Origin: an uncultured Croceitalea sp.
GTDB taxonomy: Bacteria > Bacteroidota > Bacteroidia > Flavobacteriales > Flavobacteriaceae
NCBI GenBank assembly: GCA_947503285.1
Contig: CANNDD010000001.1
Coordinates: 310,001-374,000, forward strand
Length of the DNA stretch: 64,000 nucleotides
Direction of reading: 5' to 3'
This document shows, one piece after another, positions 1 through 64,000 of the stretch. Made by a program: the position numbers and the translations under genes. The notes under the pieces were generated by a model. It had not been told where the DNA came from. It saw nothing but the letters and a program-made list of their open reading frames with translations, and searched no databases. Every line of letters starts with the position of its first letter. The stretch's first letter is position 1.

Positions 1-2579
1 TCTTCGGGAGGGGTGAAGGTTGGAGCACCTATAGATGTGGTAAACTCCAAGGGGTTACTACCAGTATTCGAAATTGTCAATGTTCTTTCAGCCGTAGGCG
101 GATCATCAACCGCTATATCGACCGCTGCACTCAACGACCCAGGATTTATCAGGATTACCGGTGGACCTACTACAGTTAGGCTCACAGGCACAACGATAAA
201 TGGATTCTCAGGGTCATTACTAGAGATATTGATAGCAGCATTGTACATACCAGGTTCCAATGTACGGGCATCAAAGGTTACCGTAGCTGTTGTTGAACCA
301 CCGAAAGGTACTTCAGCCGATTGTGGTGATACTGATAGAAAAAAGGCATCTTCATCACCATCAATGACCTGCAAATTATCAATATCAAAGGTAGAGCCCT
401 CTGCCTCAAGTAACGATAAAAGGGCTACATTATCAATGGCCGTAGCAAAACTTTGACCAGAGTGGACCAACATACCATTAAAGAATACACTCAAAGCCAA
501 AGTATCGCGATCTACAACGATACGCACTTCAAAATATCCTTCAGGAACAGTGGCGTCTATAGGCACAAAAGCACCAACGCCGCCATCTAGCACATCAACC
601 GATCCATCGCCGTTAAAACGCAGCCGTGTCGCAACCAGTCCTTCAACGGTATTCTGTGGAATAATCTCCCAAGTTACACCACTTCCCTCGACATTGACCT
701 GGGCGGTCAATACGGAAAACGGGGATTCTGCTAATGTAAAGTTTGGACTTAATGCAATCGATTGGGCTGCCGAACCATCGGATATGGCGCGAAGATGTTG
801 GTCACCCTCAAAAGCATCCTCACCTGATACGGTCCATACACCAATACCTTGTGCAAACCAGCCCTCTTGTCCATTGATATCACCTTGAACGAAACTTTCA
901 AAATCTTCAGCAAACAAATCAGTGACGACTTGATTAAAACTACCGTCTACGGTTTTCAGGGCACTTAGCTTATTTTTAATACGTGTAGGGCCAATTTTTA
1001 TGGATTTCATTCCATTGGTGGCAATACTGGCATCAAAAGCTTTTGCCCTTTTTGCGAATTCGGCTCCGTTATTGTTTTGACCAACGGTCAAGAAAACACT
1101 CAAATCATCATTACCAATATTATTGATGGCCAAATCCCTTGTTTCGATTTGAAACTGTTCAACCGTCAGTTCAAATACCGAAGGATCAACCTCTATGATA
1201 GGTACTTCGGTACCATCAAGAACACGCAAGGTAACTGGCACCTGAAAAGTAAGGTCAGAACCCTCACTTGCAAACGTAAGTACTTCCTCATAAATACCTG
1301 CGGGCACATCGGCTGTAATCAACTCTACCGATACCGTGGCAGAACCGTCTAAAGCCAAGGTAAACTCAGCTGGACTTATCTCGCCAAAAATAATAGCATC
1401 GTCACTAGGTGTCACCACAACGTCAACCGCCGCCTCACTAATATTGTTCACGGTCAAATCAACGATTAGTGACTCACCAACATTCAATTCTTCCGAGATT
1501 ACTGAGGGGACTACGGCAATAGGTGCCTGTTCGGCCAAAACCCATCCCATATCCCTGAAATGTCCACGGGTAATATCCCCAATATCAAAATTAGATTCTG
1601 CGGGAGCGGCCTGCGGTGTCATAAGGGAGTTCGGGTCTCCCGTAGGAAATACAGCCTCATCCCAATGGGCAATACTCGACCCTCCTTGAAATGGGTTAGG
1701 GGCAAATAACTCAGGATTGTTACCATTCAGGGCTTCTCTGGCAAACTGGCCGTTCACAAAGACATCACCACTAGTAAAAAAATCACCAAGTTCTTCGGAA
1801 GGGTTAGGTATATCCAAAACGGAATTACCTGAGCCATCTACTATGAAAATATCAAAAACGAAGGGATTACCACCACCATTGATACTACCTGTTCCCGAGC
1901 CATCCACGTTTCCTCCATCAATAAAACCGAGTCCGTGACCCGCTTCATGAAGGGCAATGGTCACAAAATCAAATTGACCGGGAGGCGTATTGCCATCAGT
2001 GCCAAAATAAAATGGAATACCATTTCCAAGATTGATGACCAAATCAAATTCGGTATCGGGCGCCAAATCGGTACCCGCCAACGAACTTGCCAAAGCTATC
2101 GGGTAAAATACATCTTCTAGGGGAGCCCCTGGAAAATTGCTTACCAAGGTCGTTGGACCTGCGCTTGCGAGTACTCCTGGCCCTAGATCGGCAAAATCGG
2201 CAAAGATTTGAATAGGTACCGATGATACGATCTCACGCGCCCAAATATCCAGGGCAAATTGAAAAGCTTCTTGGACCTCTTCATTTCCTTGGGCACCTGG
2301 GCCAAAGGTAATTTGAAGATCGGCCGTAGCGGGTCTCTGGGCCGCCAAACTGACCAGACCACCTTCATTGCTCATTTGCCTCATTGCCATTCGAGAGTTA
2401 GCATCTTTGAGGTCTTTTGGTATTGGTTCTACGATCACCTCTCCGGGTATTCGTTTCATTTCTTGGGCCTGAACAGTGCTCAAGCCTAAAAATGCAATCA
2501 AAATAATACTTACGGTCGTATGGAACTTGGTCAGAAAAACCTGTCCGAAACTACCGCGACAAAAATAGTTTTGTTTCAT
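1..2579 (-). CDS. secreted zinc metallopeptidase with Ig-like repeats (3' end outside window)
   Basis: The reading frame is open from an ATG at 2579 to the window edge (859 codons), so the C-terminus is missing. It starts with a long n-region and a hydrophobic signal peptide ending near AQA/AQE. The catalytic motif HEAGHGLGF (residues 211-219) is the HExxHxxG zinc-binding type, and SLMTP (Met320) fits a Met-turn, so the family is probably metzincin-like. After the roughly 330-residue catalytic part come repeated beta-rich segments with NNI/SNTG motifs typical of HYDIN/ASPM-like or other Ig-like domains, with a concanavalin-like stretch (about residues 540-690) between them. Probably exported and cell-surface or secreted; a type IX sorting domain would lie beyond the window. 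The substrate is unknown. Confidence 0.8.
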   Translation of the reverse strand, partial: MKQNYFCRGSFGQVFLTKFHTTVSIILIAFLGLSTVQAQEMKRIPGEVIVEPIPKDLKDANSRMAMRQMSNEGGLVSLAAQRPATADLQITFGPGAQGNEEVQEAFQFALDIWAREIVSSVPIQIFADFADLGPGVLASAGPTTLVSNFPGAPLEDVFYPIALASSLAGTDLAPDTEFDLVINLGNGIPFYFGTDGNTPPGQFDFVTIALHEAGHGLGFIDGGNVDGSGTGSINGGGNPFVFDIFIVDGSGNSVLDIPNPSEELGDFFTSGDVFVNGQFAREALNGNNPELFAPNPFQGGSSIAHWDEAVFPTGDPNSLMTPQAAPAESNFDIGDITRGHFRDMGWVLAEQAPIAVVPSVISEELNVGESLIVDLTVNNISEAAVDVVVTPSDDAIIFGEISPAEFTLALDGSATVSVELITADVPAGIYEEVLTFASEGSDLTFQVPVTLRVLDGTEVPIIEVDPSVFELTVEQFQIETRDLAINNIGNDDLSVFLTVGQNNNGAEFAKRAKAFDASIATNGMKSIKIGPTRIKNKLSALKTVDGSFNQVVTDLFAEDFESFVQGDINGQEGWFAQGIGVWTVSGEDAFEGDQHLRAISDGSAAQSIALSPNFTLAESPFSVLTAQVNVEGSGVTWEIIPQNTVEGLVATRLRFNGDGSVDVLDGGVGAFVPIDATVPEGYFEVRIVVDRDTLALSVFFNGMLVHSGQSFATAIDNVALLSLLEAEGSTFDIDNLQVIDGDEDAFFLSVSPQSAEVPFGGSTTATVTFDARTLEPGMYNAAINISSNDPENPFIVVPVSLTVVGPPVILINPGSLSAAVDIAVDDPPTAERTLTISNTGSNPLEFTTSIGAPTFTPPE

Positions 2580-2804
2580 TTTTGTGGGGTTTGGTTAATA
2601 CTAAATGATTTGTTAAATCAAGAAAGCCATACAGTGTCCAATTGTGAGGAAATTCTTAATTAAGCGTTAAAATTTAGTATTTTATTTTAGATTAATCCGA
2701 AGTAAACGACATGCTTATTGCTTTTTTTCGATGAACTGCACGATTATCCCATATTTTGGATTTTTTTGACGTTCTTTAAAAACGTATAACCATGTCATCC
2801 GTAA

Positions 2805-3245
2805 ATGAGATCACTAAGCAAATTGCTTAAAGAAAAAGGGTATGTAAAAATTGCCATCATCATGGCCAAAACGAACCATTTCGAAATAACGGCAAAAATC
2901 AATACGGTGCGTGGTAGGTTTATCTTAGATACCGGTGCTTCAAACACCTGTATCGGTATGGATAAGATCGATTATTTCAAACTTACCCCAGAGGCCTCCG
3001 ATATCAAAGCGGCCGGAGCGGGATCAGCAGAAATGGAAACCCTTGTCTCTAAAAAAAATAAAGTTCAAATTGGGGATTGGAAAAAAAAGAAACATAAGCT
3101 GGTCCTTTTTGATTTGGTCCATGTCAATCAGGCACTGGCCAACCATAATGTGGAACCTGTCGACGGAATCATAGGGGCCGATATTCTTAAAAAAGGGAAA
3201 GCCATTATCGATTATGATAAAAGGCAGCTCTATTTAAAGGTATAG
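2805..3245 (+). CDS. retropepsin-like aspartic protease
   Basis: A 146-residue single-domain protein. The retroviral-type aspartic protease active site LDTGAS is at residues 41-46. The second hallmark, a hydrophobic-hydrophobic-Gly stretch (DGIIGADIL), lies about 90 residues later. Such clan AA proteins act as homodimers because each chain gives only one catalytic Asp. There is no clear signal peptide, so a cytoplasmic location is inferred. A later in-frame Met (residue 20, MAKTNHFEI) is an alternative start. It converges on odhB, with a hairpin terminator between them. The substrate cannot be inferred. Confidence 0.8.
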   Translation: MRSLSKLLKEKGYVKIAIIMAKTNHFEITAKINTVRGRFILDTGASNTCIGMDKIDYFKLTPEASDIKAAGAGSAEMETLVSKKNKVQIGDWKKKKHKLVLFDLVHVNQALANHNVEPVDGIIGADILKKGKAIIDYDKRQLYLKV

Positions 3246-3263
3246 CAATACCTTCAAAACAAA

Positions 3264-3288
3264 AAAGGGAGCTTTCATCGCTCCCTTT
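3264..3288. terminator. bidirectional terminator between the protease gene and odhB
   Basis: A 9-bp perfect stem (AAAGGGAGC / GCTCCCTTT) with a 7-nt loop lies between two convergent stop codons. A-runs on the left give a U-tract for the minus strand, and T-rich sequence follows on the plus strand. Confidence 0.8.
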
Positions 3289-3314
3289 CTACAAATACCA
3301 TGGTCTTGTCTTAA

Positions 3315-4535
3315 TTAAAGTTCAAGGGCTTTCTTAGCATCCCCTTCCATTAATAGTTCTACTGGATCTTCTAAAGCATCTTTTATCGCGACCAAAAAAC
3401 CAACCGATTCTTTGCCATCGATGATTCTATGATCATAAGATAGCGCTACATACATGATTGGGGCTATGGCTATTAAGCTATCTTTTACGATTGGGCGCTC
3501 AACGATATTATGCATTCCCAATATGGCACTCTGCGGTGGATTTATAATCGGAGTAGAAAGCATGGATCCAAATACCCCGCCATTTGAAATGGTAAAGGTA
3601 CCCCCAGTCATTTCGTCAACGGTAATTTCCCCATCCCTAGCGCGCAATGCCAAACGTTTCACCTCAGATTCAACACCCCTGAATGATAAATTCTCAGCGT
3701 TTCTGATAACAGGTACCATCAAGCCTTTCGGGCCTGAAACCGCTATACTGATATCACAGAAATCATAAGAGATCATTTCTTTGCCATCAATCATGGAGTT
3801 TACCGCAGGAAACATTTCCAATGCCCGTACAACGGCTTTCGTGAAAAAAGACATGAACCCTAGACTCACCCCATGTTTTTCTTTGAAAGCCTCTTTATAT
3901 TCTTTTCTGAGCTCAAAAATGGGCGACATATCGACTTCATTGAAGGTAGTCAACATAGCGGTCTCGTTTTTAGCGGAAACCAAACGTTCTGCAACCTTTC
4001 TGCGAAGCATGGATAGTTTCGAACGTGACTCGCCCCTATTTCCACCGGCAGGTGTACCCATTGAAGGTACGGCTGCAACAGCATCCCCTTTGGTTATACG
4101 GCCGTCACGGCCCGTACCCGATACTGAAGAAGCTGCTATGCCTTTTTCATCAAGTATTTTTTTTGCAGCAGGTGATGGGGAACCAGTAGCATAGGATTCC
4201 TTTTTATTTTCAACAGGCGCTGCCGCCGCAGCCTCTTTTTTGGGTGCTTCCTTTACTTCCCCTTTGGTTTCCGGTTCTTCTTTACCAGCTGGTTTTTCTG
4301 CACTGGTATCAATCAAACAAACTACCTCACCAACGGCAACCGCATCCCCTTCTTCTGCCTTTAACGTTATGATACCACTTTCTTCAGCAGGCAATTCCAA
4401 GGTGGCTTTATCGGAGTCTACCTCGGCAATTGCTTGGTCTTTTTCTACATAATCCCCATCTTGTACCAACCATTCCGCAATCTCCACTTCCGTTATTGAC
4501 TCTCCCGGTGAGGGGACTTTCATTTCTAGAATCAT
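3315..4535 (-). CDS. odhB: 2-oxoglutarate dehydrogenase E2, dihydrolipoyl succinyltransferase
   Basis: The 406-residue E2 core of the 2-oxoglutarate dehydrogenase complex transfers the succinyl group from lipoate to CoA in the TCA cycle. Residues 1-78 form a biotinyl/lipoyl domain with lipoyl-lysine K43 in the DSDKA motif. An Ala/Pro/Lys-rich linker follows, then a peripheral subunit-binding domain (SPAAKKILDEKGI, about 119-155), then the catalytic domain ending in DHRIIDG (His369, Asp373). The length and architecture are normal. It lies 25 nt downstream of sucA on the same strand, so the two are surely one operon. Confidence 0.96.
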   Translation of the reverse strand: MILEMKVPSPGESITEVEIAEWLVQDGDYVEKDQAIAEVDSDKATLELPAEESGIITLKAEEGDAVAVGEVVCLIDTSAEKPAGKEEPETKGEVKEAPKKEAAAAAPVENKKESYATGSPSPAAKKILDEKGIAASSVSGTGRDGRITKGDAVAAVPSMGTPAGGNRGESRSKLSMLRRKVAERLVSAKNETAMLTTFNEVDMSPIFELRKEYKEAFKEKHGVSLGFMSFFTKAVVRALEMFPAVNSMIDGKEMISYDFCDISIAVSGPKGLMVPVIRNAENLSFRGVESEVKRLALRARDGEITVDEMTGGTFTISNGGVFGSMLSTPIINPPQSAILGMHNIVERPIVKDSLIAIAPIMYVALSYDHRIIDGKESVGFLVAIKDALEDPVELLMEGDAKKALEL

Positions 4536-4560
4536 CTTTTGTTACTTTATTTCGAGTTCG

Positions 4561-7362
4561 TTATTTTCTTGTTTCAAAATTATCTTTCTTCTTGTCAAAG
4601 ACATATTCAATTACTTCAGAATGCCTACGTTGCGACCTCACGGCACTACCGGCAGCAGGGGCCCCATAAAATCTTCTTGAAGCGACCCTGAAGGTTTTGG
4701 CTTCTTCGAAATGCATCAATAAATGCCCCCAAGCCCCCATGTTTCTAGGTTCTTCTTGAGCCCATACCACATCTTTGGCATTTTTGTACTTTGAGATGGT
4801 TTCGCGCATCTGCGACACTGGCAAGGGAAACAATTGTTCTAAACGCACCAAGGCCACATCGTCACGACCTAGCTCCTCTTGTTTGCCCAAAAGATCATAA
4901 TAGAACTTTCCGGTACAAAAAACCAAGGTTTTTATCTTTTCCGCCTTCGCATTTTTATCATCTATCAGCTCTTGAAAACCACCCTCGGCCATTTCTTCTT
5001 TCGTAGAGACTACTTTAGGGTGACGCAATAAACTCTTAGGCGTAAATACCACTAAAGGCTTTCTAAACTCAGCCTTCATTTGTCTTCGTAATAAGTGAAA
5101 CATGTTCGCTGGTGTCGTTACATCGGCCATGTACATATTATCTTTGGCACATAGTTGTAAGTACCTTTCCATTCGAGCAGAAGAGTGTTCTGCACCTTGG
5201 CCTTCATAACCGTGGGGTAACAACAATACCAGACCGTTCTGCAGTTTCCATTTGTCTTCGGCCGAAGACAGGTATTGGTCGATAACAATTTGGGCACCGT
5301 TACTGAAATCACCGAATTGTGCTTCCCAAATCGTCAGTGTATTGGGGCTTGCCATCGCATAACCATAATCAAAGGCCATCACCGCATACTCTGAAAGCAA
5401 TGAATTGTAAATATGGAATTTGCCATTCTGATTCTTTCCCAGCTCGTTCAACAGTATAACCTCTTTCTCGTGCATTTCCGTCTTGATGACCGCATGCCGA
5501 TGTGAAAAGGTACCCCTTTCGACATCTTGACCAGTCATTCTAACATCAAAACCCTCTTCAAGCAAAGAGCCGTAGGCCAATAATTCACCCATGGCCCAAT
5601 CCAACTTATTGTCTTCAAAATACATTTTATGGCGTCCTTGCACCAAGCGTTCCAGTTTACGCAAGAACTTAGTGTCTTCTGGCAATGTGGTAATGCTTTT
5701 GGCTACCGCATCCAATTTCTTGATATCATAGGCTGTAGCAATTGGCTTCAGCATGGCATCTTCGGTCTTCTGTTGAAAACCTTCCCATTCATCGTTCATG
5801 AACGGTGTGATCCTGGTTTTTTCTATTTTGCGCGAATCCATAAGATCTTCTTCCAAGCTTTTCTTATAGTCCGCTTCCAATTTCTTTACATAATCCCCAT
5901 CGATAATACCTTCGGAAATCAACTTTTCAGCATAAATATCCCGAGGGTTCGGATGTTTTGATATGGACTTGTATAGTAGGGGTTGTGTAAATTTAGGTTC
6001 ATCGCCTTCATTATGCCCATACTTTCGATACCCCAACAGGTCTAAAAACACATCACGTTTAAACCGCATGCGGTATTCCAGCGCGAAGGTGGCGGCGTGA
6101 ACGACGGCCTCTGCGTCATCGGCATTCACATGAAGTACCGGTGATAAGGTGACCTTACCGACATCGGTACAGTATGTAGATGACCTCGCATCAAGATAAT
6201 TGGTGGTAAACCCGATTTGGTTGTTCACTACAATATGTATGGTACCCCCTGTTTGATACCCTTCCAATCGGGCCATTTGCACAATTTCATAAACTACCCC
6301 TTGACCGGCAAATGCCGCATCACCGTGCACTAAAATAGGTAGTACCTCTGAACTGTTATCGCTGTGGTCTTTATCTTGTTTGGCTCTGGCAATACCCTCA
6401 ACAATGCCATTGACCGTTTCTAGATGCGAAGGATTGGGGGCGATGTTCATATTGACCATTTTACCCGAATCTGTTTCACGCATCGAGGTCCATCCTAAAT
6501 GATATTTGACATCTCCATCAAAAATGGCCTCTTCATAATCTTTACCGTCAAATTCACTGAAGATATCTTTTGGCGATTTTCCGAAAATATTGGTCAGTAC
6601 GTTCAGCCTACCCCTATGGGCCATACCCATCACGAATTGTTTAACGCCATTATCGGCAGCCTTTTCTATGATAACATCCAAAGCAGGAATCAGTGACTCG
6701 CCCCCTTCGAGGGAAAAACGCTTCTGCCCTACGTACTTTGTATGTAAAAAGCCCTCAAAAGAAACCGCTTCGTTGAGTTTTCGAAGTATATTCCTTTTTT
6801 CATCAGGGGAAAACTTTGGATGGTTATGGTTGACGTTCAACCAATCTTGTATCCATTGAATACGGTCAGGAGTACGAATGTACATATATTCGACGCCAAT
6901 GGCGTCACAGTAAATGCTCTCAAGATGTGCTATGATCTGGCTTAGCGAACTTGAACCGATACCGATAATACTACCTGCATCAAAAACAGTATCTAAATCA
7001 TTTGATGAAAGACCAAAATTTTCAAGCGCAAGTGTGGGTTCGTATTGCCTTCGTTCCCTTACCGGATTCGTCTGCGTAAACAAATGGCCGCGCGAACGGT
7101 AACCATCAATAAGCCGTATTACCTGAAACTCTTTTTGCAACGAGTCGGGTACTACGACTTGTTGCCCATTGACAAGGGTAGTCCCACCATTGGAATCCAT
7201 AGCGATATCAAGCCCATCAAGTGAACTTTCGATACCAAAATCAAAACCCTGAAAAAAAGCACGCCAACTTGGCTCAATACTATCGGGATTTTTAGTGTAT
7301 TTATCGTATAATTCCGCAAAAAAAGCGGTGTGTGCGGCGTTTAAAAAGGAATATTTATCCAT
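4561..7362 (-). CDS. sucA: 2-oxoglutarate dehydrogenase E1 component
   Basis: A 933-residue thiamine-diphosphate E1 that decarboxylates 2-oxoglutarate and succinylates the lipoyl group of OdhB. The N-terminal motif SFLNAAHTAFFAELYDKY matches the short E2-binding tail of OdhA/SucA proteins. GMAHRGRLNVL, GDAAFAGQGVVYE and NNQIGFTT are ThDP- and Mg-binding motifs. The C-terminal transketolase-type domain contains LPHGYEGQGAEHSSAR. It is the first gene of the sucA-odhB operon, with a -7 box about 40 nt upstream. Full length, with nothing unusual. Confidence 0.97.
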   Translation of the reverse strand: MDKYSFLNAAHTAFFAELYDKYTKNPDSIEPSWRAFFQGFDFGIESSLDGLDIAMDSNGGTTLVNGQQVVVPDSLQKEFQVIRLIDGYRSRGHLFTQTNPVRERRQYEPTLALENFGLSSNDLDTVFDAGSIIGIGSSSLSQIIAHLESIYCDAIGVEYMYIRTPDRIQWIQDWLNVNHNHPKFSPDEKRNILRKLNEAVSFEGFLHTKYVGQKRFSLEGGESLIPALDVIIEKAADNGVKQFVMGMAHRGRLNVLTNIFGKSPKDIFSEFDGKDYEEAIFDGDVKYHLGWTSMRETDSGKMVNMNIAPNPSHLETVNGIVEGIARAKQDKDHSDNSSEVLPILVHGDAAFAGQGVVYEIVQMARLEGYQTGGTIHIVVNNQIGFTTNYLDARSSTYCTDVGKVTLSPVLHVNADDAEAVVHAATFALEYRMRFKRDVFLDLLGYRKYGHNEGDEPKFTQPLLYKSISKHPNPRDIYAEKLISEGIIDGDYVKKLEADYKKSLEEDLMDSRKIEKTRITPFMNDEWEGFQQKTEDAMLKPIATAYDIKKLDAVAKSITTLPEDTKFLRKLERLVQGRHKMYFEDNKLDWAMGELLAYGSLLEEGFDVRMTGQDVERGTFSHRHAVIKTEMHEKEVILLNELGKNQNGKFHIYNSLLSEYAVMAFDYGYAMASPNTLTIWEAQFGDFSNGAQIVIDQYLSSAEDKWKLQNGLVLLLPHGYEGQGAEHSSARMERYLQLCAKDNMYMADVTTPANMFHLLRRQMKAEFRKPLVVFTPKSLLRHPKVVSTKEEMAEGGFQELIDDKNAKAEKIKTLVFCTGKFYYDLLGKQEELGRDDVALVRLEQLFPLPVSQMRETISKYKNAKDVVWAQEEPRNMGAWGHLLMHFEEAKTFRVASRRFYGAPAAGSAVRSQRRHSEVIEYVFDKKKDNFETRK

Positions 7363-7399
7363 TGTTTTACTTTACCAAAAAGTGCCATCGAATTTATAC

Positions 7400-7407
7400 C
7401 AAAAATA
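7400..7407 (-). promoter_or_regulatory. -7 box of the sucA-odhB promoter
   Basis: Read on the minus strand, this is TATTTTTG, a match to the Bacteroidota -7 consensus TAnnTTTG. It predicts a start near 7394-7396 and a leader of about 30 nt before the sucA ATG. No convincing -33 TTG at the usual spacing was identified. Confidence 0.5.
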
Positions 7408-7464
7408 CAACAAATCGCCTATATCACCTTATCTTGTGGAATACAAACCGAAAAACTTTTGGCT

Positions 7465-7995
7465 ATGACCCCAAAACAATTTCTTTTAGGCATAAAAATT
7501 ATGTTTTGCATACTACTCTTCAACGACACCGGTGCTTATTCCCAACAAACGGGCGCCAGTGATTTTTGGCAAAATGTGAGATACGGAGGGGGACTTGGTC
7601 TGGGCATTTCAAATAACGCCTTTAACATTTCACTGGCGCCCAGTGCACTTTATCAGGTCAACACTGACTTTGCCACGGGAATAGGATTGAACTTTAATTA
7701 TTCTAAATTCGATGACGACAGGCTGATTGCGTACGGAGGGAGTCTATTGAATTTTTTCAATCCTATCCCTCAAATACAACTTTCGGCAGAATTGGAACAG
7801 TGGCGTGTAAACCAACGAATCGAAACGCTTGTTGCCGGAAGTTTTGAAGAAAATTACTGGTTTACGGCCTTGTTCTTAGGTATTGGTTATTCTTCTCGAA
7901 ATGTTACCGTCGGGCTTCGTTATGATGTGCTGTATGATACTGAAAACAGCATTTACATTGACCCTTTGATTCCATTTATCAGGGTTTATTTCTAA
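7465..7995 (+). CDS. small outer-membrane beta-barrel-like protein divergent from sucA
   Basis: The protein has 176 residues from the ATG at 7465; a TTG two codons earlier is possible. A signal peptide ends near AYSQQ. The rest has alternating aromatic/glycine-rich strands (GGGLGLGIS, GIGLNFNYS, GIGYSSRNVTVGLRYDVLY) ending in FIRVYF with a C-terminal Phe, as in outer-membrane barrels. From memory, flavobacterial homologues are often labelled alpha-ketoglutarate decarboxylase. Nothing in this sequence resembles a decarboxylase, so that label probably reflects its position next to sucA. The function is unknown. Confidence 0.7.
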   Translation: MTPKQFLLGIKIMFCILLFNDTGAYSQQTGASDFWQNVRYGGGLGLGISNNAFNISLAPSALYQVNTDFATGIGLNFNYSKFDDDRLIAYGGSLLNFFNPIPQIQLSAELEQWRVNQRIETLVAGSFEENYWFTALFLGIGYSSRNVTVGLRYDVLYDTENSIYIDPLIPFIRVYF

Positions 7996-8351
7996 CGGAA
8001 TTGCTCTTTATACCAAACCTTTTGAAACTCCCTTTGTAAAACTAGAAAACCAACATGTTTTGATATTTGCACGATATCACTGGAATCAATGGTTTTGAAT
8101 TCTTTCTCTTCTATATCTACAATATATAAAAAACTAAGGTAGTCGTCGAAATTGTCCAACAGCAATCGGTATAATTTCTCTTGAAGCCCTTTCACCAAAG
8201 TATCGATTGCAATCGAGTCGGTAATTTTAAACTCGATATTTGCCAAAGAAAAGTCTTTCTGAAGTTGAACGACCAATTGCTTATAAAGCCCTAAAGATTT
8301 GGCATTATCGAGAATTTCCATACTTGTATTAAAATCAAAATCAGGAGCCAT
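7992..8351 (-). CDS. conserved hypothetical protein, 119 residues
   Basis: I do not recognise a family. The ATG at 8351 (MAPDFDFN) is preferred over an upstream TTG at 8366. The sequence is acidic and apparently helical, with no signal peptide or membrane segment, so it is probably a small cytoplasmic protein. Its stop overlaps the stop of the convergent barrel-like gene by 4 nt. The gap to the amidohydrolase stop upstream (8352-8474) holds no clear promoter or terminator. Confidence 0.6.
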   Translation of the reverse strand: MAPDFDFNTSMEILDNAKSLGLYKQLVVQLQKDFSLANIEFKITDSIAIDTLVKGLQEKLYRLLLDNFDDYLSFLYIVDIEEKEFKTIDSSDIVQISKHVGFLVLQREFQKVWYKEQFR

Positions 8352-8474
8352 ACTTGACCAAATCAAGAAGAGTAACTGATAAACTGGCTATAATCGTTTT
8401 CTGAACAAACAACCAAAACACCATTCTGTCCGCACAAAATCGATTACTGGGTTGTTGGTAACCTGAAATACCAA

Positions 8475-9749
8475 TCATTGTTTATAAATAGTGCCCCCTT
8501 TCATTACAAAACGCACATTCTCCAACGTTTTTACGTTATTCTTTGGGTTTTCAGCTACAGCGATAATATCAGCAAGAAAGCCTTCTTTTAATTGTCCCAG
8601 TTGATTTTCCATACCCAACAACCGTGCATTTACAAGTGTTGCAGCTTTCAGCGATTCCATAACCGGAATACCAGCTTCCAGTAAATACCCAAATTCTATG
8701 GCGTTCATACCATGGGGGAAAACACCGGCATCCGTCCCAAATCCCATAGGAACCCCTTTTTTATAGGCCCTATTGATCGCGGCCTGATGCAATGGGCCAA
8801 TCTCCAATGCTTTTTTGGCCACGACCTCAGGAAAAAAACCTGGAACCTTGGCTTTTTCGGCGACCTGCTTACCCGCACTTATCGTCGGAATCAAATAGCA
8901 TTCCTTTTCAATCATTAATTTCATGGTCTCCTCACCCATCAAGGTACCATGCTCAATAGTAGTCACGCCGCCCAAAACCGCCCTTCGCATACCCTCATCA
9001 CCATGTGCGTGGGCCGCAACGGAAAATCCGTAATCTTTCGCAGTTGAGACGATAGCCTTTATTTCTTCGATGGTGAATTGTGGATTTTGACCGCTTTTAG
9101 CAACGCTTAGCACGCCCCCTGTTGCGGTTATCTTGATAACATCGGCACCATTCTTATAACGCTGTCTAACCGCTTTTTTGGCATCCTCAACAGAGTTGAC
9201 CACCCCTTCTTTAGGGCCGGGGTCGCCAAGAAGTTTTTTATTGACCCCATTGGTAGGGTCGGCATGCCCTCCCGTCGTTGCCAACGCCTTACCTGCGGTG
9301 AAAATTCGCGGACCATCGACAATCCCTTTATTTATCGCTTTCCTCAAAGAAATGTTCACTCCGCTACCACCCAAATCACGGACCGTAGTAAAACCGGCCA
9401 TTAAGGTTTTTTTGGCATATACGGTAGATTCAAAAGCCGTATCGGCCTCGTTATCTGAAAATCGTTTCATATAGACTTTAGGGCCAAACTCACTTTCAAT
9501 ATGTACATGCATATCGATGAGACCTGGCATCACCACACTATTTTTCAAATCAATGTTGATATCATTTGCGGTTCCGCTCAGGTATCCAGATTCAATCGCT
9601 TTGATTTTATCCCCCGAAACTATAATCGTTTTTTCAGTGATAAGTTTACCTGTAGCAACGTCAACGATAGTTCCGCAGTGCAAATAATGGTCTTGTGCAA
9701 ATACCATTAAAGAAATAAGGAATAAGGGTAAAAAAAGTAGTTTTTTCAT
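8475..9749 (-). CDS. exported amidohydrolase (imidazolonepropionase/prolidase-like)
   Basis: The 424-residue protein has a signal peptide (MKKLLFLPLFLISLMVFA). The metal-dependent amidohydrolase motifs are in order: HVHIE (first metal His pair), a conserved Lys region VIKIT, HAHGDEGMRRA, IEHGTL, and GTDAGVFPHG carrying the catalytic Asp. The family hydrolyses amide bonds in small molecules or Xaa-Pro dipeptides. With a signal peptide it probably acts in the periplasm or as a lipid-free exported enzyme. The exact substrate is not decided by the sequence. Monocistronic: galE upstream ends in a terminator. Confidence 0.88.
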   Translation of the reverse strand: MKKLLFLPLFLISLMVFAQDHYLHCGTIVDVATGKLITEKTIIVSGDKIKAIESGYLSGTANDINIDLKNSVVMPGLIDMHVHIESEFGPKVYMKRFSDNEADTAFESTVYAKKTLMAGFTTVRDLGGSGVNISLRKAINKGIVDGPRIFTAGKALATTGGHADPTNGVNKKLLGDPGPKEGVVNSVEDAKKAVRQRYKNGADVIKITATGGVLSVAKSGQNPQFTIEEIKAIVSTAKDYGFSVAAHAHGDEGMRRAVLGGVTTIEHGTLMGEETMKLMIEKECYLIPTISAGKQVAEKAKVPGFFPEVVAKKALEIGPLHQAAINRAYKKGVPMGFGTDAGVFPHGMNAIEFGYLLEAGIPVMESLKAATLVNARLLGMENQLGQLKEGFLADIIAVAENPKNNVKTLENVRFVMKGGTIYKQ

Positions 9750-9799
9750 GGTCTTATTTTATTCGGCTGATACATAAATAAGACCAAAAGGTACATAAA

Positions 9800-9828
9800 A
9801 AAAGGAGGACGGAAATCGTCCTCCTTTT
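9800..9828 (-). terminator. terminator downstream of galE
   Basis: A 12-bp perfect stem (AAAAGGAGGACG / CGTCCTCCTTTT) with a 5-nt loop, followed on the minus strand by a run of about seven T residues. It ends the aminotransferase-galE operon before the amidohydrolase gene. Confidence 0.88.
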
Positions 9829-9853
9829 AAAAAGTAATATTGCTAAGGTTTTA

Positions 9854-10894
9854 TTACACTGAAGCCTTTTCAGTACCCTTTCGTATTTTATTTTCCCAAT
9901 CCCATGCTGATTTCATAGCATCATCAAGTGTGGATTTTGCTTTCCATCCTAAGACATCATTGGCTTTTTTGGTATCGGCATAAGCTTGTATAACATCACC
10001 TTCCCTTCTCGGTGCAATCCTGTAATTCAATTTCTCGCCAGTAACCCGTTCAAAACTCCCAATCACTTCAAGAACCGAACTCCCTTTTCCCGTGCCAAGG
10101 TTAAAAACCTCGAAATTTTCAGTGTTTTCCGTATTCAAAAGTCGTTTCAATGCTGCTACATGCGCTTTTGCGACATCAACAACATGTATGTAATCACGAA
10201 TACAGGTACCGTCTTCAGTTGGATAGTCATCCCCAAAAACCGAAAGCTGTTCACGAAGGCCAATGCCCGTTTGTGTGATAAAGGGCAATAAATTTTGTGG
10301 AACACCAAGCGGTAGCTCCCCTATTTCTACCGAAGGATGTGCCCCGATAGGATTAAAATAACGCAATGCGATGGCCGCCAATTGTGGATTCACCTTACAA
10401 GTATCCTTAATGATTTCTTCGCCTACCTGTTTCGTATTCCCATATGGGGATTCAGCGGGTTTTACCGGAGCATCTTCGGTAATGGGCATTTGATCTGCCT
10501 GACCGTAGACCGTACAAGAAGAACTGAAGATAAAATTGGAGTCGCCTTTCTTCAAGAGTTCTTGTAAGATATATACCAAAACCCCTAGATTATTCTCATA
10601 GTACAACAGTGGATTCTCAACACTCTCGCCCACAGCTTTCGAAGCAGCAAAATGGATTACCCCCCCAATATTGGAATGTTCGGCGAAAAAGGCTTGTACT
10701 TTTTGCTTCTCACGAAGGTCTAGCTTTTCAAAAACCGGCCTCTTTCCACTTATTACCTCAATACCATCCAATACATTTTCAGAGGAATTGGATAAATTAT
10801 CTATAATGACGACCTCAAAGCCTTCATTCTGCAGTTCTACCACCGTGTGGGAGCCTATGAACCCCAATCCACCGGTAACTAGTATTTTTTTCAT
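9854..10894 (-). CDS. galE: UDP-glucose 4-epimerase
   Basis: A 346-residue NAD-dependent short-chain dehydrogenase-type epimerase that interconverts UDP-glucose and UDP-galactose, possibly also the N-acetyl forms. The GGLGFIGSHT nucleotide-binding motif is at residues 8-17. SSSCTVYG supplies the catalytic Ser/Thr region and SPYGNTK the Tyr-xxx-Lys pair. Typical length. It lies about 35 nt downstream of the DegT-type aminotransferase, which suggests a small nucleotide-sugar operon for surface polysaccharide or LPS, closed by a strong terminator. Confidence 0.95.
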   Translation of the reverse strand: MKKILVTGGLGFIGSHTVVELQNEGFEVVIIDNLSNSSENVLDGIEVISGKRPVFEKLDLREKQKVQAFFAEHSNIGGVIHFAASKAVGESVENPLLYYENNLGVLVYILQELLKKGDSNFIFSSSCTVYGQADQMPITEDAPVKPAESPYGNTKQVGEEIIKDTCKVNPQLAAIALRYFNPIGAHPSVEIGELPLGVPQNLLPFITQTGIGLREQLSVFGDDYPTEDGTCIRDYIHVVDVAKAHVAALKRLLNTENTENFEVFNLGTGKGSSVLEVIGSFERVTGEKLNYRIAPRREGDVIQAYADTKKANDVLGWKAKSTLDDAMKSAWDWENKIRKGTEKASV

Positions 10895-10928
10895 CCGTCG
10901 TTATTTATTTATTCAAGTCAATGATCAT

Positions 10929-12083
10929 TTATCTGTTTAAGAACTCAATGACCAATTTGGTGATATAAGCTATCTGTTCATCATCTAACTCCGTATGCAT
11001 TGGAAGCGATATCACTTCTTTGACCAATTGGTTGGTCACTGGAAAATCCGCTTCGTTATACCTTTCATCAACATAAGCCTTTTGCCTATGTAGCGGAATC
11101 GGATAATAGACACCACAGGGAACGTTGTTTTCATTCAAATGTTGCACCAAACTGTCTCTTTTTTCCTTCAAAATTCGCAAGGTGTACTGATGGAACACGT
11201 GACAATCGCATGTTTCGCAGATACCTTCGCAACCATTCACGGTTTTGGGCAAGACGATATCCGGGTGGCCCTGAAAGGCATGGGAATATTTTCTAGCCGC
11301 TGCCCTACGCTTATTGTTATAAGCATCCAGTCTTGGCAGTTTCGCCCGTAATACAACGGCCTGTAACGAATCTAATCTTGAATTCACTCCTACCACATCA
11401 TGATGGTAACGCTTGTACATACCATGGTTGACCATGCCTCGAATGGTATGTGCCAGGTCATCATCATTGGTGAATATTGCCCCTCCGTCACCATAACAAC
11501 CTAAATTTTTTGATGGGAAGAAAGAAGTCGATGCCACATGGCCGATGGTTCCTGACTTTGCCTTACTCCCATTTTTAAAAGTGTGATTGGCACCAATACC
11601 TTGGGCGTTATCCTCGATCACAAAAAGATCGTGCCTTTCTGCCAACTCCATGATAGCATCCATATTGGCACATTGGCCAAATAAATGTACCGGTACGATA
11701 GCTTTGGTCTTGGGTGTAATGGCCTTCTCAATGGCCTTGGGGTCGATATTGAACGTATCGGGCTCCACATCAACTAAAACCGGTGTCAATTGCAATAAGG
11801 CAATCACTTCAACTGTTGCCGCAAAAGTAAAATCAGCTGTAATCACCTCGTCACCGGGTTTCAAACCCAAACCCATCATGCAAATTTGAAGGGCGTCGGT
11901 GCCATTCGCACATGGAATGACGTGTTTTACCCCAAGATACGCTTCCAATTCTTTCTGAAAAGCATGAACCTCTGGTCCGTTGATGAATGCCGCTGTCTCT
12001 AAAACATTTTGCATTGCTTCACCCACTTGTCCTTTAATTTCTTCATATTGACCAACGAGGTCAACCATTTGAATCTTTTTCAT
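10929..12083 (-). CDS. DegT/DnrJ/EryC1/StrS-family sugar aminotransferase
   Basis: A PLP-dependent aminotransferase of nucleotide-sugar biosynthesis. The PLP lysine is in FFPSKNLGCYGDGGA, and VIEDNAQGIGA carries the PLP-binding Asp. The ATG at 12083 (MKKIQMVDL) is preferred to one two codons upstream, which gives 384 residues. The family makes amino sugars for O-antigen or capsule (WbpE/PglE-like), but the substrate cannot be fixed. It is the first gene of an operon with galE. It is divergent from waaA, so the roughly 90 nt between them carries promoters for both. Confidence 0.9.
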   Translation of the reverse strand: MKKIQMVDLVGQYEEIKGQVGEAMQNVLETAAFINGPEVHAFQKELEAYLGVKHVIPCANGTDALQICMMGLGLKPGDEVITADFTFAATVEVIALLQLTPVLVDVEPDTFNIDPKAIEKAITPKTKAIVPVHLFGQCANMDAIMELAERHDLFVIEDNAQGIGANHTFKNGSKAKSGTIGHVASTSFFPSKNLGCYGDGGAIFTNDDDLAHTIRGMVNHGMYKRYHHDVVGVNSRLDSLQAVVLRAKLPRLDAYNNKRRAAARKYSHAFQGHPDIVLPKTVNGCEGICETCDCHVFHQYTLRILKEKRDSLVQHLNENNVPCGVYYPIPLHRQKAYVDERYNEADFPVTNQLVKEVISLPMHTELDDEQIAYITKLVIEFLNR

Positions 12084-12172
12084 TTGCATGATTTTGAGTT
12101 ACAAAATTAACAAAATAAGCAGCCTTGATTCTGGTTTCAGTTAAGAAATGTATTTTAGCACAAAGACTTTTT

Positions 12173-13408
12173 TTGCTCACCATCTACAACATACTTACCC
12201 ATATTGTTTGGTTTTATCTGAAACTGATTGCCCTCTTTAATCCAAAAATGAAGCTTTTTGTTACAGGAAGGCAAAAAACATTTTCCATTTTAGAAACCCA
12301 TCTTGAACGTAATCAAAAAACCATCTGGATGCATGCGGCTTCCTTAGGTGAGTACGAACAGGGGCTTCCTCTATTAGAGCGCTTAAAACAAACCTATACT
12401 GATCACAACTTGGTACTTTCTTTTTTTTCGCCATCGGGTTATGAGGTAAAAAAAAATAAAACCCCTGCTGATGTTGTTGTCTATTTACCTATGGACAGCG
12501 CTGGCAATGCGAAACGTTTTGTTGATTTGGTAAAGCCCGATCTAGCTATTTTCATCAAATACGAAATCTGGCCAAATTACCTACATGAATTGAACAAAGG
12601 TAAAGTACCCACCCTTCTGGTTTCGGCTATTTTTTCAAAAAGACAAGTCTATTTTAAACCCTTTGGTAGTTTTATGCGAAAAAGCCTTAAGAATATCTCC
12701 CACTTTTTTGTTCAGGATGAAAATTCTAAAACGCTTTTGAATTCCATCGGATTTTCCAATACTACGGTAAGTGGGGATACCCGTTTTGATCGCGTCTCAA
12801 AGATTCTGGAAGCAGACAACCGACTTGATATTATGGATGATTTTCTAAACAACGAATTTTGTCTTGTGGTCGGCAGCAGTTGGCCTGAAGATGAAGCCGT
12901 GATAACACCATATATCAATGAGGCCCCTAATACAATCAAGTTTGTGATTGCCCCACACAATATCAAAACCAACCACATTCAAAAGCTTGAAACTTCCATT
13001 AAAAAGAAGGTTGTGAGGTATTCTTCGAAAAACGTCTCGAGTTTAAAAGAAGCCCATGTCTTGATTGTTGATACCATCGGACTATTGACAAAAATCTATA
13101 GCTATGCGAATGTAGCCTATGTTGGTGGTGGATTTGCAACTGGACTGCACAATACCCTAGAACCTGCCGTTTTTGGGATTCCGGTCATTATCGGTCCAAA
13201 ATATTCAGGATTCAAGGAAGCTGAAGACCTCATCATGAAAAAAGGCATCCTATCTATAGAAACCAACGAAGAATTCAAGAAAACACTGGATTACTTTTTC
13301 ACCGATCCCAAAGCTTTACGACAAGTCGGTAGCATCAACCACAACTATATCAAATCAAAACTAGGGGCAACCGAACTTGTTCTCAATTACATAAATTCGC
13401 TTATTTAG
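12173..13408 (+). CDS. waaA: 3-deoxy-D-manno-octulosonic acid (Kdo) transferase
   Basis: A GT30 glycosyltransferase that attaches Kdo to lipid A precursor at the inner membrane. An N-terminal membrane anchor is followed by two glycosyltransferase lobes. Visible family motifs are WMHAASLGEYEQGLPLLE, KYEIWPNYL, GDTRFDRV and GGGFATGLHNTLEPAVFG. I chose the TTG at 12173 because it gives 411 residues, the usual length; the frame is open to a TTG at 12125, and no in-frame ATG exists near the start. A sugar porter gene follows after 33 nt and may be co-transcribed. Confidence 0.92.
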   Translation: MLTIYNILTHIVWFYLKLIALFNPKMKLFVTGRQKTFSILETHLERNQKTIWMHAASLGEYEQGLPLLERLKQTYTDHNLVLSFFSPSGYEVKKNKTPADVVVYLPMDSAGNAKRFVDLVKPDLAIFIKYEIWPNYLHELNKGKVPTLLVSAIFSKRQVYFKPFGSFMRKSLKNISHFFVQDENSKTLLNSIGFSNTTVSGDTRFDRVSKILEADNRLDIMDDFLNNEFCLVVGSSWPEDEAVITPYINEAPNTIKFVIAPHNIKTNHIQKLETSIKKKVVRYSSKNVSSLKEAHVLIVDTIGLLTKIYSYANVAYVGGGFATGLHNTLEPAVFGIPVIIGPKYSGFKEAEDLIMKKGILSIETNEEFKKTLDYFFTDPKALRQVGSINHNYIKSKLGATELVLNYINSLI

Positions 13409-13441
13409 TTTTGGTTAACTTTAACAAAAACCAACCAGACT

Positions 13442-14824
13442 ATGGACAAACGTATTATACAAATATCGCTGACCGCAGCACTCGCAGGCTTTTTATTCGG
13501 ATTTGACACTGTTGTGATCAGTGGTGCAAACCAACCCATAAAAGAGCTTTGGGGTACCAATTGGTTCTTGGGCGATAGCCTTTTTACCTTTCATGGTATC
13601 TTTATTATGTCAATGGCATTGTGGGGTACCGTTTTCGGGGCTCTGTTTGGTGGCGTCCCTTGTGACAGGCTAGGTCGAAAGAAAACATTGTTTTGGATCG
13701 GGATATTGTACTTTATCTCGGCAGTTGGATCGGCACTGGCACCTGAGGCTTATAGTTTTTCTTTTTTCAGGTTTATCGGTGGTGTCGGTGTCGGGGCATC
13801 TTCGGTAGCAGCACCTATATACATCTCTGAAATCTCAAATGCCGGTAATCGAGGTAGGTTAACGGCGGCATATCAATTCAACATCGTATTCGGAATATTG
13901 ATTGCATTTATCTCGAACTATTTAATCGGTATTTTATTTTCAGAAAACGTTGCTTGGCGATGGATGCTGGGCATGGAAGGTCTGCCCGCCCTCATCTACA
14001 CCTTAATGGTGGTCAAAATACCAAATAGCCCTAGATGGTTGCTATTGAAACAAAGCAGTGATAGCAAGGTTTTGGAAGCACTTAGTTTATTGGGGACCCA
14101 GCACGAAGAAGCCAAAAATAGGCTCACGGAAATAAAGAAGGCCCTACAAGAGTCAACTTCCACGGTTCAAGAAAAGTTGTTTTCAGGCAAATACAACAAA
14201 TCACTGTTATTAGCTTTCTTTCTGGCATTTTTCAACCAACTTTCAGGTATTAATTTCATACTGTACTATGCCCCAGAAATTTTAGAACGAGCAGGACTTG
14301 CCTCTGGCGAATCACTATTTAGCTCCATTTCTATCGGGGTAATCAATCTGTTGTTCACTTTTGTAGGTATTTCATTGATCGATAAGCTTGGTAGAAAACA
14401 ACTCATGTATATTGGATCAATAGGTTATATCGTTAGTTTGGCAATGGTGGGTTGGTGTTTTTACAGTGGGGCGAGCACTATACTCCTCCTAATCTTTATT
14501 TTAGTCTTTATAGCATCACACGCCGTAGGTCAGGGAGCTGTAATTTGGGTGTTCATATCTGAAATATTCCCGAACAAAGTCCGTGCTTATGGGCAATCAT
14601 GGGGTACTGGGGTGCATTGGGTTTTCGCAGCCTTGATAACATTGCTGACCCCAACTTTTTTAGATAGTGAAATTGGTGTTTTTAAAGATAATCCTTGGCC
14701 TATCTTTATTTTCTTCTCTGCCATGATGGTTTTACAATTGTTATGGGTGGTATTGGCCATGCCCGAGACTAAAGGTATTTCATTGGAAGAGTTAGCCAAA
14801 AAGCTCAGCCGTAAGCAACGTTGA
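13442..14824 (+). CDS. sugar porter family MFS transporter
   Basis: A 460-residue twelve-helix transporter of the major facilitator superfamily, sugar porter family. The family signatures are all visible: the loop 2-3 motif CDRLGRKK, the helix 4 region RFIGGVGVG, the PNSPRWLL motif after helix 6, the loop 8-9 motif DKLGRK, and the terminal PETKG. It imports a hexose or pentose, probably by proton symport, through the inner membrane. The substrate is not determined. It is 33 nt downstream of waaA and followed by a possible membrane micro-gene. Confidence 0.93.
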   Translation: MDKRIIQISLTAALAGFLFGFDTVVISGANQPIKELWGTNWFLGDSLFTFHGIFIMSMALWGTVFGALFGGVPCDRLGRKKTLFWIGILYFISAVGSALAPEAYSFSFFRFIGGVGVGASSVAAPIYISEISNAGNRGRLTAAYQFNIVFGILIAFISNYLIGILFSENVAWRWMLGMEGLPALIYTLMVVKIPNSPRWLLLKQSSDSKVLEALSLLGTQHEEAKNRLTEIKKALQESTSTVQEKLFSGKYNKSLLLAFFLAFFNQLSGINFILYYAPEILERAGLASGESLFSSISIGVINLLFTFVGISLIDKLGRKQLMYIGSIGYIVSLAMVGWCFYSGASTILLLIFILVFIASHAVGQGAVIWVFISEIFPNKVRAYGQSWGTGVHWVFAALITLLTPTFLDSEIGVFKDNPWPIFIFFSAMMVLQLLWVVLAMPETKGISLEELAKKLSRKQR

Positions 14825-14941
14825 CCTTACCATATCAAATATTGTAGAACATACTAAAAACAAGGCATTTGGTCGAATTAAGGCCTTCAAAATCAATCGT
14901 TTTTCCATTAAATTATGTACATTGAAACAAATTAAACAACG

Positions 14942-15073
14942 ATGGGAGAACAACTATCTTTAGGAAATAAGTTATTAGTAGGGTTTTTACGTTTAATGGT
15001 ATTTACCCTCGTTCTGATATTGATTGCCATACCTATTTGTATTTTATTGGATCAATTGGGTATTATCGGCTAG
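14942..15073 (+). CDS. 43-residue single-pass membrane peptide
   Basis: An ATG-initiated ORF of 43 codons encodes a short polar N-terminus (MGEQLSLGNK) and one hydrophobic helix rich in Leu/Ile/Val with a Pro near its end (about residues 12-37). It lies 117 nt after the sugar porter and directly before a strong terminator, which fits a real transcribed gene. I recognise no family. It could be a small inner-membrane subunit or modulator, and its function is unknown. Confidence 0.55.
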   Translation: MGEQLSLGNKLLVGFLRLMVFTLVLILIAIPICILLDQLGIIG

Positions 15074-15094
15074 TTACAAAATCAGTCAGTGCAT

Positions 15095-15130
15095 ATGGAA
15101 AAGCCCTCTCGATTGAGAGGGCTTTTCCAT
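15095..15130. terminator. strong bidirectional terminator before pfkA
   Basis: A 16-bp perfect inverted repeat (ATGGAAAAGCCCTCTC and its complement) around a GATT loop sits between the small membrane ORF and the convergent phosphofructokinase gene. It abuts the pfkA stop codon. Confidence 0.88.
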
Positions 15131-16432
15131 TTACATTGCGAAAGGTTGCCCTGTACTCTGAAGTACCGCAAACCAAAAACCACTTTCCAAATCAATTTTC
15201 TTCCTCTTTGAGGTTACCGCAGTAATCGGCAGGTAGACAAACTTGTCATTCACCTTTCCTACGACAAAATTGGTCTTTCCGCTCATTGCGCCGTGTACGG
15301 CGTGATATGCTAAACTACTACAGAACACACTATCACTTGAATTTGCAGCTGTACTTCGAATGATGTAACTAGGATCTATATATTTTATGGTGGTTGGCAA
15401 ACTTTCTTTGAAATACTCCTTTATTTTGTCTTTCAAGAATAGTCCAATGTCATCGTGTTGCACATTACCCGATGCATCGGTACGAACTTCTTCCTTTTCA
15501 AATAGATGTTGTCCTGCTCCTTCGGCAACGACGATGACCGCATGGTGTTTTTCTACTAACCTTTTCTTCAATGCTTCTAAAAAACCATGTTTACCGTATA
15601 AGTCAAAATCCAGCTCTGGTACCAGCACAAAATTTACTACGGGCATCGCCAAGGCTGCTGAAGCAGCTATAAAACCACTATCGCGCCCCATTAATTTGAT
15701 TATCGATATGCCATTGAAAGCACCTGAAGCCTCGTTATGGGCATCGCGTAAAATGGGACTTGCAATATCGAATGAAGTTTCAAAACCAAAGGATTTATCA
15801 ATGATATCAATATCATTATCAATGGTCTTTGGTATACCCACAACACTGATATCAAGGCCCCTTTTCATAATCTCCCCACCAATGGCATTGGCCCCTTTTA
15901 ACGTTCCATCGCCTCCTATGGCAAACAATAATTGAATGTTATTATCGACTAAGGTATCGACCATCACTTGAATGTCTTGCCCACCACGTGAAGAGCCCAA
16001 AATGGTTCCGCCGAACTGATGTATATCCTTTACCCTATCAGGGGTAAGGTCTACAAACCCGTGGCCCATTTCTGGATTGAGCCCTTCGTACCCGTATGGC
16101 ACCCCCAATATGTTCTTTACACCATAAAAATAATGTAGTGCCATAACGATACCACGAATCACATTGTTTATTCCAGGGCAAAGCCCACCACAGGTCACGA
16201 TAGCGGCCGTAACTTGATCCGGTTTAAAATAGATTCGCTGTCTTGGGCCTGCTTTCTCTAAACAACGAGGTTTTTCATTATTCTTTAAACAGTGATCGTA
16301 AGCCCCCAGTGATAGGTCGAATACCAACCTATCTTCATCATTGACAAAATTGAAGATATTATCGCCCTTAACCGTACTTAGCTGAAGGGGTGATTTGATT
16401 TTAGGATTGCCCAAACGCTGTATCTCAAACAT
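15131..16432 (-). CDS. pfkA: 6-phosphofructokinase
   Basis: A 433-residue member of the phosphofructokinase family, which phosphorylates fructose 6-phosphate in glycolysis. GGDGT (173-177) is the ATP-type signature, since a glycine follows the aspartate. PKTIDND (201-207) keeps the lysine usual in pyrophosphate-dependent enzymes, where E. coli PfkA has Gly. This mixture occurs in the long group that includes trypanosome and plant ATP enzymes, so I infer ATP dependence. The chain is about 110 residues longer than E. coli PfkA, mostly at the N-terminus, as expected for that group. Confidence 0.9.
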   Translation of the reverse strand: MFEIQRLGNPKIKSPLQLSTVKGDNIFNFVNDEDRLVFDLSLGAYDHCLKNNEKPRCLEKAGPRQRIYFKPDQVTAAIVTCGGLCPGINNVIRGIVMALHYFYGVKNILGVPYGYEGLNPEMGHGFVDLTPDRVKDIHQFGGTILGSSRGGQDIQVMVDTLVDNNIQLLFAIGGDGTLKGANAIGGEIMKRGLDISVVGIPKTIDNDIDIIDKSFGFETSFDIASPILRDAHNEASGAFNGISIIKLMGRDSGFIAASAALAMPVVNFVLVPELDFDLYGKHGFLEALKKRLVEKHHAVIVVAEGAGQHLFEKEEVRTDASGNVQHDDIGLFLKDKIKEYFKESLPTTIKYIDPSYIIRSTAANSSDSVFCSSLAYHAVHGAMSGKTNFVVGKVNDKFVYLPITAVTSKRKKIDLESGFWFAVLQSTGQPFAM

Positions 16433-16813
16433 GTTAGCTTATATAAATTTAAAGATTTGCACTCCTTTCATGACGGGAATCAAATAGTAGTCCTACAACC
16501 AAGATTTCTTTAAACACCTCACTAACAAATTTATCAAAATTAATGAGGAAGAAGTACGATAATAAGATCTTTGAACCTCTTATAATCACATGGCTGCTAC
16601 AATGCTTTGAAAATACCCTTACTTTCGCAACACTATCCTTACTTCCAGAAATCATTGCCCCATTATAATTCCCTTATCATATAAATTAGAGCACTATATA
16701 GAGTTTGATAACACACTAATTATTATGAAGAAAATGTGTTCCTAGCAGAACTGACAATTATCATGTTTTCTTTCATCAATTGCATATAGTTTTGATGTCA
16801 TATTAAAATAGGC
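16433..16813. other. intergenic region between pfkA and hemN
   Basis: AT-rich spacer holding the divergent promoters. The hemN-proximal part contains an Fnr-type dyad at 16752-16763 and a -7 box at 16787-16794. A 68-codon minus-strand ORF inside it (16449-16655) shows no recognisable features and was not accepted. Confidence 0.7.
16752..16794 (+). promoter_or_regulatory. Fnr-type dyad and -7 box of the hemN-usp promoter
   Basis: The dyad TGACAATTATCA (16752-16763) fits TGAYnnnnRTCA. The -7 box TAGTTTTG (16787-16794) begins 24 nt after the last dyad base, placing the dyad centre near -41 relative to the predicted start. The hemN ATG follows at 16814. The geometry matches four other sites in the window. 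Confidence 0.75.
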
Positions 16814-18172
16814 ATGTGCAATTTAACCAACAAATACAATGTTCCAGGACCCAGATACACCAGTTATCCGACGGTACCTTATTGGGACATCGATAGTTTT
16901 TCAGCCAAAAAATGGCGTCTTAATGTTAAAAGCAGTTTTGACCAAAGTAAAGAAGAAGGGATAAGCCTTTATATACACTTACCCTTTTGCGAGCGTATGT
17001 GCACTTTTTGCGGTTGCCATAAACGCATTACCAAAAGACATGAGGTCGAAACGCCCTATATTATTGCTGTACTTAAAGAATGGGCCCTTTACCGTGACCT
17101 ATTAGGAAACAAGCCCACCATAAAAGAATTACATCTAGGGGGAGGTACACCAACGTTCTTTTCCCCTGAAAACCTCACAAAACTCATAAATGGAATCTTT
17201 AGCCTAGCAAACAAGGCCGTGGACACTACCCTAAGTTTTGAAGGACATCCGAACAATACCACCAAGGCCCATTTACAGGCATTGTTTGATGTTGGGTTTA
17301 GAAGGGTCTGTTTTGGCGTACAAGATTATAACAAAACCGTTCAACGAGCCATCAATAGGGTACAACCCGTTAAAAACGTGAGTAATGTCACCCAATGGGC
17401 AAGGGAAATCGGGTATGCCTCAATTGGCCATGATATCATTTACGGTCTACCCTTTCAAACCTTGGAAAACGTAAAAAACACCTTGGCCAAAACCAATGAG
17501 CTTAGACCAGACCGATTGGCCTTCTATAGCTATGCACACGTACCTTGGTTAAAAGGAAATGGACAGCGAGGCTATCGTGATGAAGATTTACCTTCGGCAG
17601 AAAATAAGAAATTGCAGTATGAAATCGGTAAAAAGCTTTTGACCGTTTTAGGGTATCACGATATTGGTATGGATCACTTTGCCCTTGAAGGCGACTCCTT
17701 ATTTTCCGCAAGTCAAAACGGGCAACTACACCGTAATTTTATGGGTTACACAGCCTCAAAAACCCAATTGATGATAGGTTTGGGGGCGTCAAGTATAAGC
17801 GATAGCTGGAACGCCTTTGCCCAAAACGTTAAAAATATTGAAGAATACCAACATTTGGTGGATCATGACATCATTCCCGTTTATCGAGGACACGTGCTCA
17901 ATAAAGAGGATAAATTAATTCGCAAGCACATTTTAAATTTAATGTGCCAATTTGAAACCTCATGGGAGGTCGGGCAAACCAATTTTATTGATTTTCAACA
18001 TATTATAGACAATCTTACCGAACTTGAAAATGATGGCTTGGTCAAAGTCGGCAGCAATACCATTCGAGTGACGGAAAAAGGCAGACCGTTTATCAGAAAC
18101 ATCAGTATGGCCTTTGATCTAAAACTACAGAGAAAAAAACCGGAAACACGTTTATTTTCAATGACTGTATGA
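16814..18172 (+). CDS. hemN: oxygen-independent coproporphyrinogen III oxidase
   Basis: A 452-residue radical-SAM enzyme that decarboxylates two propionates of coproporphyrinogen III without O2, giving protoporphyrinogen IX for haem. The N-terminal motif PGPRYTSYPT is diagnostic for true HemN rather than HemW. The cluster cysteines are C59, C63 and C66, with C68 next to them in the family pattern. GGGTPTF is the SAM-binding glycine motif. An Fnr-type promoter precedes it, and a universal stress protein follows after 34 nt, so this is a low-oxygen operon that can supply haem for the cbb3 oxidase encoded nearby. Confidence 0.96.
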   Translation: MCNLTNKYNVPGPRYTSYPTVPYWDIDSFSAKKWRLNVKSSFDQSKEEGISLYIHLPFCERMCTFCGCHKRITKRHEVETPYIIAVLKEWALYRDLLGNKPTIKELHLGGGTPTFFSPENLTKLINGIFSLANKAVDTTLSFEGHPNNTTKAHLQALFDVGFRRVCFGVQDYNKTVQRAINRVQPVKNVSNVTQWAREIGYASIGHDIIYGLPFQTLENVKNTLAKTNELRPDRLAFYSYAHVPWLKGNGQRGYRDEDLPSAENKKLQYEIGKKLLTVLGYHDIGMDHFALEGDSLFSASQNGQLHRNFMGYTASKTQLMIGLGASSISDSWNAFAQNVKNIEEYQHLVDHDIIPVYRGHVLNKEDKLIRKHILNLMCQFETSWEVGQTNFIDFQHIIDNLTELENDGLVKVGSNTIRVTEKGRPFIRNISMAFDLKLQRKKPETRLFSMTV

Positions 18173-18206
18173 CCTACTTTTTTTATTAATCCAAAATCCC
18201 AAAAAG

Positions 18207-19028
18207 ATGAAAAGTATAATCGTTCCAATAGATTTCTCAAAACAATCTGAAATTGCGTTAAAAGTTGCTGCCAATCTCGCCAAAAAGAGCAACGCCGAAC
18301 TTCTTGTACTACACATGTTAGAGTTATCGCCTGCCATAATATCCAATACCGAATATATACCCCAAGTGCATATTGTGCACCTTCTGAAAGTAACGGAAGA
18401 CAGATTATCTAAATTCTTGAACAAACCCTATTTAAAAGGTATAAGTACTACTTCTATAATAAAACACTATAAGGTTTTTAGTGAAGTAAATGAGGTTGCA
18501 AAAAAACATGGGGCTGATTTAATTGTGATGGGATCAAATGGTACAGATGGCCTAGAGGAGATTTTCATAGGCTCCAACACCGAGCGGGTAGTGCGTAATG
18601 CCGAGATTCCTGTTTTAGTGGTCAAGGGGGAAGTTGATAGTTTTAAGGCTGAACGCTTTGTATTTGCCAGTGATTTTAAAGAAGAAAGTATCCCTGCGGC
18701 TAAAAAAGCCATTGCATTTGCAGATTTATTGGATGCTGAGCTTAAGTTGGTCTATATCAATACCCCTGCTGATGCATTTTTGAGTACTTCGGATGCTTAT
18801 GACCGTATCTCAAAATTTTTAAACCTTGCCCAACTTGGAAAAGAAGTCGATATCTATAACGATTACAACGTGGAAACCGGTATATTGAACTACGCTGAAA
18901 GTAATGCGGCCGACATGATAGGTATACCTACCCACGGTAGAAAAGGCTTATCACACTTTTTTATGGGTAGTATTGGGGAAGACATAGCCAATCATAGTAA
19001 GATTCCTGTGGTGACCTTCAAAATTTAA
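18207..19028 (+). CDS. universal stress protein (tandem UspA domains)
   Basis: The 273-residue protein has two UspA folds, about residues 1-140 and 145-273. The first carries MKSIIVPIDFSKQS at its start and a nucleotide-binding-type GSNGTDGLEEIFIGSNTERVVRNAEIPVLVV stretch (G-x2-G-x9-G-S). The second ends with THGRKGLSHFFMGSIGEDI, of the same type. Cytoplasmic. It lies 34 nt after hemN and should share its Fnr-type promoter, which agrees with the known induction of Usp proteins by oxygen limitation or growth arrest. Confidence 0.9.
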   Translation: MKSIIVPIDFSKQSEIALKVAANLAKKSNAELLVLHMLELSPAIISNTEYIPQVHIVHLLKVTEDRLSKFLNKPYLKGISTTSIIKHYKVFSEVNEVAKKHGADLIVMGSNGTDGLEEIFIGSNTERVVRNAEIPVLVVKGEVDSFKAERFVFASDFKEESIPAAKKAIAFADLLDAELKLVYINTPADAFLSTSDAYDRISKFLNLAQLGKEVDIYNDYNVETGILNYAESNAADMIGIPTHGRKGLSHFFMGSIGEDIANHSKIPVVTFKI

Positions 19029-19193
19029 CCAATACCTATTTTGGTATTCAAGAGGTTTTAAAAAAAGCACTGTTCTTAAACTTTTGTCATATTGGGCACG
19101 ATCAAATAATTTAAAGATTCAGAAGTTCAAGTTCTCGACTGCACTCGAAATGACATTATGGAAAACTTTTATAAAACTGCTTTCTTTTAACGA

Positions 19194-20591
19194 TCAAGAA
19201 AGTAATTTCATGTGATAGGGATCCCAATCCACCGGTCTGTTTTTAAAATAGCTTTCGTTGGCCAAAAGTGCTGCGCCAGCGGCCCGCAAACCAAAAGCAG
19301 GGTCTTGCACCACTTTTCCTTTGGTTCGTATGGCATTAAAAAAGTTATGAAAATGGTCGTAATGCCCCCCTTTATAATCGTTTGGCGCCTGCCAAACCGT
19401 TGTACCCACATTCAAGCTTGAAGCTCTTGGCTCCAACGCTTCTTGGTTATAGCCTTTTCTGATTTTTTTCTGTGTTGCCTCGGTATATGCTATCATCGAA
19501 TACGAACTAGGTAGCATCCCTAATTTGGAACGTGTCAGCTTCACCTCATTTTGGCCTACCTCCATTTCCCCTTCTGTTCCGATTAATTTGAATCCGCCAC
19601 CACCTCCGTTACCTGCAATAAAATTGATTCGAAAAACCGCATTAAAAGCGGCGTGTGTTTTGGTCTTTGGATAGTCATATAGCGTTAAGGTCACATCGGG
19701 TACGTCACGGCCATCGTTCCAATACCGAAGACCTCCCGTGGTCATTGCCCTATTGGGGCCATATGAACCGATGATGTAATTCAAGGTGGAAAATGCATGA
19801 ACGAACAAATCTCCGGCGACACCTGTGCCGTAGTCCTGATAATTGCGCCATCTAAAAAAGCGTTTTGCCTCATAAGGTACGTTTGGCGCCTTACCCAAGA
19901 AGGTATCAAAATCTACTGTATCCATACTGGCATCAGGCGGAATCGGATATTGCCATGCCCCTTCGGCGGAGTACCGATCATTATACATGTCTAACATCAC
20001 AATCTCGCCAATGGCCCCTTCTTCATATAATTGTTTTGCCTTTTCATTGCCCAAAGATGACATCCCCTGACTACCCACTTGGCATATCTTGCCATAATTT
20101 TGTTGCGCCTTGATAATGGCCTGCCCTTCTTCGAATTTTTGCACCATGGGTTTTTCACAATACACGTGCTTGCCAGCCTTAAGTGCCTCAACGGTTATCT
20201 TTTGGTGCCAATGGTCGGGCGTTGCCACTATTACGGCATCAATATCTTTACGCTCTAAAATTTTACGATAGTCCCTTGTTACGAATATGGACCCTCCCCA
20301 AAGTTCTTTTGCCCTTTCCAATCTTCCGGTATACAAATCACATGCCGCCACCAATTGAACACCGGCAATCTTTAGTGCCGATTGTGTATCATAGATTCCT
20401 TGAATACCCGTTCCGATCAGTGCCAAATTAATACGGTCGTTGGCAGTATATGATGTTGAACCCTGATACGTTCTTGAAAGCACAATTTTTTCATCGTACG
20501 AATTTGAAAAAATATAGGGTGTAGCCGTCAGCATGGCAGTACTTATAGTGGCCTTTTTCAAAAAAGACCTGCGGGAAGTATCCTTTTTCAT
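19194..20591 (-). CDS. Gfo/Idh/MocA-family oxidoreductase with Tat signal
   Basis: From the ATG at 20591 the protein has 465 residues and begins with a twin-arginine signal (TSRRSFLKKATIS). A Rossmann NAD(P)-binding domain follows, with LIGTGIQGIYDTQ and the EKP motif (VYCEKPMVQ), then a C-terminal alpha/beta dehydrogenase-type domain. The frame is open upstream to 20648, but that would bury the Tat motif. Members oxidise sugars or act as glycosidases with a bound cofactor. Export through Tat with NAD(P) already bound is typical for this Bacteroidota subgroup. The substrate is unknown. Confidence 0.88.
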   Translation of the reverse strand: MKKDTSRRSFLKKATISTAMLTATPYIFSNSYDEKIVLSRTYQGSTSYTANDRINLALIGTGIQGIYDTQSALKIAGVQLVAACDLYTGRLERAKELWGGSIFVTRDYRKILERKDIDAVIVATPDHWHQKITVEALKAGKHVYCEKPMVQKFEEGQAIIKAQQNYGKICQVGSQGMSSLGNEKAKQLYEEGAIGEIVMLDMYNDRYSAEGAWQYPIPPDASMDTVDFDTFLGKAPNVPYEAKRFFRWRNYQDYGTGVAGDLFVHAFSTLNYIIGSYGPNRAMTTGGLRYWNDGRDVPDVTLTLYDYPKTKTHAAFNAVFRINFIAGNGGGGGFKLIGTEGEMEVGQNEVKLTRSKLGMLPSSYSMIAYTEATQKKIRKGYNQEALEPRASSLNVGTTVWQAPNDYKGGHYDHFHNFFNAIRTKGKVVQDPAFGLRAAGAALLANESYFKNRPVDWDPYHMKLLS

Positions 20592-20682
20592 TTTGGAGGT
20601 TTTGATTAGACAGTAACGTCTTGAAGTTACGCTTTTCTTAGAAACCAACGCAAGATGATTTTTCTTTTACCTTTAAAACAAA

Positions 20683-20725
20683 TGACATATATCATGTTCT
20701 TTGACACAGTACCATGGTATCTTTA
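20683..20725 (+). promoter_or_regulatory. Fnr-type dyad and -7 box of the CBS-protein promoter
   Basis: The dyad TGACATATATCA (20683-20694) is followed, 24 nt after its last base, by a -7 box TATCTTTA (20718-20725), and then by the CBS gene start at 20753. The facing oxidoreductase gene has no -7 box at the equivalent minus-strand position, so the site most likely serves only the CBS gene. Confidence 0.72.
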
Positions 20726-20752
20726 AGATAAGAAACCTAAATACTAGCACTC

Positions 20753-21172
20753 ATGAAAAAACGAGTCCCCATAGCACGCATAATGACCAAAAATGTGGTC
20801 ACCTTAAGTACCAAAGATGATTTGCTAACTGCAGAAGAGCTATTTAAGAAAAATAGAATAAGACATATACCAGTGACCTCTGGTGATGAGGTCTTGGGCA
20901 TGCTAAGCTATACCGATTTAATGCGGATTAGTTTTGCAGACGCCATTGACGAACATGAACAAGATGTGGATACCATGGTCTATAATATGCTCAGGATTGA
21001 GCAGGTTATGGTCAAAGATGTTATTTGCGTTGCTCCTAATGCAACGATTCACGAAGTAGCGGCCTTCTTGGCACAGAAAGAATTTCATGCACTGCCAGTT
21101 GTCGATAATGACAAGCTTGTAGGTATTGTGACGACAACCGATTTAATCAATTATTTGTTAGCTCAATATTGA
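20753..21172 (+). CDS. CBS-domain protein
   Basis: The 139-residue protein consists only of a pair of CBS motifs (Bateman module): MTKNVVTLSTKDDLLTAEEL near residue 13 and VKDVICVAPNATIHEVAAFL near residue 83. Such modules bind adenine nucleotides and act as energy sensors. Both motifs end in the usual GMLSYTDLM / GIVTTTDLI pattern. Stand-alone and cytoplasmic; the target is unknown. An Fnr-type promoter site places it with the microaerobic genes. Confidence 0.9.
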   Translation: MKKRVPIARIMTKNVVTLSTKDDLLTAEELFKKNRIRHIPVTSGDEVLGMLSYTDLMRISFADAIDEHEQDVDTMVYNMLRIEQVMVKDVICVAPNATIHEVAAFLAQKEFHALPVVDNDKLVGIVTTTDLINYLLAQY

Positions 21173-21231
21173 CAGCGGTGATTGAGATTGTGATTTACTT
21201 CAGCTAAAGTGTATTATAGCTGAGTTCCATT

Positions 21232-21261
21232 AAGGGGAGTCTTGTTATCAAGATTCTCCTT
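21232..21261. terminator. bidirectional terminator between the CBS and DfsB-like genes
   Basis: A 13-bp stem with two mismatches (AAGGGGAGTCTTG against CAAGATTCTCCTT), a TTAT loop, and a T-run on the plus strand. It includes the stop codon of the convergent DfsB-like gene. Confidence 0.75.
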
Positions 21262-21754
21262 TTTTCATTCTTTTGATGAGTTTATATCCCCAATCGTAAT
21301 GACTTGACGTAGCAGAAATCAAATATGCTGCAAGAGAAGTTGAACCCGTCCATTTATACTTCTTTTTTGTGAAAAGTTCTTCATCAGAATATATTGCAAT
21401 TACTTTTTGGAGTCTATCAAATGACTTTTGAAGTTCATCTTTGATTTCAATTAAAGGGATGTCGGAATACAGCTTCTGAATTTGGGCATTCAATTCAGGG
21501 ACCGTCCTCCAGGTATGTCCTTCTTCTGGCATTGCGGGCTTTTCACCCTTCATACCTATTTCATGCCATTTGAGCATTAATAGATGCCAATGGTGTAAAT
21601 GCCCAAGAACATCACGAATGTTTCGGTTTAAGGTTCCTTCAGGAAAATCGCCGATCTGAGCCTCTTTGGAAAATGAATCTATATACCTAATCAGCTTATC
21701 ATAATTGGCTTTACCCAAAGTCAACAATTCTTCTTTTGATTTAGGTCTTGGCAT
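21248..21754 (-). CDS. ClbS/DfsB-family four-helix bundle protein
   Basis: A 168-residue helical protein that starts with MPRPKSKEELLTLGKANYDKL, the characteristic beginning of the ClbS/DfsB (DinB-like four-helix) family. ClbS itself protects cells from colibactin, but most family members are uncharacterised. HLHHWHLLMLKWHE gives a His-rich helix like the metal-site helix of DinB-like proteins. It starts 9 nt after the acyl-CoA hydrolase/transferase stop, so the two are probably one operon. Confidence 0.85.
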   Translation of the reverse strand: MPRPKSKEELLTLGKANYDKLIRYIDSFSKEAQIGDFPEGTLNRNIRDVLGHLHHWHLLMLKWHEIGMKGEKPAMPEEGHTWRTVPELNAQIQKLYSDIPLIEIKDELQKSFDRLQKVIAIYSDEELFTKKKYKWTGSTSLAAYLISATSSHYDWGYKLIKRMKKGES

Positions 21755-21763
21755 GACATTAAA

Positions 21764-23038
21764 TTATTTACGGCCATTAAAACGTTCATATGCCGCTTTG
21801 CCCAAGGTCTCTTGATGGTCAGGATGGGCTATTGAAATGAGTGCCTGGGCCCTTTGTTGCAAGCTTTTTCCAAACAAATTGACCACACCAAACTCCGTGG
21901 CCACATAATGTACATGGGCCCTAGTTGTGGTCACCCCGGCTCCTGTTTTTAAGAACGGGGCAATTTTTGAAACTCCTTTTTTAGTCGTTGAAGACATTGC
22001 AAAGATAGGTTTGCCGCCATTTGAAAGCGAAGCCCCACGAATAAAGTCCATCTGGCCGCCAACACCGGAAAATTGATAACTGCCAATGGTATCGGCACAT
22101 ACTTGACCGGTCAAATCAATCTCTATGGCACTGTTAATGGCCGTTACTTTCGGATTTCTTCGAATTCTGGCCGTATCATTGGTATAGGCAGCATCACGAA
22201 AATCGCAGATAGGGTTGTCGTCAATGAAATCATACAACTTTCGCGAACCTACCGCAAAGCAACTCACAATTTTCCCTCGTTTTACAGCTTTTTCCTTTCC
22301 GGTAATAACACCTTTCTCCAATAACGACAATACCCCGTCAGAAAACATTTCAGTATGGATACCAAGATCTTTATGATTGTTCAAATTCGCCAGTACGGCA
22401 TCAGGGATACTACCGATACCCATTTGTAAAGTGGCACCATCTTCTATAAGTGAAGCCACATGTTGACCAATGCGATGCTCAATATCTGAAATTGTCCCTG
22501 GATTATGTTCATGTATGGGGCGATCAACTTCTATGGCACACTCAATCTCATCAATATGTACAATACCGGTACCATGGGTTCTTGGTACTGACGGATTTAT
22601 CTGTACCACTATTTTTTTGGCTGTTCGAACCGCTGGAAGTGCCACATCAACAGAAACGCCCAAAGAGCAGAAACCATGCTTATCTGGTGGTGAGACCTGA
22701 ACAAAGGCAACATCTATGGGCAGAATGTCCCTTTTGAACAATAAGTGAATTTCACTCAAAAAAATGGGTATGTAATCCCCATTAGGCGTATTGACCAATT
22801 TACGCACGTTGCCCCCAACAAAACAGGAATTCAAATGAAAGGTTTTGTTGTAGGGCTCTTGGGTGTATTTTGCGTCACCCTCGGTATGGATTGAAACAAT
22901 TTCAACACGTTTCAACTCATTGTGCCTATTACAAAGTCCATCAATAAGTTCATTAGGGGTCATTGCGGCACCTTGAAAAAAAATACGATCACCTGATTTG
23001 ACCACTTTTACGGCTTCTTCAACACTTACTATTCTCAT
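21764..23038 (-). CDS. acetyl-CoA hydrolase/transferase family protein
   Basis: A 424-residue CoA transferase of the acetyl-CoA hydrolase/4-hydroxybutyrate CoA-transferase family. The oxyanion-type motif MGIGSIPDAVLANL and the catalytic glutamate region HTEMFSDG are visible. The C-terminal half contains QFSGVGGQMDFIRGA, typical of the second domain. It transfers CoA between acetyl-CoA and a short carboxylate such as propionate, butyrate or 4-hydroxybutyrate, or hydrolyses it. It starts 39 nt after the SafE-like gene at the end of the cbb3 cluster, so a shared transcript is possible. Confidence 0.9.
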   Translation of the reverse strand: MRIVSVEEAVKVVKSGDRIFFQGAAMTPNELIDGLCNRHNELKRVEIVSIHTEGDAKYTQEPYNKTFHLNSCFVGGNVRKLVNTPNGDYIPIFLSEIHLLFKRDILPIDVAFVQVSPPDKHGFCSLGVSVDVALPAVRTAKKIVVQINPSVPRTHGTGIVHIDEIECAIEVDRPIHEHNPGTISDIEHRIGQHVASLIEDGATLQMGIGSIPDAVLANLNNHKDLGIHTEMFSDGVLSLLEKGVITGKEKAVKRGKIVSCFAVGSRKLYDFIDDNPICDFRDAAYTNDTARIRRNPKVTAINSAIEIDLTGQVCADTIGSYQFSGVGGQMDFIRGASLSNGGKPIFAMSSTTKKGVSKIAPFLKTGAGVTTTRAHVHYVATEFGVVNLFGKSLQQRAQALISIAHPDHQETLGKAAYERFNGRK

Positions 23039-23077
23039 AATCGGTATACGTTTTGCCTGTTTATATCCTCTAATATA

Positions 23078-23785
23078 CTAATGGCATTCCGATTCACTTG
23101 ATACCACCTCTGTATTGACAGGTACTTTTGGTGAAACATACGGAATACCCAATCCAAGTCCCCTAAAAATAAAAAGTGCGCCGATCAACACTACCAAAAC
23201 CGGAATCATTTTTTGCGCCATACGTTTGGCGCCACCTTTCAAAAGACTACTGAACAATACCGCAGAGGTCATTAATGGTACGGTTCCCAAACCAAACAAC
23301 ATCATATATAAGCTGCCCAGCCAAGGGTTGCCCAATGCTACTGCCCCCAAAAGGGCCATATAGACCAGCCCGCACGGAAGAAATCCATTCAAAAAACCAA
23401 TAGTCAAAAAGGTATCGGGCGTTCGCTTTTTAAGTTCTTTTCCCAATCTTGACTTTACTTTTACCAAAAGGCCATAAATGGGTTTCGTAATACTGTATTT
23501 CTTAAGGTGCCTGCTTGGCAGTATGACCAAAAGAATCATGATTCCGCCTATAATGATAGACAGTTTCTGTTGCATACCAAAGAGGTACAGCCCTTTACCT
23601 ACATAACCGAATAGCAAACCCAAAATAGCATAAGAAAGCATTCTGCCAAAGTGGTATACAAAGAGTTGAAAGAGCTTTTTTGGTGCGTTTGTACGATCTA
23701 GTGGCAGCATAAAGGCTATCGGTCCGCACATACCCAAGCAGTGTAAACTTCCTAAAAGTCCTAAAACAAGCGCGGTGATTTGCAT
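23078..23785 (-). CDS. sulfite exporter TauE/SafE-like membrane protein of the cbb3 cluster
   Basis: A 235-residue polytopic inner-membrane protein with about six helices. It starts MQITALVLGLLGSLHCLGMCGPI; the CLGMCGP cysteine pair in helix 1 is characteristic of the DsbD_2/SafE-like family found in cbb3 oxidase operons. A role in copper or haem delivery to the oxidase is likely from that context, but not shown. Basic loop residues are near the middle. It lies downstream of ccoH in the same direction. Confidence 0.8.
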   Translation of the reverse strand: MQITALVLGLLGSLHCLGMCGPIAFMLPLDRTNAPKKLFQLFVYHFGRMLSYAILGLLFGYVGKGLYLFGMQQKLSIIIGGIMILLVILPSRHLKKYSITKPIYGLLVKVKSRLGKELKKRTPDTFLTIGFLNGFLPCGLVYMALLGAVALGNPWLGSLYMMLFGLGTVPLMTSAVLFSSLLKGGAKRMAQKMIPVLVVLIGALFIFRGLGLGIPYVSPKVPVNTEVVSSESECH

Positions 23786-23870
23786 TTGCCAACTTTGGTT
23801 TTTGGGACTGAGGGATTCCGCGGTCGTTCAGTTTTAGTGAACTCCCTTGGAATGACAGTCCTTTGTTGAA

Positions 23871-24317
23871 TTAGTATACCATCTTTTCTTTGTGTAAAAA
23901 GGCCTTGCCTTTATACTTCCATGAAATGGCAATGTCCCAGCGACCGTCTAGCAGGCGATTGTCAGGTATGAGCAAATGTGTTTTGGACAAACTTATAGGA
24001 AAGTCAAAATCCAAATGCCTGTTCGACGGTCTGTATAGGGACACTTTACCTGTGATATCTTCTATTTTAAAATCTTCTGGAAAAACAACGACCAAACCAT
24101 CTTTGGTTTTTTCGACGGTCAATTCGGCACCATTATCAGACGCGTATTTTTCGGCATCGATCTCTGCCTGATAGGCCAACTCTTTTTTGTAATAGTCATC
24201 GGTAACCAAATCGTGATTTGCACGGTCATCCATACTCATTCTTACTACAAAATAAAGTATGAACGTAATAAAGCCAATAAATGCTAAAACGATACTTGTA
24301 CCCCAGTTGATCTTCAT
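23871..24317 (-). CDS. ccoH: FixH/CcoH family cbb3 oxidase assembly protein
   Basis: The 148-residue protein has a single N-terminal membrane helix (about residues 5-27) and a periplasmic beta-sandwich domain. MKINWGTSIVLAFIGFI followed by a DDYYKKELAYQ segment is the FixH signature. FixH/CcoH stabilises CcoP and copper insertion during cbb3 assembly. It lies 64 nt downstream of ccoG, as in proteobacterial ccoGHIS clusters. Confidence 0.88.
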   Translation of the reverse strand: MKINWGTSIVLAFIGFITFILYFVVRMSMDDRANHDLVTDDYYKKELAYQAEIDAEKYASDNGAELTVEKTKDGLVVVFPEDFKIEDITGKVSLYRPSNRHLDFDFPISLSKTHLLIPDNRLLDGRWDIAISWKYKGKAFLHKEKMVY

Positions 24318-24381
24318 TTTTCAAGTTTTAAGAAAGCTCTAAATACATGCTTATGACTTAGAACTTTTGACTTATTGCTAT

Positions 24382-25791
24382 TTAGTTATAACTTCTCGGT
24401 GCCAAAAACTGTGTAATCGTGGTTTCAATAAGTTTGTCACCACTATACACCCCAATTTTCAATTTGTCTTTGTCACCGTTCAAAGCCGAGGCATTGATCT
24501 CAATGAACAAAGTACCTTCAGCCAATTCTTCAGCAGGTACTTCAAACGTATCTTGCGATACCATTTTTATTTCCCCTTTATGGGACAGCAATCTAAAACT
24601 GACCTCCTCTACATCTTTAATGGTTTTATTCACCAATTTATAGGTATACACATTGCTGATGATGTTGTTGGCCTTACGCTCATATAACTGCCCTGGTAAC
24701 CTAAATATATTTGCCTCCAATTCATTTCTTAAAAAGAGCATTCCAATCAAGATTCCTATCAAAATGGTCAATACTGCGGTATACCCTTTCATACGCGCCG
24801 TGAACTTGAACTTTTCTTTTTTGGTAATTTCATTTTCACTGGCATACCGAATCAATCCTTTGGGCTTGTTGATTTTTTCCATGATATCATCACACTCATC
24901 AATACATGCCGTACAATTGACACATTCCAATTGTGTGCCGTTTCTGATGTCGATACCCGTTGGGCAGACATGGACACATTGAAAACAATCAATACAATCA
25001 CCATGACCCAAAGCATCGCGGTCTTCATTCTTTCTAAACTTCTTACGTCCATTCTCGCCCTCGCCCCGTTTATGGTCATAGGTCACAACTATTGATTTAT
25101 TATCTAACAACACCCCTTGCATGCGACCATAAGGGCAGGCGATAATACAGACCTGTTCCCTAAACCATGCAAAAACAAAGTAAAAGACGGCAGTAAAAAT
25201 CAATAAGGTAACTATGGTATTCAAATGGGACAAAGGCCCATCGGTAACATATTGAACGAGTTTATCGCTACCTATCAAATAAGCCAAAAACACATTCGCT
25301 ATCAAAAAAGAAATGATGAAAAAGACAATCCATTTTAGAACTCGCTTTCCAATCTTTTTTGCATTCCAAGGTGATTTATCCAATCGCATTTGTGCTCCCC
25401 TGTCACCATCGATCCAATATTCTATTCTTCGAAAAACCATTTCCATAAAAATGGTTTGCGGACATATCCATCCACAAAAAATACGTCCGTAGGCCACCGT
25501 AAAAAGCGCCACAAAGATGACCCCTGCAATCATTGAAATGACCACCAAATGAAAATCTTGTGGCCAAAATGGAAATCCGAAAATATTGAATCGGCGTTCC
25601 AGTACATTGAACATCAAAAATTGATGTCCGTTTACTTTGATAAAAGGAGAAGCAAAAAGAAATAACAACAGCGCATAGCTGACATATTTACGGTACTCGT
25701 AAAAACGACCGCTCGGCTTTTTAGGAAATATCCACGCCCGCTTCCCATCTGCATTTATTGTTCCTATGGAATCCCTGAAATTTTCGTCCAT
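24382..25791 (-). CDS. ccoG: cbb3 oxidase accessory ferredoxin-type protein
   Basis: A 469-residue membrane protein with several helices in its first 270 residues, a region with FCGWICPQTIFMEMVFRR, then two ferredoxin-like clusters (CIDCFQCVHVCPTG and CVNCTACIDECDD) and a C-terminal Ig-like FixG domain. CcoG/RdxA/FixG reduces or delivers copper for maturation of the CuB site. Full length; it begins 68 nt downstream of ccoP. Confidence 0.95.
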   Translation of the reverse strand: MDENFRDSIGTINADGKRAWIFPKKPSGRFYEYRKYVSYALLLFLFASPFIKVNGHQFLMFNVLERRFNIFGFPFWPQDFHLVVISMIAGVIFVALFTVAYGRIFCGWICPQTIFMEMVFRRIEYWIDGDRGAQMRLDKSPWNAKKIGKRVLKWIVFFIISFLIANVFLAYLIGSDKLVQYVTDGPLSHLNTIVTLLIFTAVFYFVFAWFREQVCIIACPYGRMQGVLLDNKSIVVTYDHKRGEGENGRKKFRKNEDRDALGHGDCIDCFQCVHVCPTGIDIRNGTQLECVNCTACIDECDDIMEKINKPKGLIRYASENEITKKEKFKFTARMKGYTAVLTILIGILIGMLFLRNELEANIFRLPGQLYERKANNIISNVYTYKLVNKTIKDVEEVSFRLLSHKGEIKMVSQDTFEVPAEELAEGTLFIEINASALNGDKDKLKIGVYSGDKLIETTITQFLAPRSYN

Positions 25792-25859
25792 TGCTTCTTA
25801 TCCTTTTGCAATCTTATACCAGGAATAAGGTCTCGACTACCCCAGACCAAACATCGCTT

Positions 25860-26813
25860 TTAGTTCATGACGACCGTGGTCGAATCGGAAACCTGCTCTA
25901 CTGGAGCCTCTTCTCCTGATTCTACCGGTTCTGGTGCGTTGGGGTCAACCCATACATCACCTTCAGGTGCTTTCGGATTGGCAGGTGTCGTACCCTGAAA
26001 TTGCAATACATAACTTGCTACCTGAGCCATTTCAATTGGTTTTAGACTTTGTTTCCAAGCCACCATCCCTTTACCATCGCGACCCCCTTCTGAAATTGTA
26101 TTAAAGACATTTTTGATACCCCCGCCCAAAATCCAGTTGGCATCCGTTAGGTTAGGTCCGATTCCGCCACCACCATCTGCCATATGGCAAACCACGCAAT
26201 TGGTCGTGAAAATGGCCTTACCGGCATTTAGATCAGAAACGTCGGTCAGCAGTTCTACCGTATTGACGTCTACCAAGTTCTTTGCAGTCTTTTTATATTC
26301 TTCGATGGCTATTTTGGCCTCAGCGACCTGTTGGTCGTATTCCTCAGCCTGGGTATAGTCATCAGTGATATGAAAACGGACCAAATACACCAACCCAAAA
26401 AGGATGGTGGCATAGAACATATAAACCCACCATGGTGGCAGTACGTTATCCAATTCACGTATGCCATCATAATTATGGTCTAGAATTATCTCTCCTTCTT
26501 CTTCAATTTTTTTGGTACGGGTCAATTTAGCATACATGGCCTTGCCCCATTTCCATTCTGACTTTTTGTTTTTCTCTGCCAGATAACGTTCTTGCGCCTC
26601 TGGTGAGAGGATTTTGAACATTACCGTTTCTATGGCATTTAAAATCAATTCAATAGCAATCAATAACAACAACACGAGTAACATAAAGACTTGAGTCATT
26701 GGGTATTTGATGATTGCGGGCTGTACCCCTGAATCAATGAAGTATTCCATAAGTCCGTAGACCAAGAAGAACAATACTGGGATACGAATCCACCATGGTG
26801 CTTTAGTAAACAT
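25860..26813 (-). CDS. ccoP: cbb3 oxidase subunit CcoP, monohaem form
   Basis: The 317-residue protein has two N-terminal membrane helices, a charged linker, a FixP/CcoP N-terminal helix region (VLPPWWVYMFYATILFGLVYL) and one cytochrome c domain with CVVCH near residue 203. Proteobacterial CcoP carries two c-type haems; only one CXXCH exists here. The long acidic C-terminal tail has no further motif. It accepts electrons for the CcoNO core. It lies in the order ccoS-NO-Q-P-G-H. Confidence 0.92.
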   Translation of the reverse strand: MFTKAPWWIRIPVLFFLVYGLMEYFIDSGVQPAIIKYPMTQVFMLLVLLLLIAIELILNAIETVMFKILSPEAQERYLAEKNKKSEWKWGKAMYAKLTRTKKIEEEGEIILDHNYDGIRELDNVLPPWWVYMFYATILFGLVYLVRFHITDDYTQAEEYDQQVAEAKIAIEEYKKTAKNLVDVNTVELLTDVSDLNAGKAIFTTNCVVCHMADGGGGIGPNLTDANWILGGGIKNVFNTISEGGRDGKGMVAWKQSLKPIEMAQVASYVLQFQGTTPANPKAPEGDVWVDPNAPEPVESGEEAPVEQVSDSTTVVMN

Positions 26814-26826
26814 AGTCTTAGTTATT

Positions 26827-27003
26827 TTATTGGTTGTCGTTATCTAAAGGCAATTCGCCCATTTCTTTTATATGTGATTTACTAGCCGTGAACACCCACC
26901 AAAAAAGCAGGGCAAAGAACACGAAGAATAGCAATAGTGATATCATGGGATAGGTTGCTATTCCATCGATACTTTCCATATGGTTTTTAACAAATTTCAA
27001 CAT
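26827..27003 (-). CDS. ccoQ: cbb3 oxidase small subunit CcoQ/FixQ
   Basis: A 58-codon ORF with a short N-terminus, one membrane helix (SLLLFFVFFALLFWWVF, about residues 22-40) and a polar tail, exactly between ccoNO and ccoP. That is the standard FixQ position and shape. The stop is 13 nt before ccoP. CcoQ stabilises the interaction of CcoP with the core. Confidence 0.85.
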   Translation of the reverse strand: MLKFVKNHMESIDGIATYPMISLLLFFVFFALLFWWVFTASKSHIKEMGELPLDNDNQ

Positions 27004-27131
27004 CGTTTTATAGATTTTAGACCGCTACGCTCTTAGATATCAGATGTTAGACTAAGTTCTTTACGGTTTACTGTTTTATTAAAAATTTTATCAAGAAGCT
27101 TTGTATATTAACTTGCCCCTTGTCTAATATC

Positions 27132-29342
27132 TCAATTCTCACTTCTATTATCAGACAGCAAACCATCTGAATCTTTTACTTTAATATCAGTACCCAATCG
27201 TTGCAAGTATGCAATCAGCGAAACGATTTCACGGTCACGCATTTCAACAAATTCCCCACCATTTTCTTGTGCATACTTTTTATCGGCCTCGTATGTTTTC
27301 GCAAACTCGGGATCGCTGTACAAGTTCTTTTCAATCTGCTCGGCCTGTTGTGCCATGGCTTGTTGTGCATTTGAAATATCTTCATCAGTATAGGGTACAC
27401 CCAAGCTTACCATCGCCTGCATTTTGCTTTCAACATTGCTGCGGTCATGTACATTTTTGACCAGCCATTGGTACGCTGGCATTATAGACCCCGAAGATGT
27501 GCTCTGTGGATCGTACATATGATTCAGGTGCCAGTTATCGGAATATTTGCTCCCAATACGAAGCAGGTCAGGGCCGGTTCGCTTACTGCCCCATAAGAAT
27601 GGATGATCATACACGAACTCACCCGCTTTGGCATACTCGCCATACCGCTCTACTTCACTTCTGAACGGACGAATCATTTGGGAGTGACAACCCACACAAC
27701 CTTCTCGGATATAGAGATCGCGCCCTTCCAGTTCAAGTGGAGTATATGGTTTGACACTGGTAATGGTCGGTATATTCGATTTCACCAAAATAGTGGGCAC
27801 TATCTGTATAATACCACCTATCAAAATAGCAACCGTAGCCAATACTGTTAACTGTACCGGTTTTCTTTCTAGCCAGGTATGGAAGGTTTCGCCAGCGACC
27901 CTTCTTTTTGAGACCTGTGTCAAGGCGGGTGCCTCTGCCAATTCATCTTGAACGGCACTACCTTTTCTTATGGTTACGATCACGTTATAGACCATAATCA
28001 ACATCCCGACAATATAAAGACTACCACCGATAGCCCGCATCCAGTACATCGGGATGATTTGTTGTACAGTCTCTAAAAAGTTACCATATACCAACGTTCC
28101 ATCAGGGTTGAACTCTTTCCACATCAATGCCTGTGTAAATCCAGCAACATACATGGGCAATGCATATAAAATGATTCCCAAAGTACCTATCCAGAAATGC
28201 AGGTTGGCCAATCCTTTGGAGTATAAAGTGGTCTTCCACATTTTCGGTACGAGGTAATAAATCATACCAAAGGTCAAGAAGCCGTTCCATGCCAAGGCGC
28301 CAACATGAACGTGGGCAATGATCCAGTCACTAAAGTGGGCAATGGCATTTACATTTTTGAGCGATAGCATCGGCCCTTCAAAGGTTGCCATACCGTAACC
28401 GGTAATGGCCACTACCATAAATTTCAAAGTTGCATCAGAACGAACTTTGTCCCACACCCCTCTCAAAGTCAATAATCCATTGATCATACCACCCCACGAG
28501 GGTGCAATCAACATGATAGAGAACACAACCCCAAGATTCTGTGCCCAGTCTGGCAGCGAAGAATACAATAGGTGATGCGGACCCGCCCAGATATAAATAA
28601 AAATCAAAGACCAGAAGTGAACTATCGACAGTCGGTACGAGTATACCGGGCGATTTGCGGCTTTGGGTACAAAATAGTACATCAAGCCTAAAAATGGCGT
28701 CGTCAAGAAAAATGCTACCGCATTATGACCATACCACCACTGCACTAGGGCATCTTGCACCCCGGCATAGACCGAGTAACTTTTTAATGCTGCAACGGGC
28801 AGCTCCAAACTATTAAAAATATGAAGTACGGCAACGGTCACGAAAGTCGCCAAGTAAAACCAAATGGCAACATATAAGTGACGTTGGCGTCTTTTTAAAA
28901 TCGTACCGATCATATTCCACCCGAAGACCACCCAAACAAGGGCAATAGCAATATCAATGGGCCATTCCAATTCGGCGTATTCTTTTGAGGTGGTGTAACC
29001 CAAAGGCAATGTTATTGCCGCGGCCACAATAATCAGCTGCCAACCCCAGAAATTGATGTTACTCAAAACATCGTTGAACATTCTTGCTTTCAACAATCGC
29101 TGTAACGAGTAGTAAACACCTGCAAAAATGGCATTACCTACGAAAGCGAAAATAACGGCATTGGTATGTAGTGGTCGCAAACGCCCAAAACTCAACCATG
29201 AGATACCATCGGTCAAGTTCGGAAACAGAAACATAAAGGCCAACAATAGCCCAACCACCATCCCTACAACGCCCCAAAGCATAGTGGCATAAAGAAACTT
29301 TTGTACGATTTTGTTATCGTATTGAAATTGCTGTACTTCCAT
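27132..29342 (-). CDS. ccoN: cbb3 cytochrome c oxidase, fused CcoN-CcoO
   Basis: A 736-residue fusion. Residues 1 to about 480 are the haem-copper catalytic subunit CcoN with about twelve helices. Its conserved His motifs include LHTNAVIF, WYGHNAVAFF (CuB/active-site region) and HVHVGALAWNG (haem ligands). The rest is the monohaem subunit CcoO, with a membrane anchor and CVGCH near residue 547. The enzyme reduces O2 to water at high affinity and pumps protons. Fusion of N and O is usual in Bacteroidota. It starts 2 nt after the ccoS stop. Confidence 0.97.
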   Translation of the reverse strand: MEVQQFQYDNKIVQKFLYATMLWGVVGMVVGLLLAFMFLFPNLTDGISWLSFGRLRPLHTNAVIFAFVGNAIFAGVYYSLQRLLKARMFNDVLSNINFWGWQLIIVAAAITLPLGYTTSKEYAELEWPIDIAIALVWVVFGWNMIGTILKRRQRHLYVAIWFYLATFVTVAVLHIFNSLELPVAALKSYSVYAGVQDALVQWWYGHNAVAFFLTTPFLGLMYYFVPKAANRPVYSYRLSIVHFWSLIFIYIWAGPHHLLYSSLPDWAQNLGVVFSIMLIAPSWGGMINGLLTLRGVWDKVRSDATLKFMVVAITGYGMATFEGPMLSLKNVNAIAHFSDWIIAHVHVGALAWNGFLTFGMIYYLVPKMWKTTLYSKGLANLHFWIGTLGIILYALPMYVAGFTQALMWKEFNPDGTLVYGNFLETVQQIIPMYWMRAIGGSLYIVGMLIMVYNVIVTIRKGSAVQDELAEAPALTQVSKRRVAGETFHTWLERKPVQLTVLATVAILIGGIIQIVPTILVKSNIPTITSVKPYTPLELEGRDLYIREGCVGCHSQMIRPFRSEVERYGEYAKAGEFVYDHPFLWGSKRTGPDLLRIGSKYSDNWHLNHMYDPQSTSSGSIMPAYQWLVKNVHDRSNVESKMQAMVSLGVPYTDEDISNAQQAMAQQAEQIEKNLYSDPEFAKTYEADKKYAQENGGEFVEMRDREIVSLIAYLQRLGTDIKVKDSDGLLSDNRSEN

Positions 29343-29344
29343 AA

Positions 29345-29536
29345 TTATTTAGTTTGACTTTTACTTTGGTTGTTTTTTTCTGATGTGGTCTCTACAAGCT
29401 CATCTTCAAAGAGCATTCGTACCGAAGGGGTATACGCATCGTCGTATTGTCCTTTCTTTACTGAAAGCACAAAAGCGACAAAAAAGACCAAAGCAACACA
29501 TATACTGATGGCCAGTAACACATAGATTACACTCAT
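29345..29536 (-). CDS. ccoS: cbb3 oxidase maturation protein CcoS
   Basis: The 63-residue single-helix protein MSVIYVLLAISICVALVFFVAF followed by a cytosolic SVKKGQYDD segment is the CcoS signature. CcoS is required to insert haem and copper cofactors into CcoN. Here it is the first gene of the structural operon instead of following ccoI. It begins about 50 nt from the Fnr-type dyad at 29587 and is coupled to ccoNO (2-nt gap). Confidence 0.93.
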   Translation of the reverse strand: MSVIYVLLAISICVALVFFVAFVLSVKKGQYDDAYTPSVRMLFEDELVETTSEKNNQSKSQTK

Positions 29537-29555
29537 ACCTACCTGAATTTGAGGG

Positions 29556-29598
29556 TAAATTTAAATCGATGATATAGCACAAAAAATGACATTTATCA
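29556..29598 (-). promoter_or_regulatory. Fnr-type dyad and -7 box of the ccoS-NOQPGH promoter
   Basis: Read on the minus strand, the dyad TGATAAATGTCA (29587-29598) is followed by a -7 box TAAATTTA (29556-29563) whose first base is 24 nt from the last dyad base. It controls the start of the oxidase operon. The dyad lies just beyond the doxX-like stop codon. Confidence 0.78.
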
Positions 29599-29602
29599 GC
29601 TT

Positions 29603-30001
29603 TTATCTATAATTCATTTTTTTTCTGTTCTCTCTAAAAAGGATGACCAAAGCACCCACAATAATGATATTTTTGCCAATGTACTGACCCAATAATGTGG
29701 GCACCAGTGGGGCCATTTCAAATGATTGTGCAGGAAAAAAAAGCAAGGGCGAAAACGTACAGACCATATGGGCAAGTGCAATGAGCACTACTTGTTTTCG
29801 ATACATATTAAAAATCAATGACAGCCCTATACCTACCTCTAAAATGGCCAGTAATACTAGGGCCAATTGATTGGTAACCACGCCAAAAGTAAGCTGGTCA
29901 ATGGTATTCTTGGCCAGTTCTTCTGCCGGACTCAAACCTGGAAAAAACTTTAAAGCACCAAACCATACATATACCAAACCTATGGTCACACATAATATCA
30001 T
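29603..30001 (-). CDS. DoxX-like small membrane protein
   Basis: A 132-residue protein with four predicted membrane helices and the WFGALKFFPGLSPAEELA motif after helix 1, characteristic of DoxX/DUF417-like quinone- or redox-linked membrane proteins. It lies 20 nt downstream of ccoI, so the two are probably one transcript driven from the divergent Fnr-type site. A TAG stop upstream in the same frame excludes a much longer N-terminus. The biochemical role is unknown. Confidence 0.75.
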   Translation of the reverse strand: MILCVTIGLVYVWFGALKFFPGLSPAEELAKNTIDQLTFGVVTNQLALVLLAILEVGIGLSLIFNMYRKQVVLIALAHMVCTFSPLLFFPAQSFEMAPLVPTLLGQYIGKNIIIVGALVILFRENRKKMNYR

Positions 30002-30021
30002 TGTATTGCTGATCCTATTCT

Positions 30022-32412
30022 TTATCTCTCTTTTTGACTTCTCAATTTTCTACCCAAATAATTACTCGCGAGCGTTGTAAAAACGACTATGCTTATAGAA
30101 CTCAATGGCATCAAAATTGCCGCAATCACGGGTTTTAACTGCCCTGTTACCGCGAAATACAAACCGATGACATTGTAACATAGTGATAGTAAAAAACTGA
30201 TCTTGATTACCTTTATCGATTGCTTCGACAGCTTTAGAAAATTGCCGAGTTGGGTCAGTTTTGAAGCATCTAAAATGGCGTCACAGGCTGGGGAGAACAC
30301 GTTGATATTCTCAGAAATGGCGATACCCACATCGCTTTGCGCCAAAGCTCCCGCATCGTTCAGTCCATCACCTACCATGAGCACCTTATTTTTTGATTGG
30401 AGCTCTTTGACAAAATAAAGTTTGTCTTCAGGTTTTTGATTGAACAACAGTGGGGTACCGAACGGCACCAATTCTTCCAAAGTGTTTTTTTCCCCTTCGT
30501 TATCGCCAGATATCACTGCAAGTGTATAACCCCCTGCCATTTGTTCAAACAATTTGGATACGCCATCGCGATATTTGTTCTTGAAAACAAATCGCCCCTT
30601 ATAGTTGTCATCAGCACTTACATGGACCGAAGTATCCAAGGAACGTGAATCAACCTTTTGCCCAATAAAATTCGCAGAACCAGCCTTTATCGAATGTTCA
30701 TCTACACGGCCCTGCACCCCTTTGCCCGTCTCTTCTTCAAAAGCGTCCAAGGTTTCAATCTCTTGGCTTTTTAAAATACCATACAAAGAGCGACTCAACG
30801 GATGGTTAGATGCCCGCAGGGTATTCTTGAGCAATGACACTTCTTGCTCGGTCAATTCCATACCTTCATAAAAAATGGTGTTTTCAGTGGCAGAGGTCAG
30901 GGTGCCTGTTTTATCGAAAAGGGCCATCTCAACCTGAGCCAATCGCTCTATCGTATTCGTATCCTTTAAGTAAAATTGATGTTTACCAAAAATGCGCAGT
31001 ATGTTCCCCAAGGTGAAAGGTGCCGCCAAGGCAATGGCACAGGGGCATGCAATAATCAAAACCGCCGTAAAAACGTTCATCGCCTTACTGGCATCCACTA
31101 CCAACCAAAAGGCCGCCGCCAAAAAGGCTATCGTCAACACCGCTATGGTGAACCGCTTACCAATACGGTCGGTAATGGTTTGAAATTGGGATACCTTATT
31201 TTTTGAAAATGCGGCATTGCTCCACAGTTGGGTAAGGTAACTTTGTGATACCGATTTTAAGGCCTCTACTTCGAGCACACCACCCTTTTGTTTGCCCCCT
31301 GCAAAGAGTTTATCACCAGAGGATTTAAAAACTACCTGTGATTCACCGGTCACGAAACTGTAATCGATTTGGGCACTACCAGAAATTAAGACGCTATCAA
31401 CGGGTAGTATTTCTTGATTACGAATCAACAATCGATCACCTGCCTTTACCTCATAAACCTGAATGCTATCTTCTTCTTTGTCACCATTCAGTTTCGTCAC
31501 CGCAATGGGGAAATAAGATTTGAAATCTCGTTCAAATGAAAGGAATCCGTAAGTCTTTTGTTGAAAAAAGCGCCCTACCAACAAAAAGAACACCAAACCT
31601 GTCAGGCTATCAAAAAAACCGGAACCCAAATCAAAGAGGATATCAACAGTGCTACGCAGGAATAAGGTCAATATACCCAAAGCAATGGGCACATCAATAT
31701 TGAGTAATCTAGAGCGTAATACTTTATAGGCCATTATAAAATAATCACGGGCAGCATAAAAGACGACGGGTAATGAAAAGGCAAACATTAACCATCGAAA
31801 CACATGCTTATACTGCTCTAACCAGAACTCCTCAACCTCAAAATATTCGGGAAACGAAAACAACATTACATTGCCAAAGGCGAAACCCGCTACCCCCAAT
31901 TTATATATCAAACCGCGGTTGACCGCATTATTCTTTTTAGAATAGTCTTCTAAAGATATATGGGGCTCGTAACCAATTCTAGCCAATAATACCACGAGTT
32001 CTTTTAACGACAAGTTTTTACTTGAATACGTGATCCGTACTTTTTTCTTGGGAAAATCAACCTGCGAACTCTTTACATCTTGATGCAACCTTTTTAAATT
32101 CTCAAGCACCCAAATACATGAACTGCAATGAATATGTGGGATATTCAAGTGTACCACTTGAACACCTTCTTCATCAAACTCTAGAAGTTTTGAAACAATG
32201 GCAGCGTTCTCGAGGTAGTCAAACTTGTCTAAATTTTCTTCTGGTGTTTTTCCTGCTGCCTTCTCAATATCGTAGTAGTAAGAAAGGTCGTTGGTGGTAA
32301 AAATCTCATAGACCGTTTTACAACCATTACAACAGAACTCTTTTTCTGCAAAAAGTACTGTATTACCTGAACAAGCATCACCGCAATGATAACATGCTTT
32401 ATCTACTGACAT
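30022..32412 (-). CDS. ccoI: copper P1B-type ATPase of cbb3 assembly
   Basis: An approximately 796-residue copper-translocating ATPase (FixI/CcoI). It has an N-terminal cysteine-rich FixI domain (CYHCGDAC, CCNGCKTVYEIF), a heavy-metal-associated domain with HCSSC, the copper-translocation CPC motif (IIACPCAIALA), the phosphorylation DKTGT, NHPLSRS and GDGLNDAGALAQSD. It supplies copper for CuB of CcoN. In-frame ATGs exist at 32439, 32421 and 32412. The -7 box overlaps the first, so I prefer 32412. It is divergent from a crp/fnr gene. Confidence 0.95.
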   Translation of the reverse strand: MSVDKACYHCGDACSGNTVLFAEKEFCCNGCKTVYEIFTTNDLSYYYDIEKAAGKTPEENLDKFDYLENAAIVSKLLEFDEEGVQVVHLNIPHIHCSSCIWVLENLKRLHQDVKSSQVDFPKKKVRITYSSKNLSLKELVVLLARIGYEPHISLEDYSKKNNAVNRGLIYKLGVAGFAFGNVMLFSFPEYFEVEEFWLEQYKHVFRWLMFAFSLPVVFYAARDYFIMAYKVLRSRLLNIDVPIALGILTLFLRSTVDILFDLGSGFFDSLTGLVFFLLVGRFFQQKTYGFLSFERDFKSYFPIAVTKLNGDKEEDSIQVYEVKAGDRLLIRNQEILPVDSVLISGSAQIDYSFVTGESQVVFKSSGDKLFAGGKQKGGVLEVEALKSVSQSYLTQLWSNAAFSKNKVSQFQTITDRIGKRFTIAVLTIAFLAAAFWLVVDASKAMNVFTAVLIIACPCAIALAAPFTLGNILRIFGKHQFYLKDTNTIERLAQVEMALFDKTGTLTSATENTIFYEGMELTEQEVSLLKNTLRASNHPLSRSLYGILKSQEIETLDAFEEETGKGVQGRVDEHSIKAGSANFIGQKVDSRSLDTSVHVSADDNYKGRFVFKNKYRDGVSKLFEQMAGGYTLAVISGDNEGEKNTLEELVPFGTPLLFNQKPEDKLYFVKELQSKNKVLMVGDGLNDAGALAQSDVGIAISENINVFSPACDAILDASKLTQLGNFLKLSKQSIKVIKISFLLSLCYNVIGLYFAVTGQLKPVIAAILMPLSSISIVVFTTLASNYLGRKLRSQKER

Positions 32413-32460
32413 TTGCTTCATACCGATAACAAAGATCATGTATCGACCTTACCCAAAACA

Positions 32461-32503
32461 TGACATATGTCAGCTTTTGAAAAATGGTGTTCCAATACCT
32501 TTG
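32461..32503. promoter_or_regulatory. shared divergent Fnr-type dyad between ccoI and crp/fnr
   Basis: The perfect dyad TGACATATGTCA (32461-32472) serves both directions. On the plus strand the box TACCTTTG (32496-32503) begins 24 nt after it, upstream of the crp/fnr gene. On the minus strand GATCTTTG (32430-32437), one mismatch from TAnnTTTG, begins 24 nt after it, upstream of ccoI. Confidence 0.8.
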
Positions 32504-32515
32504 TAACACAACGAT

Positions 32516-33211
32516 ATGAATTTGAATACCATGACTAAATGTACCGAACTTAAAGTACGCCAACTTAAAGATTTTAGGTCATTGGATGAGGCTTCAAGAA
32601 CACAAATGCTCAAAGGTTCAGAAGCAATTTCAATACCTAAAGGAGCTATTATTTTTGAAGAAAACCAACAACTTAAAAAATTGTACTGTATTCGTAAGGG
32701 CGCTTGTAAATTCAGTACCATAAATCATGGTGGACAAGAACAAATCCTGCGATTTTTAGGCGAAGGTGAAGTTATGGGAAAAAGGTCTTTAATCACCAAT
32801 AATGGGGCTAAAGTATCAGCTACGGCACTAACAAACACGCTATTATGCTGTATCGATAAAAATGAGGTCGTCAAAAACCTAAAGACCAATACCGTTTTTT
32901 GCAATGACCTCATGAAGGCCTTTGTTGACGACATGAACACAAACGAGTATACGCGTTCCATCTTTTACTCATGCAAAAGCATTAAAAGCAGGCTAGCAAG
33001 CCTTTTACTTTATTTAGGTGAAAAGTTTGGAATCAATTCTGAGGGCAAACTACTTCTCAGGATCAGACGGGAAGATATGGCAGCAGTTTTAGGAACCTCA
33101 TCAGAATACATTATCAATCTTTTAAAATATTTCAGGACTAAAAAGTTGATTAAAATCGTAAAACGGGAAATCTATATTATATCAAAATCAGAACTTAAAA
33201 AGATTAACTGA
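32516..33211 (+). CDS. Crp/Fnr-family regulator, divergent from ccoI
   Basis: The 231-residue protein has a cyclic-nucleotide-binding-type beta-barrel (about residues 25-150) and a C-terminal winged helix with RREDMAAVLGTSSEYIINLLKYF. Compared with the next gene it keeps C9, C58 and the CC pair of LLCCID but has lost the second N-terminal cysteine (KCTEL against RCENC). In the recognition helix Asn replaces the Arg of the paralogue. It is therefore probably a divergent copy with altered sensing or DNA specificity. Its own promoter carries the Fnr-type dyad. It is separated by 71 nt from the second copy. Confidence 0.88.
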   Translation: MNLNTMTKCTELKVRQLKDFRSLDEASRTQMLKGSEAISIPKGAIIFEENQQLKKLYCIRKGACKFSTINHGGQEQILRFLGEGEVMGKRSLITNNGAKVSATALTNTLLCCIDKNEVVKNLKTNTVFCNDLMKAFVDDMNTNEYTRSIFYSCKSIKSRLASLLLYLGEKFGINSEGKLLLRIRREDMAAVLGTSSEYIINLLKYFRTKKLIKIVKREIYIISKSELKKIN

Positions 33212-33282
33212 ATACCTAAAAAATTACAGCTTTTTACTATTGTTTAAATCTTAAATTTACATAGTCAGGTAATACTTGTTTT

Positions 33283-33975
33283 ATGGAAAATACTAGGTGT
33301 GAAAACTGCATCGTTCGTCAATTCAACTCATTAAGGGCAATGAGCAAAGAAGAATTGAAAAGGGTTTCTGATTCAAAAACGACCAAAACCGTCAAAAAGG
33401 GGGAACCACTTTTTGAAGAAGGTGACAAACTAAACGGTGTTTATTGTGTTCGTAACGGTGTTTCCAAATTATCAAAATTAAGTCCAAATGGAAAGGACCA
33501 AATCGTAAAATTGGCCACTAGGGGTGAGGTCATGGGACAACGTGCCGTCATTGCTGAAGAAACTTCCAACCTTTCGGCAGTGGCCGTCAGTGATATGGAG
33601 GTTTGTTTTATCCCTAAAGACAGTATTGCCACTACACTTCAAAAAAATCCAAATTTCACTATGGAAGTATTACGCCATATGGCACATGACCTCAAAGAGG
33701 CCGATGATGTTATTGTAAACATGTCGCAAAAAACGGTCAAGCAACGTATTGCCGAAGCTTTTTTGTATCTGAAAAATAATTTCGGGGAAAATAATGAAGG
33801 GTTTCTGGCGTTGACCCTATCGCGTGAAGATATCGCCAATGTGGTAGGAACGGCAACCGAATCAGCGATTCGAATTATTTCAGAGTTCAAGAAAAAGGGG
33901 CTCATCCATACTTCGGGAAAACAAATTGGAATCAAAGATGAACGAAAACTCAAAGACCTGGCCCAGGGATTTTAA
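33283..33975 (+). CDS. Fnr-like regulator with four cysteines
   Basis: A 230-residue Crp/Fnr protein. It has exactly four cysteines: C6 and C9 (RCENC), C55 (VYCVRNG) and C108 (MEVCFIP). C6, C9 and C108 align with E. coli Fnr C20, C23 and C122; the place of C29 is empty, and C55 is extra. The recognition helix is TESAIRI, with Glu and Arg placed like the base-reading residues of Fnr (ETISR). It is the best candidate to bind the TGAYnnnnRTCA sites in the window and sense low oxygen through an Fe-S cluster; that is inference. Its own upstream region lacks the dyad. Confidence 0.88.
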   Translation: MENTRCENCIVRQFNSLRAMSKEELKRVSDSKTTKTVKKGEPLFEEGDKLNGVYCVRNGVSKLSKLSPNGKDQIVKLATRGEVMGQRAVIAEETSNLSAVAVSDMEVCFIPKDSIATTLQKNPNFTMEVLRHMAHDLKEADDVIVNMSQKTVKQRIAEAFLYLKNNFGENNEGFLALTLSREDIANVVGTATESAIRIISEFKKKGLIHTSGKQIGIKDERKLKDLAQGF

Positions 33976-33995
33976 CGTTGTTCCTTCTCAAAACC

Positions 33996-34038
33996 TGATA
34001 ATTATCATAGTATTGCTATTGGGGCGACCCTAATTTTA
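33996..34038 (+). promoter_or_regulatory. Fnr-type dyad and -7 box of the second usp promoter
   Basis: The dyad TGATAATTATCA (33996-34007) is followed by a -7 box TAATTTTA (34031-34038) that begins 24 nt after it. The usp ATG is at 34062. The dyad begins 21 nt after the stop of the four-cysteine Fnr-like gene. Confidence 0.75.
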
Positions 34039-34061
34039 TTCCATCTTTAAATTAATTTGGG

Positions 34062-34973
34062 ATGAAACGTATCTTAATACCCACAGACTTTTCAGAAAAT
34101 GCATGGAACGCCATTCATTATGCCATGCAACTTTTTCGCAATGAAGATTGTAAGTTCTTTTTACTGAACACTTATACGCCCGTCATCCCTAGCAGCCGCT
34201 TTATGGCCCCTATGGTCAATGGGGTCCGTATTGAAGATGCGCTGCAAACTTCGTCAGAACAAGGATTACAAAAAACAGTTGTCAAAATTCAAAAAGACTT
34301 TAATAATCAAAAGCATACCTTCGAAACCATATCATCATTCAATTTATTGGTAGAAGAAGTAAAGGATGTCGTATCTGAGTCTTGTATTGACCTAATCGTT
34401 ACCGGAACCAAAGGTGCATCGGGCATGGACGAAGTGTTCATGGGAAGCAATACGGTTCGCATTGTCAAGAGTACCAAGAAGTGTCCTGTTTTGGCAATTC
34501 CCCAAAATTTTAGGTTCTCATCACCCTCAGAGATTGCGTTCGCTACGGATTTCAATAGGTTTTACACCATCTCTGAACTTATTCCTTTGATAGAACTCGC
34601 GCATTCTTTTAATGCTACAATACGAATAGTACACGTGCAGTATGAGATCAAAGCTTTGACGGAATTGCAACAGTTTAATTTAAACATGCTACGAAAATAT
34701 TTTGCGGATGTCGAACACTACGTGCATACCGTATCAGAACTAAATTCGGTATCCCATACCCTAGAGGTGTTCTCACAAGAATTGGACATCCATTTGTTGG
34801 CCATGCTGAACTATCAACATAGTTACATGGAGCGTATGACGCGTGAACCAATCGTAAAACGCACCGCATTCCACACCCAAATGCCACTATTGGTGATTCC
34901 TGAGTTGGGAATGGAAGTCAATAACAGACCTGACAGACCTGACAGACCTAAAGAAGAATTAGCATCAAATTAA
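34062..34973 (+). CDS. universal stress protein with PDR tail
   Basis: A 303-residue two-domain UspA protein. Domain 1 starts MKRILIPTDFSENAWNAIHYA and carries the nucleotide-type signature TGTKGASGMDEVFMGSNTVRIVKS. Domain 2 is degenerate, with no clear G-x2-G-x9-G loop. The C-terminus ends in a low-complexity PDRPDRPDRP segment encoded by a 9-bp tandem repeat. The Fnr-type promoter suggests expression under low oxygen together with the oxidase genes. Confidence 0.88.
   Translation: MKRILIPTDFSENAWNAIHYAMQLFRNEDCKFFLLNTYTPVIPSSRFMAPMVNGVRIEDALQTSSEQGLQKTVVKIQKDFNNQKHTFETISSFNLLVEEVKDVVSESCIDLIVTGTKGASGMDEVFMGSNTVRIVKSTKKCPVLAIPQNFRFSSPSEIAFATDFNRFYTISELIPLIELAHSFNATIRIVHVQYEIKALTELQQFNLNMLRKYFADVEHYVHTVSELNSVSHTLEVFSQELDIHLLAMLNYQHSYMERMTREPIVKRTAFHTQMPLLVIPELGMEVNNRPDRPDRPKEELASN
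34925..34950 (+). repeat. 9-bp tandem repeat (CAGACCTGA) near the usp 3' end
   Basis: Two full copies and one nearly complete copy of CAGACCTGA encode repeated Pro-Asp-Arg. The unit is a multiple of three, so slippage would change the tail length without a frameshift. Confidence 0.8.
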
Positions 34974-35129
34974 TGGATTTTTTCAATTGGGTTTTCTTTA
35001 TAAATCACCTAACAATAGGTAATGATTACCAATTTCCTTGTATACTATATAAACGAAAGTATCTGGCCAAATACAGTAAAATAAATCCTTGATCAAATGG
35101 TTCGATATGGTCTCATGGAGATACCCAAA

Positions 35130-37241
35130 TTAAGCTGCTCGTGGATAATTCACTGAAATATGGAAGCAGGTGCCTTGACCATTGGTTTGTTCCAAAACAA
35201 TATTTCCCTTCAATTGTACTACCAATCCCCTGACCATTTGTAGCCCAAACGACCCTGAGGCATCCATATCAAAGCCATCGGGCATTCCCGACCCATTGTC
35301 GGAGACCTTAAGGTCAAAGGACTTCCCTTCTTGCCCCATTTTGAAATCTATCGTTATGGTGGCATCCACCCTTGGTTCCCTAAAGGCGTATTTGAAGGCA
35401 TTGGTGACCAATTCATTGAGCATGAGTCCCACGGGAACGGCGAGGTCCATCTTGATCTCCCCTGGTTGTATATCAGATTCAAAACGAACGTTCTTATGTT
35501 CATCTACATAAGATTCCCTCAAATTATCGATAAGGTCGTTGAAATAATTGGTGGTCTCCACTTTTGAGAAATTGTTCGAACTGTACAGGTTCTGATGTAT
35601 CAAGGCCATGGAACGGATCCTGTTCTGGCTCTCTTGAATTATCTCGTCTACCCTTGCATCATGTTTCGAGGAATGTGCATGGGCGTTCAAGAGGCTCGAG
35701 GTGATCTGCAGGTTATTCTTCACACGGTGGTGGATCTCACGCACCAGCATCTCGTTCTCGCGGCTCTTTTCCTCGATGGCCGTTTTCTGTTCGGCTATTG
35801 TGGTCAACGCCCTTTTCTTGGCACGGTACTTACTGTAAGTGACCCCCAACAGAAGAAGGGCCAGTGCCCCGCCTATGGCAAGGCCTATTCGAAGGTTACG
35901 GTCTTGACCGGCCTTTAACCGCTGTACCTCGTTCTTGGTAGAGAGCAACCGTATCTCCCTGTCTTTCTTATCACTTTCATAGGCAATCTCAAGATTGGCT
36001 ATTTCCTGTTTTTGTTCATCAAGGGCGATGCTGTCCTTTAATTCTATGTGCTTTTTATAATGATACAGACTGCTTTTATAGTCATTTCTACCGGAGTCTA
36101 TTTTAGAAAGTGACTTGTAGATCTGTGATATCAGGTTTTTCGATTTTCTCAAATTGTCCAATTTCGAAAAGTCTTCTTTGCTTCTTTCCAATAACCGTTT
36201 TCCTTTATCGAACTTCCCGACTTTCACATAAAATTCACCAAGGCTACAATTGGCATTGATGATATCATATACGGTTCCGTCTTTCTTCACCAACTCCGCA
36301 GCCTGCAGAAAATACCCTTCAGCATTATCATATTCTTTTAATTCGGAATAACTGTAACCGATGGATTTTAATATATTTTGTTCAAAAAGATGGTTTTGTT
36401 CCCTCGAAACATCCAAGGCATCAAAGGCAAGTTTCAAAGCTTTTTCGCTATCCCCGGATATTCTAAAAACACCGGCCAGATTAAGGGACCCAATAATCAA
36501 TTCCCTATATTGGGATTCTTCCCTGCTAAGATGGATTACGTTTTCAAAAAAGGTAATGGATTTTTCGAGCTCACCTATTTCCTTGTAGATTCCACCTATC
36601 CAATTATACAGCCTAATTTTAGAGATTACACTCAAGTCTTTATTATCCATTTTTTCAAGCAGGGGCAACAAGAATTTTAGGGCAATATCATACTTCTGCA
36701 AGTCTAAATATTGGCTGGCCACTTTCATATGGGCTATCACTTGTTCATTAGTGTTTTTATAACTTTCCTTTACCGATAATGCCCTATTGAAATAATCAAA
36801 AGCCAAACTTTGATCATCATTTCCAAGATGGGACAAGGCCAAATACATGAGTGAATTTTCCTCATTTTCGGTATCCCCTATTTTTCTAGCCAGCAACCCT
36901 GCAAGACTATCTTTTTGAATAGCCAAGGGGTAGTTTTTTTCTTTACGGTAAATACGTCCAAATTGGAAAAGTGCCCGAATCCTAAAATCTACGTTATTCC
37001 TTTTGGTACTCAAGTCCATGAATTGTTGCGCAAAAAAGAGTGCACTGTCGGTATTTTTTTTAGTGTAGGCAACACTTAACTTTTCTAAGTTGTTCGCCCG
37101 AACGGTATCCGCAAGTTTTAACTTCAAGGTCTTTTTTATACTATCGATGGGAATGCTTTGTGCCTGAAGCCCTATCGGAATTATGAACAGAAGAAATGGC
37201 ACTAGGCACTTTAAGAATGTTCTTTTTTTTGCTAATGTCAT
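35130..37241 (-). CDS. TPR sensor histidine kinase, copy 1
   Basis: About 703 residues from the ATG at 37241; an ATG at 37280 is also in frame. A signal peptide (FLLFIIPIGLQAQ) leads into an extracytoplasmic array of tetratricopeptide-like helices (to about residue 430), then one membrane helix (LRIGLAIGGALALLLLGVTY), a short coiled coil and a HisKA_2-type kinase with the H-box EIHHRVKNNLQI near residue 500. The ATPase N-box is LNELVTNAFKYAF, followed by DNGSGMPDG and GSFGLQMV. No response regulator is adjacent. Last of three tandem paralogues (55-nt gap). Confidence 0.93.
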   Translation of the reverse strand: MTLAKKRTFLKCLVPFLLFIIPIGLQAQSIPIDSIKKTLKLKLADTVRANNLEKLSVAYTKKNTDSALFFAQQFMDLSTKRNNVDFRIRALFQFGRIYRKEKNYPLAIQKDSLAGLLARKIGDTENEENSLMYLALSHLGNDDQSLAFDYFNRALSVKESYKNTNEQVIAHMKVASQYLDLQKYDIALKFLLPLLEKMDNKDLSVISKIRLYNWIGGIYKEIGELEKSITFFENVIHLSREESQYRELIIGSLNLAGVFRISGDSEKALKLAFDALDVSREQNHLFEQNILKSIGYSYSELKEYDNAEGYFLQAAELVKKDGTVYDIINANCSLGEFYVKVGKFDKGKRLLERSKEDFSKLDNLRKSKNLISQIYKSLSKIDSGRNDYKSSLYHYKKHIELKDSIALDEQKQEIANLEIAYESDKKDREIRLLSTKNEVQRLKAGQDRNLRIGLAIGGALALLLLGVTYSKYRAKKRALTTIAEQKTAIEEKSRENEMLVREIHHRVKNNLQITSSLLNAHAHSSKHDARVDEIIQESQNRIRSMALIHQNLYSSNNFSKVETTNYFNDLIDNLRESYVDEHKNVRFESDIQPGEIKMDLAVPVGLMLNELVTNAFKYAFREPRVDATITIDFKMGQEGKSFDLKVSDNGSGMPDGFDMDASGSFGLQMVRGLVVQLKGNIVLEQTNGQGTCFHISVNYPRAA

Positions 37242-37335
37242 ACGATACCTATTCTTTGTCTTACTAACTTGGTCGCTCATCGCATTATTTCTTTCTATAA
37301 AGTTGAAATAGCTAAATTAAGGTTTAGGTGTATTT

Positions 37336-39462
37336 TCAAGCCGCTCGTGAATAATTCACTGAAATATGGAAGCAGGTACCTTGGTCGTTGGTTTGCTCCA
37401 AATCGATGTTTCCCTTTAACTGTGCCACCAATCCCCTGACCATTTGTAGCCCAAACGACCCTGAGGCATCCATATCAAAGCCATCGGGCATTCCCGACCC
37501 ATTGTCGGAGACCTTTAGGTCAAAAGACTCCCCTTCTGGGCCCATTTTGAAGTCTATCGTTATGGTGGCATCCATCCTTGGTTCCCTAAAGGCGTATTTA
37601 AAGGCATTGGTGACCAATTCATTGAGCATGAGTCCCACGGGAACGGCGAGGTCCATCTTGATTTCCCCAGGTTGTATTTCCGATTTGAAACGAACATACT
37701 TATGCGCCCGCGCATAAGACTGCCTGAAGTTTTCGACAAGGTTATTGAAATAGCTAGTGGTCTCCACTTTTGAGAAATTGTTCGAACTGTACAGGTTCTG
37801 ATGTATCAGGGCCATCGAACGAATCCTGTTCTGGCTCTCTTGGATTATCTGGTTCACCCTTTCATCATGTTTCGAGGAATGAGCATGGGCGTTCAAGAGG
37901 CTCGAGGTGATCTGCAGGTTGTTCTTCACACGGTGGTGTATCTCACGCACCAGCATCTCGTTCTCACGGCTCTTCTCTTCGATGGCCGCTTTCTGTTGGG
38001 CTATCGTCGTCAAAACCCTATTCTTGGTACGGTACTTACCGTAGGTGACCCCCAGCAGAAGAAGGGCCAATGCCCCACCGATGATAAGGCCTATTCGAAG
38101 GTTACGGTCTTGGCCGGCCTTTAACCGCTGTACCTCGTTCTTGGTAGAGAGCAACCGTATCTCCCTATCTTTCTTATCGCTCTCGTAGGCCAGTTCCATC
38201 TCTACCATGTGCTGCTTTTGCTCCTTTATCTTCAGACTATCCCTAAAGGCAACATACCTCTTGTAATGGTAAAGGCTTGAGGTAGGGTCTCCTAGGGCCG
38301 AGTCTACAGACGAGAGATACTCATAGATTTGATAGCGCATCACCATGCCCTGAGTATCCAACAGTACATTTTGCAACAACGATTCGGCATTCTTCAAAGC
38401 CCTTCTACCTTTGGCATATTGATTGATCTCAACATAGAACTCCCCAAGATCTGTGTATGCCTGGGCAACGGATGTGGAATCTTTTTTCGCTTTTACAAGG
38501 CTCAGATTTTTAAGATAAAATATTTCCGCCTTATCGTACTCCCTTTTTTCCACGAACATTCGGGCACCATTATAATTTATATGGTATTCTAAACGTTCAA
38601 TAGGATGCTTTTCAAAGAAAGCTATGGCCTCTTCCCCATATTTCTGCGATGTCTTTGAATCCCCTTCCAAACGATAGAGATCCCATAGGTTGATTATCAG
38701 GGTCAAATGATTGTCATGAAATTTTGATGCCTTGCTAAATTGATAAGCCTTTTCAGCATAGAAAATAGCCTTTGTATTCTCATTCAGATACCGATGTAAG
38801 ACCATTAAAACCGTGTGATAGCGTATTTTTAACTCTAAATCGATATCATCTCTTTTAACAAGCTCAGACTCTGTTGTCAATGTTTTAAAAGCCTCATCAA
38901 ATTTGCTTAATTTACTTAGTACGATACCATGGTCTATCGCAATTTTTAGGGCCCAGTTCGGGTCAGGTAGGCTTTTTGCAAGGTCTAGGGCTTTGGCATA
39001 ATATGCAGCCGATTTATCATAATCCTTTTCAGTATCGTAGGTTTTGGCAATGGATTTTAGCATTCTGGAATGACCCATCGTATCGTTGATATCTTTGAAG
39101 ATGTGCAATGCACTACTATCGTTTTTGACGGCATTCCGATACGCTTTTTGCTTACGATCGGCAAGTGCGAATAAATGTAGTGCCTCGGCTTTTGCTTTTT
39201 TACTTCGGGTCTTTTCCCCAAAGTCCAGCAACGCATTGCCATGGTATAAAAAGCTATCCATTTGTTTAGGATAATAGGTCTTACCCAGTAAGATAATGGC
39301 ATTGATACGCACAGAATCCACAAGGTCACCGGCCAATACCGATTTCAGACTATCCCTCGTGGTCATTTGTGATCGTACTTGGGTAGTAAGCGTAAAGAGT
39401 AAAAATAGCATTGTCAAGAACTTTATGCTTCTATTTTCCAAAAAATGGCACTGTTTCATCAT
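37336..39462 (-). CDS. TPR sensor histidine kinase, copy 2
   Basis: A 708-residue paralogue with the same order: signal peptide (LTMLFLLFTLTTQVRSQ), TPR array, membrane helix, HisKA_2 H-box EIHHRVKNNLQI (about residue 506), HATPase motifs. Its kinase half is almost identical to copy 1, including an 89-bp identical DNA run (37427-37515), whereas the TPR half is clearly different. Start is ATG 39462 or the next codon. It begins 10 nt after copy 3, so translational coupling is likely. Confidence 0.93.
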   Translation of the reverse strand: MMKQCHFLENRSIKFLTMLFLLFTLTTQVRSQMTTRDSLKSVLAGDLVDSVRINAIILLGKTYYPKQMDSFLYHGNALLDFGEKTRSKKAKAEALHLFALADRKQKAYRNAVKNDSSALHIFKDINDTMGHSRMLKSIAKTYDTEKDYDKSAAYYAKALDLAKSLPDPNWALKIAIDHGIVLSKLSKFDEAFKTLTTESELVKRDDIDLELKIRYHTVLMVLHRYLNENTKAIFYAEKAYQFSKASKFHDNHLTLIINLWDLYRLEGDSKTSQKYGEEAIAFFEKHPIERLEYHINYNGARMFVEKREYDKAEIFYLKNLSLVKAKKDSTSVAQAYTDLGEFYVEINQYAKGRRALKNAESLLQNVLLDTQGMVMRYQIYEYLSSVDSALGDPTSSLYHYKRYVAFRDSLKIKEQKQHMVEMELAYESDKKDREIRLLSTKNEVQRLKAGQDRNLRIGLIIGGALALLLLGVTYGKYRTKNRVLTTIAQQKAAIEEKSRENEMLVREIHHRVKNNLQITSSLLNAHAHSSKHDERVNQIIQESQNRIRSMALIHQNLYSSNNFSKVETTSYFNNLVENFRQSYARAHKYVRFKSEIQPGEIKMDLAVPVGLMLNELVTNAFKYAFREPRMDATITIDFKMGPEGESFDLKVSDNGSGMPDGFDMDASGSFGLQMVRGLVAQLKGNIDLEQTNDQGTCFHISVNYSRAA

Positions 39463-39472
39463 ACTTGTTTCA

Positions 39473-41596
39473 TTACGCTGCCTCGCGATAGCTTATTAGT
39501 ATCTCGAAACGTGTTCCATGCCCTTCCGTGTCGGCAATCACAATGTTCCCTTTTAACTGTTCGACCAACCCCCTTACCATTTGAAGGCCGAAAGACTCCG
39601 TTGTCTCCATGTCAAAGCCATCGGGCAACCCTTGGCCGTTATCTGACACCTCTAGCTCGAAAGATTCCCCATCTGCGGTCATACGGAACCCAATCGATAT
39701 CACCGAATCCATTCTTGATCCCTTGAATGCATATTTGAATGCATTGGTAGTCAATTCATTTATAATAAGACCCAAAGGCACCGCTAGATCCATCTTAATC
39801 TCGCCGGCCTGTATATCGGATTCAAAACGCACATGTTTGTGCGTGTGTGCATATGATTCCCCCAAGTTTTCAATCAAATCGTTGAAGTAGCTCGTGGTGT
39901 CTACTTTTGAAAAATTGTTCGAGGCGTAAAGGCTTTGGTGTATAAGTGCCATCGAACGGATCCTGTTCTGGCTCTCCATAATAATGCGGTCAACCTTGTC
40001 GTCGTATCCTGTAGAACTTGAATGGGCGCTTAAAAGGCTTGAAATAATTTGCAGGTTATTCTTCACCCGGTGGTGTATCTCTTTGATCAACATCTCGTTC
40101 TCATGGCTTTTGCCCTCGATGGCCCTTTTTTGATCCTCGATGGTCGCGATAGCCCTGTTCTTTGTACGATACCTACTGTAGGTAACCCCTAAGAGCAATA
40201 ATACCAAAAGACCCCCAATGATAAGGCCCGCTCGAACGTTTCTTTCTTGGTCTGCCTTAAGGTGCTGTACCTCGTTCTCGGCGGAAAGAAGCTCTATCTC
40301 TCGATCCTTCTTATCACTCTCATGGGCAAGCTCCATTTCTTCCATATGCTGCTTTTGCTCCTTGATCTTGAGGCTATCTCGAAAAGCAATGTACTTCTTA
40401 TAATAATTAAGGCTTGAGGTGGCGTCACCAAGGGCCGAGTCTATCAAAGAAAGTGATTTAAAGATTTCTGAACGGATATTGAATCCTTCTTGATTCATTG
40501 CGAGGGCAGAAAAAAGCAGTTTAGCCCTTTCCAAATCCGCCTTTCCCTTGGTAAAGGCCTTTCCCTTTACATACGACTTGCCCAGACTACAATATACATT
40601 GGCCATGGCAAAGGTATCTTTCTTTTTCTCGGCTATTGCAAGGGATTCAGACAAATAGTATGATGATTTTTCATACTCGCCCCGTTCCATATGCAACGAA
40701 CTTATCATACCCAATATCGCGGGTTTGCGTTTCTCTAAGTCGCGCTGCTCTATGATATCCAAGGCTTTATAAATACTTTCTTTTGCCCTCGTATAATCAT
40801 TCTCCTTGTCATATAAGTAAGATAGATTGGACAGGGCCACTATCTGATCATCATAATACTCCGTAGGTACACTTAACGCATAAGCTTTCTTAAAGTAGGC
40901 CAATGACTTCCCATTCTCTTCTATTCTGCTATATATACTACCCAGAATGCTGTGATATTTAATTTGGAATTTTGGTGTTATCAGTCCCTGTTCCACTAAT
41001 GCGGTTTGTTGCAATACAATGTCCAAGGCATTTTCATATCGGGTCAAAGCAGTATATACAATCGCCATATTTATAGAAATATTGACGATGTTTTCATGAT
41101 CATTCAAGCCCTTGGCAAGTTCCAGGGCATTTTTATAGCATGTCAATGCATTTTTATGGGCCCGGGAAAAGGAATACGTGGCCCCCATCGATTTTTTGAC
41201 CTCCATTTGCTTTTGGAGGTTTCCTGATTCTTCAAAAATTTTAAGCGCCATGCTGTCTTTTTGAATGGCCTCGGGGTATTCTTTGTTTTTTCTGTGGGCT
41301 ATACCCAATAGGTGTAATGCTTCTGCTTGGGCCTGTGCGTTTCCCGTTTTTTTACCAAACGCTTTTATTTTTTTGATATTCAAATCAAAACTGTCCATTT
41401 GATTAGGATAGTAGGTCAAACTGAGCGCCACCATAGTGGCCAAACGCATGGAATCAGGGGTTTTCGCTATCAATAGTCTTTTCAGGCTATCCCTTTCAGT
41501 GGTTTTTTTTTGCGGACGAACACTTACTACCAAGGCGAGAAACAGTATACCACATAAAGTGATACGTCTATTTAAATGAAAACCGTTGTGAGCCAT
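39473..41596 (-). CDS. TPR sensor histidine kinase, copy 3 (first in the operon)
   Basis: A 707-residue paralogue with a signal peptide (ITLCGILFLALVVSVRP), TPR-like repeats, a membrane helix and a HisKA_2 kinase (KEIHHRVKNNLQIISSLL). It is the most diverged of the three in the kinase half: KEIHH rather than REIHH, DNGQGLPDG rather than DNGSGMPDG, and SFGLQMVRGLVEQLKG. It is the first gene of the three-kinase transcript. The upstream 493 bp contain no regulator gene. Confidence 0.93.
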   Translation of the reverse strand: MAHNGFHLNRRITLCGILFLALVVSVRPQKKTTERDSLKRLLIAKTPDSMRLATMVALSLTYYPNQMDSFDLNIKKIKAFGKKTGNAQAQAEALHLLGIAHRKNKEYPEAIQKDSMALKIFEESGNLQKQMEVKKSMGATYSFSRAHKNALTCYKNALELAKGLNDHENIVNISINMAIVYTALTRYENALDIVLQQTALVEQGLITPKFQIKYHSILGSIYSRIEENGKSLAYFKKAYALSVPTEYYDDQIVALSNLSYLYDKENDYTRAKESIYKALDIIEQRDLEKRKPAILGMISSLHMERGEYEKSSYYLSESLAIAEKKKDTFAMANVYCSLGKSYVKGKAFTKGKADLERAKLLFSALAMNQEGFNIRSEIFKSLSLIDSALGDATSSLNYYKKYIAFRDSLKIKEQKQHMEEMELAHESDKKDREIELLSAENEVQHLKADQERNVRAGLIIGGLLVLLLLGVTYSRYRTKNRAIATIEDQKRAIEGKSHENEMLIKEIHHRVKNNLQIISSLLSAHSSSTGYDDKVDRIIMESQNRIRSMALIHQSLYASNNFSKVDTTSYFNDLIENLGESYAHTHKHVRFESDIQAGEIKMDLAVPLGLIINELTTNAFKYAFKGSRMDSVISIGFRMTADGESFELEVSDNGQGLPDGFDMETTESFGLQMVRGLVEQLKGNIVIADTEGHGTRFEILISYREAA

Positions 41597-42089
41597 AGTT
41601 TACTTTTTGGCAAATACAGTAGTTTCTAAATGTACTATTAAATTCTGAAAATACCTGATTTTCTTCACTTTAGAATGATGCCTTTTATCGTAACCCTTAC
41701 CACTCGTTTATCTTGAAACCTTTCGGGAAAATACTATTGGACATTTTACTGTTCATTAACACGTAGGCAAGTACGGATGATTTTACAATTCCATTTTAAG
41801 TGTACCATGGTGAAACAGGTAAGCAACTTTTAAAGCATACCAAATTCAATTCATCATGGATTTGGGATAATTCATCTTAGACCAAAAATTATTTTGGTTT
41901 GATATCCTATTATTAGGCAGCAACACTTTTCTCAGGCTTAAGACCATTTTTTCAAATTATCGAGACCAAACGAAGATTTTAAATCACAAACACTTCTTAT
42001 GGGCACAAAAATGTCCATTTGTACCCATTGCGTCGATTTCAAGTTGCCTCAACTATAGTTTTACCACAATAATCTTAAAACTTAAACAG
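41597..42089. other. intergenic region between the kinase operon and the lipoprotein gene
   Basis: The region holds divergent promoters. I see a candidate -7 box TAGTTTTA (42056-42063) before the lipoprotein gene and a weak 7-bp hairpin (ACCAAAA/TTTTGGT, 41881-41898). No ORF or RNA gene is convincing. Confidence 0.5.
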
Positions 42090-43421
42090 ATGATCAAAAC
42101 ACGAAAAAGAACAGTATTGCTATTTTCAATTCTACTGTTAATGACTGCTTCACTCTCATTTTCATGTGAAGACGATGACGATGCAACCTTGACGATTACC
42201 CCAGTTTTCGTGCCAGAGGCATTCAGGGCCACAATCACCAATGCCGTTGATGTAAGCAACACCAAAAATGCAAGTGATATAGTCGTTAATTTTAATGGTG
42301 GCATCACCAGTAATATTACGGCATACAGGGTATTTTATGTTCTCAGTGAAAACATTGCCTTAGTAAATGAAGAGAGTGCGAGTGCATTATCGGCAAATAG
42401 TTTTTTACAATTAGAGAGTAGCGCTTCTGCCCTACAAATCAACTTAGCGGAAAGTCAGCTCGACTTTGAGGGAGAACCCATTGTGGCGGACCAAGATTAT
42501 GTGGCGTATGTACTCACTGTGGGTACGTTTGATAACGAAACCGTTTATGTACTGTCAAATCCATCTTCAGTATTTCAGCTCGTCAACAAGTTAGAGGCCG
42601 CTACTCTTATTGGTTCTGATTTTCCTGCAAATGATGGTCTTTTCGTTGGTTCTGACGGAACGATCTTTGCTTCCAATTTCGGTGTTTTTGACCAAGCTTT
42701 GAACAAATACAACGGAACCCAGGTTTTTCAAATAACACCTTCAGGTGCTATTTCTGAAAAGGCCTCAGGTGTCGAAGCGCCAATGGGAGGTGTAATGGAT
42801 AGCAACGGAAACTTTTATTTTACCAATGAAAACAATAACGATTTGGTTTCTGGGGTGCTTCTCAAGGTAACACCAGATGGCACCACTTCAGCAGTTGCTG
42901 AAATAGATGGTTGGCCATCAGGTTTGACCATTGATGCCAATGATAACATTTATGCCGCAAACTTTGCCTTACCCGTAATAAATAAAATCACTCCCGATGG
43001 AACGGTTTCCGTATTTGCAACTGCTGATAAATTGGCAGGTTGTGTGGGAATAGACATAGATAGTCAAGGCAATATCGTCACCGCAAATTTTGCTACCGCT
43101 GATATTTTGAGCATTGATACTTCAGGTGAGGTTTCATTGATTACCACCATACCAAATGTAACCCAAGGATTCGGCATTGGATATATGACCATTTTTGAAG
43201 ACAACATCTATGCTACGGGCATCAATGATAATTTTATTTTTAAGGTTTCGTTTGATGGTACTTCAGAAATATTTGCAGGTACGGGGGAACGTGGCAACCA
43301 AGACGGCGAATTGAATGTGGCCACATTCTCAAATCCCAATGGAATTGCGGCAGATGATGAACGACGCATTCTCTATATATCGCAATTTGGCACACCTGGT
43401 TTAAGAACCATTCAATTTTAA
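42090..43421 (+). CDS. surface lipoprotein with NHL/SMP-30-like beta-propeller
   Basis: The 443-residue protein has a lipoprotein-type signal ending LSFSC (Cys26) followed by EDDDD; an acidic stretch just after the lipid-attachment Cys resembles the flavobacterial surface-export signal. About 140 residues of beta-sandwich are followed by six-bladed propeller repeats of the type DSNGNFYFTNENN, DANDNIYAANF, DSQGNIVTANF. Such propellers bind ligands or act like gluconolactonase/SMP-30, but no catalytic residues can be assigned. Monocistronic, closed by a clear terminator. Confidence 0.85.
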   Translation: MIKTRKRTVLLFSILLLMTASLSFSCEDDDDATLTITPVFVPEAFRATITNAVDVSNTKNASDIVVNFNGGITSNITAYRVFYVLSENIALVNEESASALSANSFLQLESSASALQINLAESQLDFEGEPIVADQDYVAYVLTVGTFDNETVYVLSNPSSVFQLVNKLEAATLIGSDFPANDGLFVGSDGTIFASNFGVFDQALNKYNGTQVFQITPSGAISEKASGVEAPMGGVMDSNGNFYFTNENNNDLVSGVLLKVTPDGTTSAVAEIDGWPSGLTIDANDNIYAANFALPVINKITPDGTVSVFATADKLAGCVGIDIDSQGNIVTANFATADILSIDTSGEVSLITTIPNVTQGFGIGYMTIFEDNIYATGINDNFIFKVSFDGTSEIFAGTGERGNQDGELNVATFSNPNGIAADDERRILYISQFGTPGLRTIQF

Positions 43422-43444
43422 AGTACAGATCAACTATTGAAAAC

Positions 43445-43473
43445 AAAACCCAATGTCAATGACATTGGGTTTT
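43445..43473 (+). terminator. terminator of the propeller lipoprotein gene
   Basis: A 13-bp perfect stem (AAAACCCAATGTC / GACATTGGGTTTT) with an AAT loop, followed by more T residues. Confidence 0.9.
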
Positions 43474-43592
43474 TTGTTTTAATATAGGTATTAACATTCT
43501 TCAACCTAACCCCCTCTCAACGCCGTTGAACCAAATTAACGAGCCCTTTAGACCTACGAATACCCTTTTATACCTGTTGAAAATCGAACAAA

Positions 43593-43658
43593 GGGAAAAA
43601 TCTTCAATCGATAAGGAAGAACCTATAGTATTACAGGGCAATTACTAGCGCATCTTTG
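43593..43658 (+). promoter_or_regulatory. promoter with GGGAAAAAT element and CATCTTTG -7 box
   Basis: GGGAAAAAT (43593-43601) lies exactly 58 nt (first base to first base) upstream of CATCTTTG (43651-43658). The same two elements with the same distance precede the hydrolase-MBL gene at 46909-46974. The likely target here is the 51-residue ORF with the AhpD-like gene. An AraC-type activator (the gene at 44468) is the inferred binder. Confidence 0.5.
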
Positions 43659-43682
43659 TCATATAATTAAAATCAAAATATT

Positions 43683-43838
43683 ATGAAAACAATTTATAAA
43701 GCCTTAGTGAACTTGGTCAGAACATCAGAAAAGACAGTCACCCCTATTACCCTCAATACTATTGACTGTAACAATAGTACCAATTTAGACTATCACTGTG
43801 ATGCTGAAAAGCCATTTATACCCTTTACTAATTATTAA
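43683..43838 (+). CDS. 51-residue ORF upstream of the AhpD-like gene
   Basis: An ATG ORF with no resemblance I know. The N-terminal half is basic and amphipathic (MKTIYKALVNLVRTSEKTV), and the C-terminal half is polar with two cysteines (C29, C39: DCNN, HCDAEKPF) and an aromatic end. There is no signal peptide or membrane helix. It lies 25 nt after the CATCTTTG box and 18 nt before the AhpD-like gene, so it is well placed to be translated. It could be a substrate or partner of the neighbouring CxxC protein, but this is speculation. Confidence 0.5.
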   Translation: MKTIYKALVNLVRTSEKTVTPITLNTIDCNNSTNLDYHCDAEKPFIPFTNY

Positions 43839-43856
43839 TTTAAAAAATAAAATATT

Positions 43857-44408
43857 ATGAGCACATTCAATGTACCCACAAGGGAAGAAGTAAGCACGAA
43901 CAATCAAGTCATATTTGACAACCTTAAAAAAGCAGTGGGATTTGTCCCTAACCTTTTTGCAACCTATGCGCATTCAGAAAACGCTTTAAAAAACTACCTG
44001 GATTTCGCAAACGCAAAAACCTCGTTGAAAGCGAAGGAAAAAGAAGTGGTCAACCTTGCCGTGAGTCAGGTCAATAATTGCGAATACTGCCTTTCGGCCC
44101 ATACGGCTATCGGTAAGATGAACGGCTTTGACGATGATCAAATATTACAATTAAGGGCCGGGCGTGCCTCATTTGACACAAAACTCGATGCACTTGCAAG
44201 ACTGGCCAGAAACATTACCGAAAATCGTGGCAATACTGATGCCGACGTTCTCGAAAATTTCTTTGAAGCGGGCTGGACCAAAGAAAATCTTATTGATACC
44301 ATCACTTTGGTCGGCGACAAGACCATATCGAATTATATCAACAACACCACTAAAATTCCAGTAGATTTTCCTGTGGCACCTGAATTGGAAGTAGAACTTG
44401 CTTTATAA
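43857..44408 (+). CDS. AhpD-like carboxymuconolactone decarboxylase-family protein
   Basis: A 183-residue all-helical protein with the AhpD-type redox motif CEYCLSAH (C75, C78, H82) and the GKMNGFDDDQI stretch after it. This subgroup is usually annotated as a peroxidase-related enzyme, giving thiol-dependent peroxidase or disulfide reductase activity. Cytoplasmic. It follows the 51-residue ORF by 18 nt and ends in a shared terminator with the convergent AraC gene. The neighbouring MsrA/MsrB genes support a role in oxidative stress. Confidence 0.88.
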   Translation: MSTFNVPTREEVSTNNQVIFDNLKKAVGFVPNLFATYAHSENALKNYLDFANAKTSLKAKEKEVVNLAVSQVNNCEYCLSAHTAIGKMNGFDDDQILQLRAGRASFDTKLDALARLARNITENRGNTDADVLENFFEAGWTKENLIDTITLVGDKTISNYINNTTKIPVDFPVAPELEVELAL

Positions 44409-44427
44409 AGAGTTACCCAAACTTCTC

Positions 44428-44459
44428 AATAGGCCTGTCATATGTATGATGGGCCTATT
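44428..44459. terminator. bidirectional terminator between the AhpD-like and AraC genes
   Basis: The inverted repeat AATAGGCC...GGCCTATT has an 8-bp outer stem that extends inward with two mismatches and an ATGT loop, followed by a T-rich run on the plus strand. Confidence 0.7.
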
Positions 44460-44467
44460 ATTTTCGG

Positions 44468-45313
44468 TTACATCAGGGTCTCTTGAAAATTCTTCTTAAA
44501 CGTTGCGGGTGGATGCCCAACCTGATTTTTGAAAAATTTTGAAAAATGGGTGGGTTCATTGAACCCCAATTCGTATCCTATTTCCTCAGCGGTCTTATCG
44601 GAATAAAACAATAGCCGTTTTGCCTCAAGTACGATTCGTTCATTGATAATCTTCAAGGGAGATTTGTCACCGGTTTTTTTGAACAGGTTACTCAAGGTCT
44701 TAGGTGATTTGAACAACAATTCCGCATACTGGGCCACGGCATGTTTTTCACGAAAATGTTGCTCAACCAAAACATGGTATTGACGCACCATATCCAATTG
44801 GGGTTTGGGAATTTCAGGTTCGGGAAAATCTTTTTGCGCCAACCTACTAGCCTTTATAAGCATTCTTTTTAACAGTACCCGAAGCATTTCACCTTGAATA
44901 TGGTCTTTGGTCTCAAATTCTTCTTGAATCATCAAGAACATGGCCTCAAAGCTTTTTGCCTCTTTATCACTTAGCGTAATCACGGGCGGTAGGGATGATC
45001 CAAAAAACAAAAACCCATTGCAAGATACCTCGGCATCGTGGTCTCGAATACAGTAAAATTCTCGATTAAACACAAGGGCCAACATCTTAGAATCTCGTGG
45101 AATCTCTAAAACGTTCAAAGGCGTACAAAAAACGATTTGATTGTGTTTCAAGGTCAATCGATAGCCGTCAACTATGATATCGACCTCATGACCATTACTC
45201 CATAAGATTTTATAGAGGTTTTTATCTTTTAACAACTGTTGCGACGGTCCGCAATTAAAGTTGGTGAGGGTAAGTGCACTTTCATCCTTAATACTGGTGT
45301 ACTGTAATTTCAT
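44468..45313 (-). CDS. AraC-family transcriptional regulator 1
   Basis: The 281-residue protein has an N-terminal cupin-like ligand/sensor domain (about residues 1-150) and a C-terminal double helix-turn-helix (about 180-275). The latter includes AQYAELLFKSPKTLSNLFKK and the second-motif sequence EIGYELGFNEPTHFSKFFKNQVG, typical for AraC. It is clearly paralogous to the AraC protein at 60262. It sits between the AhpD-like operon and msrA and is the best candidate activator for the two GGGAAAAAT promoters nearby. Three CCATACC repeats lie upstream and may be its own operator. Confidence 0.9.
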   Translation of the reverse strand: MKLQYTSIKDESALTLTNFNCGPSQQLLKDKNLYKILWSNGHEVDIIVDGYRLTLKHNQIVFCTPLNVLEIPRDSKMLALVFNREFYCIRDHDAEVSCNGFLFFGSSLPPVITLSDKEAKSFEAMFLMIQEEFETKDHIQGEMLRVLLKRMLIKASRLAQKDFPEPEIPKPQLDMVRQYHVLVEQHFREKHAVAQYAELLFKSPKTLSNLFKKTGDKSPLKIINERIVLEAKRLLFYSDKTAEEIGYELGFNEPTHFSKFFKNQVGHPPATFKKNFQETLM

Positions 45314-45400
45314 ACCTTAATAAACAACTTATTTTAGACAAAATAATACCTATAAACGATTTTGTGGTTGGAACCATAGTCCTTTGTTGAAGCTGATAAT

Positions 45401-45444
45401 CCATACCACACAACCAGCCATACCATTCATTATCAAACCATACC
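45401..45444. repeat. three direct CCATACC heptamers upstream of AraC regulator 1
   Basis: CCATACC occurs at 45401, 45418 and 45438 (spacings 17 and 20 nt) in the gap between the AraC gene start and the msrA stop. Direct repeats of this size and spacing fit binding of a DNA-binding protein along one face of the helix. Autoregulation is inferred only. Confidence 0.45.
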
Positions 45445-45463
45445 CCAAATTTTCGTCACTGGC

Positions 45464-45958
45464 CTACAAAAAACTTTCTTCAAATCTTTCAAAATGACAT
45501 GTGTAGCCGTTCGGAATTCGCACTAAATAGTCTTGATGCTCAGGCTCTGCTGGCCAAAAAACAGTAAAGGGTTCTAAGGTAGTGACCACATTACCATCCC
45601 ATTTTTTGGAGTCTTCCACGATTTTAATGATTTGTTCTGCCGCAACCTTTTCTTCTTCATTTTGAAAGAATATCGCGGAGCGATAGCTGGATCCAATATC
45701 ATTCCCTTGTCGATCTAGTGTCGTCGGATTGTGTATCCTGAAAAAATAATCCAAGATTCCTTTGAAGGAGGTTTTTCCAGGATCATAGGTCAATTCAATG
45801 CCCTCGGCATGACCAGGATGGTTTTTATAGGTCGGGTGGTCATTCTCTCCACCTATATAACCTACTTCGGTATCAATTATACCTGGGCGTGTTCTAAAAA
45901 GATCTTCCATACCCCAAAAACAACCTCCCGCGATATATGCTTTTTTATAATTGCTCAT
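45464..45958 (-). CDS. msrA: peptide-methionine (S)-S-oxide reductase
   Basis: A 164-residue MsrA that reduces the S-epimer of methionine sulfoxide. The catalytic motif GCFWG is at residues 12-16 (Cys13), and the family motifs [11 protein letters not shown] and [12 protein letters not shown] are present. No C-terminal resolving cysteines are apparent, so thioredoxin or another thiol would resolve the sulfenic acid. There is no signal peptide. Downstream of msrB in the same direction. Confidence 0.96.
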
Positions 45959-45998
45959 CTACTCTTTCTTTCTATTGGATATTAAAACGTTATTTCAA

Positions 45999-46238
45999 CT
46001 AATTCGTAACCACTACGTTATTCAAGAAATACAGTACTTTATGTTCGGGCATTTCACAGGGTTTCAAAAATTCATGTGATTTGGTCTTATAGTAATTCAA
46101 ACTTACGTAATCTCGCCCCCCTAGTTCTTCGCCATACACCTTATACGATTTTCCGTCGTTAAAACTCTTTTTGGTAATACCATACTTTCTATTTTCGAAG
46201 ATACCTTCAGAATAGCCCTCGGGCAGCTTTTGTATCAT
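45999..46238 (-). CDS. small conserved hypothetical protein between msrB and msrA
   Basis: The protein has 79 residues from the ATG at 46238 (MIQKLPEGYSEG); a TTG at 46259 is possible. The sequence PEGYSEGIFENRKYGITKKSFNDGKSYKVYGEELGG is compact and hydrophilic, without signal or membrane segments, and looks like a small beta-rich fold. Its position between msrB and msrA (66 and 40 nt) suggests it belongs to the methionine sulfoxide repair operon. The function is unknown. Confidence 0.65.
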   Translation of the reverse strand: MIQKLPEGYSEGIFENRKYGITKKSFNDGKSYKVYGEELGGRDYVSLNYYKTKSHEFLKPCEMPEHKVLYFLNNVVVTN

Positions 46239-46304
46239 TTTGAAAACCCTTTTGTTCAACGTATTTAAAATTTACTTTTCAGGTTTGTTTGTCGTACGTA
46301 TAGG

Positions 46305-46763
46305 TCAGTTCCTTTCAATTGCCGTATCAAGTTTCATCGATTCTGAATTGATGCAATAACGAAGGCCACTGGGTTCTGGCCCATCAGGAAATACATGCCC
46401 CAGATGGGCATCACAAGTATTACACATCACCTCGATCCGCACCATACCAAAAGAAGAGTCTTTTTCATACTTGATGGCATTTTCTTTAATGGGCTGTGTA
46501 AAACTTGGCCATCCTGTTCCTGATTCAAATTTTATGGTAGAATCAAACAATGGGGTGTCACAGCAGACACAGTTGTACTTTCCTGCATCATAGATGCTGC
46601 ACAGTTCACCACTATGCGGTCGTTCAGTTCCTTTTTTACGTGTAATCCTGAATTGCTCTGCAGTAAGTATTTCGCGCCATTCTGCATCCGTTCTTTCAAC
46701 ACGACGGTCAGGCTCGGGATTACCTTTTACACTAAAACCAATAATATCTTTCCAAGTCAACAT
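46305..46763 (-). CDS. msrB: peptide-methionine (R)-S-oxide reductase
   Basis: A 152-residue MsrB that reduces the R-epimer of methionine sulfoxide. The structural zinc pairs C65/C68 and C114/C117 are intact, and the catalytic Cys137 lies in RYCINSESM. The substrate-binding GTGWPSF is present. There is no secretion signal. It is first of the msrB-hypothetical-msrA group and divergent from the hydrolase-MBL gene. Confidence 0.95.
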
Positions 46764-46908
46764 AGCTTAATCTTTCTATTATAAATGAATGCAAAGTTAG
46801 TCGATATTTATGCGAAATACCTTATCCATTTCTCCGCACTGTCCATACCCTTCACCTACCCTTAAATCACAGAAAAAGTTATGCCATTGGACCTTTCGGC
46901 CACAATTT

Positions 46909-46974
46909 GGGAAAAATGTACCATTACAAGGGTATTCAAGCTATTCAAATTGAAGGCCGTAAGAGACATCTTTG
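46909..46974 (+). promoter_or_regulatory. promoter with GGGAAAAAT element and CATCTTTG -7 box (hydrolase-MBL gene)
   Basis: GGGAAAAAT (46909-46917) and CATCTTTG (46967-46974) are separated by exactly 58 nt between first bases, as in the promoter at 43593-43658. The non-consensus first base of the -7 box (C for T) fits an activator-dependent promoter. The hydrolase ATG is at 47035. Confidence 0.5.
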
Positions 46975-47034
46975 CAAGAATAATACGACCAAAGTAATAG
47001 CATCTTGAAAAATCCAAAAAATCAAACTTATTGT

Positions 47035-48795
47035 ATGAGACTTTTTATAGCATTTTTTATCATTTTCAGTTTAGCCTGGGGTACCTCAGAAAAAAATGCA
47101 TCGGTAGCCATTGCCACAAAAGAGGTAAAGGCTACAAAAAAATCTGTGCTTTACAAAAGCAAGGAAATAGAGGGGATAAACATTTTTTATCGAGAGGCGG
47201 GCGACCCTAAAAATCCAGCACTAATACTGCTTCATGGTTTTCCGACCTCATCGCACCAATACAGAAAGGTTCTTGACGGTTTATCTGACCAATATTACCT
47301 TATAGCACCCGATTACCCTGGGTTTGGTGAAAGTGATTACCCTGATCCCGACAATTTCGATTATTCTTTTGAGAACTTGGGTAATATCATGAATCGGTTT
47401 GTAGAAAGTTTTGGGTTACCATCTTACAGTTTCATGATGCAAGATTATGGAGCCCCGATTGGGTACCGTATTATTCTTAAACATCCAGAAAAAGTCGATG
47501 CCCTGATCATACAAAATGGCAACGCTTACGAAGAAGGACTAGGTGCTGCCTGGGGGGATGTCAAAAAACTTTGGGAAAACAATACCCCTGAAAACAGAAA
47601 GCCCTTGTATGGGGCCTTTACCTTGGAAGGATTGAAATGGCAGTACACCCATGGCGTCAGAAATCCAGAAAAAATAAATCCAGACAATTGGGTCATGGAT
47701 TTTCACAGGATGTCCAGACCCAAAATCCAAGATATGAACATTGATTTATTCTATGACTATCGAAAAAATCTGGCCGAATATCCAAAATGGCAGGCGTATT
47801 TACGAAAATACCAACCCCCCACCTTAATTGTTTGGGGCAAAGGGGATTTGTTTTTTCCTGCCTCAGGGGCCGAAGCGTATAAAGAGGATTTAAAAAACAT
47901 TGACTTTCATTTGTATGATACCGGCCATTTTGCCCTTGAAGAAGACGGGGATGATATCATTGGAAAAATGCGCAATTTCTTGGGTAAACTCCAATCTAAG
48001 GAATTGGGAATGCAAAATGAGGATATACGCTTACTGAGAAATGCCACTTTGGTTATGAATTTTGCAGGAAAGAAACTGTTGATCGATCCCATGTTCGCTA
48101 AAAAAGGGGCCTTTCCGGCCTTTAGCGGCGCAGGAAACAACTTTAGAAATCCTATGGTGGACTTACCCATAACCGAATCGGAAATAGCCAAACTTGTTAC
48201 TGAAGTGGATGCTGTGTTCATCACACATACCCATTTAGATCATTGGGATCAAAAAGCCCAGGAAATGATTGCCAAAGACAAACCCATTTTTGTACAACCA
48301 GTTGATGAGGCACGTCTTAAAAGCCAAGGTTTTACCAATGTTACCGTCATCACCGACACGACGCAATGGGAAGGAATTACCATACATCGCACCGGCGGGC
48401 AACATGGTTTTGGCAAGGTGGGCAAACTAATGGGAACGGTTTCTGGATACGTCTTCGACAATGGCAACAAAAAAATATACGTCGCTGGCGATACCAGATG
48501 GTGTGAAGAGGTGGAGCAGGCCTTGGACACCCATAAACCTGATGTCATTGTCTTAAATGCAGGAGGTGCCCAATTTATCGAAGGGGATAAAAAGGGGGAT
48601 GCGATTACCATGACCCCAGAAGATATCTTTAATGTACACAGAAATGCCACACAATCCGATATTATAACCGTACACATGAACACGTTGAACCACTGCTTCG
48701 TAAAACGAAAAGATTTGAAAGCCGCACTTAGTACGAAAGGTTTGGATGAACTCATAGAAATACCTTTAGATGGGGATACCATTTCATTGAATTAA
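47035..48795 (+). CDS. fusion of alpha/beta-hydrolase and metallo-beta-lactamase-fold domains
   Basis: The protein has 586 residues from ATG 47035 with a signal peptide (FIAFFIIFSLAWG). Domain 1 (about 40-320) is an alpha/beta-hydrolase with LLHGFPTSSHQYRK, an aspartate nucleophile motif MQDYGAPIG (haloalkane dehalogenase/epoxide hydrolase type) and a C-terminal DTGHFALEE histidine. Domain 2 (about 330-586) is an MBL-fold hydrolase of the UlaG-like kind, with HTHLDHWD, GGQHG, AGDTRW and a final HMNTLNH. Both catalytic sites look intact. An exported two-activity enzyme is unusual; the substrate is unknown. NTF2-like and PNPOx-like genes follow. Confidence 0.85.
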   Translation: MRLFIAFFIIFSLAWGTSEKNASVAIATKEVKATKKSVLYKSKEIEGINIFYREAGDPKNPALILLHGFPTSSHQYRKVLDGLSDQYYLIAPDYPGFGESDYPDPDNFDYSFENLGNIMNRFVESFGLPSYSFMMQDYGAPIGYRIILKHPEKVDALIIQNGNAYEEGLGAAWGDVKKLWENNTPENRKPLYGAFTLEGLKWQYTHGVRNPEKINPDNWVMDFHRMSRPKIQDMNIDLFYDYRKNLAEYPKWQAYLRKYQPPTLIVWGKGDLFFPASGAEAYKEDLKNIDFHLYDTGHFALEEDGDDIIGKMRNFLGKLQSKELGMQNEDIRLLRNATLVMNFAGKKLLIDPMFAKKGAFPAFSGAGNNFRNPMVDLPITESEIAKLVTEVDAVFITHTHLDHWDQKAQEMIAKDKPIFVQPVDEARLKSQGFTNVTVITDTTQWEGITIHRTGGQHGFGKVGKLMGTVSGYVFDNGNKKIYVAGDTRWCEEVEQALDTHKPDVIVLNAGGAQFIEGDKKGDAITMTPEDIFNVHRNATQSDIITVHMNTLNHCFVKRKDLKAALSTKGLDELIEIPLDGDTISLN

Positions 48796-48856
48796 GCGTC
48801 GCACCAATTGATTTACAATCACAATAGCGAAACAATTACGATTAAAGCACTAAATA

Positions 48857-49270
48857 ATGGAACTAAAAAAATTGCCTTTGCCGCCCTTCACCAAAGCAAC
48901 CGCCCTTCAAAAAATACAGATGGCAGAAGACGCCTGGAACAGTCAAGACCCTATCAAAATCTCAATGGCCTATACAGAGGATAGCGAATGGCGCAATAGA
49001 AACCTTTTTATAAATGGTAGAAATGAAATCCAAAACTTTTTAGCGGATAAATGGAAAAATGAACTGGATTATAAGCTGAAGAAAGAATACTGGGCACATA
49101 CCGAGAATAGGATAGCCGTACGGTTCGAATATGAATATCACGACGCGACCGGACAGTGGTACCGCGCTTATGGTAATGAAAATTGGGAGTTTGATGCAAA
49201 TGGGCTGATGAAAAAACGGTTTGCGAGCATCAATGACCTAGCAATAAATGAAGTAGATCGAAAATTGTAG
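48857..49270 (+). CDS. NTF2-like (DUF1348) protein
   Basis: A 137-residue SnoaL/NTF2-like cone protein with [25 protein letters not shown] and EDSEWRNR typical of the DUF1348 group. These form dimers with a hydrophobic pocket and may act on or bind small molecules; no function is established for this group. There is no signal peptide. It lies 61 nt after the hydrolase-MBL gene, so co-transcription is plausible, and 55 nt before the PNPOx-like gene. Confidence 0.85.
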
Positions 49271-49325
49271 TGTCTTTATATAATTCCGAAAAAACTGCAA
49301 CCTAAAGAATTATAAAACGGAAGAA

Positions 49326-49934
49326 ATGAACTATCATACCTTAGCTTTTACCGATGATGTAAAGTCAAAACAGACGGTGAACGGAAGTCGTACGATTTAC
49401 CAAGGAGCCGAAAAGCGAATGTACAAAGAAGGGCTTGGCCAAATGGAGAAAATGCATATTGGTGATAGTGATAGCTTTTACATGGCCACCAAGGGTGACA
49501 ATGGCTATCCCTACATTCAACATCGTGGTGGCCCAAAAGGTTTTTTGAAGGTTTTGGATGACAGAACTTTGGGCTTTATTGATTTTTCTGGCAATAAGCA
49601 ATACATATCCTTAGGCAACCTGTCCCATTCAAAAAAAACGGCCTTAATATTGATGGATTATGCGAAACGTAGGCGTTTAAAAATATATGCAACGACTGAA
49701 GTATTCGAACTGAACGAGCGACCGGACCTCATTCAAAAACTTACTTTGGAAAACTATGATTACCAATCTGAGCGCGTATTACTTTTTCATATTGATGCAT
49801 TTGATTGGAACTGTCCGCAACACATTACCCAGCGGTTCACCGAAAAGCAGGTTGCAGAACAGTTAGCACTTAAAGATTCGTATATTAAGACCTTAGAAGT
49901 GCAATTAGAGGCACTTCGAGGGAAAAAACAATAA
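49326..49934 (+). CDS. pyridoxamine 5'-phosphate oxidase-like flavoprotein
   Basis: The 202-residue protein has a PNPOx-like split-barrel. The motifs DSFYMATKGDNGYPYIQHRGGPKG and LGFIDFSGNKQYISLGNL match the flavin-binding PNPOx-like subgroup related to PdxH. FMN-dependent oxidation or reduction of an unknown small molecule is likely; PdxH activity itself is not implied. A C-terminal coiled coil (about 175-200) is extra. Last gene of the run starting at 47035. Confidence 0.85.
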   Translation: MNYHTLAFTDDVKSKQTVNGSRTIYQGAEKRMYKEGLGQMEKMHIGDSDSFYMATKGDNGYPYIQHRGGPKGFLKVLDDRTLGFIDFSGNKQYISLGNLSHSKKTALILMDYAKRRRLKIYATTEVFELNERPDLIQKLTLENYDYQSERVLLFHIDAFDWNCPQHITQRFTEKQVAEQLALKDSYIKTLEVQLEALRGKKQ

Positions 49935-50156
49935 AAGCGCCAAATAAATGTTCTCTTAAATCAGGCATCCGATTTATGGACAACTGCGGCAGCTTTGATT
50001 ATAACAAGAAATTTACGATAGCAAGCGCTACCCTTTTTCAATATAAGTAGCTTTTATGGCCCAATACATCTTTTTAAACAACAAACTGCGGAACACCATA
50101 TTTTAAATGTGTATTTTAATCCCCGATTTTTATTTCTACAATTTTCCATTACCATA

Positions 50157-51047
50157 ATGTGTAGTAAAAAGAAACTAGTAGTGCTTCTATTGACCTCGAT
50201 AATGTCGGTATCGACATGGGGGCAATTAGGGGATTTGGCACGTATAGATTATACGATTTTACCTTCTTCTGCCGACTTTGAGTTCAATCGGCTGCGATTT
50301 CTTTTTAACTACCCCATAAAATTGGATGGGAAACAAAGCTATTTGTTCTTAGGGTTGGACTATAGTAATATCAATGTTATCTATGGCAGCGGTACCCCTA
50401 GACCATTTGATATTGAAGATCTGAATGGTTTTCAATTGCTCGACCTTAATATCGCCTACACCCAAAAACTACGAAATGATTGGCGTTTGGGCCTCAGGTT
50501 CACACCTGGTATCAGCTCGAACCTTAGGGCAGACGAGCTGACTTTTGACGATATGTTTTTTTCGGGTGATGCCGTTTTTATAAAAGACAAGAAAGACGAT
50601 ACCACCTTGAAAAGACCCTACCGCCTTATTTTGGGGGTTTCCTATTCCCAAAATCGTGGGTTTCCCTTTCCCTTGCCCTTTGTGAGTTATTACAGAAAAT
50701 TCCACCCAAATTGGTCCTTTAACCTAGGGGTCCCGAAAACGAATCTGCAGTATCATTTTTCAAAACAAAATCGCCTAAAATTATTCGCACAACTAGATGG
50801 TTTTACTTCGAACATACAAAGCGGGGTTACCTTGGATAATGGCGTGGCGGAGCAAATCAATATGTCCCTAATTTTAACAGGACTCCAATATGAATATCAT
50901 ATCGGGGATCATGTCGAATTTTCTGTACGCACATCGTATATTCTGGACAGAAATGTCAATCTGCGCGATTCTAACAATGATGACCTTCTACTTATCGATG
51001 ATAGTAATGGACTTTCTTTAAGAGCCGTTCTAAGGTTTAAGATTTAA
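50157..51047 (+). CDS. outer-membrane beta-barrel protein (DUF6268-like)
   Basis: The protein has 296 residues from ATG 50157 with a signal peptide (KKLVVLLLTSIMSVSTWGQ). The alternative GTG at 50109 would put a long tail before the signal. The rest has amphipathic strands such as YRLILGVSYSQNR, WSFNLGVPKTNLQYHF and the terminal LRAVLRFKI. The DUF6268 assignment is by overall pattern and is moderate. Function is unknown. Monocistronic with a terminator after it. Confidence 0.75.
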   Translation: MCSKKKLVVLLLTSIMSVSTWGQLGDLARIDYTILPSSADFEFNRLRFLFNYPIKLDGKQSYLFLGLDYSNINVIYGSGTPRPFDIEDLNGFQLLDLNIAYTQKLRNDWRLGLRFTPGISSNLRADELTFDDMFFSGDAVFIKDKKDDTTLKRPYRLILGVSYSQNRGFPFPLPFVSYYRKFHPNWSFNLGVPKTNLQYHFSKQNRLKLFAQLDGFTSNIQSGVTLDNGVAEQINMSLILTGLQYEYHIGDHVEFSVRTSYILDRNVNLRDSNNDDLLLIDDSNGLSLRAVLRFKI

Positions 51048-51087
51048 TACAGCGCTAATATGGTAGGGCGAATCATAATCCCATAAA

Positions 51088-51130
51088 CCAAAAAAAGCGC
51101 TAAGGAATTGACCCTTGACGCTTTTTTTGG
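51088..51130. terminator. terminator between the barrel gene and the NTF2-like gene
   Basis: A 12-bp A/T-rich arm pair CCAAAAAAAGCG / CGCTTTTTTTGG encloses a 19-nt loop that itself can pair AAGG with CCTT. T-runs are on both strands, between convergent genes. Confidence 0.8.
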
Positions 51131-51156
51131 TTTTCTATATTCGTGACGCAACGATA

Positions 51157-51603
51157 CTACGCTGCGGGATTGAATCCTATTTGTTGAAACCAGTCCCAGT
51201 TATCCCAGTAACATGTGATATTTTCTATCAGACCATCATCATTGATATTAAGCAGGAACAAATGTTCTACATTATAGTATTTTCCCTGACTAGGGATTCC
51301 TAATATCTCATTCTCTTGGGTCCCTCCGATAAAAACCTGTACAATTGCATTACCTTGATGGTCAATCGAAATATTTTTCACATCATTGGTCAAATCTGGA
51401 AAAGCTGCGATTAAGGCTGAGGCGATTCCCTTCCAAGTAGTACCTTCCGCTCCTTTGATCTTTCCTTTTCCATTATCACCCAAGGGAATGTACCTGAACG
51501 TACTTTCTGGTGTTGCCAAGGCCGTGGCCTTATCAAGATCATGATTTTTGTAGGCATTAAAAAAATGTGATGCGATTTGAATTCTCTTTTCTGTAGTTAG
51601 CAT
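51157..51603 (-). CDS. SnoaL-like (NTF2-fold) protein
   Basis: A 148-residue protein of the SnoaL/polyketide cyclase-like NTF2 superfamily, with KGIASALIAAFPDLTNDVKNI and a tail of tryptophans lining the pocket (YWDNWDWFQQIG). No catalytic residues can be assigned with certainty. It begins 16 nt after the DJ-1/PfpI gene, so the two are one operon. Confidence 0.85.
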   Translation of the reverse strand: MLTTEKRIQIASHFFNAYKNHDLDKATALATPESTFRYIPLGDNGKGKIKGAEGTTWKGIASALIAAFPDLTNDVKNISIDHQGNAIVQVFIGGTQENEILGIPSQGKYYNVEHLFLLNINDDGLIENITCYWDNWDWFQQIGFNPAA

Positions 51604-51619
51604 AATTTTCTTTTTTAGA

Positions 51620-52315
51620 TTATGAAATAATTGTTGTTAACTCAATGGTTTTTCTTGCTGCCGATACCGAAGATTGTGGGTTTTGACCCGTTACCAAATT
51701 TCCATCCTCGATTACAAAATCAGACCAGTCATCACCTTTTCTATAAATCACCCCTTCATCTTTTAGGGCATCTTCGAGTAAAAATGGAACTACATCCGAT
51801 AATCCCACAGCATCTTCTTCTGAATTGGTGAATGAGGTAACCCTTTTGCCCTTTACAAAGGGAGTTCCATTACCATTTTGAACCCCTTTCAAAGCCACGA
51901 CACCATGACATACTAGACCGATTGGCCTATCATTTTGATCAAACGCTTGAATGAGTTGCGCCACCTTCGGATTGTCACCTAGATCCCACATAGGCCCATG
52001 CCCCCCCGGAAAGAACAGGATATCGAATTCAGAAGGATCCACCTCATCTACACGCTTGGTGTTCTTTATGGCCTCAAGCGCTTCTTCGTCTTTAAAAAAT
52101 CGCTTCGTAAATTCGGTTTGCCACTCGGGTAATTCACTTTTCGGGTCTAAAGGCACCACTCCCCCTTTTGTGGACACAATGGTCAATGAAGCTCCACTAT
52201 CTTTGAACTCGTAATACGGTCCAGCTAATTCTTCGATCCACACTCCGGTCTTTTCACCTGTATTTCCCAATTGATCATGTGAAGTCGTTACGATAAGTAC
52301 ATTTAAATTTTTCAT
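51620..52315 (-). CDS. DJ-1/PfpI-family type 1 glutamine amidotransferase-like protein
   Basis: The 231-residue protein has an Hsp31/YajL/PfpI-like fold. The nucleophile elbow is VCHGV (Cys136, His137), with GGHGPMWDLG and an acidic residue in GVWIEEL as the usual partners. Members are chaperones, glyoxalases or deglycases acting on methylglyoxal-type damage. The chemistry here is unproven. A Crp/Fnr-type palindrome (52402-52423) lies upstream, and the SnoaL-like gene follows. Confidence 0.9.
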   Translation of the reverse strand: MKNLNVLIVTTSHDQLGNTGEKTGVWIEELAGPYYEFKDSGASLTIVSTKGGVVPLDPKSELPEWQTEFTKRFFKDEEALEAIKNTKRVDEVDPSEFDILFFPGGHGPMWDLGDNPKVAQLIQAFDQNDRPIGLVCHGVVALKGVQNGNGTPFVKGKRVTSFTNSEEDAVGLSDVVPFLLEDALKDEGVIYRKGDDWSDFVIEDGNLVTGQNPQSSVSAARKTIELTTIIS

Positions 52316-52351
52316 CTGTTGTTATTTTTATTTTTGTTTTTAATTACACTA

Positions 52352-52423
52352 CAAAGATGAGGTGTGAAGCCATTTTGAATCGTTGATCTGGGTTAGGAAA
52401 AAAAATTGACTTAAGTCAATTTT
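52352..52423 (-). promoter_or_regulatory. Crp/Fnr-type palindrome and -7 box upstream of the DJ-1/PfpI gene
   Basis: A perfect 22-bp palindrome (52402-52423, core TTGACTTAAGTCAA) lies 87 nt from the DJ-1 start. On the minus strand CATCTTTG (52352-52359) is the nearest -7-like box. The dyad centre would be near -64, a class I distance. The third Crp-like gene ends just upstream (52444) and is the likely binder. Confidence 0.65.
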
Positions 52424-52443
52424 CAAAGCGCTTAGAACGCTTA

Positions 52444-53022
52444 CTATCTAGAAACCAATCTTTTACGTATTCGACTCAAACTTTCAGGCTTTATACCCAA
52501 GTAGTTTGCAATCATATAATTGGGAATACGTTGTTCTATATTCGGATATGCCTGTTGAAATTCAAGGTATTGTTCTTCATTGGTTTTTTCCAACGATGAT
52601 AGTATTCTATTTTGCAAGGCAACATAGGCCCTGGTCAATTTTATCCTGAAGAACCTTTCAAACTTGGGTACTTTAAGATATAGTTCTTCCAGATCATTTT
52701 TTTCGATTCCAATAACGGTTGATTCCTCTATCGCGTCTATATTCAATCTTGATTGCACTTGATCAAAAAAAGCCTTGAAATCACTGATCCACCAATTCTC
52801 CCTTGCGAACTGAATGATATGTTCTTCTCCATTACCATCAACTTCGTAAGCCTTTAAACAACCGCTGACCACAAAGTATTGATAGTTTACCCGATCCCCT
52901 TCCTCAATTAAGAATTGCCTTTTCCGAAGTTTTTTCACTATTAAAACCGATGTGAATTGTTCAATCTCTAAATCGGTAAGGTCGATGTATTCTTTAATAT
53001 GTTCTAAAATACTGCCAAACAC
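52444..53022 (-). CDS. Crp/Fnr-family regulator (cNMP-binding type)
   Basis: A 192-residue Crp-like protein with GTG start (53022). The N-terminal barrel contains EEGDRVNYQYFVVSGCLKAYEVDGNGEEHIIQF. The C-terminal helix-turn-helix is PNYMIANYLGIKPESLSRIRKRL. This short subgroup is common in Bacteroidota and often controls neighbouring stress or transport genes. It closes a three-gene run and faces the palindrome before the DJ-1 operon, so it probably regulates that operon. Confidence 0.88.
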   Translation of the reverse strand: MFGSILEHIKEYIDLTDLEIEQFTSVLIVKKLRKRQFLIEEGDRVNYQYFVVSGCLKAYEVDGNGEEHIIQFARENWWISDFKAFFDQVQSRLNIDAIEESTVIGIEKNDLEELYLKVPKFERFFRIKLTRAYVALQNRILSSLEKTNEEQYLEFQQAYPNIEQRIPNYMIANYLGIKPESLSRIRKRLVSR

Positions 53023-53037
53023 GTTTTCTTTTTAAAA

Positions 53038-53418
53038 TTAGCACTTGTTATGATACTGATCTTGTCGTAACCTTACTGCCCTAAATGAATACAAAATCAA
53101 ACTGCCCAGTGCCAACATGGCAAATAAAATACCTAAAAAGAGTATATAGGTAGCGGCTTGTATGTTGATACCTGTGCTAGTTGAGACCCCCAATAAAAGG
53201 GCGGAAATCACAAAACTACCTACTGAAAGATATAGAAAAACCATCGCTTTATTGATAAGTTTAAGCTGCCGCAATTTCCGCTCAATCAGTTTAGAACTGC
53301 CCCCATCTTTTATCAAAAGCTTGATTTCCCTGCTTAAGTCTATCATAATGTTCGAGGTTGATAAAATAAGCAGGCAGATACCTGGCAGTATGGTTATGGG
53401 TACATACCATTCTTCCAT
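53038..53418 (-). CDS. DUF2721-like small membrane protein
   Basis: A 126-residue protein with an N-terminal helix (ITILPGICLLILSTSNIMI), a charged middle segment (LIERKLRQLKLINKA) and two further membrane helices. The ILPGI-xLLILSTSN start resembles the DUF2721 family. The C-terminus ends with basic residues and a Cys. It is 5 nt downstream of the Grx-like gene and 15 nt upstream of the crp-like gene, so the three form an operon. Function unknown. Confidence 0.7.
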   Translation of the reverse strand: MEEWYVPITILPGICLLILSTSNIMIDLSREIKLLIKDGGSSKLIERKLRQLKLINKAMVFLYLSVGSFVISALLLGVSTSTGINIQAATYILFLGILFAMLALGSLILYSFRAVRLRQDQYHNKC

Positions 53419-53423
53419 GTTAA

Positions 53424-53951
53424 CTATTTACTATACTTTTTGTCATATACGTCCTTTTCCATTGTTCCATCAATACCATTTTCGATTTGGTATGAGGTTA
53501 GAAAACCAAGTACCGCTTTTTTATATTCATCGGCTACGTGAATATGTTTTTTGTTGGCATCCATGTAAACCTCAAAACATAATAACCCAAAATCTTTAAA
53601 ACCATGTACACAGATTTTCACAATATTCTTGTCGATTTTTCTTTTGGTTATAGTGTATTTTTTGTCATTTACGGTCACTAAGGTTTTTCCGTTCGACAAG
53701 TTAGCAGTTGCCTCTTGTATAACAACGTCTATCAAGTCTTGCTCTTTTGGTTTTCTGAGTTTTGTGTTTTTGACCACCAATGTTGGAAACCGTAGGCGAC
53801 CACTTTTGTAGTATTTTGACAATAAGAATTGATTTTCCTCGCTTTCGCCAATATCGTAACAGACATGGGGTATACCATTGTTCTTAAGCCAAGACTGATA
53901 TGCCAACGTTTGTATGCTATCAGCAATTCCAAAAAGTTTTACGGGTTCCAT
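53424..53951 (-). CDS. glutaredoxin-like domain protein lacking the CxxC motif
   Basis: The protein has 175 residues from the ATG at 53951. Residues 1-60 read KLFGIADSIQTLAYQSWLKNNGIPHVCYDI...GRLRFPTLVV, the layout of a glutaredoxin with its cis-proline strand (FPTLVV), but the redox-active CPxC position reads DSIQ. Thiol-disulfide activity is therefore not expected. Residues 60-175 form an unrecognised beta-rich region. Cytoplasmic. It is first in an operon with a DUF2721-like membrane protein and a Crp-like regulator. Confidence 0.6.
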   Translation of the reverse strand: MEPVKLFGIADSIQTLAYQSWLKNNGIPHVCYDIGESEENQFLLSKYYKSGRLRFPTLVVKNTKLRKPKEQDLIDVVIQEATANLSNGKTLVTVNDKKYTITKRKIDKNIVKICVHGFKDFGLLCFEVYMDANKKHIHVADEYKKAVLGFLTSYQIENGIDGTMEKDVYDKKYSK

Positions 53952-54003
53952 AAGCAAACTTTTTTTGAATAGCGCGAACTATTTTATTATTTGGGTTTAT
54001 TAC

Positions 54004-57000
54004 TTAAAAAGGCAAACTGAGACCAAAAGTGAAACGCCCTCCGTCATCAGAAGCAAAATAAGCCAGATTCAAGGCAGAAAAACCACCTAGGGAGAAATAC
54101 ATGCCGCCTCCTGGTGAGGTATGCCAAGTTGAAGAGGTATCATCTTGTATCCAGACCCTACCATAATCAAAACCACCATAAACCCCCATTGAAATGGGGA
54201 TGATCCCATTGCGTAGACGTCCTAAAGATAACCGTAGGTCCGTGCTATGTGCAAACGCCCTTTTTCCTGTAAAACGTTCTTGTCGAAAACCCCTCAATCC
54301 ATCACCATCGCCAAGAGTTGCTCCTTGATAGAATTCAAAATCATTTCCAAAATTGATATGTCCCCTCATTTTTGACGCCAGTACCAAAACCCCTTTTTTG
54401 TCCACTTTGGTAGCTGCCCTCAAATAAGGGAGGGCGTATGCAAAACTTCTATCATTATCGATATTGCTTTTATAGCCTAAAGTAATACCCCAACCAATAC
54501 CACTCTTTGAGACAATGGACTGGGCAAGGTTATCATATAGATATGTGAACTCACCACCTATAAAACTTTGTCCGTCAAAAACATCTTCAGAAACGTCGGC
54601 CGTTTCAATGAACCGACCAAGGGTTCGTTCTACTTCAACACTTTCATAGCCCACACCTACGCGTACTTCGCTGCCATGATAACCACGAAACACCAATGAA
54701 GGCATTACAAAGAATCGTTCTCTACGCACCCTATTGAAATCGGTGCCTAAATCGTCATCAAAGTTTGGGGTATCATTACCGATACCAAAAAAGTTATCTG
54801 TAAAATTAGAGCTACTGTATCCAGCTTCAAGTCCGAAATTCACATTATTGAAGATATGTGCGAATTCTCCCGAATAAAATATTTGCGCACTCCTAGTCTG
54901 AAAAAAGTAGGTCACCCCTAAATGATGGTCATCGGTAAATGGGTTTCGCACCAAAGAGTTTTTTTGAAAATTATACTGCAATCCGACACCCAAACCATCA
55001 TCTGGATCAAAACCGATCAAAGGTGTGAATGTGCTCAAATCCCTTCTATGCTTTTTAAAATAATAGGTATTCAGATCTGCATTATCAGACAACATCTTGG
55101 GTACTTTGCCCGTAAAGGTGTTTTCTTGTGATTTGTAGTCGTAAACCTTGATGTTCTTTGAATTTTCAACTTCGTAGCGATCATTGCCATTTCCACCAAT
55201 GATCTTGATGTGAATACGTTTTTTTCCATCGCCATCTACCCGAAACACATCTTCATCACCAAGACCATACACCCAAATCTCACCGGTATTGGCATTGTCA
55301 TAAGACACATCCCAAAACAAATCACCTTTTACACCATCTTTAAAGCGATACCCCTTAATATGGGTTTTACCGTCAGCTACCCTAGAAATCTCAAAAAGGT
55401 CTTTATCATCGGTACCTGTAACCAGAATGCACTGTGAGAGATATTCATATACATCAATGGCATTCTTTTCAATGTTGGCAAGCCTTCCCTTTAACGCAGT
55501 CTTGACCCGTTGCACTTTCTTTTGATCCATTTCTGGCGGTATATTTTTGAATGCCTTTTCAATGATGTCATTCGTAATATGTTTTTTTATGAACCTGGCC
55601 TCGGCAATCCAATCTTCTTTAGTATGGTTCTTTAATACCGCTAAATCGACGTCATCACCGGCATCATTGTACCACTTCACCGAATTATAGGTACCGTCAT
55701 AACGTTGCATAAAACGCAAGGGAGGGGTCAAAACCGTTAAGGAACGTAAAATAAAGCCGTCAAAATCTGAATATACCTGATCCCTATCCCTTGGAATGGG
55801 TTTGTAAAACGAAGTACCATCTTCCCTTTTATACTTTGCCCACTTCCATTGGTCGGCATGACGATCCCAATCACCAATAAGGTTGTCGAAGATCCGGGTT
55901 CGAATGTATAATTTCTCGTCAATACTTAAGCCCTCTTTATCCCGTAATTCTTCGAATAGTTTCAATGTGCTTACAATTTTATCACTTTCGCCTAAAGTGG
56001 TCACATCTTCTTGCCCTTTGGTCAATCGCTCTTCAATAAAGTACAGCTTATCGCCATAATCTTCATTGTACCCCCCTAACGCTTCTTGTTTGGGTATGTA
56101 ATACAATTCAGGATTCGGGTGTAATATACCAACTGCATCGGCCAAATCGCCTATAGTCAATGCGCCATAAGGGTTTGCGGTCGTCCAGTAATCTTGAAGT
56201 AATTGTACAAAATACGTCTCTTCGACATCGGGTTTCAAATATTCCGTTTTGAAAAGAAAATATTGAATAAAGCGCAACGCACTTTTTTTAACGCTACGCA
56301 GGGCAAATTCCCTTCCTTCGGTATTAATAAGCCTAAGGGAATTGGTTTGATGCCCCCCGCCCTTTCTTAGGGGTTTCAAACCTCCATACAACGTGTCCAA
56401 TAATGCGGTTTTGGCATTAATTTTCGTACTGTAATCCTTTCTATAATGGGCACCCCAAAGAGCTTTGTAAAAACCCGATCTTTTTAATTCTTCTTCGGTA
56501 TATATGGATGCCTTGACATATTGGGGCGTTTCACGCTCTTTATAATCAATGGTAGCAGTATCCTCTTTATCGGCAGCGCGTATTTCTTTATCAAAAACAC
56601 TGAATGCATAATTGTTGGTGTTGTCAAAAAAACTGACCCAAAGCGAACCATCGGTAAATTGCGTAATTTTCGTAAAACCCAAGTTCGATGAACCGAAGCC
56701 ATCTTTTTTAGCTGCGACACGCTCGGCTTTTGCGCCAGCACCCGCTATTATCATCGGAATACCTTTCTCCCTAAAAAACTGAAGGTTTTTGTCATGTGCG
56801 CTTAAAAAAACGACATTATCGGCCTGTCTGGCAATGGTAATTAGCCGTCGACTGAACTCTTTATATTTTTGATTACTTAAATCTTTCGGATTGATGCCAA
56901 AACTGAATCGTGCCCCATAACGCCCATAACTCTGAGCGGGGTAGTGCATGGCCACAAGTACCGTTTTGCCTTCGCTTTTTTTGATATTACTTTCTACTTC

Positions 57001-57594
57001 AACGTAAAACTCTTCTTTGGTCCTTATTTCGCAATTAAGGTTGATTCCCGGGTAACGGTTCCAGTCCATAATCGCCCATCGCGAGTCTAAAATCAACAAA
57101 TCGACTTGTTCATTGACCTCGATTCGTTCAATAGGGCATCCATCTTTGGGTAAAAAACTCTTCTTACCCAAGGCTTTCGTAATATACTTTTTTTGATTCT
57201 CGATACCTGAAAGGCCAGAAGCCCAATCTTCATCACCAGGCACAAAAATCGTTTTGCCATCAAAACCCTTGGCCATATTTATCAGGGTGGTCAGATTTGC
57301 CTCGGCGGTCTTGTACGACTCACCGCCTTTGGAGGGGAATCCCTTTTTTGAAGCACTGTTGCCTAAGAACAGTACCGTGGTATTTTTTGTTGCCCCTGAA
57401 GCAACTTTAGCCGCGAGGGCATCCAAATTCCTTTGCGCTTCAGCCGAATTTTGGTTTGCCCCATAATCCCCTAAGCCATAGAAAGTGTGGGCGATTTGTT
57501 TCGCAGGCAATCGGTCTTGTGCCAAAAGTGTTTTTGAGGTGGATACCGTTAGAAAAAAGCAGATCAGTATTTTTAAAAGTGCTGGTTTGTTCAT
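54004..57594 (-). CDS. degenerate metallophosphatase domain fused to a BamA-like outer-membrane barrel
   Basis: The protein has 1196 residues with a signal peptide (ILICFFLTVSTSKTLLAQ). Residues about 30-320 look like a calcineurin-type phosphoesterase, but its motifs are altered: GLGDYGA, LGNSASKKG, PGDEDW where GNHDW is expected, AMHYP, and SAHDKNLQ where GHxHNLQ is expected. Catalysis is therefore doubtful. A middle region of about 500 residues precedes a C-terminal Omp85/BamA-like surface-antigen barrel (residue 860 on) ending in FTFGLSLPF with terminal Phe. It is 10 nt downstream of the HtrA-like gene. Outer-membrane location; function unknown. Confidence 0.82.
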   Translation of the reverse strand: MNKPALLKILICFFLTVSTSKTLLAQDRLPAKQIAHTFYGLGDYGANQNSAEAQRNLDALAAKVASGATKNTTVLFLGNSASKKGFPSKGGESYKTAEANLTTLINMAKGFDGKTIFVPGDEDWASGLSGIENQKKYITKALGKKSFLPKDGCPIERIEVNEQVDLLILDSRWAIMDWNRYPGINLNCEIRTKEEFYVEVESNIKKSEGKTVLVAMHYPAQSYGRYGARFSFGINPKDLSNQKYKEFSRRLITIARQADNVVFLSAHDKNLQFFREKGIPMIIAGAGAKAERVAAKKDGFGSSNLGFTKITQFTDGSLWVSFFDNTNNYAFSVFDKEIRAADKEDTATIDYKERETPQYVKASIYTEEELKRSGFYKALWGAHYRKDYSTKINAKTALLDTLYGGLKPLRKGGGHQTNSLRLINTEGREFALRSVKKSALRFIQYFLFKTEYLKPDVEETYFVQLLQDYWTTANPYGALTIGDLADAVGILHPNPELYYIPKQEALGGYNEDYGDKLYFIEERLTKGQEDVTTLGESDKIVSTLKLFEELRDKEGLSIDEKLYIRTRIFDNLIGDWDRHADQWKWAKYKREDGTSFYKPIPRDRDQVYSDFDGFILRSLTVLTPPLRFMQRYDGTYNSVKWYNDAGDDVDLAVLKNHTKEDWIAEARFIKKHITNDIIEKAFKNIPPEMDQKKVQRVKTALKGRLANIEKNAIDVYEYLSQCILVTGTDDKDLFEISRVADGKTHIKGYRFKDGVKGDLFWDVSYDNANTGEIWVYGLGDEDVFRVDGDGKKRIHIKIIGGNGNDRYEVENSKNIKVYDYKSQENTFTGKVPKMLSDNADLNTYYFKKHRRDLSTFTPLIGFDPDDGLGVGLQYNFQKNSLVRNPFTDDHHLGVTYFFQTRSAQIFYSGEFAHIFNNVNFGLEAGYSSSNFTDNFFGIGNDTPNFDDDLGTDFNRVRRERFFVMPSLVFRGYHGSEVRVGVGYESVEVERTLGRFIETADVSEDVFDGQSFIGGEFTYLYDNLAQSIVSKSGIGWGITLGYKSNIDNDRSFAYALPYLRAATKVDKKGVLVLASKMRGHINFGNDFEFYQGATLGDGDGLRGFRQERFTGKRAFAHSTDLRLSLGRLRNGIIPISMGVYGGFDYGRVWIQDDTSSTWHTSPGGGMYFSLGGFSALNLAYFASDDGGRFTFGLSLPF

Positions 57595-57604
57595 AGTCTA
57601 AATT

Positions 57605-58705
57605 TTATTCGGTCTCTAAAAAATTGCGTCTAGTTTCAGATACATCGATATCAACACTGTATTCTTTACCCTCGCGTAAATAACGTATCACCATTTTGTT
57701 CTTATCGGCCTTTTGACGCGTTGCCTCTTGCAAGCATTCAATATGACAGGTCGCATGGTCATCGATGGAAATAATGATATCCCCGCCTAGAACCAATTTT
57801 CTTCCGGCTACTTCAGCATTAATGAAGCCTGCTTTGAGACCTGCCTTTTCAGCGGGACTACCCACTGCAACGCTTTGTACCAAAACACCGCCCGGAAGTT
57901 CCCTGTTGAAGACCTTGGCGAATTCCTCTTGTTGCAACAACACCCCATCTATCCCTATCCAAGGTCTATCTTCAAACGACAGAATATGTTTTGCGGTGTT
58001 GATGGTCACTGCCATACCAATACCCTGAAAACCACCTGAAACGGTCAATATACTAGATGCTATACCCACGACTTCCCCTTGTGAGTTGAATAAAGGGCCT
58101 CCACTGTTACCGGAGTTTATTGCCGCATCGGTTTGTAAAAACTCCACTTTTACAGAGCCGTCATAGATTTTATCAAACCCCCTAAATGCAGAGATGATTC
58201 CTGATGAAAAAGAATTTTCCATTCCGTACGGACTTCCAATGGCGTAGATGTTCTGACCAACGGCCAAATTATCTGAATCACCCATGGTGGCATGATAGAG
58301 TGTCTTATCAGGAATCTCCAATTTCAATAAGGCAATGTCGGCAGTAGGTTCACTGAACAAAACCGTTGCCTTTCGAAGTTTACCGTCTTGGGTCTTGACC
58401 ATGATATCCGTAGAGCCATTTACGACATGTGCCGCTGTAAGAATATGACAATCACCTGACACTAAAACCCCAGATCCCAATCCACCTCGGCGCCCAGGTC
58501 CTTTATTGGAGATAATCGTTGATTGGGTATATATGGTTACAACGGCTGGTAGCACTTTTTGATAAAGTTTGGCCACCGATTTTTCAGTGGCTTCAAGATT
58601 GGCCGGTATTTTTCTTTGTAACGGTTTAATATGGTCCATTTCTTGGGCAATACCAAAGAAAACCGTCATGCTTGTTACGATACCTAAGATTATGCTTCTT
58701 CTCAT
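57605..58705 (-). CDS. HtrA/DegP-like serine protease with PDZ domain
   Basis: The protein has 366 residues from ATG 58705 with a signal peptide (IILGIVTSMTVFFGIAQ). The S1C trypsin-like triad is TAAHVV (His), ADIALLKL (Asp) and NSGNSGGPL (Ser). One PDZ domain (about 260-350) follows with the SPAEKAGL motif. One PDZ is fewer than in E. coli DegP. It degrades or refolds misfolded envelope proteins. Its start overlaps the gap stop by 4 nt (ATGA), so translation is coupled to gap. Confidence 0.92.
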   Translation of the reverse strand: MRRSIILGIVTSMTVFFGIAQEMDHIKPLQRKIPANLEATEKSVAKLYQKVLPAVVTIYTQSTIISNKGPGRRGGLGSGVLVSGDCHILTAAHVVNGSTDIMVKTQDGKLRKATVLFSEPTADIALLKLEIPDKTLYHATMGDSDNLAVGQNIYAIGSPYGMENSFSSGIISAFRGFDKIYDGSVKVEFLQTDAAINSGNSGGPLFNSQGEVVGIASSILTVSGGFQGIGMAVTINTAKHILSFEDRPWIGIDGVLLQQEEFAKVFNRELPGGVLVQSVAVGSPAEKAGLKAGFINAEVAGRKLVLGGDIIISIDDHATCHIECLQEATRQKADKNKMVIRYLREGKEYSVDIDVSETRRNFLETE

Positions 58706-59700
58706 TGGTTCTTGATTTCTAGGATTTGACGCACCATTTGATTGGTAAAACCCCACTCGTTGTCATACCAGGTCATTATTTTGAGTAAATCACCATCTAC
58801 GACTCTGGTCATACTCAAGTCAACCGTAGAGGCAAAAGGGCTTTGAACAATATCTGAAGATACTATAGGTGCTGTTGTTACATCAAGTACATCGGCATAA
58901 CGTTCGCTATTTGCCTCTTCGACCAAAATTGCATTTACCTCTTCGACCGTAGCCGGTTTGGCCAAAACAAAGGTCATATCGGAAAGCGAACCAACAGGGA
59001 TTGGAACGCGAATGGCAACGCCATCAAATTTACCGGAATATTCTGGCAAAGCTTTGGTGGTGGCTATTGCAGCCCCTGTAGTGGTGGGTACTATATTTGC
59101 AGCACCGGCCCTACCCATCCTGAAATTTTTCTTTGAAGGTCCATCGACCATGGCCTGTGACGCAGTATAGGCGTGAACCGTGGTCATAATGGCTTTATGA
59201 ACCCCTATTCGTCTTCCCAAAATTTCTACAATCGGACTGATATTATTGGTCGTGCAGCTTGCACACGAAAATATACTGGTATGGCCATCTTGTGAGTTTA
59301 CCCCATGTACTACCGTAGGGGTGTCGACACTTTTTGTCGGGGCGGAAATAATAACGGTTTTCGCACCGGCACGTATATGCTTTTCGGCATCTTCATATTG
59401 GGTAAATACACCCGTACTCTCGATTACGAGGTCTACGCCATTGGTTTTCCATGGCAAGTTCTCAGGGTTACGCTCACTACTGTAGGCTATTTGTACTCCA
59501 TTGACTATAAGGTTGCCATCATCAGTATAGTCAACCTCATTTTGGTAAATGCCGTATACTGAATCATATTTCAACAAGTAAACAATGTTGTCTATGGGTA
59601 CAATGTCATTTACGGCTACGACTTCTACGCCATCGGTCTCTGAAATAATCTTTAATGCAGCCCGTCCGATACGGCCCATTCCATTGATTGCAATTTTCAT
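58702..59700 (-). CDS. gap: glyceraldehyde-3-phosphate dehydrogenase
   Basis: A 332-residue type I GAPDH of central glycolysis. The NAD-binding NGMGRIGR is at the N-terminus, with Asp32 in AVNDI favouring NAD over NADP. The catalytic Cys149 is in SCASCTTN. WYDNEWGF ends the catalytic domain. It is first in an operon with htrA and the metallophosphatase-barrel gene. It is shorter in insert regions than some paralogues, but no residue is missing. This is probably one of several gap copies in the genome, which cannot be checked here. Confidence 0.95.
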   Translation of the reverse strand: MKIAINGMGRIGRAALKIISETDGVEVVAVNDIVPIDNIVYLLKYDSVYGIYQNEVDYTDDGNLIVNGVQIAYSSERNPENLPWKTNGVDLVIESTGVFTQYEDAEKHIRAGAKTVIISAPTKSVDTPTVVHGVNSQDGHTSIFSCASCTTNNISPIVEILGRRIGVHKAIMTTVHAYTASQAMVDGPSKKNFRMGRAGAANIVPTTTGAAIATTKALPEYSGKFDGVAIRVPIPVGSLSDMTFVLAKPATVEEVNAILVEEANSERYADVLDVTTAPIVSSDIVQSPFASTVDLSMTRVVDGDLLKIMTWYDNEWGFTNQMVRQILEIKNQ

Positions 59701-60261
59701 TAGTGTAGTTTTTAGGTTAACTATTAGGGTTCTTTAGTTTATGACTTTTAAAAATATGTTTCAAGTAATCACCACGGGTGTTCTTCGAATCGAATTACAA
59801 TGAACGATTAAAAACATATATGGGGAATCTTTAAATATAACAAGTAATTCAGTTTAATGGATGCCTACATTTTCGCGCATGGTACCATTGGATTTCCAGC
59901 TTCATATAAGGATTTCAACCTTCCCCCTCACCTTTTTGTAATTTTTAGCTTGCAAAGAGGGCTCTTGTAGCCCTCTTTGACAAACTAACCAACCTAACCA
60001 AACACTAATTCTATCTCGAATTGCCAAATTTCAGGAAATCACTTTGCTCCCTTATCCCTTGACAATCCTTAAAATTGGATACTGTTGGATGAAAACAAAT
60101 TGATCATGCTCAATTCAACTGCTATAGTACTCCTGATAATAATGCATTAAAATTTCTCAAAACCGGGTCTTTGACCTTAAACTTAAAATAGGCCCCAAAA
60201 TATTCCAAACAGTACCGAACGAGCATGATCGTTCTCTTAAATTGTGATGATTGTATTGATT
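59701..60261. other. 561-bp intergenic region upstream of gap
   Basis: It carries the gap promoter and a long leader. A 10-bp stem hairpin (59954-59978) is the only structure I can point to. No ORF of quality is present. On the minus strand the hairpin is preceded by a T/G-rich GGTTAGGTTGGTTAG stretch. Confidence 0.55.
59954..59978. other. hairpin in the gap upstream region
   Basis: AAAGAGGGCT and AGCCCTCTTT pair perfectly around a 5-nt loop, without a following T-run on either strand. It lies about 255 nt before the gap ATG. It may be a leader structure or a terminator of a short transcript. Confidence 0.5.
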
Positions 60262-61146
60262 TCATATAGCTTCGTTGTTTAAATTCAAAGTACCTTTATC
60301 AAGGCTTTCTACATTTTTATTGCGATAATCGATGGGTGTCATGCCTACATGCTTCTTAAAGAACCTAGAAAAATGTCCGGCATGTTGATAACCCAGCTCA
60401 TGGGTTATCTGATCTGCTGTTTTAGGGGTATTCAAGAGAAGCCTTTTAGCCTCTAAAACGATTCGTTCATGCAATACCCTTGAAGGTGGTTTTGTACCAT
60501 ACCGCTTAAATAGGTTGGCCAATGTTTTAGGGGACTTAGAAAGCATTGAAGCATATTCTGCCACTTGATGCTTCTCGCGAAAGTGATTCTCGATCAAATC
60601 ATTATACCTTCGTATGGTCTGCAGTTGGTTTTGCCGAATAAAGGGAAGGCAGTTATCATCTAAGACTATGGTATTGGTTTTGACAAATAGTCTTTTCAAA
60701 ACGTACCGTAACATTTCTTCACATAGCTTATCGCGTTTATTGAATTCATCTAAAAAACAGTTGAACATCGTTGCATATTCAGATGCTTCCCCATCTTTAA
60801 GTGTTATTTTAAGCGGTTGCTTTGGGCCATAATACCAAAACCAGTAGAAAGATACCTCTTCATCATTGTCTTGCAGTGAGAAAAAGGTTTTATTGAAGGC
60901 AACTGCTTTTAGGTTCTTCGATCTCAAATTAGGGACACTCAAGCTTTGCAGGGGTTTGCAAAATAATAGTTCATTTTCCTTTAGCTCGAATTCTTTTCCA
61001 TCAACAATAATATTCGCACTGCCCGATTCACAGAATACCACCTTATAAAATGCGGAATCCATAAACAAAGGGCGATACGAAATATTTGAAAAGTCAGTGT
61101 AGATTAGAATACTACCATCCGATTTATTTACATATTGATCAATCAT
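60262..61146 (-). CDS. AraC-family transcriptional regulator 2
   Basis: A 294-residue AraC regulator paralogous to the one at 44468. It has a cupin-like sensor (residues 1-155) and double HTH with AEYASMLSKSPKTLANLFKRYG and ITHELGYQHAGHFSRFFKKHVGMTP. The final NKNVESLDKGTLNLNNEAI tail is extra. No metabolic gene is adjacent: gap lies 561 bp downstream and the NtrC-type regulator is divergent at about 600 bp. The target is unknown. Confidence 0.9.
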   Translation of the reverse strand: MIDQYVNKSDGSILIYTDFSNISYRPLFMDSAFYKVVFCESGSANIIVDGKEFELKENELLFCKPLQSLSVPNLRSKNLKAVAFNKTFFSLQDNDEEVSFYWFWYYGPKQPLKITLKDGEASEYATMFNCFLDEFNKRDKLCEEMLRYVLKRLFVKTNTIVLDDNCLPFIRQNQLQTIRRYNDLIENHFREKHQVAEYASMLSKSPKTLANLFKRYGTKPPSRVLHERIVLEAKRLLLNTPKTADQITHELGYQHAGHFSRFFKKHVGMTPIDYRNKNVESLDKGTLNLNNEAI

Positions 61147-61696
61147 ACCTTAAATGTTCTCGTTGGATAATCATAATTGATTAGCTACAAGCCAAGGTTG
61201 TGCCAGAAAAACATATAATTTCAACTAATTGATAATAAGTATTTTACAAATTACAGTGGTTCTTTGATACTATGGTATACATACAAGATATTGTACTATC
61301 ACACTATTTAGGTTTTTAATACTGATCTACCGAAAAAAGAAATTCATATTTGGCCTGAATAATCTTCCCATCAATTTTTAATTGGTTGATATTAAGCGAA
61401 AAAGAGCACAGTGGATGTCAGTCAGATCGTTAAACAAAAAGCATGAAATTATCTTCAATAACCTGAAATTTTAATTGGAAAAAAACCATCAAATCGAAAA
61501 AAGTATTTTTTTTCACAAAATTCTCCTGCCTTGTTTATTTTTGCATTCTTAGTATTTAGTGTTACCGGTACACTCTAAAAACCTGCTTTCGGGGACTTAT
61601 ACAACTTTCAGACTTCTTAATAAGATTTGGAATATTCAAACGGTTCCTATGAAGTAATAGCAATACACTCAGTGAGTTTTCCTTAAAAGTAATAAT
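61147..61696. other. intergenic region between AraC 2 and the NtrC-type regulator
   Basis: AT-rich. It contains a consensus -7 box TATTTTTG at 61536-61543 on the plus strand, which predicts a leader of about 200 nt before the regulator. I see no other gene or strong structure. Confidence 0.5.
61536..61543 (+). promoter_or_regulatory. -7 box upstream of the NtrC-type regulator
   Basis: TATTTTTG matches TAnnTTTG. The predicted transcript start lies near 61548, about 200 nt upstream of the response regulator start. Confidence 0.45.
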
Positions 61697-61750
61697 ATGA
61701 AGACTAAACGTGCATTTTGTTTAAGCATTAACAAATACAACAATAAGTAA
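61697..61750 (+). CDS. 17-codon leader ORF before the NtrC-type regulator
   Basis: ATG 61697 opens a 17-codon ORF (MKTKRAFCLSINKYNNK) whose TAA ends one base before the regulator ATG at 61752. The basic, short peptide has no domain. The placement suggests a translated leader that couples to the regulator start, but chance is possible. Confidence 0.3.
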   Translation: MKTKRAFCLSINKYNNK

Positions 61751-61751
61751 C

Positions 61752-63122
61752 ATGTCAGGTAAATTGCTAATTGTTGAGGATGAGTTTATTATCTCACAAG
61801 ATATTCGAAGGATAACTTCGAATCTTGGCTATGCCGTAACGGCAATGGCTAAAAGTGCCGATGAGGCACTTCGTGCCATAACAAGCGAAAAACCCGATTT
61901 AGCACTGCTTGACATTAATATTTTAGGTGACTCCAATGGTATTGAACTTGCCGGGGTCTTGAAAAACAAGCACAGTATTCCTTTTCTCTATATTACTTCT
62001 TACTCAGATTCATCCATTTTAAAGAAAATGAATGAAACCGAGCCATTGGGCTACATTCTGAAACCCTTTGATAAACGTGATATTCGAGTGGCTCTAGAGT
62101 TGGCTTTCACAAAATTGCAGAGCAATTCAAATCGTTCTTTACCTGTTGATGTAGTAAAGAAGGATATCGATTTATCACAACATATCGTAGGTGAAAGCAT
62201 GCCGCTCAAGAATGTATTGACCATGATCAAACAAGTTGCCAACACCGACGTAACGGTGCTTATTGAAGGGGAGACCGGTGTGGGCAAAGAATTGATGATG
62301 GAAGCGCTATTTAAGTCATCAAATCGCAGCAATAAAAGTCTTGTAAAGGTAAATTGTGCCACGTTACCATCAGAACTTATTGAATCTGTCTTATTCGGAC
62401 ATGAAAAAGGCAGTTTTACCGGCGCCACTGAAAAACGTATCGGTAAGTTTGAACAAGCCAACGGGGGAACTATTTTTTTAGATGAAATAGGTGAACTGCC
62501 TTTGCCTAGCCAATCAAAACTGTTGCGTTGTCTCCAAGAAAAAGAGATTGAGACGGTAGGCGGTTCGATTCAGAAAAAAATAGATGTACGCGTAATCGCA
62601 GCTACCAACAAAAATCTTGCGGATGAAGTAAAGGAAGGTAATTTCAGGGCAGACCTTTATTTTAGGTTAAATGTCTTTCCTATTAAAGTACCTCCCCTAA
62701 GGGAACGCAAAGAAGATATCGTTCCCTTGGCCAACTATTTTCTAAAAAGGGGCATAAGCAAATTCAACAAACCAAATATGGAATTTGATGAGTTCAGCCT
62801 TAAAAAAATGAAAACCTATCAATGGCCAGGTAATATCAGGGAGCTTCAACATTATATCGATAGGGCCTTATTATTGGCTACCAACGGTACCGTTCATCTT
62901 GATCTGAGCGATCAATTGGTCAATGAGGAAGAAAACAAAAAGGGGCACGAATTGCGATCACTTGAAGATGTCGAAAGGGAACAGATCATCTACACCCTTA
63001 AGTATTGTAAAGGAAAGATCAGGGGTGCCGGAGGTGCTGCTGAAATCTTAAAACTACACCCCAATACCCTGGATTTCAGAATTAAGAAATTAGGAATCAT
63101 CAAAGAAAATCTTTTTACTTAA
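61752..63122 (+). CDS. sigma-54-dependent response regulator (NtrC family)
   Basis: The 456-residue protein has a receiver domain (residues 3-120, phosphorylation Asp54), an AAA+ domain (about 145-370) with Walker A GETGVGKE (173-180), the sigma-54 contact loop GSFTGA (220-225), Walker B GGTIFLDEIGEL, and a C-terminal Fis-type HTH (GGAAEILKLHPNTLDFRIKKLG). It activates RpoN promoters by ATP-driven remodelling. No histidine kinase is adjacent. The orphan TPR kinases at 35-41 kb are possible partners by inference only. Confidence 0.95.
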   Translation: MSGKLLIVEDEFIISQDIRRITSNLGYAVTAMAKSADEALRAITSEKPDLALLDINILGDSNGIELAGVLKNKHSIPFLYITSYSDSSILKKMNETEPLGYILKPFDKRDIRVALELAFTKLQSNSNRSLPVDVVKKDIDLSQHIVGESMPLKNVLTMIKQVANTDVTVLIEGETGVGKELMMEALFKSSNRSNKSLVKVNCATLPSELIESVLFGHEKGSFTGATEKRIGKFEQANGGTIFLDEIGELPLPSQSKLLRCLQEKEIETVGGSIQKKIDVRVIAATNKNLADEVKEGNFRADLYFRLNVFPIKVPPLRERKEDIVPLANYFLKRGISKFNKPNMEFDEFSLKKMKTYQWPGNIRELQHYIDRALLLATNGTVHLDLSDQLVNEEENKKGHELRSLEDVEREQIIYTLKYCKGKIRGAGGAAEILKLHPNTLDFRIKKLGIIKENLFT

Positions 63123-63197
63123 AAAGGCAAAATCAAATTCCTAATTAAGTAATCTTAGAGAATTCATTGTACCGAGCAAAGGTGCGTCAAACTTACC

Positions 63198-63228
63198 GTT
63201 GTGGCCAAGGGGTTCCCTTGGCCACAAC
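63198..63228. terminator. GC-rich hairpin between convergent regulator and sigma genes
   Basis: A 13-bp perfect stem (GTTGTGGCCAAGG / CCTTGGCCACAAC) with GGTTC loop lies between the response-regulator stop and the sigma-factor stop. No T-run follows on either strand, so termination without a U-tract, or another role, is possible. Confidence 0.55.
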
Positions 63229-63252
63229 TAAACCCTACAATATACACCTGAA

Positions 63253-63813
63253 TCAAATGGCATTTCGATATTCGGCAAACTCCGAGGCCAGGTTTTTCTT
63301 GGCCCTGGAAACCAAAACCCAAACATTATTGCGGGATATATTCAAGATTTCACTGATGGCATCCGTATCATACTCTTTCATTACTTTCATCTCAAATACC
63401 TTCGCCTGTTTTTTAGGTAACTTGTCTAAAGATCGTGACAACCTTGCCGAAAAAAGATTGTTTTCTGCCACATAATCAAACTTAGTTTCCTCTTCCATTA
63501 TACAGGCGGGTTCTTTGAAATATTTTTGAAAATATTCTTCATTTGAAAGCATGTTTCTCTCAATTTTACCCTTAGCCGTCTGTTGTGCCCTATAATAATC
63601 AATGATCTTATGTTTCAAAATAGAGGTAATCCATGTTTTCTCGGTTGACTTTTGACTGAAATTCTTCATAGAACGCAAACCTGCAATAAAAGTGTCTTGT
63701 ATAAGATCTTCCACTTTACTCTCATCAGAAATCTTCTTCTTCGCATAATTGAATAGATAATCGTAATAATCTCGAATCCAATTATCTGGGTTAATGGTTG
63801 TTTTCATAAGCAT
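63253..63813 (-). CDS. ECF-type RNA polymerase sigma factor
   Basis: The 186-residue protein has sigma region 2 (NWIRDYYDYLFNYAKKKI...DLIQDTFIAGLRSM, then TWITSILKHKIIDYYR) and region 4 (LDKLPKKQAKVFEMKVM...ISEILNISRNNVWVLVSRAKKNL). Between them is an insert of roughly 50 residues (about 80-128). No anti-sigma gene follows downstream; the convergent NtrC-type gene lies there. ECF factors usually answer envelope or starvation signals; the signal here is unknown. Confidence 0.9.
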   Translation of the reverse strand: MLMKTTINPDNWIRDYYDYLFNYAKKKISDESKVEDLIQDTFIAGLRSMKNFSQKSTEKTWITSILKHKIIDYYRAQQTAKGKIERNMLSNEEYFQKYFKEPACIMEEETKFDYVAENNLFSARLSRSLDKLPKKQAKVFEMKVMKEYDTDAISEILNISRNNVWVLVSRAKKNLASEFAEYRNAI

Positions 63814-64000
63814 TCTTGTTCATTAGATATGTTCAATCGTAACTAAGAAATCTTTGTGCCAAGAATCAAATAAAATGTAAAACACTGTATTTCAGAATTT
63901 TAAATATCAGACAAGCAACCTTCATCCTACAACATTCCGTAGTTGTCACATATTCTTACAATAACTTGTGGGCTGATTCCATTTGCAGTTCACGAATTCG

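Follow-up and report, generated by a model that had tools for sequence, protein, structure and literature searches.

Is a set of genes for respiration at low oxygen, clustered in the genome of an uncultured Croceitalea sp., governed by a single activator acting at a promoter of fixed geometry, and if so, which protein reads it? The question is raised by a contiguous stretch of 64,000 nucleotides (the window), for which a preliminary description drawn from the bare sequence had placed TGAYnnnnRTCA dyads at 16752, 20683, 29587, 32461 and 33996; all five are present, within the following set of features.

16752..16763, + strand: dyad of hemN-usp (motif scan)
16787..16794, + strand: -7 box TAGTTTTG of the hemN-usp promoter, spacer 23
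16814..18172, + strand: hemN, oxygen-independent coproporphyrinogen III oxidase (TIGR00538 above cut-off)
18207..19028, + strand: universal stress protein after hemN (PF00582)
20683..20694, + strand: dyad of the CBS-domain gene (motif scan)
20718..20725, + strand: -7 box TATCTTTA of the CBS promoter, spacer 23
20753..21172, + strand: two-CBS-domain protein (PF00571, two stretches)
27132..29342, - strand: fused ccoN-ccoO, cbb3 oxidase subunits I/II (TIGR00780, TIGR00781, NF011053 above cut-off)
29345..29536, - strand: ccoS-like short ORF of 63 aa that opens the operon (name based only on its position and length; read by eye)
29556..29563, - strand: -7 box TAAATTTA of the cco operon promoter, spacer 23
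29587..29598, - strand: dyad of the ccoS-ccoNO-ccoP-ccoG-ccoH operon (motif scan)
30022..32439, - strand: ccoI-type copper P-type ATPase (PF00122, PF12156; TIGR01511 under its cut-off)
32430..32437, - strand: ccoI -7 box GATCTTTG, first base not T (type conserved in relatives)
32461..32472, no strand: dyad common to ccoI (-) and crp1 (+), spacer 23 both ways
32496..32503, + strand: crp1 -7 box TACCTTTG, spacer 23 (window sequence)
32516..33211, + strand: crp1, diverged Crp/Fnr paralogue (domain search and alignment)
33252..33259, + strand: probable fnr2 -7 box TAAATTTA, no dyad (window sequence)
33283..33975, + strand: fnr2, Fnr-like regulator and proposed activator (Cys6, Cys9, Cys55, Cys108)
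33996..34007, + strand: dyad of usp (motif scan)
34031..34038, + strand: -7 box TAATTTTA of the usp promoter, spacer 23
34062..34973, + strand: universal stress protein (PF00582)

Promoter geometry and its background rate

In all five cases a gap of 23 nt separates the dyad from a TAnnTTTR box, which starts 24 nt past the last dyad base, exactly as had been described. These five exact composites lie within 17 kb, all intergenic, with the next start 12-27 nt away (the ccoS start being read by eye). The dyad at 32461 is common to two divergent promoters, those of ccoI and crp1, with 23 nt to either box; read in reverse it yields a sixth promoter, ccoI, with GATCTTTG at 32430-32437, so that the -7 box of Bacteroidota primary-sigma promoters is matched in five of the six and missed by one base in the sixth. 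That single mismatch had been recorded, but it is not random, as the first base is never T among 84 distinct ccoI promoters. The annotated ccoI start (32439) falls upstream of its own -7 box, and the true start, read by eye, is probably 32421 or 32412. The usp gene at 18207..19028 is probably the second gene of the hemN transcript; no dyad precedes hemN-linked usp in any of seven distinct upstream regions, the window's own counted in.

Mapped transcription starts of Flavobacterium psychrophilum put the -7 box at -12 to -5 (PMC9723704, excerpted text), and with a spacer of 23 these start positions set the dyad centre at -41.5, a class II placement consistent with the centre near -41 given previously. 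Class II activation through contact with RNA polymerase would be the corresponding mode at these promoters, as we infer from their sequence. The dyad motif itself could be refined: TGAYnnnnRTCA is present, but TGAYAWWTRTCA, followed by T in most promoters, fits better, matching 13 genomic sites compared with 3 in controls, and none of the eight sites outside the window has a box at 23. The bases flanking the dyad are a leading C and a trailing T.

On its own the dyad is weak evidence and was discarded as such, since its count in the window is modestly above that of shuffled sequence (9 observed, 4.4 expected, with at least 9 in 5 of 100 shuffles); it is the geometry that counts. Four further window dyads (16471, 44129, 52407 and 62218), on which the preliminary description was silent, show no composite with fewer than two mismatches. 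A genome-wide scan for the exact composite at spacer 23, as had been proposed, returned six matches in 4.34 Mb, five of them in the window and the sixth (C3:84160) inside a 262-codon ORF, probably by chance. When the spacer was allowed to vary (dyad-N(8..38)-TANNTTTR), the whole genome gave 35 matches, compared with 11 in backward controls; six of the 35 have spacer 23, where the backward control gave none, and the remaining 29 are spread over 30 other spacers. From these other spacers, 0.014 matches would be expected at spacer 23 per 64-kb window, compared with 5 observed (Poisson 5e-12), in keeping with the earlier judgement that the spacing is unlikely by chance. With one mismatch permitted the matches come close to background (28 against 18 backward controls), which leaves few extra sites beyond this cluster, and further regulon members elsewhere in the genome were rejected. 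Sixteen of the 21 one-mismatch matches outside the window lie within ORFs of at least 100 aa, and the five intergenic ones (L033, L034, L038, L048, L051) each have an imperfect dyad or box.

Conservation in Flavobacteriaceae

Among distinct upstream regions of relatives (short regions and genes whose match begins past residue 30 being left out), the box at 23 recurs before ccoN (ccoNO) in 80/81, before usp in 90/95 (paralogues counted in), before hemN in 8/8 (window counted in) and before the CBS gene in 2/3. The negative controls gave none, neither at the inner cco genes (ccoP 0/79, ccoG 0/77, ccoH 0/75) nor before acoT (0/49). The ccoI-fnr intergenic set comprised 112 regions, seven of them, the window's own genome included, with crp1 in between; in the 105 relatives without crp1, xAnnTTTG is found at 23 on the divergent ccoI side in 98, a count that relies on this looser box, the TA-box being found at 23 in 0/85. 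A TAnnTTTR word directly past the dyad occurs on the ccoI side in 36/85 and belongs to a T-run. Because presence of the box was the criterion for including rows in the ccoI-promoter and flank tallies, its constant letters in them reflect selection, which does not extend to the first base at ccoI or to the flanks. The gene order is likewise stable: in 79 of 80 named loci ccoI is divergent from fnr2 and upstream of it, with crp1 intervening in five of them. In at least one relative (L100) the composite precedes a cytochrome c-nosZ operon.

Among the matches listed, from 14 of 149 family genomes, 95 of 150 have spacer 23 and the histogram shows a single sharp peak, a dyad with two boxes counting as two rows. 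That the pattern arose by chance or composition, from dyads with AT-rich cores near -7 boxes, would suit the modest excess of dyads in the window, yet is practically negligible as an explanation given this peak, the 1150 matches against 133 backward controls in the 149 genomes (spacers 8-38 pooled) and the lack of any inside operons. Validity across the phylum was discarded, the composite being present in 27/30 genomes of Flavobacteriaceae compared with 25/266 others.

A motif, an exact spacing, a restriction of exact sites to one cluster, their conservation and their linkage to a regulator gene are directly observed. The earlier proposal of a low-oxygen, class II Fnr-type regulon gains support from the -41.5 placement, the gene set, the conservation and the linked fnr2, and it is very probable that this Croceitalea-like flavobacterium possesses a compact low-oxygen regulon with class II promoters driven by Fnr2, a model in which we infer the binding, the oxygen signal and the activation.

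Candidate regulators and their signals

Three proteins in the genome pass the HTH_Crp_2 cut-off, and only fnr2 combines the recognition helix with the cysteines. The third of them, C2:46525, was set aside because its helix differs (SRVVISR); three further matches fall below the cut-off, one of them GntR-like by eye. The fnr2 product has PF00027, PF13545 and PF00325 above their cut-offs, corresponding to a cNMP-like beta-roll and a Crp-type HTH, and aligns with A. fischeri FNR across residues 5-227; its predicted fold best matches the P. gingivalis Crp/Fnr protein 2gau, with A. fischeri FNR appearing from rank 10 downwards. Residues 1-8 of the predicted model, containing Cys6, are poorly predicted. 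FNR reads the TGA half-site through a Glu and an Arg of its recognition helix, and fnr2 has Glu193 and Arg197 in 113/114 rows, the remaining row being a gap; the residue before the Arg is Ser in FNR and Ile in fnr2. The likely regulator of the dyads, judged from these features of the protein, is fnr2 (33283). The crp/fnr gene previously noted behind the 32461 dyad is indeed a Crp/Fnr paralogue, but it is crp1 (32516), which lacks the recognition arginine. Although crp1 sits directly behind the shared dyad, it is most improbable that it reads the dyads instead of fnr2: Asn replaces the Arg in 8/8 rows (window's own counted twice), CxxC is absent, and crp1 is found in only 6/80 named loci, yet the ccoN and usp geometry occurs in nearly all.

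Presence of the composite in the 149 family genomes follows that of either of two proteins, the four-cysteine Fnr or a response regulator with a receiver domain and a Crp-type DNA-binding domain, the composite being carried by 117/126 genomes with one or both against 2/23 with neither, a comparison uncorrected for relatedness. The thresholds (fnr2 E <= 1e-60, response regulator E <= 1e-50) were set after viewing the match lists, eight genomes with weaker fnr2 matches were scored as lacking it, and composite spacers of 8-38 were pooled. Fewer than three composite matches are found in 21/23 genomes with neither protein, a group in which 14/23 genomes are of at most 2.2 Mb and two of the nine larger ones have at least three matches. 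In five genomes that do carry fnr2, the composite occurs once or not at all. The composite is carried by 30/31 genomes with the response regulator alone, and the response regulator's recognition helix is closely similar to that of fnr2; in relatives this form of the activator appears, by sequence, to use the same promoter type. Mean composite numbers (7.61 with the response regulator alone, n=31; 7.30 with fnr2 alone, n=53; 12.07 with both, n=42) would suit a model in which family members possessing both proteins activate these sites chiefly through the response regulator and not through Fnr. We consider this rather improbable, and it is inapplicable here: the genome has no such response regulator at E <= 1e-50, and its three HTH_Crp_2 proteins (open frames of 223-236 aa) are too short for a receiver domain.

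In this genome no dyad precedes fnr2 itself. In relatives the fnr promoter alternates between dyad spacers of 23 and 9 nt, and from sequence a dyad at -41.5 is predicted to give self-activation and one at -27.5 self-repression. These two placements and the two-sensor association are what the comparison newly provides. We lean slightly towards a joint reading in which one rigid promoter is the output of two sensors (the four-cysteine Fnr, and the receiver-Crp response regulator with a PAS kinase), lineages keeping one, the other or both, and the fnr dyad has switched several times between -41.5 and -27.5 while the same dyad, seen from ccoI on its other side, stays at -41.5; a quick tree has 52 of its 107 forks open. 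Two sensor types apparently acting on one operator would be a natural case for study, and moving a site by 14 bp an autoregulatory switch.

In fnr2, Cys6, Cys9, Cys55 and Cys108 are conserved in 114/114 rows (redundant rows kept); Cys6, Cys9 and Cys108 align with FNR cysteines, Cys55 is an extra invariant one, and where FNR has its third N-terminal Cys, fnr2 has Asn15, invariant in 22 aligned orthologues. As a ligand at that FNR position is missing, we term fnr2 Fnr-like, not FNR proper, and an Fe-S cluster in it is a guess. The regulon may be real and Fnr2 nevertheless respond to thiol redox, nitric oxide, haem or a small ligand in place of oxygen through Fe-S; the lost cysteine favours this, and the composite before nosZ in at least one relative would also suit NO sensing. 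The four invariant cysteines, three of them aligned with those of FNR, count against it, as does the best NCBIfam match, the Fnr model NF008365, though under its cut-off (113.7 bits, cut-off 228), and overall we consider it unlikely. In the favoured oxygen-sensing model, Fnr2 would dimerise as oxygen falls and bind TGAYAWWTRTCA, with an iron-sulphur cluster on Cys6, Cys9, Cys108 and perhaps Cys55 as the probable sensor. Because the dyad is always centred at -41.5, we propose that bound Fnr2 contacts RNA polymerase on the flavobacterial -7 box; this would turn on hemN, the operon for the cbb3 oxidase, the copper pump ccoI, the CBS protein and two usp genes, the shared dyad driving both the ccoI and crp1 promoters.

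Comparison with known systems

A literature search of open-licence full text returned no title or abstract opening describing the geometry or the two-sensor arrangement. The MalR-like Crp/Fnr proteins of Flavobacteriales, predicted sensors of carbon supply, share family and order with the present case, and no such geometry is found in the excerpted text of PMC8510549. HcpR2 of Bacteroides is likewise a Bacteroidota Crp/Fnr regulator with a dyad, but differs in motif (GTAACnnnnGTTAC) and target (hcp) according to extracts of PMC1274295, which give the FNR box as TTGATnnnnATCAA. In F. psychrophilum, oxygen limitation induces cbb3 and haem genes, a gene set like the present one with the same -7 box, and the words Fnr and Crp are absent from the main text of that study (PMC9723704).

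With its exact form (TGAYAWWTRTCA, 23 nt, TAnnTTTR) and few false positives, the composite would make the Flavobacteriaceae low-oxygen regulon readable from sequence, taking in the nos operon in at least one member, and would be a clean test of class II rigidity on the Bacteroidota RNA polymerase. Class II promoters of E. coli and A. fischeri FNR have the dyad centred at -41.5. The present system resembles theirs in its Fnr-fold protein, its TGAT-n4-ATCA core at -41.5 and its low-oxygen respiratory genes, and departs from it in the flavobacterial -7 box, the C/T outer dyad bases in place of TT/AA-type flanks, the missing third N-terminal Cys and a nearly invariant spacer. In rhizobia, FixK and FnrN are Crp/Fnr activators of the cbb3 oxidase, fed in parallel by a kinase pathway and by Fnr directly. 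The flavobacterial arrangement would likewise have Crp/Fnr control of this oxidase with kinase and direct Fnr routes side by side, but with the receiver domain joined to the Crp-type DNA-binding protein as a single response regulator.

Dyad and box composites in the window and genome

The preliminary description placed five TGAYnnnnRTCA-type dyads, each followed by a −7 box (TAnnTTTR), in the window; all were found at those coordinates, each dyad being separated from its box by 23 nt. The sixth promoter, that of ccoI (−), is likewise present when the 32461 dyad, common to ccoI and crp1 (+), is read in reverse, with the box GATCTTTG. The five composites are intergenic and lie 12–27 nt ahead of a start (that of ccoS being read from the sequence). 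The proposal that so exact a spacing exceeds chance holds, with five composites in the window versus 0.014 expected at spacer 23, a value taken from the genome background at spacers 8–38 for a window-sized stretch. The suggested whole-genome scan (4,341,352 bases) returned six exact composites, five in the window and the sixth inside an ORF, with none in the backward control; spacers of 8–38 gave 35 matches (six at spacer 23) versus 11 backward controls. The dyad alone is unremarkable (nine in the window versus 4.4 expected). A tighter motif common to all five sites, TGAYAWWTRTCA, occurs 13 times across the genome versus three controls, and at none of the eight sites beyond the window does a −7 box stand 23 nt away on either side; therefore, as far as exact sites go, the regulon in this genome is the window cluster alone. 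The observation is confirmed, far beyond chance.

Conservation and fine structure of the promoters

A box 8–38 nt from the refined dyad is present in 134 of 149 genomes of the Flavobacteriaceae (1150 matches in total versus 133 backward controls). Among the matches listed (14 genomes), the spacer is 23 in 95 of 150, the next being 9 with eight matches. Phylum-wide, 27/30 family genomes contain the refined composite in its exact form, versus 25/266 others, with one backward match in all 296. Upstream regions were compared over 101 loci, taken from the window itself, 80 named genomes and 20 fetched stretches. Counting distinct regions, the box has spacer 23 for 80 of 81 at ccoNO, 90 of 95 at usp (with its paralogues), all eight at hemN and two of three at CBS, and for none at ccoP (0/79), ccoG (0/77), ccoH (0/75) and acoT (0/49). 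Two near-identical composite promoters lie ∼1.1 kb apart in one relative (genome G041, L114:4801–4812 and 5894–5905), which suggests a tandem duplication carrying its operator.

A study of F. psychrophilum, another member of the family, places the −7 box TAnnTTTG between −12 and −5 relative to mapped starts and reports cbb3 oxidase strongly up and haem enzymes up under oxygen limitation (PMC9723704). A box so placed puts the dyad at −47 to −36, and its centre, −41.5, would be the class II place by analogy with those starts. Flank and box bases were counted in promoters picked for having the box: the base 3′ of the dyad is T in every ccoI (84), ccoN (77) and usp (86) promoter and the base 5′ is C in 83–91 percent; the operator is thus directional. 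In ccoI and ccoN promoters a run of T lies 3′ of the dyad, around positions −33 to −30. The single mismatch described for the ccoI box stands, but as a conserved weak box, since its first base is non-T in 84/84 (C 66, G 10, A 8).

The mechanical ORF start of ccoI (32439) lies upstream of its own −7 box (window 32412–32439); the true start is probably 32421 or 32412, leaving a very short leader. CAGGTA occurs in the leaders of fnr2 (33266–33271) and ccoS (29540–29545), and recurs in relatives' short leaders right after the −7 box at narrow offsets (fnr 71/112, ccoN 44/72, ccoI 25/79, usp 0/80, hemN 0/8). It is possibly a translation signal; PMC6847099 describes the phylum as being without Shine–Dalgarno sequences. 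Between ccoI and ccoS lies a 132-aa ORF (29603–30001, −), hydrophobic by eye, with no Pfam or NCBIfam match and a relative in 16/80 named loci.

The predicted regulator and the shared dyad

33283–33975 (+), fnr2, Fnr-like gene
32516–33211 (+), crp1, diverged Crp/Fnr paralogue

Class II Fnr-type control, with fnr2 as the predicted regulator, is the best reading, as originally proposed. By profile comparison fnr2 is Fnr-like, and in 79/80 named loci ccoI is found upstream of it in divergent orientation (crp1 intervening in five). Cys6, Cys9, Cys55 and Cys108 are kept in 114/114 rows and recognition-helix Glu193 and Arg197 in 113, the remaining row being a gap (redundant rows included in both counts). 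Three cysteines align with A. fischeri FNR; the fourth position is Asn15, invariant among 22 aligned orthologues. The predicted model (mean pLDDT 81.9) is most like P. gingivalis Crp/Fnr 2gau, then CRP-type proteins, with FNR from rank 10. In crp1, present in 6/80 named loci, Asn replaces the recognition Arg in 8/8 rows (the window's own counted twice) and these rows have no Cys9. In the window crp1 sits between the shared dyad and fnr2, whose upstream region in this genome has a −7 box and no dyad.

Among 112 distinct upstream regions of fnr2 orthologues, crp1 intervenes in seven. For the remaining 105, xAnnTTTG stands exactly 23 nt from the dyad on the divergent ccoI side of 98. Towards fnr, a TAnnTTT box has spacer 23 in 68 and spacer 9 in 22; it lies elsewhere or is missing in 13, and two regions have no dyad. 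The fnr-side flank is G in 64/68 spacer-23 cases, the reverse of the usual direction, and the ccoI-side flank is T in 90/90. A spacer of 9 places the dyad at −33 to −22, spanning the core promoter, an arrangement from which self-repression of these fnr promoters is predicted. The 23/9 state calls for at least four changes on the fnr2 tree, many of whose forks are weakly supported. At three dyads in relatives (L100:9947–9958, L103:10756–10767 and L099:18461–18472) the two strands differ, one having its −7 box at 23 and the other at 9; no divergent gene is listed next to the spacer-9 box. The spacer-23 box of L100 is directed towards a cytochrome c gene and nosZ, and in L103 the genes that follow include one for cytochrome c and have similar sizes.

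Two putative sensor types

Genomes without a close fnr2 still have the composite and encode a ∼350-aa protein. Four of these from fetched stretches were scanned, revealing receiver, cNMP-binding and Crp HTH domains:

L099:13743–14801, receiver-Crp response regulator
L107:17338–18408, receiver-Crp response regulator
L108:5841–6896, receiver-Crp response regulator
L096:1939–2988, receiver-Crp response regulator

All four genes are situated near usp genes, and a PAS histidine kinase adjoins in both loci with the neighbour scanned (L099, L096). Asp52 is kept in 19/19 full-length rows, and the recognition helices are mostly of the GIATESLIR type versus GTATESAIR in fnr2. The response regulator is absent from the genome studied here. 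At least three composite matches were found in 117/126 genomes with either protein versus 2/23 with neither (Fisher 1.6e-16, treating the 149 genomes as independent and ignoring kinship). Mean matches were 7.30 with fnr2 only (53 genomes), 7.61 with the response regulator only (31), 12.07 with both (42) and 0.87 with neither (23), with backward controls of 0.6–1.1 across the four groups. Counter to a simple rule, five fnr2 genomes and one response-regulator genome have at most one match. The spacer-23 share is alike among the matches listed (fnr2 only 36/61, response regulator only 24/39, both 35/50).

No such regulon map for the family was found in the literature searched. The system is of a known kind; judged from sequence comparison, its new parts would be a spacing that hardly varies, an autoregulatory site that alternates between two placements and, apparently, one operator common to two sensor types.
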